A DNA stretch of 21,493 nt, from positions 1 to 21,493 of the IMG/VR virus record IMGVR_UViG_3300006920_000305; one strand, given 5' to 3'. A program made the position numbers and the translations under genes. The stretch is from a virus. Below the pieces are notes generated by a model. The model worked only from the letters and a program-made list of their open reading frames with translations. It searched no databases and had not been told where the DNA came from. Below, piece by piece: positions 1 to 21,493 of the stretch (within the stretch, counting starts at the first letter, position 1; each line of letters opens with the position of its first letter).

Positions 1-383
1 GAAATGGAGTTCCTAATGCGGAATATGGGGACGGTGGCTCGTTTCCAGAAGACGGGAATGAACATGCTTATGTGGAGCAGTTCGCTGGGGAGACGCCATA
101 TGACGGTAGCATGGATGGACTTGAAGACATTCAGGTCGAACAAGTCAACATGGCGTCTCCCCAACAACCTAGACGCATCACCGCCAATCCACAGGTATTC
201 GGGGGTGTGCCACAAGGTTTCCCTCCCCAACAACCCACACCCCCACAAGGGGGTGGGTTTCCACCTAATTTGATGGCGGCAATCCTGAGGAAGTTATCCT
301 CTTTGGAGAACAGCAATATTAAACTGGCAAGCAACATTGAGAAACTAGAGTTGGTCATTAAAAATCTTGACAAAAAGATGTGA
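1..383 (+). CDS. Partial Pro/Gly/Gln-rich protein with C-terminal coiled coil (5' end outside window)
   Basis: The reading frame is open from the left edge (first full codon at position 3) to a TGA at 381-383, so the true start lies upstream; the GTG at 72 is internal and not a convincing start. The visible 126 residues begin with an acidic Gly/Asn-rich stretch. A low-complexity middle follows, with repeated PQQP, PQG and GGGFPP elements. The last ~35 residues have a heptad-like pattern (LRKLSSLENSNIKLASNIEK) typical of a short coiled coil. The product therefore looks like a flexible linker protein with a C-terminal oligomerisation helix. I recognise no family. The clamp gene starts 16 nt downstream on the same strand, so the two are probably co-transcribed. 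Confidence 0.65.
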   Translation, partial: NGVPNAEYGDGGSFPEDGNEHAYVEQFAGETPYDGSMDGLEDIQVEQVNMASPQQPRRITANPQVFGGVPQGFPPQQPTPPQGGGFPPNLMAAILRKLSSLENSNIKLASNIEKLELVIKNLDKKM

Positions 384-399
384 CCGGTTAAAATAGACC

Positions 400-1140
400 A
401 TGAGTAAAAAGATCGTAGTTGACCGAAAAGAATTCGAGAAAAATTTCCTAGGCCCAATTAAATCTTTCTCAGCAAAGAACGAGTTTTTACCCATTCATTA
501 TGAAGGCGGAAAGCTCGTTGTTTTTTGTGCCAACAGAACGAAGGATAACGGGACACTCGCATTGTATTGTGAGCATACCCCAGAAGCTTGTGAATTGGAG
601 GAGAAAGAAGTGTTGTATATTAAAGAGCCTGATAGATTATTGAAATCCATCAGCCTGCTAGTTGATGACAGAATCACGCTAGAGGTCGCTAACCATCAGT
701 TGGTGTGTAAGACTAAAAAGACATCGTTCAAATTAACATTTTACGATCCCATCTTAGCCAAAAGGGATAAAACATTTTGGAAACCCGAGAAATTCAAAGC
801 ACTGGAGCCATCATTTAAGGAGGGATTTCTTGTATCAAAAGAAGATGTGGCGAGAATCAAGATTGCGTGTGGCACTGTCAATTCGGACAAGGTTCACCTA
901 GTAAACGAGGATGGCGGTTTATCGGTCAATATAGGTGATGATAAGACCGATTGCGTATCCACCCGCATTGAAGGTGAGAATTCGTTTAAAGATGAAGGGT
1001 GCTTCGTTAAGAATATTTTGATGTTTATGGGTAAACAACCGGTATATTTTTTCGAGTCCACGGATGGTAATTGTTTCGGGTATTACATCGAAACGGACGG
1101 TAATAAGCTTTATTATCTCGTAACCAAAATCCAATCATAG
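400..1140 (+). CDS. Sliding clamp, DNA polymerase processivity factor (T4 gp45-like)
   Basis: This 246-residue protein resembles the T4 gp45 trimeric clamp (228 residues), which encircles DNA, tethers the replicative polymerase and, in T4, also activates late transcription. The N-terminal half contains the strand-turn-strand run LVVFCANRTKDNGTLALYCE, then LLKSISLLVDDRITLEV and a DP turn. These line up with the gp45 segment around ILSLVNDD and its AADP turn. The C-terminal half, from SKEDVARIKIACG through DKVHLVNEDGGLSVNIGD, matches the gp45 layout of KAEDLQQLLRVSRG followed by TIAITVKEGKIVI. It ends in alternating beta strands (NKLYYLVTKIQ). The ATG at 400 has no clear Shine-Dalgarno. The stop is TAG. 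The next gene starts 4 nt later, suggesting one operon. The alignment is from memory; a fold search would settle it. Confidence 0.78.
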   Translation: MSKKIVVDRKEFEKNFLGPIKSFSAKNEFLPIHYEGGKLVVFCANRTKDNGTLALYCEHTPEACELEEKEVLYIKEPDRLLKSISLLVDDRITLEVANHQLVCKTKKTSFKLTFYDPILAKRDKTFWKPEKFKALEPSFKEGFLVSKEDVARIKIACGTVNSDKVHLVNEDGGLSVNIGDDKTDCVSTRIEGENSFKDEGCFVKNILMFMGKQPVYFFESTDGNCFGYYIETDGNKLYYLVTKIQS

Positions 1141-1144
1141 AATC

Positions 1145-1636
1145 ATGTCAAAAATAGAATCCACCATAACCAAATGTTCCTATATGTTAAAACGCCTGAG
1201 GGGATCAGGGTATAGAGCCGACAAGATACTAGGAAACACCGACCAGAAGAGTTTGGAGAAGGACTTTTCCGAATTCCTAGATAAAGTATTCCCTGCACAT
1301 AAATCATTTCAGAACAAAGACATCAAGGGGGTTATGCGGGAATTCCGAACGGAGTTCGTTAGGTATACATACTTAACTCCGGATTTCACCAAAGCGGATT
1401 CCCGAGTTTGGACTATTCTACTAGATGGCGGCAGGGATAACGTTCTATTGACATTATTCCGAAACTCAAAAACCACGGATGGTGGTGACCACGAATCTTT
1501 TGGTAGCGATTATTTTGAACTATATGATGGTGCTCAATTCGTGAAGCCCATTCGGATGAAGATCAACACCCACTCATTCGAAGTATTAATTCAGGAATTA
1601 AATAAGCTTGGAATAGTCAAAAAGTTCGGTAATTAA
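1145..1636 (+). CDS. Unknown protein in clamp operon
   Basis: A 163-residue protein starts 4 nt after the clamp stop and ends 5 nt before the next gene, so it is almost certainly co-expressed with the clamp. The N-terminus is basic and helical (CSYMLKRLRGSGYRADKIL). A probable beta-rich middle follows (SRVWTILLDGGRDNVLLTLFRN), then an aromatic/acidic segment (YFELYDGAQFVKPIRMKIN) and a C-terminal helix. There are no membrane segments and no Cys pairs. I do not recognise the family. Its position invites the guess of a replication or late-transcription accessory factor, but nothing in the residues proves that. Confidence 0.8.
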   Translation: MSKIESTITKCSYMLKRLRGSGYRADKILGNTDQKSLEKDFSEFLDKVFPAHKSFQNKDIKGVMREFRTEFVRYTYLTPDFTKADSRVWTILLDGGRDNVLLTLFRNSKTTDGGDHESFGSDYFELYDGAQFVKPIRMKINTHSFEVLIQELNKLGIVKKFGN

Positions 1637-1641
1637 GAGCA

Positions 1642-2058
1642 ATGGATGAATTCGATAAAGAGAGGGACGTGATGAATTCAATGGATCTCACGGAGGGTGA
1701 GGTTGAATGTATAGAGCGATTCCTCGAAGAGACGCAATATAGGATTGACGATATGTTTGAGGTTGAAAAAGCAACCAACACTAAGTTCGTTCTGGATTCC
1801 TTTAATAAGACACCCAAAGAAGATCGGAGGGTGGCTTTATTCTCAACCCTACAGGAATTCTTCTCCTGCTTCTTGCTGATGGGTTACGATTTGGAAGGTA
1901 ATGATGTATCATATAAATTCACCCCCAACAAACTGATGGATACGGCGATCAGTAAACGGGTCCAAGACGAATCCATGGAACAAAAAATGAAGGAATTGGA
2001 AATTAACAGGTTCCTATTCGGGGTAGGGGGTGGAGATGCAGAGGAATATGAGGATTAA
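1642..2058 (+). CDS. Unknown acidic protein, last gene of clamp operon
   Basis: A 138-residue, strongly acidic protein with mostly helical character: a charged N-terminus, a central hydrophobic helix (LFSTLQEFFSCFLLMGYDL), and an acidic tail after RFLFGVGGG. A hydrophobic-acidic C-terminus is how T4 gp33 and gp55 dock on the clamp, so a gp33-like role is conceivable next to a clamp gene, but I see no sequence identity to support it. The sequence GTAATTA lies 6 nt before the ATG (1629-1635) and could be a weak late promoter, though it overlaps the stop of the preceding gene. The TAA stop meets the end of the convergent hub frame. Confidence 0.8.
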   Translation: MDEFDKERDVMNSMDLTEGEVECIERFLEETQYRIDDMFEVEKATNTKFVLDSFNKTPKEDRRVALFSTLQEFFSCFLLMGYDLEGNDVSYKFTPNKLMDTAISKRVQDESMEQKMKELEINRFLFGVGGGDAEEYED

Positions 2059-2132
2059 TCCTTACATGGATCACAATCCCCACTTCTAGCCAAAATACTA
2101 TCTGACGCTTTGGTAAGAAGCTCGTCAATCTC
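2055..2132 (-). other. In-frame extension after the hub amber stop (possible readthrough C-terminus)
   Basis: After the hub TAG (2135-2133) the same frame continues for 25 sense codons to a TAA at 2057-2055. The added peptide starts EIDELLTKASDS and ends ARSGDCDPCKD. With a Gln or Glu in place of the amber codon the junction would read LTD-x-EIDELL, a natural-looking helix start. The extended frame ends in a 4-nt TTAA overlap with the convergent gene ending at 2058, like the CTAG overlap of the convergent pair at 10067-10070. Using the TAG as the stop leaves a 74-nt gap instead. It could be regulated readthrough, a recent nonsense change or a sequencing error. Confidence 0.45.
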
Positions 2133-5100
2133 CTAATCAGTTAATCCACCTTCGGATATAAAATCAACGATCTTATCAAAGTTGTCGCTACTCTTGCTAC
2201 AATCCTCGTCCAAATTAAACAATCGAGTATGTTTATAGCTGGAAGCATTCCGGTTACCCTTACCTCTAGGCTTACCATGCTCCACTGGTTCGGCTAATAT
2301 GGGTGCCGACTCAGCCGCAGCACTACCAACACGTCTAACGTCATCGTTAGTTTTTACCAGATTCATGGCTGGCCCCGCCGCAATATGACTATGTGCTGAC
2401 ACTGTCGCATTTTTAGCAGCAACTGATATAACCTTGTTACCAACAACCCTACCAATTTCGACACCAGCGACCATACCACCCATTGATATCGTAGTCTCCG
2501 TCTCATGGAATTCCTCTGGAGCAGTCAAGTGTTGCATGTAGGTCTCCCCCTCGATAAACATACCGCCCTTCACAACTTGATTAGATGCAACAGATATACC
2601 GGAATTGAATGCAACGTTCTTGTATTCCTTGCCTCCAACGGTTTGTGTCCGTGGGGCGATCTCCATATTGTCCCCAGTCAATTTGAGTAATTTACCACCA
2701 TCAATCGAAACTTCGTTATTAGATGAGATATTAACCTGATCGCCGGAGATTGTGAGGATTCTGCCCTGTATCTCGTATTGTCCTAGTGTTTTCTGAGATA
2801 TACCATTAGCACCGACCAATAGTGAGTATTTATTGGCAACCATTAATGAATACTCACCACCAGTCAAACCATTAACCGCCACATGTTCCACATGTGGCGT
2901 TGCTTGATACATAGGAAATACACCCCTACCATCAGAAGATGGGAACTGACCGACCATTGCACGTTTCCCTAAAGGATCAACTCTTATGGAGTTGAGGTCA
3001 TTCAACTCGGTTCCCACGAAACCGGTATATGACTTCGTTACATACTCTGTAATATTTCCACCGGAACCCAATTTATTTTCAAGCTCCGACATCTTCTCGG
3101 AATTAGCATTAATATCCCCCGCTATCTCATTCTTCCTTTCATCAAGATCAAATTCACCCTCTGCACTCCACGGAGAAGTTCCCGTCCCCAGACAGTTGAA
3201 ACATGCTTCACAGGTTGCATAACGCTCATCAACTTTCGAGGAACCTCCTGATAAATCCTCGGGTTCACCGTCACTAGTCGCCGCAGTAAATGTTGCCGCT
3301 TTATTAGTCTGGGTGGTAAAAGTATTCTCACCGGAACATGTTGGACATGTGGTGTTCACACCAACCCGCTCCTGTAACGAGGATGAATCCAAAGAATGCG
3401 AAGCGTCAGTCCTCTTTAATTCAAACAATTGCTGTTTCTCATGAATGGGTTTGTGGAGACTTTTTATCTCTTTGGCTATAACGATGTCCTTTTTGACATC
3501 GCCAAATTTACGGAAAATGTCACCCCTAATCAATAGGTCGTCGTCACCACCAATAAACATAGAATTGTCCCCTCGAATAGTAGAAAACCTATCAGCTTTG
3601 ATTAATTGAGACTTGTTACCAGATACAAACTCAGTCAATCCCATTTTATCAAATCCCACGGAACTGCCATGATAACCCGTGAACTTCATAGCCTCGTTAC
3701 CAGTCGTCCCCACAGTCTCAATCGAACCACCCCTTCCATTTATAAGCGATTTATCCCTATGTATACCAGCTTCACTATCACCCTCTTGTGGTAAATCCAC
3801 ACTAGGGGAACCCACACCGAATGCACTCGCGTAATCTTGAGGTGATGGGTTGTTCATAAGAACAACCGGAAAATCCAAATCCCCCCCCTCAAAAAATACC
3901 CACACATTCGAGCCGACATCAGGAATGGTAAACGAACCTCTCGATACGTTACTAACTGGACTATGTGCTATCGCTCTGGATATAGGGTTGACTTTATTAT
4001 TATCCGGCTTGTCCGTATAATCCTTAAGGTTGTTTATGAAGTTGTTTAGATCACTGAACTTTCCGACATCCTCCGCAGAGGAACCCACAGGGTATGTCTC
4101 GTTATTGAAACTCCTCCACGCACCTTTCCTAGAAACTCGAAGCACCTCAATTTCAGCCTTGACCAAATCGGTGGGTTTGCTCTTATAAAGCTCGATCTTA
4201 TTATAAAGCTCAATACCTAAATTGGTCAATTCGGTCACCGCATCTTCGGAAGCACCATTCTCTTTTAAGACAAGTTCCTCATCCACTTGCTCAGGGTGCT
4301 TATTTCCAACGCTACCGAACGCATCACTTTCGGTAATTGTGACACCACCAGACATGGGTTTAATGTAGGTGTCCATAGCCCAAGAAAATTCACTGTAACG
4401 AATACCCCCAAGGTCCATCACCGCACCAGATCCAGCCGCACCAACTTTGACGCCAGTATTCGGGTTATTGTGAGGCGCTATAAAGGTAGCACCTGAAATT
4501 TTACCCAAAGTGTTTAGCAACAGTTGATTGTACGAAGCACTATTATCCTTAATGAATGAAGCCGCCTCCTTATCACTTGCGAAAAACGGCTCGGTGAATA
4601 TAATACCTAGACCTCTCGTCTCATAACCCATATTCGCCCTACCACCGATGGGTTTGTAGAATTCTGATAGTGCCGCCAAGTAGGCATCACAATGAACCCT
4701 TTCGTCGGATGTCAAATCGCTAGGAACCGCTAATAGGAAGCTCTTTGTTGGTTCACCCGAACCACCCGAATGATCCTCTGCATTGAAATCCAAGGATATT
4801 TTACGATCATTGGGGTTTGATGAGAACGATCCAGTCTTATCAAGTATATCGTTTCTAGCTCCAACAAAAACCCTAGCAGAACCACTGTTAGTAACGGTCC
4901 CAATGTCCTTAGTATTACCACCAAAGGCATTTGCCGGTTTTTGAGAATCAACCGTATCCGAAATATTTAGTGTAAAATTATTAGGTGGCCATTTACCCGA
5001 CTTAAAATCATCAGCAATTCTGGACATACTAATGGAGGCAAAATACCCGCCAGCACCCTTACCGGACGGCAACACTATCACCCCATCTCTCAACACATTC

Positions 5101-5771
5101 CTCTCATGTATTTTAATTGCGGTATTTGTATTTACCACAGGATCGTACAACTGGCTAATCGTCCAATCGTCCCCAGATGGATTCGCACCATATCGGTCCC
5201 CATCTTTGGGACTCACCTGATACAATCCGTATGAACCACCCGGATCTACAGTAGCATTACCACTTTCATTGACCTTAAAACTAGATTCCTTTTCCGCCAA
5301 TTTGTAGAAATAGTTAGCCCAAGATTCGGCACTCCCATCGACACCATAAGTCGCACCATCTTCGGGCATGAAATCATTCAATCGACTTTGTCTAATGGCA
5401 CCTAGAAGATACCCCCTCAACTCCTCCTTATCGGCGAATCTATTTTTGTCCACACTTATAGTTCCGGTGTATTGAGGTGGACCGTCACCGACAGAACTCT
5501 GTCCACTGTAGACATATTCGGAACCACCCCCACCACCGACTAGGGGTTGCGCTACCTCTGCCCAAGGGAGAGATGCTGATACGTAATCTACCACTTTCTT
5601 ACTAAGACCCCCAAATAACTTGGTAGCGTTTGTATCCTCACCGTCAATACGCTCAATATCAGATCTATAAATTTCCCTATGAGCAGCAGGCACCCATACC
5701 TTAACTCTACCTGACTGATTGGGGTCTGTCCGTCCAAAAACGATTCCTCGGTAGTTTCCCAGATACTGCAT
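2133..5771 (-). CDS. Baseplate central hub / tail lysozyme (T4 gp5-like) with lytic transglycosylase domain
   Basis: A 1212-residue needle protein at the tip of the tail tube, expected to pierce the outer membrane and cut peptidoglycan. Residues 1-30 (YRGIVFGRTDPNQSGRVKVW) are the first strands of the gp5 OB fold. The remaining strands appear only at 612-640 (GSFTIPDVGSNVWVFFEGGD), so the fold seems split. Between them, residues 148-260 look like a lytic transglycosylase (SLT) domain: the KESSF motif with probable catalytic Glu162, then GGSYGLYQVSP. Residues 340-440 (YETRGLGIIFTEPFF) form a further module I cannot name. A Cys cluster CPTC (809-812) and CEACFNC (854-860) could bind zinc. The region ~970-1130 has the short alternating pattern of a trimeric beta-helix. 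The stop is TAG, with an in-frame extension (separate entry). The promoter-like TCTAAATA lies 6 nt before the ATG. Confidence 0.9.
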   Translation of the reverse strand: MQYLGNYRGIVFGRTDPNQSGRVKVWVPAAHREIYRSDIERIDGEDTNATKLFGGLSKKVVDYVSASLPWAEVAQPLVGGGGGSEYVYSGQSSVGDGPPQYTGTISVDKNRFADKEELRGYLLGAIRQSRLNDFMPEDGATYGVDGSAESWANYFYKLAEKESSFKVNESGNATVDPGGSYGLYQVSPKDGDRYGANPSGDDWTISQLYDPVVNTNTAIKIHERNVLRDGVIVLPSGKGAGGYFASISMSRIADDFKSGKWPPNNFTLNISDTVDSQKPANAFGGNTKDIGTVTNSGSARVFVGARNDILDKTGSFSSNPNDRKISLDFNAEDHSGGSGEPTKSFLLAVPSDLTSDERVHCDAYLAALSEFYKPIGGRANMGYETRGLGIIFTEPFFASDKEAASFIKDNSASYNQLLLNTLGKISGATFIAPHNNPNTGVKVGAAGSGAVMDLGGIRYSEFSWAMDTYIKPMSGGVTITESDAFGSVGNKHPEQVDEELVLKENGASEDAVTELTNLGIELYNKIELYKSKPTDLVKAEIEVLRVSRKGAWRSFNNETYPVGSSAEDVGKFSDLNNFINNLKDYTDKPDNNKVNPISRAIAHSPVSNVSRGSFTIPDVGSNVWVFFEGGDLDFPVVLMNNPSPQDYASAFGVGSPSVDLPQEGDSEAGIHRDKSLINGRGGSIETVGTTGNEAMKFTGYHGSSVGFDKMGLTEFVSGNKSQLIKADRFSTIRGDNSMFIGGDDDLLIRGDIFRKFGDVKKDIVIAKEIKSLHKPIHEKQQLFELKRTDASHSLDSSSLQERVGVNTTCPTCSGENTFTTQTNKAATFTAATSDGEPEDLSGGSSKVDERYATCEACFNCLGTGTSPWSAEGEFDLDERKNEIAGDINANSEKMSELENKLGSGGNITEYVTKSYTGFVGTELNDLNSIRVDPLGKRAMVGQFPSSDGRGVFPMYQATPHVEHVAVNGLTGGEYSLMVANKYSLLVGANGISQKTLGQYEIQGRILTISGDQVNISSNNEVSIDGGKLLKLTGDNMEIAPRTQTVGGKEYKNVAFNSGISVASNQVVKGGMFIEGETYMQHLTAPEEFHETETTISMGGMVAGVEIGRVVGNKVISVAAKNATVSAHSHIAAGPAMNLVKTNDDVRRVGSAAAESAPILAEPVEHGKPRGKGNRNASSYKHTRLFNLDEDCSKSSDNFDKIVDFISEGGLTD

Positions 5772-5777
5772 ACAAAT

Positions 5778-5785
5778 TATTTAGA
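5778..5785 (-). promoter_or_regulatory. Late-type promoter box TCTAAATA for the hub gene
   Basis: On the - strand TCTAAATA lies exactly 6 nt before the hub ATG (5771). It matches the T4 late-promoter octamer TATAAATA at 7 of 8 positions. No Shine-Dalgarno lies between box and start, so transcription would begin at about the AUG. Confidence 0.5.
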
Positions 5786-5806
5786 TATGCGACATAAAGT
5801 ATCAAC

Positions 5807-6790
5807 CTAAATTAGATCCGACTTAGCACCACCGACTTTGGTGTTCTGGGTTTTCCTGCCCATCATATCAACACTAGTGCTCTCACCACCGACCGAAATA
5901 ATCCGACTAACGTTTGCCGCACTATACTCATGACACATGGGGTAGATGTTATTAACCATCTTAGCCAAGTCCCCATATTGCTGGAAAATCATATTCAGGT
6001 AAACTTTACGGTTATCCAATATATCCAAGAATCCAAAAACATCCTGAGCCAGATTATAAATGTGAGCTAGCGGTTCATCCATTTTATGAAATATTTTACC
6101 ATAGGTGCATTTAGGTAGGACACGAGAACCCACCCGTTGGAATAATCTAACGTTGTTGTGGAAGTTTTCGGCATACTCTGGGAGTAACCTAACCCACGAC
6201 CCCTTCCCCAAAACGTTACTGAGTCCGGTTTCATCCAACACGCTACCTATGACATTGTCGATCATGTTTACGCTATTATCAGGGACAATGATGTTGGAGT
6301 ATACTACCCCCAGTGCTTCCGACATTTTCGTGAATAGGGGCATTTCGTTCAAACGGTCGGTGATATTATTCCTGACTGAATCAGGTAAAAGTATCCGAAC
6401 ATTATCCAAATACCCCCTAAGCAAGGTGGCAGACAAATCCTGAAAAGTAATATCGTCAATATCCCCCTCCAGATCCTTAATATCACTAATGATTCTCTGT
6501 GTGCCGATTATAGATTGTTCTATCTCAAGAATACTGTTGGTGAAAACGGGACTATCCCCAAACAAGTTTTTAGTGAAGCTCACAAGCTCCTCTGAAGCAC
6601 CTCTGTAAGGTCCGTGTAGTTCCTTCACGGTCTGTAGAGCTTCATCCACACCACCGACATTAGAGTTGATCCTACGAACCTTATCGATCAATTGGTTAGT
6701 CCTCAGGTTGTCCCTCGAAGGTAACAGGGATTCTAAATACTCCCTACCGACGATTTCGGCACCAGCTATAGGGTTGCATATATTGGACAT
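5807..6790 (-). CDS. Unknown, probably virion-associated protein upstream of the hub
   Basis: A 327-residue protein starting MSNICNPIAGAEIVG. I chose the ATG at 6790 because the frame's longer version would run back through the divergent gene and because a perfect ATAATTA box lies 5 nt before it. The sequence is mostly helical, with repeated amphipathic segments (IEQSIIGTQRIISDIKDLEGDI; LAHIYNLAQDVFGFLDILDN). A Gly/Thr-rich tail ends GGAKSDLI. There is no transmembrane segment and no catalytic motif I recognise. It lies 35 nt upstream of the hub gene on the same strand and has a late-type promoter, so a baseplate, tail or internal virion role is likely. The stop is TAG. Confidence 0.82.
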   Translation of the reverse strand: MSNICNPIAGAEIVGREYLESLLPSRDNLRTNQLIDKVRRINSNVGGVDEALQTVKELHGPYRGASEELVSFTKNLFGDSPVFTNSILEIEQSIIGTQRIISDIKDLEGDIDDITFQDLSATLLRGYLDNVRILLPDSVRNNITDRLNEMPLFTKMSEALGVVYSNIIVPDNSVNMIDNVIGSVLDETGLSNVLGKGSWVRLLPEYAENFHNNVRLFQRVGSRVLPKCTYGKIFHKMDEPLAHIYNLAQDVFGFLDILDNRKVYLNMIFQQYGDLAKMVNNIYPMCHEYSAANVSRIISVGGESTSVDMMGRKTQNTKVGGAKSDLI

Positions 6791-6794
6791 AATG

Positions 6795-6801
6795 ATAATT
6801 A
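6795..6801 (+). promoter_or_regulatory. Late-type promoter box ATAATTA for the spanin-like pair
   Basis: ATAATTA followed by 5 nt and ATG at 6807. The box and its - strand counterpart overlap in one 8-bp palindrome, and the two divergent start codons are only 16 nt apart, each at the same distance from its box. Confidence 0.6.
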
Positions 6802-6802
6802 T
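6796..6802 (-). promoter_or_regulatory. Late-type promoter box ATAATTA for the 5807-6790 gene
   Basis: Read on the - strand, ATAATTA is followed by 5 nt and the ATG at 6790. It shares the palindrome ATAATTAT (6795-6802) with the promoter box of the divergent + strand gene. Confidence 0.6.
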
Positions 6803-6806
6803 AGTT

Positions 6807-7070
6807 ATGTCGGGAGTTGGAATAGTTGCATTGATTTCAAATATAGCTAAGTATTTGGCGGCACGGGAGACCAACTTTAATGTCCGAACACTACATGACC
6901 TTTATGAAGACCAAGAAAAAATTACTTACAAAATCCTTGACCTTGAAGGTAATCCTAATGTTAATCCCGACCCTTCTCATATCATGCGGCTCAGGAAGCG
7001 TCTGGCAAACACCGAACGACTTATCGAACTTCAGGAGTCCAAAGCGTTTTCAGGTGAAAGCGGGAACTAA
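6807..7070 (+). CDS. Putative inner-membrane spanin (i-spanin-like), overlapping the lipoprotein gene
   Basis: The 87-residue product has an N-terminal hydrophobic stretch (MSGVGIVALISNIAKYLAA) that could be a membrane anchor. It is followed by charged, coiled-coil-prone helices (LHDLYEDQEKITYKILDLEG; MRLRKRLANTERLIELQES). The next gene is nested in the +1 frame over its second half and encodes a lipoprotein. Small anchored protein plus embedded lipoprotein is the classical Rz/Rz1 layout of the outer-membrane disruption step of lysis. An alternative ATG at 6792 would add MIIIV and a longer anchor, but the promoter box at 6795-6801 and its spacing favour 6807. Weak points are the short anchor and the lack of recognisable homology. 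Confidence 0.55.
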   Translation: MSGVGIVALISNIAKYLAARETNFNVRTLHDLYEDQEKITYKILDLEGNPNVNPDPSHIMRLRKRLANTERLIELQESKAFSGESGN

Positions 7071-7170
7071 AGTTGAATTCTCTGGAAAACAATACGTACT
7101 ACCTGAGAATCTCCATGTGATAACACTTGAGGAACACAAGGCTGCAATCGCTCGAAGTCTAATCAACTAA
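6904..7170 (+). CDS. Putative outer-membrane lipoprotein (o-spanin-like)
   Basis: An 88-residue protein with a textbook lipoprotein signal: basic start MKTKKK, hydrophobic core LKVILMLIPTLL, and lipobox LISC with lipidated Cys at residue 28. The mature part is ~61 residues, contains QVKAGTKVEFSGKQYVLP and ends in a helix. It overlaps the upstream membrane-protein gene by 167 nt in the +1 frame. Frame-open ATGs at 6880 and 6895 would add eight or three residues. The ATG at 6904 is preferred because the basic n-region then starts the signal peptide. Paired with its neighbour it should span the periplasm and fuse the membranes at lysis. The lipoprotein call is firmer than the spanin role. Confidence 0.65.
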   Translation: MKTKKKLLTKSLTLKVILMLIPTLLISCGSGSVWQTPNDLSNFRSPKRFQVKAGTKVEFSGKQYVLPENLHVITLEEHKAAIARSLIN

Positions 7171-7179
7171 GAAACACCA

Positions 7180-7356
7180 CTACAGATCATCGTCCCAATC
7201 AGGATCTACTGCGGTATCTGTTACTGTTGGTGTTTGTAAGTGGAGTTGTTGAAGTATTAGGATGGGGATGTCCACTTGCTCATGGGGCAACTTTCCCAGA
7301 ATTGCTAGAATATTCCTAAGGTGCCCCTCTGAGATAATGAAATTACGGTCGCTCAT
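7180..7356 (-). CDS. Small unknown acidic protein
   Basis: A 58-residue protein, MSDRNFIISEGHLRNILAIL at the start and a Asp-rich end (DPDWDDDL). It has an amphipathic helix with Leu/Ile repeats and no Cys or membrane segment. I use the ATG at 7356; an in-frame TTG at 7383 would add nine residues. It converges on the lipoprotein gene, leaving only 9 nt between stops, and no terminator is visible there. Support is moderate: it fills an otherwise empty interval of about 260 nt and has sensible composition, but it matches nothing I recognise. Confidence 0.5.
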   Translation of the reverse strand: MSDRNFIISEGHLRNILAILGKLPHEQVDIPILILQQLHLQTPTVTDTAVDPDWDDDL

Positions 7357-7398
7357 TAAACCATCATACCCTACATCACACAAACTTCAAGTTTTCTC

Positions 7399-7426
7399 TT
7401 GTTAAAAAGAATATTCGGGGTATCAT
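7399..7426 (+). promoter_or_regulatory. Sigma70-like promoter for the 5' nuclease operon
   Basis: TTGTTA (7399-7404), a 16-nt spacer and TATCAT (7421-7426), followed by GGGGGC and the ATG at 7433. Normal spacing would start transcription at or within about a base of the AUG. Both boxes are imperfect, and no late-type box is present. Confidence 0.45.
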
Positions 7427-7432
7427 GGGGGC

Positions 7433-8332
7433 ATGAGGAACATTTTAATAGATGGTAATAATATGCTATACCGTGCGGTCGGGAATACCGAGAGGCGGCA
7501 TAAGGAAAATCCACGTTACAAACGGAAGTATTCCGAAGACGGGATGGACATCACTGCAATTCATAGCTTTTTCTCAACGCTATATTACGACACACAAAGG
7601 TTCCAGCAAGAAGACACCAAATTTTACATAGTGTGGGATCGGAAAGTTGATCCAACTGCAACGAACTGGAGGAATGACATCAACCCACTTTATAAGGCGA
7701 ATCGAGGGACCGTGGATACGAGCGAATCCAAGAAAATGGTATTTGATCTCTGTCGTTTAGTTAAACAGGTGTGTGACGCCTACGGGTTCCATACAGTATT
7801 CCCACTGACATCCGAATGTGATGACATCATCAACCACTTGAAGAACACCCTAGAAGGCGGCTGTATAATTGTTTCCGCCGATGAAGACTTTTATCAATGT
7901 GTGAGCGCAAATTGCTCCGTGTATAGTCCTATGAAGAAGATATTGGTAACTGAAAGAAACTTTGAGGATTATAACACTGTGTCATTGGAGAATTTTGTGA
8001 AATGGAAATCCATAAAAGGCGACACTAGCGATAACATCAAGGGTCTTTATCGTTATGGTGATAAAAAATCCAAAAAATTGGTTGAGAACTGGGAGGTTGG
8101 TTCCAAAAAGTTAAGCGAGGAACAACTGGAGATCATAAAGGAGACTATGAGCATTATCGACTTGGACCACAAACCCCTCGCGGATAGAGAAATATTACTG
8201 GTATCTAAACAAATTAAACCCAAAACCCGTCTTGGTGATCTGAGCTTGGGCAAAGTGTTGGATAATTTTGGGGTTCATCACACCGTCAGGACACTGTGGG
8301 CTAATTTCTTCCTGAACCAAGATTTAGCCTAA
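7433..8332 (+). CDS. 5'-3' exonuclease / flap endonuclease (T4 RNase H / FEN family)
   Basis: A 299-residue enzyme expected to remove RNA primers and flaps during lagging-strand synthesis; T4 RNase H is of similar length. Metal-binding acidic motifs are in the expected order: LIDGNN with Asp7, FYIVWDRK with Asp69, ECDDII (128-133), SADEDFYQ with Asp150 and Asp152, and GDTSDNIKG with Asp197 and Asp200 at the start of the helix-hairpin-helix segment. YKANR (88-92) matches the basic arch region. The ATG at 7433 is the first in frame and follows sigma70-like boxes rather than a late-type box, suiting an early gene. It leads a five-gene operon; the next gene starts 4 nt after its stop. Confidence 0.93.
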   Translation: MRNILIDGNNMLYRAVGNTERRHKENPRYKRKYSEDGMDITAIHSFFSTLYYDTQRFQQEDTKFYIVWDRKVDPTATNWRNDINPLYKANRGTVDTSESKKMVFDLCRLVKQVCDAYGFHTVFPLTSECDDIINHLKNTLEGGCIIVSADEDFYQCVSANCSVYSPMKKILVTERNFEDYNTVSLENFVKWKSIKGDTSDNIKGLYRYGDKKSKKLVENWEVGSKKLSEEQLEIIKETMSIIDLDHKPLADREILLVSKQIKPKTRLGDLSLGKVLDNFGVHHTVRTLWANFFLNQDLA

Positions 8333-8336
8333 TTTT

Positions 8337-8729
8337 ATGAATAAATACACAATACTAGCTGGCAAAATATTTCTAGCCATAGGTGCCATGTTGGTGTGGT
8401 TGGTACCCTCCATACCCGCACAGGTGGCCATACTCGGCGCATACGTTGCATTGTTCATATTCCTCCAATACCGAACCCTCCAATCCAAACGGACCCTTAT
8501 AGGGGAGAGTGTGAAGCAACGGGAGGTTATAGTGGAGCATATCGGCGGTAGAATATGGGACATTCCCGTTAAATTCACATGTATGCATTGTAAATATGTG
8601 AAAGTCATGGACTTCTCGCTAGAAACCAGAGGCTTCACCTGCGAACGGTGCCAGAACCCCAATAAGTTGATATTACAGTTCACGGTAATACCCGAATCTA
8701 AAAATTCCAGCGAAATGACCAATGAATGA
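8337..8729 (+). CDS. Membrane protein with C-terminal zinc-ribbon-like Cys pairs
   Basis: A 130-residue protein with two hydrophobic segments, about residues 7-24 (LAGKIFLAIGAMLVWLV) and 28-44 (AQVAILGAYVALFIFLQ), forming a membrane hairpin. A ~85-residue soluble domain follows. It carries CMHC (82-85) and CERC (102-105), two CxxC knuckles with 16 residues between them as in zinc ribbons. The family is unknown to me. It starts 4 nt after the nuclease stop and overlaps the next gene by 8 nt, so it is translated within the same operon. A membrane-tethered zinc ribbon could anchor a nucleoprotein or host-interaction function, but that is speculation. Confidence 0.8.
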   Translation: MNKYTILAGKIFLAIGAMLVWLVPSIPAQVAILGAYVALFIFLQYRTLQSKRTLIGESVKQREVIVEHIGGRIWDIPVKFTCMHCKYVKVMDFSLETRGFTCERCQNPNKLILQFTVIPESKNSSEMTNE

Positions 8730-9141
8730 ACCAAAAGAAAACCCATTAACCGGAACCCTAGGACTCCCTATAGGCATGCAACATAAACCGACCGTCATCC
8801 AAAACCCCCAGAATGTGGGTTCTATGAGTGATACCAAACCCCCTGTCATCTTAGAAAACCCGATTGATATAAAGAGGGATATACTAAATTTCGTAGATAG
8901 ATTACCTATAGATGATAAAAATAAGGTAAGGGGTTATATCTTCCAGAGGTGCGGAGAACCATATCCCACGTCTATGGCCACCATGGCTGACATATTGTTG
9001 GATATGTCCAAAGACTTAGCTAGAGACCGGCATGACCCCGAACTCAATAAGAAAGACAACAAGGACGAGCTATTGATGATGTTAGCAGTATTCGCATCCC
9101 TTTACCCCTTCCACTTGAAGGAAGGGATTGATGGCAAATAG
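8722..9141 (+). CDS. Unknown protein of the nuclease operon
   Basis: A 139-residue protein overlapping the upstream gene by 8 nt and the downstream gene by 11 nt, so translation is probably coupled. The first ~45 residues are Pro/Asn-rich and probably disordered (NPLTGTLGLPIGMQHKP). The rest is helical and charged (PIDIKRDILNFVDRLP; ATMADILLDMSKDLARDRHD; LLMMLAVFASLYPFHLKEG). No catalytic motif, Cys pair or signal peptide is seen. The stop is TAG. I do not recognise a family. Confidence 0.78.
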   Translation: MNEPKENPLTGTLGLPIGMQHKPTVIQNPQNVGSMSDTKPPVILENPIDIKRDILNFVDRLPIDDKNKVRGYIFQRCGEPYPTSMATMADILLDMSKDLARDRHDPELNKKDNKDELLMMLAVFASLYPFHLKEGIDGK

Positions 9142-9610
9142 GAACCTAAATTGCTCAGATTGTGGGGATACCCGATGGGTAGCCCAGACCAAGTTCCGAG
9201 AATTAGTCGGTGAGTTTGGGACTCCTAAGAAGGCTAAGAACAACTTCCAGTGCAATAAATGCAGGGCACTTAAGAAGAAAGACCCGTTCATGTTCCAACT
9301 TAAATACGGAAAACATGTTAAGAATATACAGGCGGAACTAAAATCCGCACTGAAGCCATTCTATAAAACGGAATGTCTGGAAACTCTAAAAAAAGAGTTC
9401 TCTGCAATTTATACAAAAAATAATATTGACGAATCGAAGGTGGTGTATCACTATACATCAGTAGGTTCGCAGCGAATCGAGGGCCTCACCATTAGAGAGT
9501 TTCCGTTCGTTGGGGATTTCTACATACACCTTTTTAGACAAAGGAAATTTGACAAATCGTCCACCAAACATTATGACATCAACAAAAAAAATAAAAGACC
9601 AAACTTATGA
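9131..9610 (+). CDS. Unknown protein with N-terminal zinc-finger-like Cys pairs
   Basis: A 159-residue, basic protein. The ATG at 9131 is preferred over the TTG at 9128 because GAAGGAAGGG lies just upstream, one of the few Shine-Dalgarno-like sequences in this window. CSDC (8-11) and CNKC (41-44) are two CxxC pairs about 30 residues apart, as in a treble-clef or zinc-ribbon fold. The sequence after them is Lys-rich, consistent with nucleic-acid binding. The C-terminal half is mixed (VVYHYTSVGSQRIEGLTIRE) and ends in a basic tail. It overlaps the previous gene by 11 nt and the next by 38 nt. A DNA- or RNA-binding role is an inference only. Confidence 0.78.
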   Translation: MANRNLNCSDCGDTRWVAQTKFRELVGEFGTPKKAKNNFQCNKCRALKKKDPFMFQLKYGKHVKNIQAELKSALKPFYKTECLETLKKEFSAIYTKNNIDESKVVYHYTSVGSQRIEGLTIREFPFVGDFYIHLFRQRKFDKSSTKHYDINKKNKRPNL

Positions 9611-10070
9611 CTTAAAATTCATCATCGAAACTGAGAAAGAGAAATGGAAGACTATCCATTCGGAAGTAGCCACAACAGTAACGTGGGACGAGGAGGTGAA
9701 TATGTTTCTATGCAAATCCGAGATGGGGACTTATTATAATGAGTGGCATAAATTCTTCCAAAACCACGTTATTATTAAGAATAATGGGTTTTGGAGAACA
9801 GGAACGTTAACCAAAAATGAGATAAAACAGAACGAACAGGCGAGTTGGCTCTGTTTTATCAATGGTTACAATATTTGTAGAGACATGTTCGGGTCATACG
9901 ATTCCACCAAGCATAACGTCGGAAATAATCTACTATCATACATCCATGATCGGATGGATGATGCCATATACACCCTAAAGGGTGGTTTACTACCAGATTG
10001 GCTAGCAGACTATGTCCATGATCAAATGGAAGTTGCGAAATTGGAAGAGACTAAGCCGTTCAGGACCTAG
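9573..10070 (+). CDS. Unknown protein, last gene of the nuclease operon
   Basis: A 165-residue protein starting MTSTKKIKDQTYDLKF. The ATG at 9573 is preferred over a TTG at 9510, which would overlap the upstream gene by 101 nt. The sequence is rich in aromatic residues (MGTYYNEWHKFFQNHVI; NNGFWRTGTL; ASWLCFINGYNICRDMFGSY). The C-terminus is helical and acidic (LLSYIHDRMDDAIYTLKGG). No known motif is seen. It ends in TAG, and the CTAG at 10067-10070 is shared with the stop of the convergent tail-tube gene. Confidence 0.75.
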   Translation: MTSTKKIKDQTYDLKFIIETEKEKWKTIHSEVATTVTWDEEVNMFLCKSEMGTYYNEWHKFFQNHVIIKNNGFWRTGTLTKNEIKQNEQASWLCFINGYNICRDMFGSYDSTKHNVGNNLLSYIHDRMDDAIYTLKGGLLPDWLADYVHDQMEVAKLEETKPFRT

Positions 10071-10732
10071 CAATCAACTTCGGAAGATTCATCTTTGGCT
10101 GCAATGATATCCTCATAACCTTTGAAGACATTGGCGACATTGGTTTGGAGGGAATCCGAATCATTACCGGCAAATTGATCCAAATCAAGTTCGTCTAATG
10201 ACAAGGGTTGCCAGTAATTGTAGGTGAATCCAACATCAACGTTAACCACCTCATCCCCAGAATAATCATAATCAATGGAACCGATACTTGTTGGATATAC
10301 ACCGACAAGTTCAACTGCTCTGACGATTTTGTTTGCCTTATTGACGACCGCATATTGGATATTGGAATCTCTACCGACACAGAACTGGGCGGTTCCGTCT
10401 AGAGGATTACCCATTGCAAACTTCCAAGCTTGAATGGGATTGATTGCCATAAAGTCCCCAGCAACACGGAAACCGATAGTAGTTTCATTACCGCCAAATT
10501 GAAGTTGACCGGGAACTTTCAGAGTAACTCCTTGAATAGGAACGTCTTTAGAATCACGGGTAAGTCCCGGTAGTGACGCCGTTGTCATGAAGTGAACACC
10601 CCTCAAAATATCAGAATTAAATGGCTCCGGTCCAATCTTAAGAGGTCGAAGAAAATTCTGTTGCTGAACGCCATGCTTGAGAAGAGCTTCATTTCCTGTC
10701 TTGAGATTAAAAATTTTGGACAATTCGTTCAT
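10067..10732 (-). CDS. Tail tube protein (T4 gp19-like)
   Basis: A 221-residue protein expected to stack as hexameric rings inside the contractile sheath and form the DNA channel. It has the gp19-type pattern: an N-terminal helix with FNLKTGNEALLKHG, the strand-rich ASLPGLTRDSKDVPIQGVTL, then PGQLQFGGNETTIGFRVAGD, and the conserved W in IQAWKFAMGN. A later strand (VDVGFTYNYWQPLS) and an acidic C-terminal tail follow. I use the ATG at 10732 because CTAATTA lies 5 nt before it, the same geometry as other late genes here. An in-frame ATG at 10747 with AAGGG six nt upstream is a real alternative. It is transcribed divergently from the sheath. Confidence 0.82.
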   Translation of the reverse strand: MNELSKIFNLKTGNEALLKHGVQQQNFLRPLKIGPEPFNSDILRGVHFMTTASLPGLTRDSKDVPIQGVTLKVPGQLQFGGNETTIGFRVAGDFMAINPIQAWKFAMGNPLDGTAQFCVGRDSNIQYAVVNKANKIVRAVELVGVYPTSIGSIDYDYSGDEVVNVDVGFTYNYWQPLSLDELDLDQFAGNDSDSLQTNVANVFKGYEDIIAAKDESSEVDC

Positions 10733-10737
10733 GTTTT

Positions 10738-10744
10738 TAATTAG
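10738..10744 (-). promoter_or_regulatory. Late-type promoter box CTAATTA for the tail tube
   Basis: CTAATTA on the - strand, one mismatch from ATAATTA, followed by exactly 5 nt and the ATG at 10732. Confidence 0.42.
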
Positions 10745-10750
10745 CATACG

Positions 10751-10771
10751 CAACCCTTTAAAAAGGGGTTG
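10751..10771. repeat. Hairpin-forming inverted repeat between tube and sheath genes
   Basis: CAACCC and GGGTTG arms with a T/A-rich inner stem (one G-T pair) and an AAA loop. It sits midway between the divergent late-type boxes of the tube and sheath genes. No T-run follows, so it looks more like a protein-binding site or insulating hairpin than a terminator. Confidence 0.5.
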
Positions 10772-10779
10772 ATTATTGC

Positions 10780-10786
10780 ATAATTA
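10780..10786 (+). promoter_or_regulatory. Late-type promoter box ATAATTA for the tail sheath
   Basis: ATAATTA followed by 5 nt (AATGC) and the sheath ATG at 10792. There is no room for a Shine-Dalgarno between the predicted transcription start and the AUG. Confidence 0.6.
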
Positions 10787-10791
10787 AATGC

Positions 10792-13338
10792 ATGTCAACC
10801 CCTATTTCACCCGCAATCATCATTCAGGAGAATTTTGATGCAAGACCCACTATCCCTGTTGGTTACAACGTAATGGCTACGGGATTCACCTCAGAGGGTA
10901 TAGCCAATGAGCCATTTGTGTTCAACCGATTGGAAGATTTCCTAGCCCGATTTGGTGAGCCCGACCCATCCAGAAAGGAGCAAATTTACTCTTATGAGAC
11001 AGCCAAGCGTGTCATCGAATCGGGTTCGAACCTTGTATTTGTTAAACTACCATATGGCGCAAAGGAGGGTTATGAGGTCGGTGAGGAATATTCTGCTATA
11101 TTATACCCTGCATTAGAGGACGATGATGAAGGAGAGGCTGTAATTGCATATGAGGCTATTCAGAATTTCACAGCCGATTTGTTCGGAGGAACTCTTAGCT
11201 CGGTTAGCCCATTCTCTTCTGATGTTGTCATCGGACAATCACTTACTGTAAGCGAGGCACTATCCGCTCATGATGAGTATACTGCACTTTCCAGCACAAC
11301 ACTCTCGGGTGGTGGTGCTGACCCGTATGATACCGATAACTTCATCGAAGTTACGGGATTATCGTCTTGTAAAGGTTACGTCTTGGGTGAGCCGGTTCGT
11401 ATTGACATCGACCAAGCTGGATACGATGCCCTCGAATGCGGCAAGATACTCTGGGAGGACGACTATCCAAACTTCGACTCGTCCATAACATCGTTCGACC
11501 CCGTTCAATTCGGGAAGGTTGGGTTGATCGTTCTTGATAATGGTAGATCAAAATCACTGGATAGCCGTGAAGGGTATTATGTGTCTGTTACGGACAATAC
11601 CGATGGTGACCCTGCAAATGATTGGAGTTCTATTGTCGGTATTAAGAATACTCTGAGCACAGGTCTTGGAAATGCAGCTTTTCAGGAACTACCTACGGAT
11701 TCATATTCATTCGACTTAACACTCCCTTATACGGACCCTAAACCTAGCATCTCCCAAAGTCTTGCTGCTATTTCTGAGCAATCCGGAGCAGTTAATGATT
11801 CTTGGGCTGACGGTAAACATAAGAACTTCTTAAGCGTTGCCCTTTGGAGACTCAATAAAGATCTCCAAAACGGCTCCGATGAGCTAATCCCTATCTTGGT
11901 TGAATCTCACACCGGATCTATTTCGGACACCGAGACTGTTATAACGGAAGGTGGTTATCAACAGAACGTATTCATTCAGGATGTGATCGACGGCGACTCC
12001 AACCGTCTCAAGGTATTTGTTAACCCGAATATTTCTGGTGACATCTACAATGTAGAGGGCGCGAAGGTTAAGAACCTTAGAATGTGGCGCGAGGAACTCA
12101 AGGATAGTGATCTTTATACATCATCATTCAAATCAACGGCGCTATCCGAATTCGGACCATCCGCAATTGTTGACGGGTTTAGTGACAGCTTATATTCTGT
12201 TTCTCGTTATACTCCAAAACAAGAACGCTCTGCGTGTGATGTCGGAAACGTCCCTAAAAAAATCAGGAATGCTCTTTGCACGGTGGATAACCCTGACCGT
12301 GTAACTATCGACCTCTCGGTTGAGGCTGGTCTCGGAACCATATGGAATACCGTCAGAGAACATCGACCTTCTTGGTTGACCGGAAACCTTGAGGATGAAA
12401 GCTTCTGTTTCGACGATGAGGTATTCATTGATGTCATTGGGGATCTTGGACGTGGGGATCTTGAAGGTTCCGAGAGGGGCAACATGAGACTCAACTGGAC
12501 CGCTGTTTTTCAGGAGTTCCTCAACTTCACGGAAAAGGTTCGTCTTTGTAACGGTGGTTACCACCACCTGCATGTTGCGGATACACTCCGTCACATTCTG
12601 GTCAATGGGAGAGATTGTAAGGTGTATGACTCAAAAACTAAGTGTAAAAATCCCGGAGTTTTTGCATCCGATGTCTATTGGCCATCCAAGAATTTGACCA
12701 AATTGGTCAATAACACGGTAACCACACTGGACGCTCAATGGTATAAGTCTTCCAATATCTACAGTTCATCTCCAGTTTGGATTCCCGCATCCCCAGTTAC
12801 GGCAGGTTTGATGGCGGAAACACCATTCCCATGGCTTCCTGCGGCTGGTGTCCGTAGGGGTGTTATTCGGGATGTTGTCGATGTTGCAATCGATCCAGTT
12901 CTCAGGGATCGCGATTACCTTTATAAGATCAAACATAATGCAACATTTTATGATCGCAACACGGCAGGATTCCTCCGTTTTGCTGACCAGACTATGCTCA
13001 AGAATGACAATCACCAACTGAGAAACAACTCAGCCCGTAGACTTCTGGTCTGGCTTGAGAAGAATCTACAGAACGCATTACGTCCATTCTTGTTTGAACC
13101 AAACAACCTCCAAACGAGAATTCGGTTTAAGAATGAGATTGAGCTTTATCTTGATACACTCTTGATCAACGGGGCTATTGAAGATTTTGCAGTTAGCCTG
13201 TCTAAGAACACACCAACCTCCCAACAAGAAGGGTGTTTGATCGCAGACATTACTATTAAGATCACCGGCATCGTTACCCAGATTAAGCTCAACCTCAACC
13301 TCGCTAGGTTGGATCAAGGCATCACCGAGTTATTCTAA
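10792..13338 (+). CDS. Contractile tail sheath protein (T4 gp18-like)
   Basis: An 848-residue sheath subunit, larger than T4 gp18 (659), so the variable outer domains in the middle are probably enlarged. The N-terminus (SPAIIIQENFDARP, then VGYNVMATGFTSEGIANEP) is the typical sheath start. The C-terminal ~160 residues carry the conserved core: FADQTMLKNDNHQLRNNSAR, LLVWLEKNLQNALRPFLFEP, a TRIRFKNEIELYLDTL helix and GCLIADITIKI strands. This core forms the sheath handshake and contacts the tube. The protein ends DQGITELF. Codon choice (many GGT, CTT, GTT) looks tuned to high expression. A strong terminator follows 13 nt after the stop, so sheath mRNA is probably monocistronic. Confidence 0.92.
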   Translation: MSTPISPAIIIQENFDARPTIPVGYNVMATGFTSEGIANEPFVFNRLEDFLARFGEPDPSRKEQIYSYETAKRVIESGSNLVFVKLPYGAKEGYEVGEEYSAILYPALEDDDEGEAVIAYEAIQNFTADLFGGTLSSVSPFSSDVVIGQSLTVSEALSAHDEYTALSSTTLSGGGADPYDTDNFIEVTGLSSCKGYVLGEPVRIDIDQAGYDALECGKILWEDDYPNFDSSITSFDPVQFGKVGLIVLDNGRSKSLDSREGYYVSVTDNTDGDPANDWSSIVGIKNTLSTGLGNAAFQELPTDSYSFDLTLPYTDPKPSISQSLAAISEQSGAVNDSWADGKHKNFLSVALWRLNKDLQNGSDELIPILVESHTGSISDTETVITEGGYQQNVFIQDVIDGDSNRLKVFVNPNISGDIYNVEGAKVKNLRMWREELKDSDLYTSSFKSTALSEFGPSAIVDGFSDSLYSVSRYTPKQERSACDVGNVPKKIRNALCTVDNPDRVTIDLSVEAGLGTIWNTVREHRPSWLTGNLEDESFCFDDEVFIDVIGDLGRGDLEGSERGNMRLNWTAVFQEFLNFTEKVRLCNGGYHHLHVADTLRHILVNGRDCKVYDSKTKCKNPGVFASDVYWPSKNLTKLVNNTVTTLDAQWYKSSNIYSSSPVWIPASPVTAGLMAETPFPWLPAAGVRRGVIRDVVDVAIDPVLRDRDYLYKIKHNATFYDRNTAGFLRFADQTMLKNDNHQLRNNSARRLLVWLEKNLQNALRPFLFEPNNLQTRIRFKNEIELYLDTLLINGAIEDFAVSLSKNTPTSQQEGCLIADITIKITGIVTQIKLNLNLARLDQGITELF

Positions 13339-13351
13339 ACTAAACTTAACC

Positions 13352-13393
13352 AAAATCCCCAAGGAGTATAAATGGCTTCTTGGGGATTTTTTT
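13352..13393 (+). terminator. Rho-independent terminator after the sheath gene
   Basis: The arms AAATCCCCAAG and CTTGGGGATTT form a long stem, extended inward by GAG/CTT with one G-T pair. The loop is TATAAATGG and TTTTTTT closes the structure. It separates the sheath from thyA. Confidence 0.9.
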
Positions 13394-13416
13394 GTTTAAA
13401 AATTCAGTCTTCGGTG

Positions 13417-13422
13417 TAATAT
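13417..13422 (+). promoter_or_regulatory. Possible -10 box of the thyA promoter
   Basis: TAATAT lies 8 nt before the thyA ATG, just after the sheath terminator. The best -35 candidates (GTTTAA or TTGTTT, 17-19 nt upstream) are poor. A promoter is expected here because the upstream transcript is terminated. Confidence 0.35.
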
Positions 13423-13430
13423 GGTTATAG

Positions 13431-14351
13431 ATGAGGCACAGCTACGAGCAACAATACCTAGACATTCTTGATGAGCTAATCCGAAATGGGACACCTAAAG
13501 GGAACAGGACCGGCACGGGCACCAATGCGTTGTTCTTCAGAAGCATTCGACATGACATGTCCTTGGGGTTCCCTGCAATCACCACCAAGAAACTGGCATT
13601 CAAAACAATGGCGGTTGAACTTGAAGGATTTATTAATGGGGTCACTTCTAAGAAATGGTTTCAGGATAGAGGTTGCCATATTTGGGATGGATGGGCAAAC
13701 CCACAAAAAGCACCATATGGGATCGACGAAGCTTCTCAGAAGGCTATGAGAGAGGAAGATGATCTAGGCCCATGTATTTATGGAGCGTCTTGGAGAGGCT
13801 TCCGTGATCCCACAATCCCATGTTTATTTCAAACCTCCACCTCAAGTGTAGTCGTAGGTCTTACTACCGAACCAAACGTTGGAGTTGACCAACTCAAATC
13901 TGTTGTCGATACCCTTAAAACCAACCCCAACGATAGACGCATGGTGGTAGCCGCATGGAATCCACTAGGTCTTAAGCACACCGCATTACCACCATGTCAT
14001 ATGGGGTTTCAGGTCATTGTAATCGAAGGTAAGTTGAATTTGCATTTTAATATGCGCTCCTGCGATTGGATGTTAGGTAACCCATTCAATGTTGCATCAT
14101 ATGCACTCCTACTACATCTTCTAGCCAAAGAAACAGGACTAGAGGAAGGAGACTTGGTGGGGACATTCACCGATGTTCACCTTTATAACAATCACACCCA
14201 ACAAGCACAAGTTCAATTAGCACGAAAAGTGAAAGAGCTACCAACAATCGAAACCGAGAACTTTACAAGCATCTTCGATTGGAAACACACCGACTCCAAA
14301 TTAATTGGATATGAACATCACCCCGCCATTAAAGCCCCCGTAGCAATCTAA
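13431..14351 (+). CDS. thyA: Thymidylate synthase (ThyA family)
   Basis: A 306-residue enzyme that methylates dUMP to dTMP with methylene-tetrahydrofolate. All signature elements are present: GNRTGTGT near the N-terminus for phosphate binding, NDRRMVVAAWNP, catalytic Cys189 in LPPCHMGFQ, and RSCDWMLGNPFNVA (209-222). Asn220 of FNVA corresponds to the residue that selects dUMP; dCMP hydroxymethylases have Asp there, so this is a true thymidylate synthase. DVHLYNNH carries the dUMP-contacting His and Tyr. The protein is longer than E. coli ThyA (264), mainly from insertions around residues 90-115 and 130-155. It is flanked by terminators with only one small gene behind it, so it forms a compact cassette. 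Confidence 0.97.
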   Translation: MRHSYEQQYLDILDELIRNGTPKGNRTGTGTNALFFRSIRHDMSLGFPAITTKKLAFKTMAVELEGFINGVTSKKWFQDRGCHIWDGWANPQKAPYGIDEASQKAMREEDDLGPCIYGASWRGFRDPTIPCLFQTSTSSVVVGLTTEPNVGVDQLKSVVDTLKTNPNDRRMVVAAWNPLGLKHTALPPCHMGFQVIVIEGKLNLHFNMRSCDWMLGNPFNVASYALLLHLLAKETGLEEGDLVGTFTDVHLYNNHTQQAQVQLARKVKELPTIETENFTSIFDWKHTDSKLIGYEHHPAIKAPVAI

Positions 14352-14353
14352 TC

Positions 14354-14539
14354 ATGAACATTAAGAAAATAGAAGACGTGGATTTCTTGGAAGTCACAAA
14401 AGTTAAAGACACGGAAGAAGGTGTAATCGTATCCGATAAGTCCGGTAGTTTTTTGGTAGAGGGGGCTATCGTAGAGGTCCTAAATTATCAGAGAGAGGCG
14501 ATAGAACATTGGGAGGTGTCTAATTTACTCGACACTTGA
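14354..14539 (+). CDS. Small unknown protein downstream of thyA
   Basis: A 61-residue acidic protein starting MNIKKIEDVDFLEV. It is predicted to be beta-rich in the middle (EGVIVSDKSGSFLVEGAIVE), which could form a small barrel, and ends in a helix (NYQREAIEHWEVSNLL). Its ATG lies 2 nt after the thyA stop, so it is probably co-translated. The stop is TGA, followed by a hairpin terminator 8 nt later. No family is recognised. Confidence 0.7.
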   Translation: MNIKKIEDVDFLEVTKVKDTEEGVIVSDKSGSFLVEGAIVEVLNYQREAIEHWEVSNLLDT

Positions 14540-14547
14540 ATTAAAAT

Positions 14548-14582
14548 AAAAGACTCATAGTTAATCCTATGAGTCTTTTTTA
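14548..14582 (+). terminator. Hairpin terminator after the thyA cassette, possibly bidirectional
   Basis: The arms AAAAGACTCATAG and CTATGAGTCTTTT pair perfectly around the loop TTAATC, followed by more T. The A-run on the 5' side means it could also act on the - strand. The start codon of the next gene (14569) lies within the 3' arm. Confidence 0.88.
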
Positions 14583-15327
14583 TTTGGATAGCTACACCGT
14601 CGATGACCTTAAAGAATACATCAAATGTCGTGATGATGTATCGTATTTTTCGGAGAATTACTTGGGTGTCAAATTAACGGCAAATCAGGAATCCGCTATC
14701 GACCTAATGGAATCCTCCAAAAGTTATGCAATCGAAACCCCCCGACGAGTTGGTAAGACTACGTTAGTTCAAGTTTGGGCGACATGGAAGCTCACCTTTC
14801 ACATGGGGGTGTTCAACTTATCTATTGGCGTGTATAACAGTATGGTCGCACGTTCATGGCAGGACACCTTTAACACATTCCTGAAAAACGTCCCTAAAAA
14901 GTTTTCCGATAACTCACTTGTTACACAATACGAATCGGGAATTATTCGTTTTAAAAATGGGAATAGTATCAGAATAGCTTCTATGAAATCCCCCAGTGTA
15001 TGGAGGGAGCGTTCCACCACACACTTCATCGGAGAAGAAGCAGGGCACCCCGATAGTGGGCGTGTATATGAGCAAAATTGCCAAGACGTTATGCCCACAA
15101 TCGACATGGCGGGTGGGTCGTTTGGGTTGATATCCACAAAACACTATGACTCCAATAATCTATTTTCGGGTATAATTCGAAACTCTCGTTTGGGGTCACG
15201 CACCATCGATGTGCTGAAATTCGCCCCATTTTCAGGGAATATTAATGAATATACCGACAAGGGTGTCACTGAGGGCGTCAATTTGACGGGTTCCATTGGA
15301 TCGTTTTTGAGACAAGAGGGCATCTAA
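14569..15327 (+). CDS. Terminase-large-subunit-like ATPase domain without nuclease (paralogue or remnant)
   Basis: A 252-residue protein laid out like the N-terminal motor domain of a large terminase: an N-terminal helical segment, Walker A in ETPRRVGKTT (Lys63), Arg-rich SPSVWRERS, a Walker B-like stretch THFIGEEAGH (151-160) and motif III GLISTKH. The Walker B Asp is replaced: the acidic pair is Glu156-Glu157, not Asp-Glu as in the neighbouring terminase. The frame ends soon after motif III, so the RNase H-like nuclease domain is missing. The only ATG (14569) lies inside a terminator hairpin, and no late-type box precedes it. It could be a regulatory paralogue of the motor, a decaying duplicate, or a different ATPase of the same fold. 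Confidence 0.65.
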   Translation: MSLFYLDSYTVDDLKEYIKCRDDVSYFSENYLGVKLTANQESAIDLMESSKSYAIETPRRVGKTTLVQVWATWKLTFHMGVFNLSIGVYNSMVARSWQDTFNTFLKNVPKKFSDNSLVTQYESGIIRFKNGNSIRIASMKSPSVWRERSTTHFIGEEAGHPDSGRVYEQNCQDVMPTIDMAGGSFGLISTKHYDSNNLFSGIIRNSRLGSRTIDVLKFAPFSGNINEYTDKGVTEGVNLTGSIGSFLRQEGI

Positions 15328-15350
15328 ACGTATTCAAAAAATACGTTTAG
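15324..15350. repeat. Perfect 11-bp inverted repeat upstream of the terminase
   Basis: CTAAACGTATT and AATACGTTTAG flank a 5-nt loop (CAAAA). The left arm contains the stop of the ATPase paralogue. The right arm directly abuts the ATAATTA box at 15351. No T-run follows, so it resembles an operator or a processing/stabilising hairpin more than a terminator. Confidence 0.7.
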
Positions 15351-15357
15351 ATAATTA
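15351..15357 (+). promoter_or_regulatory. Late-type promoter box ATAATTA for the terminase
   Basis: ATAATTA, then 5 nt (CCTCT) and the terminase ATG at 15363. It directly follows the inverted repeat at 15324-15350. Confidence 0.6.
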
Positions 15358-15362
15358 CCTCT

Positions 15363-17216
15363 ATGGGACGTAAAGAGGAATTGTGGGGAGATAGTCAAAT
15401 TCCGGATGCAGAGATTGTAGTTGAAAACTTCTATAAGGGTAACGAGAATATTCTAGGGGAGGGTTCTGTCCTAAAATACCTACCGGAACATGCCATTGAG
15501 ATCCATAAATGTAAGGAGTCCATCGAATACTTCCTAGAGAACTACTATAAGATCCTCATTGAGGGCATAGGGAAGGGTCTGATGCCTCTTTGGCCTATTC
15601 AGAGGGAGTCCTTCAAATTCCTTCAAGACAACAATAGGGTCGTTCTGAACGCATCCAGACGGACTGGTAAAACTGTGTCGGTTTGTGGGTTCCTACTGTG
15701 GAAATTGTTATTTTCTGATGGTATGCAACGAATTGGTATGCTGGGTAACAATTTCGACTTAGCAAAAAGTAACCTCATTAAAGTTAAAGAGGCTTTCGAG
15801 GACCTACCATTCTTTCTCAAGCCATTTGTGGTGAAATTTAACATGGAGACCATTATCCTTGATAATGATTGCTCCGTCAAAATCACAGCAACGCAACCTG
15901 CGGCATTTCGGGGTTCTGACTTAACGGGACTTATTATTGACGAGGCGGCATTTGTCAACATTGGTAAATCGGAAGGGCTGGATGCTGACATACTACAATC
16001 CGTTCTACCCACACTAGATTCCTCCGGTGTCAATTCATTCTGTATTCTTATTTCGACACCGTATGGCAAGAATAACGAGTTCGCCAGACGATACTTCAAA
16101 GCAAAAGACACTCCTGAAGAGACCAAGTTTCGTCATTTCGAGATACTATGGAGCCACCACCCCGACAGAGACGATGCATGGTATCAGGATAAAATATTGG
16201 AACTGGGTAGCTTGGAATCATTCTATCAGGAATATGGCGGCAGCTTTGATATGGGTGCCAAACAGATTCGATTGTTTAAGGACGATGAACGTAGTGACCT
16301 TGAGGAGGGTGTGATGGAACCGATATACTCTGAGGATAAAGAACTAAAACAGACCGACCACACCGACCCCAAAGAGGACCGATCTTTTAAAGTCTGGGAA
16401 TTGCCAGATCCAAATGCCACCTATATTGCCGGTGTTGATACCGCCGAAGGTGTTGATGGTTGTTCATCGGTTGTCCAGATATTCGACATCACGGATTTAT
16501 TCGACATTCGACAGGTTGCCGAATACGCCAACAATCTAGTCATCGTGGAAGATTTTGCAGGCATTTGTCGGAATATATTCAACCGATATAATCAATGTTA
16601 TGCCTGTGTTGAGAGCAATGGTCGAGGTGGAGGTGAATTACTGGCATTGCTCCGCCATACCTTCAAATACCCCAAGTTGGTCCGATATCACCACAACAAA
16701 GCAACCATGGCAAAGATGATCGAAAATGGACAAGTGGGTGTTGATAGCCACAACAATTCCAAAATGTATTCCATCCGAAACTTCAGGTATTTCTTGAACA
16801 AACGGAAAGCTATCACCATTAGGTCAGAGGACCTCATGGCGGAAATGGATACGTTTATCAGAACCGCCACCAAAGGTAACAACTACAAATGGGGTAAGGA
16901 TAAGGGGCAGGTTTACGACGATAGGGTTGATGCAATGTGTTGGGCGTTATTTGCTCTCCACCAAGATCTAGTGGAGGACTTATTTATTCTTGATAGCCCA
17001 AAATTTGACGATGCACATAAAGCACTCCGTATTGTTAACGAGAGGATTAGAGGGGCAATTGACCCTAGAATTGAACACAAAACTACACCAGTAAACCAAG
17101 ATACCTATTCACCGAAAATGTATTTTAGTGGAAATGGTCAATCACTCAATAGTAATATAACAACCCCCCCGAAGCATGGTGGTGATCAGGGGGATGTAAG
17201 CTGGTTGAATTTTTAA
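15363..17216 (+). CDS. terL: Terminase large subunit (DNA-packaging ATPase and nuclease, T4 gp17-like)
   Basis: A 617-residue packaging motor, close in length to T4 gp17 (610). ATPase domain: adenine-motif region PLWPIQRESF, Walker A ASRRTGKT (97-104, Lys103), Walker B LIIDEAAF (190-197, Asp193-Glu194) and coupling motif ILISTPYG (228-235). Nuclease domain: the first metal Asp in AGVDTAEGVDG (Asp359), an IVEDFAG strand, CVESNGRGGGELL with Glu417, and YDDRVDAMCW with Asp519/Asp520/Asp523 near the C-terminus. The domain is complete and should be active. The ~75-residue tail after that is Pro/Asn/Gly-rich. It starts 5 nt after a late-type box. No small-subunit gene is recognisable in the window. 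No intron or intein is seen. Confidence 0.95.
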   Translation: MGRKEELWGDSQIPDAEIVVENFYKGNENILGEGSVLKYLPEHAIEIHKCKESIEYFLENYYKILIEGIGKGLMPLWPIQRESFKFLQDNNRVVLNASRRTGKTVSVCGFLLWKLLFSDGMQRIGMLGNNFDLAKSNLIKVKEAFEDLPFFLKPFVVKFNMETIILDNDCSVKITATQPAAFRGSDLTGLIIDEAAFVNIGKSEGLDADILQSVLPTLDSSGVNSFCILISTPYGKNNEFARRYFKAKDTPEETKFRHFEILWSHHPDRDDAWYQDKILELGSLESFYQEYGGSFDMGAKQIRLFKDDERSDLEEGVMEPIYSEDKELKQTDHTDPKEDRSFKVWELPDPNATYIAGVDTAEGVDGCSSVVQIFDITDLFDIRQVAEYANNLVIVEDFAGICRNIFNRYNQCYACVESNGRGGGELLALLRHTFKYPKLVRYHHNKATMAKMIENGQVGVDSHNNSKMYSIRNFRYFLNKRKAITIRSEDLMAEMDTFIRTATKGNNYKWGKDKGQVYDDRVDAMCWALFALHQDLVEDLFILDSPKFDDAHKALRIVNERIRGAIDPRIEHKTTPVNQDTYSPKMYFSGNGQSLNSNITTPPKHGGDQGDVSWLNF

Positions 17217-17230
17217 TTTTATAAAACAAC

Positions 17231-17258
17231 TTGAAAAGACAAAAATGGTTGTTATGAT
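17231..17258 (+). promoter_or_regulatory. Sigma70-like promoter for the small ORF at 17268
   Basis: TTGAAA (17231-17236), a 16-nt spacer and TATGAT (17253-17258), both close to consensus. The ATG follows 9 nt after the -10 box, so the predicted leader is only a few nucleotides. Confidence 0.6.
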
Positions 17259-17267
17259 GGTGTAGTA

Positions 17268-17498
17268 ATGACTACAAATACAGTAACAACCAATTCGGAG
17301 ACTAACCTAGGAACACTCTCCCCTAAAAAAGCAGCTAAATTTCTCTTTGAGAACTGCACCCGCAACGACCTACGTCTGTTCGCCAGCAACATGAGCATCC
17401 CCCGTGGGCGTGATAAAGGCGAACTCTCAACTAACCTTGGACGATCATCTCAACGGTCCCAAATTCAGGTTAAGACCCAAATGACGATTTCCATGTAA
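17268..17498 (+). CDS. Small basic unknown protein in its own transcription unit
   Basis: A 76-residue protein: a Thr/Asn-rich start (MTTNTVTTNSETN), a helix with PKKAAKFLFENCTRNDLRLF, then a basic Arg/Lys/Ser-rich tail (MSIPRGRDKGEL; LGRSSQRSQIQVK). The fold of residues 18-52 (helix-turn-helix-like, basic) would suit nucleic-acid binding, but no family is recognised. It stands alone between a sigma70-like promoter and a strong terminator in the middle of late virion genes, the arrangement expected of an early or host-takeover gene. The product is small, so the coding call is not certain. Confidence 0.6.
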   Translation: MTTNTVTTNSETNLGTLSPKKAAKFLFENCTRNDLRLFASNMSIPRGRDKGELSTNLGRSSQRSQIQVKTQMTISM

Positions 17499-17522
17499 TT
17501 TTATTACCCGTTGTATTTTCAT

Positions 17523-17555
17523 AAATCCCGTGGGTTAACCCCACGGGATTTTTTT
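17523..17555 (+). terminator. Rho-independent terminator after the small basic ORF
   Basis: The arms AATCCCGTGGG and CCCACGGGATT surround the loop TTAAC, followed by TTTTT. It ends 3 nt before the late-type box of the next gene and so insulates the late operon. Confidence 0.9.
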
Positions 17556-17558
17556 GTG

Positions 17559-17565
17559 ATAATTA
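17559..17565 (+). promoter_or_regulatory. Late-type promoter box ATAATTA for the LysM baseplate gene
   Basis: ATAATTA, then 5 nt (CCAAC) and the ATG at 17571, directly after a terminator. It presumably drives the operon through about 18896. Confidence 0.6.
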
Positions 17566-17570
17566 CCAAC

Positions 17571-17930
17571 ATGAGGCTCAAGCAAAATGAAATATCTGAA
17601 CTGGATGATCTCCCAAGTAGCAGTATGGCTAACCTCTTCAAGCTGGAGACCGATGGAGACTCTAGATATTTCTACGACTACACTGACGCCATCCACATAG
17701 AGACTGATGGTATGGACCCCAAATTCTATGTAAAATATAACATAAAGAGCGGGGACTCGTTCTACAGTATCGCTAGGGCGTTTTATGACACATATAAGCT
17801 GTGGTGGGTCATCGCAGTTGCAAACGATATCGATGACCCATTCGTGATCTCGGAGATGGTCGGTGAAGAGATATTGGTATTAAAGGCGTATATTGTGTCG
17901 CAAGTTCTTGATGAGGTCGAAAGTGCCTAA
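17571..17930 (+). CDS. LysM-domain baseplate protein (T4 gp53-like)
   Basis: A 119-residue protein; the ATG at 17571 is chosen because of the late-type box 5 nt upstream, and the longer frame from 17511 would run through the terminator. Residues ~55-105 form a LysM-type domain: YNIKSGDSFYSIARAFYDTY, then KLWWVIAVANDIDDPF and a closing EEILVLKAY. The same arrangement (short-lived start, W/Y-rich helix, NDI.DPF) occurs in baseplate wedge protein gp53 of T4-like phages, where it works in wedge assembly rather than in host-wall binding. It is shorter than T4 gp53 (196), mostly at the N-terminus. It heads a late operon. Confidence 0.68.
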   Translation: MRLKQNEISELDDLPSSSMANLFKLETDGDSRYFYDYTDAIHIETDGMDPKFYVKYNIKSGDSFYSIARAFYDTYKLWWVIAVANDIDDPFVISEMVGEEILVLKAYIVSQVLDEVESA

Positions 17931-17943
17931 ATAAAGACATATT

Positions 17944-18447
17944 ATGGATAACTTTAAAGACTACTTTTTCGGAGAAGATGCAACAGATTTAGTTGAAGAG
18001 GCAAGCGAGATTACCCAAGATCCCCTCTTTTCACTTTTTGGTAGAGATTTTGTTAATAAGCGTTTCGATCATTACGATGATATCGGCCTGATCCCACAAC
18101 AGGTCGCTAACCTAAATGGTGACACTAGAGATATTGATACTAAAGAATTGACCGAACATGAGAAGAAGCAACTTAAGATTTATATTTTTAAGAATGTGGA
18201 CAGGGAGGTATTGAACCAAGCAATCCGCCTAGTAGGTGATGAGGATGCGGGGTTACTACATAAGCATTATAGTGACCTTAAGACATTTGATGTTGACCAA
18301 AACTCGGAGAGGATTAACAAAATTTTGAAGAATTTCATGTTCTTCAAAAGGCAGGACATCGCAGGTCTACCCAAAACACTCTCTAAGAAGATTAACCTAG
18401 ATGAGCTTGATCGTCTCACTAAAGGAACAAAAGCAACTAAAGAATAA
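17944..18447 (+). CDS. Unknown protein of the late operon
   Basis: A 167-residue, charged, helical protein, 13 nt downstream of the LysM gene and 5 nt upstream of the next. The acidic N-terminus (FFGEDATDLVEEASEIT) precedes FSLFGRDFVNKRFDHYDDIG and several amphipathic helices; the tail is Lys-rich. The frequent E/D/K and the absence of Cys, membrane segments or signal peptide suggest a soluble assembly or minor virion protein. Its place between baseplate and fibre-like genes supports a structural or assembly role. No family is recognised. Confidence 0.8.
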   Translation: MDNFKDYFFGEDATDLVEEASEITQDPLFSLFGRDFVNKRFDHYDDIGLIPQQVANLNGDTRDIDTKELTEHEKKQLKIYIFKNVDREVLNQAIRLVGDEDAGLLHKHYSDLKTFDVDQNSERINKILKNFMFFKRQDIAGLPKTLSKKINLDELDRLTKGTKATKE

Positions 18448-18452
18448 AACTC

Positions 18453-18896
18453 ATGCACTTGAGAAGTGACGGAACTACCGGTGTGGGTGATGGGTATGTC
18501 CCATGGTTCACTTTTGATGATATCAAGGACCAATTGTATCAGGCGGTTGAAACCGCACCCAAATGCCCCGAATCGGTCAGCGATGCTACGATAGCATCCA
18601 TTGATAGCTTCATGGGACGCATTGCGGGGTCAATATCAGAACCTCAGAGCGAACCCAAAAGCGAAAGTGACACCATGTTAGATATGGTAAATGGGTTTTT
18701 TGGACAAAGGGAAGGTGTGAGAAATATGTCACCGTCTGGCTTAATTGGCAGAGGTGGCTCCATGGGGTATGCCCCATCACCTCAAGGTAATAATTTCAAC
18801 GGTAGAGTGTCAATGGGTCTGAATGAAAACGGCACATTTGATATGATTAGCGGGTATAAGGAGTCTGCGACAGAACCCCAGTTGATTTTGGGTTAG
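18453..18896 (+). CDS. Unknown Gly/Ser-rich protein of the late operon
   Basis: A 147-residue protein starting MHLRSDGTTGVGDGYVPWFT. The first ~65 residues look folded (FDDIKDQLYQAVETAPKCP; SIDSFMGRIAG). The rest is low complexity, with Ser/Glu/Pro repeats (SEPQSEPKSESD) and Gly/Asn/Met-rich stretches (GRGGSMGYAPSPQGNNF). Such flexible tails are common in minor virion or linker proteins. It starts 5 nt after the preceding stop and ends in TAG just before the next late-type box. No family is recognised. Confidence 0.75.
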   Translation: MHLRSDGTTGVGDGYVPWFTFDDIKDQLYQAVETAPKCPESVSDATIASIDSFMGRIAGSISEPQSEPKSESDTMLDMVNGFFGQREGVRNMSPSGLIGRGGSMGYAPSPQGNNFNGRVSMGLNENGTFDMISGYKESATEPQLILG

Positions 18897-18901
18897 ATGG
18901 A

Positions 18902-18908
18902 ATAATTA
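18902..18908 (+). promoter_or_regulatory. Late-type promoter box ATAATTA for the propeller-like gene
   Basis: ATAATTA followed by 6 nt and a GTG start at 18915. The spacing is one nt longer than at the other exact copies. Confidence 0.5.
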
Positions 18909-18914
18909 AAAGCA

Positions 18915-20636
18915 GTGAGCTTATCATCAACATTTCCCGAAAACATTCCAGTTGACTCTTTGGAAGAATATGATTCGGGCATTTTCCGGACTATAAGCAC
19001 ACCGTTCAGCTTCCCCCACGACCAAGGCGAATTCAACCTAGCGTATGATTTCTTTTTTGCGAAGAACGTAAACCCAATATTCTCTAAATTTTACGATAAC
19101 CTAGAATACCTAGAGGGTTATTCGAAATTGTATAACAACATCCTCCCAATAGACTCTACCCCTTGTGTGGAATATGGTGATGATGTCATCGGAGTAGACA
19201 TCAACTCGTCTTACGAAGTTATCCACACCAAAAAAGAGATACGTGTCTATAAATTAGGGGTCTTACTTCAGACATTAAAATTAACTCAATTCGGTGAGTT
19301 TTTCGACATAAGGGGTGTTGCGCTAAATGGTAATGAGTTATACATACTTGATGGTAATTTTATCATTAAACTCACACTCACCGATACCACATTCAACTTT
19401 GTATCATTTTTTGGGGGAACTGGAAACAATACCGAAGAGTATCTATTCACCAAAGCTTCTAAGATAATAGTTGACGGTGGTCTGTTGTATATAATGGACA
19501 TTGGCGCAGGTGTCCTGAAGGCATATAACTCGAATTTATCATTTTTGGAATTCATCGACATCACAGGCGCGATAAGTGTTGATGTGGTGGGTGGGGTGGT
19601 GTACGAAATAACTCCGGAATTCATAAGATATAACGAGGTGTCTATAGCGCACGGAATCACTAACCCACTACTTATTACGGTCGATTCCGTTCAATTGGGA
19701 TTTGTTTGGGTGGCCAACTCAAACGAGATTAAAAAGTTCGCAACGAATGGGTTGTTCATTGCCAGCAGGGTTGAGACAACCATGACGGATTTGGTTCGGT
19801 ATGGAACCGGCCTATTCCGAGTGTCCTCAGGTGTAATGAACCATGATCTCGAATACCAGTTTTCTCAGAGTATACTAGACGGTTCTGGGTTCGCTACACC
19901 ACTATCCGCCATAAACATCCTACCCGATGAGTTGGCTACCGATTATGTAGTGAATGACTCCTTTGTAAAAATCTACAATAACTTGGATGATTTCTCACAG
20001 AGAGTCAATGGTCGCTTTGTATCCACATTGGACGGTGAATCCAATTTACTCGATATTTCCATTGAACCCGTGTCTTCGATTGGGTTGACGTTCGACCACC
20101 AAATATTACATAGACATGACGAGGTAGTATCCTGCCATCCATGGGAAAGGACATTCAGTAAATTATACAGTTTGCTGGAAGACACCAGAGACCAACTGTT
20201 TGGTATTGAAGTTTTTGACACCTCAGTTAGTGCTACAGCGGCTCTTTCTGCAAATTCCACGGATTACCTAGATTCTATCAACTGGAGCTTAGGTGCGCAA
20301 TCCTGCTGCGGTGTCACACCCCAACTATTCAACCCCCAACTGACACCATTATCACTCAAGGAGCTTTCGGTGCCTGCATTAAGTTGTATCCCTCTTTGTA
20401 TTTGTGATGATGCGTTATACTTTGGTATGTTTGGTGCAGCGTATAATGGTGGGTCTTGTAGTATATATTCCGAAGAATCTCTATTTTGTGAAGACGCCTT
20501 TTATGATGATTGGTCTGGTGCGGAGTATAATGATTGGTCTTGTAGTCTATTCGCACTTTGTGAAGAGGCTCTTTATGATGATGAGTCTGGGGCTGAGTAT
20601 ATTGATGGATCTTGTGCCGCATATGATGATCAATAA
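18915..20636 (+). CDS. Putative virion (fibre/baseplate) protein with propeller-like strands and C-terminal Cys modules
   Basis: A 573-residue protein beginning at GTG (18915); no ATG fits nearby and a late-type box sits just upstream. Residues ~90-330 contain repeated four-strand units with NHL/propeller-like signatures (ELYILDGNFIIKLTL; LLYIMDIGAGVLKAYNSN; FVWVANSNEIKKFATNGL). Residues 330-480 have no recognisable domain. The C-terminus changes character: a Cys-rich linker (SCCG, CIPLCIC) and then three 19-residue modules bounded by Cys (497-515, 525-543, 549-567), acidic and Tyr-rich. It lies between baseplate and tail-fibre genes, so an exposed tail or adhesion protein is likely. A propeller on a phage tail would suit receptor or glycan binding; this is inference. 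Confidence 0.72.
   Translation: MSLSSTFPENIPVDSLEEYDSGIFRTISTPFSFPHDQGEFNLAYDFFFAKNVNPIFSKFYDNLEYLEGYSKLYNNILPIDSTPCVEYGDDVIGVDINSSYEVIHTKKEIRVYKLGVLLQTLKLTQFGEFFDIRGVALNGNELYILDGNFIIKLTLTDTTFNFVSFFGGTGNNTEEYLFTKASKIIVDGGLLYIMDIGAGVLKAYNSNLSFLEFIDITGAISVDVVGGVVYEITPEFIRYNEVSIAHGITNPLLITVDSVQLGFVWVANSNEIKKFATNGLFIASRVETTMTDLVRYGTGLFRVSSGVMNHDLEYQFSQSILDGSGFATPLSAINILPDELATDYVVNDSFVKIYNNLDDFSQRVNGRFVSTLDGESNLLDISIEPVSSIGLTFDHQILHRHDEVVSCHPWERTFSKLYSLLEDTRDQLFGIEVFDTSVSATAALSANSTDYLDSINWSLGAQSCCGVTPQLFNPQLTPLSLKELSVPALSCIPLCICDDALYFGMFGAAYNGGSCSIYSEESLFCEDAFYDDWSGAEYNDWSCSLFALCEEALYDDESGAEYIDGSCAAYDDQ
20403..20615 (+). repeat. Three 19-codon Cys-bounded repeats in the propeller-like gene
   Basis: The units lie at 20403-20459, 20487-20543 and 20559-20615, each encoding C-[DE]-[DE]-A-[LF]-Y-x3-[FS]-G-A-x-Y-x3-S-C. 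The spacers are 9 and 5 codons. Codons have diverged while the spacing and Cys/Gly/Tyr positions are kept, implying selection on protein structure. Confidence 0.8.
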
Positions 20637-20662
20637 TTGATTTTTTAAAGTAGCAGCTTTAC

Positions 20663-20670
20663 TATAAATA
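20663..20670 (+). promoter_or_regulatory. T4-type late promoter TATAAATA for the tail fibre gene
   Basis: An exact copy of the T4 late-promoter octamer TATAAATA, 8 nt before the ATG at 20679 and in the short gap after the preceding gene. Confidence 0.6.
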
Positions 20671-20678
20671 ATAACAAC

Positions 20679-21493
20679 ATGGGATACAAAGGTAGAGAAA
20701 TGTCACTAGCTGCGACTAAATTTGTTTTAGGTGATGTTAATACTGAACCCGAAAAGGAAGCATTAAGGTATCAGATAGGAGCTTTAGGTTCTATTGATGA
20801 CACTAATACCACATATACTCATAGTCTTTCTGGAACTGATCTAATTCTATCTGGTTCAGATGCTACAACTGATGTTGTAGATTTGAGTGGTTTAGGGGGC
20901 GGCGGGAATCCATTTGATCAAGATCTTAATACAACAAACTTCCCGACATTTGGCACGCTCAACCTAACAGGCGAAACCTTAGCTATGAATGGTATCAACA
21001 CACTCCGCATACCTGATCAAGGCTCACTTGAATATCATGGGTCTTTGTATGTCGGAGGTGGAGGCACGTCTGCGTCTAATTCTTCAGGATTTCAGGGGCA
21101 GTATAATACTGGAGTTGGGATTGATTCTTTGAAATCCGTTACCACAGGATGGTCCAATTTAGGGTTGGGGACGTTTTCCTTAGAAAATCTTATAACTGGG
21201 ATTGAAAATAACGCTTGTGGATATGCCGCACTTCGTAATATCACTACAGCGGACTTCAACACTGCTTCTGGATCACACGCACTTCGTCATATCACTACAA
21301 CGGACGGCAATACTGCTCTCGGATACTATGCTGGTAGATATATTGGCGGTGGAGCGGTTAGTAATACGATTTCATCCAACTCGCTATATTTAGGTAGGGA
21401 AACTAAAGCTTTAGTTGATGGTGGTAATAATGAGATCGTCATTGGATATGACGTAACTGGTAATGGTAGTAATACTATCACTCTAGGAAATGC
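20679..21493 (+). CDS. Tail fibre protein, N-terminal part (3' end outside window)
   Basis: The frame opens at ATG 20679 (MGYKGREMSLAATKFVLGDV) and stays open for 271 codons to the right edge. An in-frame ATG at 20700 is an alternative start. Composition is typical of trimeric beta-structured fibres: Gly, Ser, Thr and Asn-rich, few Lys or Cys. An N-terminal segment includes LSGTDLILSGSDATTDVVDL. The strand-turn repeats follow (INTLRIPDQGSLEYHGSLYV). A 17-residue repeat with ALR-x-ITT-x-D-x-NTA comes next, then TALGYYAGRYI, a motif familiar from environmental phage fibres. The N-terminus normally docks on the baseplate and the missing C-terminus would bind the receptor. Confidence 0.85.
   Translation, partial: MGYKGREMSLAATKFVLGDVNTEPEKEALRYQIGALGSIDDTNTTYTHSLSGTDLILSGSDATTDVVDLSGLGGGGNPFDQDLNTTNFPTFGTLNLTGETLAMNGINTLRIPDQGSLEYHGSLYVGGGGTSASNSSGFQGQYNTGVGIDSLKSVTTGWSNLGLGTFSLENLITGIENNACGYAALRNITTADFNTASGSHALRHITTTDGNTALGYYAGRYIGGGAVSNTISSNSLYLGRETKALVDGGNNEIVIGYDVTGNGSNTITLGN
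21228..21305 (+). repeat. Two 27-bp direct repeats in the tail fibre gene
   Basis: Copies at 21228-21254 and 21279-21305, 51 bp apart and differing at two positions, encode the fibre repeat ALR[NH]ITT[AT]D. Near identity at DNA level suggests recent duplication or a possible site of repeat-number change. Confidence 0.8.

Follow-up and report, generated by a model that had tools for sequence, protein, structure and literature searches.

Probable T4-type late promoter boxes 5-6 nt before start codons in a distant T4-like phage and its relatives: predicted leaderless late mRNAs

Boxes before start codons in the window and its relatives

The question raised by this locus is why copies of an A/T-rich heptamer, ATAATTA, stand at an almost fixed distance of 5 or 6 nt before start codons, and what such a placement would mean for the mRNAs. 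The stretch of DNA analysed (the window, 21,493 bases) is an entire virus record, a fragment classed as 'linear'. Its gene set is that of a contractile-tail phage, T4-type but distant. Profile matches identify tail tube (phrog_45), sheath (phrog_23), terminase large subunit (TerL, phrog_2) and 5' exonuclease (phrog_107); a hub protein, a LysM/baseplate protein and thymidylate synthase are encoded as well. Megablast of the window against named phages gave no match, and the closest named TerLs are about 26% identical to that of the window. Contig L006 is 100% identical to window positions 6522-21493 and adds 5.6 kb at the right end (window plus extension is termed EXT). A syntenic relative of 139,595 bases (L015/G001) has a sheath with 61% identity, and the window, G001 and G007 are referred to as the window clade. 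Searches for further relatives with sheath, gp55 and head-closure queries returned the same phage pair or copies only; a two-row TerL alignment used as query yielded additional ones.

An earlier note on this DNA had reported six exact copies of ATAATTA, each 5 or 6 nt before a start codon. All six are found at the positions given there (Table 1). Counting ORFs of at least 60 aa, the heptamer ends 5 nt before the starts at 6790 (minus strand), 6807 (plus strand), 10792, 15363 and 17571, and 6 nt before the GTG at 18915. The copies at 6795 (plus) and 6802 (minus) form a single palindrome, ATAATTAT. In number the copies do not exceed chance (6 observed, 5.96 +/- 2.61 in shuffles) and motif frequency by itself was dropped as evidence for that reason, whereas the placement is far from chance: 8 of the 14 TAATTA sites in the window lie at gap 5-6 from an ORF start (p=1.4e-11; background rate for A/T-only hexamers 0.016). 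The note had also listed close variants of similar geometry. This holds for the tube (CTAATTA, N5) and the hub (TCTAAATA, N6), and the fibre box TATAAATA with its gap of 8 has a looser geometry. The gap of 5 before the tube gene presupposes a protein beginning MNELSK. This start at 10732 and the one at 117743 in the G001 orthologue both read MNE[LI]S with a box 5-6 nt ahead.

Several of the boxes are conserved. The sheath box is present before the G001 orthologue, and the three phages of the window clade share the box before the tube, LysM and propeller-like genes, the last of which keeps the box together with the GTG in G001 and G007. The hub box is common to the window and G007, and the G001 fibre orthologue has TAATTA at gap 6. 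No box was found upstream of the terL orthologue of G001. The TAATTA ahead of the unassigned gene at 1642, which was absent from the earlier list, may be due to chance; the G001 orthologue (g150) has no box at gap 5-6 in its listed upstream region.

Table 1. Late boxes, sigma70-type promoters, hairpins and the clamp gene in the window, and two-sided sites in the window clade
Feature	Position	Strand	Remarks
Sigma70-type promoter TTGACA-16-TAAAAT	367..394	+	5 nt before clamp ATG 400; predicted leaderless early/middle mRNA
Sliding clamp (gp45-like)	400..1140	+	no family match of its own; 50% identical to syntenic G001 g147
TAATTA	1630..1635	+	6 nt before ATG 1642, gene near clamp
Late box TCTAAATA	5778..5785	-	N6 before hub ATG 5771; G007 hub orthologue boxed, G001 hub without box
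Palindromic late box ATAATTAT	6795..6802	both	5 nt to each of two divergent starts, ATG 6790 (minus) and ATG 6807 (plus)
Sigma70-type promoter TTGTTA-16-TATCAT	7399..7426	+	6 nt before 5' nuclease ATG 7433
Late box CTAATTA	10738..10744	-	5 nt before tail-tube ATG 10732 (MNELSK...)
Late box ATAATTA	10780..10786	+	5 nt before sheath ATG 10792
Strong hairpin	15322..15352	+	-14.2 kcal/mol, z -7.2; ends 2 nt into terL late box
Late box ATAATTA	15351..15357	+	5 nt before terminase large subunit ATG 15363
Sigma70-type promoter TTGAAA-16-TATGAT	17231..17258	+	9 nt before ATG 17268
Intrinsic-terminator-like hairpin and T tract	17523..17551	+	directly upstream of LysM late box; 17525-17570 folded
Late box ATAATTA	17559..17565	+	5 nt before LysM/baseplate gene ATG 17571
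Late box ATAATTA	18902..18908	+	6 nt before GTG 18915, propeller-like protein
Exact T4 late octamer TATAAATA	20663..20670	+	8 nt before fibre ATG 20679
Two-sided TAATTA sites	window 6796; G001 55619, 125811; G007 16192, 22985	both

Position specificity was assessed without bias by scoring all 64 A/T-only hexamers at gap 5-6 before ORF starts. TAATTA is the most extreme hexamer in the window, in G001 (34/148, p=1.6e-32) and in G007 (21/66, p=1.2e-18). In the more distant G014 it is TAAATA, the core of T4's own late promoters, that is most extreme (26/179, p=1.8e-22), as it is in G011 (12/127, p=1.9e-8). It is important to note that G001, G007 and G014 played no part in the choice of the motif. 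Neither TAATTA nor TAAATA stands out at gap 5-6 in T4 or in the T4-like cyanophage S-CAM9. Annotation-free counts of TAAWTA-Nk-ATG in G001 gave 38 sites at k=5 and 17 at k=6, with roughly 1-10 at other spacings, and 33 of the 38 sites at k=5 open ORFs of at least 60 aa. TAATTA is a palindrome, identical on both strands, and five sites in the three genomes of the window clade have ORF starts 5-6 nt off on each side; T4 and S-CAM9 have no such two-sided site.

Boxed genes and the late sigma

Regarding the genes served, the boxes do follow gene class. In G001 they precede 10 of 15 virion/lysis genes and none of 20 replication, nucleotide and early genes (Fisher 1.6e-5), where the classes were assigned mainly by homology (for two of the 15 virion genes, synteny with the window was used) and the scripted count was 9/15, g87 being added by hand since its boxed start at 55613 lies outside the search window. 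The EXT sheath box likewise falls outside the search window of the class test run genome by genome, and none of these single-genome tests (EXT, G007, G014, G012, G011, G009) is significant alone. The earlier statement that only virion, packaging and lysis genes are marked was too strong: homing endonucleases and a glucosyltransferase are boxed as well, and several virion genes (G001 hub, terL and head closure) are not. Unclassified co-directional genes do not carry the box; they begin a median of 5 nt behind their upstream neighbour, as operon-internal genes do.

Clamp, 5' nuclease and thyA genes of the window were said to lack the late box, and they do; sigma70-type -10 hexamers stand 5-8 nt before their ATG instead. 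Sigma70-type -10 gaps in G001 (L025-L031) are bimodal with peaks 6 and 9 nt before ATG, so that early mRNAs should start at the ATG or 3 nt ahead of it; one definition of this promoter class partly used the gap (4-10), and the independent evidence is the count permitting any gap within 60 nt. Several of the gap-9 promoters in G001 have GTT or GTA right before the ATG.

Spanin candidates had also been named among the boxed genes. ORFs 6807-7070 and 6880-7170 overlap in different frames, and the latter contains LLISCGSG, which resembles a lipobox, and has a 43% identical relative in G001 (g153). Judged by these features they are a possible inner/outer spanin pair, an assignment that is our own reading.

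A T4-type late promoter would require a gp55-like sigma. In G001 the ORF at 87314-88138 matches phrog_234 (2.8e-11) and was found again with our own HMM built from seven annotated gp55s (2.6e-13). It lies close to gp47, an arrangement seen in other T4-like phages. The same HMM detects gp55 homologues in G014 (5e-16) and G009 (7e-24). The 21.5-kb window fragment itself contains no gp55, so that the identity of the sigma in the window phage is inferred from its relatives. The G001 protein (L029:7314-8159 = G001 87314-88159) carries an insertion of about 130 aa between two conserved blocks; the insertion is shorter in G014, at the same place, and missing in G009. The clamp gene that had been noted in the window is indeed gp45-like, judging by its identity and synteny with g147 of G001, which itself matches phrog_223 weakly (9e-4). 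A clamp loader is evident in G001 (phrog_168, 7.5e-66). As for the accessory factors, a phrog_254 search of the fragmentary sequences detected no gp33. It is a poorly conserved, highly variable protein, and since the sequences are also fragmentary, the missing match says little. Late promoters of T4 type, recognised by a gp55-like sigma, are well supported by the gp55 homologues in the relatives together with the position-specific motif and the split between gene classes. The diverged consensus that had been proposed is real as a shift from TAAATA to TAATTA, confined to the window clade.

Geometry of the late boxes and its alternatives

What the earlier note overlooked is that a spacing of 5 nt would imply leaderless mRNA, and this geometry is the unusual part. 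In T4 late promoters the first bases of the box are numbered -13/-12 (PMC2988020); the eighth base is therefore at -6, and a gap of 5 puts +1 on the A of the ATG. Judged from the sequence, the late mRNAs should open exactly with the first base of the gene and lack both a leader and a ribosome-binding site. Processed with the same pipeline, T4 has 42 boxes 13-35 nt from the ATG and none at 5-6, and 53% of its starts carry Shine-Dalgarno (SD) motifs. In S-CAM9 30 boxes lie at 13-38 nt and none at 5-6. G001 has 8 boxes at a T4-like distance and 38 at gap 5-6, and its SD motifs are at background (6% vs 9% in the control). A pyrimidine occupies position -1 at 36 of 38 late gap-5 starts vs 87 of 135 unclassified starts (Fisher 1e-4); a pyrimidine before the A of the ATG is as expected of an initiation site. 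At the terL and LysM genes of the window there is no room for a leader, because a hairpin or terminator abuts the box. Hairpins also lie upstream of two G001 boxes.

It is highly probable that the boxes are the -10 elements of T4-type late promoters, served by a gp55-like sigma and placed for leaderless late mRNA, and that the sigma70-type promoters follow the same geometry. According to this reading, host RNA polymerase carrying the gp55-like phage sigma would recognise a core TAA[A/T]TA, mostly TAATTA in the window clade, and the phage clamp would probably activate these promoters. Transcription would begin on the A of the start codon at gap 5 and one base earlier at gap 6, and the resulting leaderless late mRNAs would be translated by leaderless initiation. 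The sigma70-type early/middle promoters of the phage would be arranged in the same way. Against it count the gap of 8 before the fibre gene, the failure to detect gp33, the virion genes that are unboxed, the lack of gp55 in the window and the low exact-pattern counts in the L072-L083 lineage. Start codons, moreover, were taken from a simple ORF caller, with some shifted to the in-frame start fitting the box.

The constant distance to the start codon together with the absence of SD motifs is also what would be seen if the box were no promoter and acted as a translation-initiation signal, a non-SD ribosome-binding element. We regard this as very improbable. None of the 20 replication and early genes is boxed although SD motifs are at background genome-wide, and the unclassified co-directional genes following closely behind a neighbour do without the box. 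Moreover, terminator-like hairpins end at the box, the box is the T4 late core with exact TAAATA in sister lineages, and a gp55 homologue is present.

Host sigma70-type -10 elements in leaderless position, acting without a phage late sigma, would account for the geometry that the boxes share with the sigma70-type promoters of the same phages, and 7 of 50 late boxes contain TATAAT. The other 43 do not. The mean best match to TTGACA in the -35 region is 3.36, vs 3.00 for unclassified starts and 2.93 for random sequence, and no late box has a 6/6 match; further, boxes and sigma70-type promoters serve different gene classes and gp55 homologues are present, which leaves this explanation very improbable. 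Chance occurrence of A/T-rich heptamers by the start codons of an A/T-rich phage has next to no probability: the heptamer count does equal the shuffle expectation, but the placement is refuted as chance by the spacing counts, by the hexamer scan (also in the relatives not used for choosing the motif) and by the lack of such a peak in T4 (GC 0.35) or S-CAM9.

The boxes resemble the late promoters of T4 (PMC2988020) in being a single TATA-like element, TATAAATA in T4, with no conserved -35, in occurring on both strands and in their virion-gene bias; a gp55-family sigma and genes for clamp and clamp loader are present in both, and T4 uses gp55, gp33 and gp45. Unlike in T4, where boxes are distant and SD motifs common, the boxes are 5-6 nt from the start, SD motifs are missing and the mRNAs are predicted to be leaderless; the core is the palindromic TAATTA in the window clade instead of TAAATA, and gp33 was not detected. 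S-CAM9 also has TAAATA-type boxes and an SD use below that of T4, but its boxes are 13-38 nt away, so that low SD use alone does not bring the leaderless geometry. In bacterial leaderless genes (Zheng 2011, PMC3160421) a TA-like signal lies some 10 bp ahead of the start codon. Here too a -10 signal stands at about that distance, directly before the start codon, and SD motifs are lacking; in contrast to the bacterial cases these are phage genes with two promoter classes, one of them for a phage late sigma. Leaderless transcripts are often seen in phages according to the paper on AR9 (PMC5312081), which provides a precedent for leaderless phage mRNA. No report of leaderless gp55-type late promoters was found in the literature searched, and the leaderless placement, as read from the sequence geometry, would be the new part. 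If this is true, shifting the box right up to the start codon would be enough to adapt the T4 late-transcription system to a host that translates leaderless mRNA. The boxes would then offer a marker for such phages that needs sequence only, a hint to their hosts and a way to correct start codons, and the sigma would be a natural case of gp55 tolerating a changed box and large insertions.

Distribution among lineages, possible hosts and neighbouring sequences

The TerL alignment survey covered 31 loci, in which single loci are small. The window clade, L093 and the L072-L083 group have mostly gap-5 boxes and SD near control; L082, L084-L089, L092 and L094-L097 have mostly SD above control and no gap-5 peak. 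Box counts over whole contigs are strong in G001, G007 and G014 and weak in the L072-L083 group, where exact-pattern counts barely exceed controls and the ORF-based peaks remain. This suggests that several uncultivated lineages share the leaderless geometry. In the TerL tree, which has long branches, the window clade is supported (100/100) and the union of the leaderless groups is not, so both one and several origins are possible. L091, like S-CAM9, has little SD yet ordinary box distances; SD loss and leaderlessness are thus separable. That the other groups use TAAATA and the window clade TAATTA suggests that the geometry may predate the change of the box.

thyA matches those of three Uhrbacteria (48-49%), which is a weak lead to the host. 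In one of these three genomes (G006, L117-L136; 400-kb stretch) TATAAT-like boxes peak 8-10 nt before the ATG, SD motifs are on 22% of starts, and many genes of this candidate-phylum bacterium are near-leaderless. Hosts like Uhrbacteria are plausible, and further bacterial groups in which leaderless genes abound (PMC3160421) are just as possible. We give roughly even chances to a wider proposal: that in a T4-related branch the starts of transcription and of translation have been merged under every promoter class, sigma70-type and gp55-type boxes alike setting +1 on the start codon or no more than a few bases away, that the palindromic TAATTA fires both ways, and that host ribosomes favour leaderless mRNA, the host possibly being a candidate-phylum bacterium.

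Some features of the neighbouring sequences were also recorded. Directly upstream of full-length terL, window positions 14569-15327 encode a protein of 252 aa that is related to the ATPase half of TerL and 25% identical to G001 TerL; the equivalent place in G001 holds a shorter ORF of 174 aa (123057-123581), 27% identical to TerL. A hairpin of 13 pairs at 14548-14579 spans the start codon of the ORF at 14569, and this start may accordingly be wrong or regulated. In G001 at about 111.5-114.5 kb (L014/L015 3763-6606) an element of about 110-120 bases is repeated in several copies (87-94% identity) scattered among small ORFs, in the region that separates the hub-side genes from the 5' nuclease gene.
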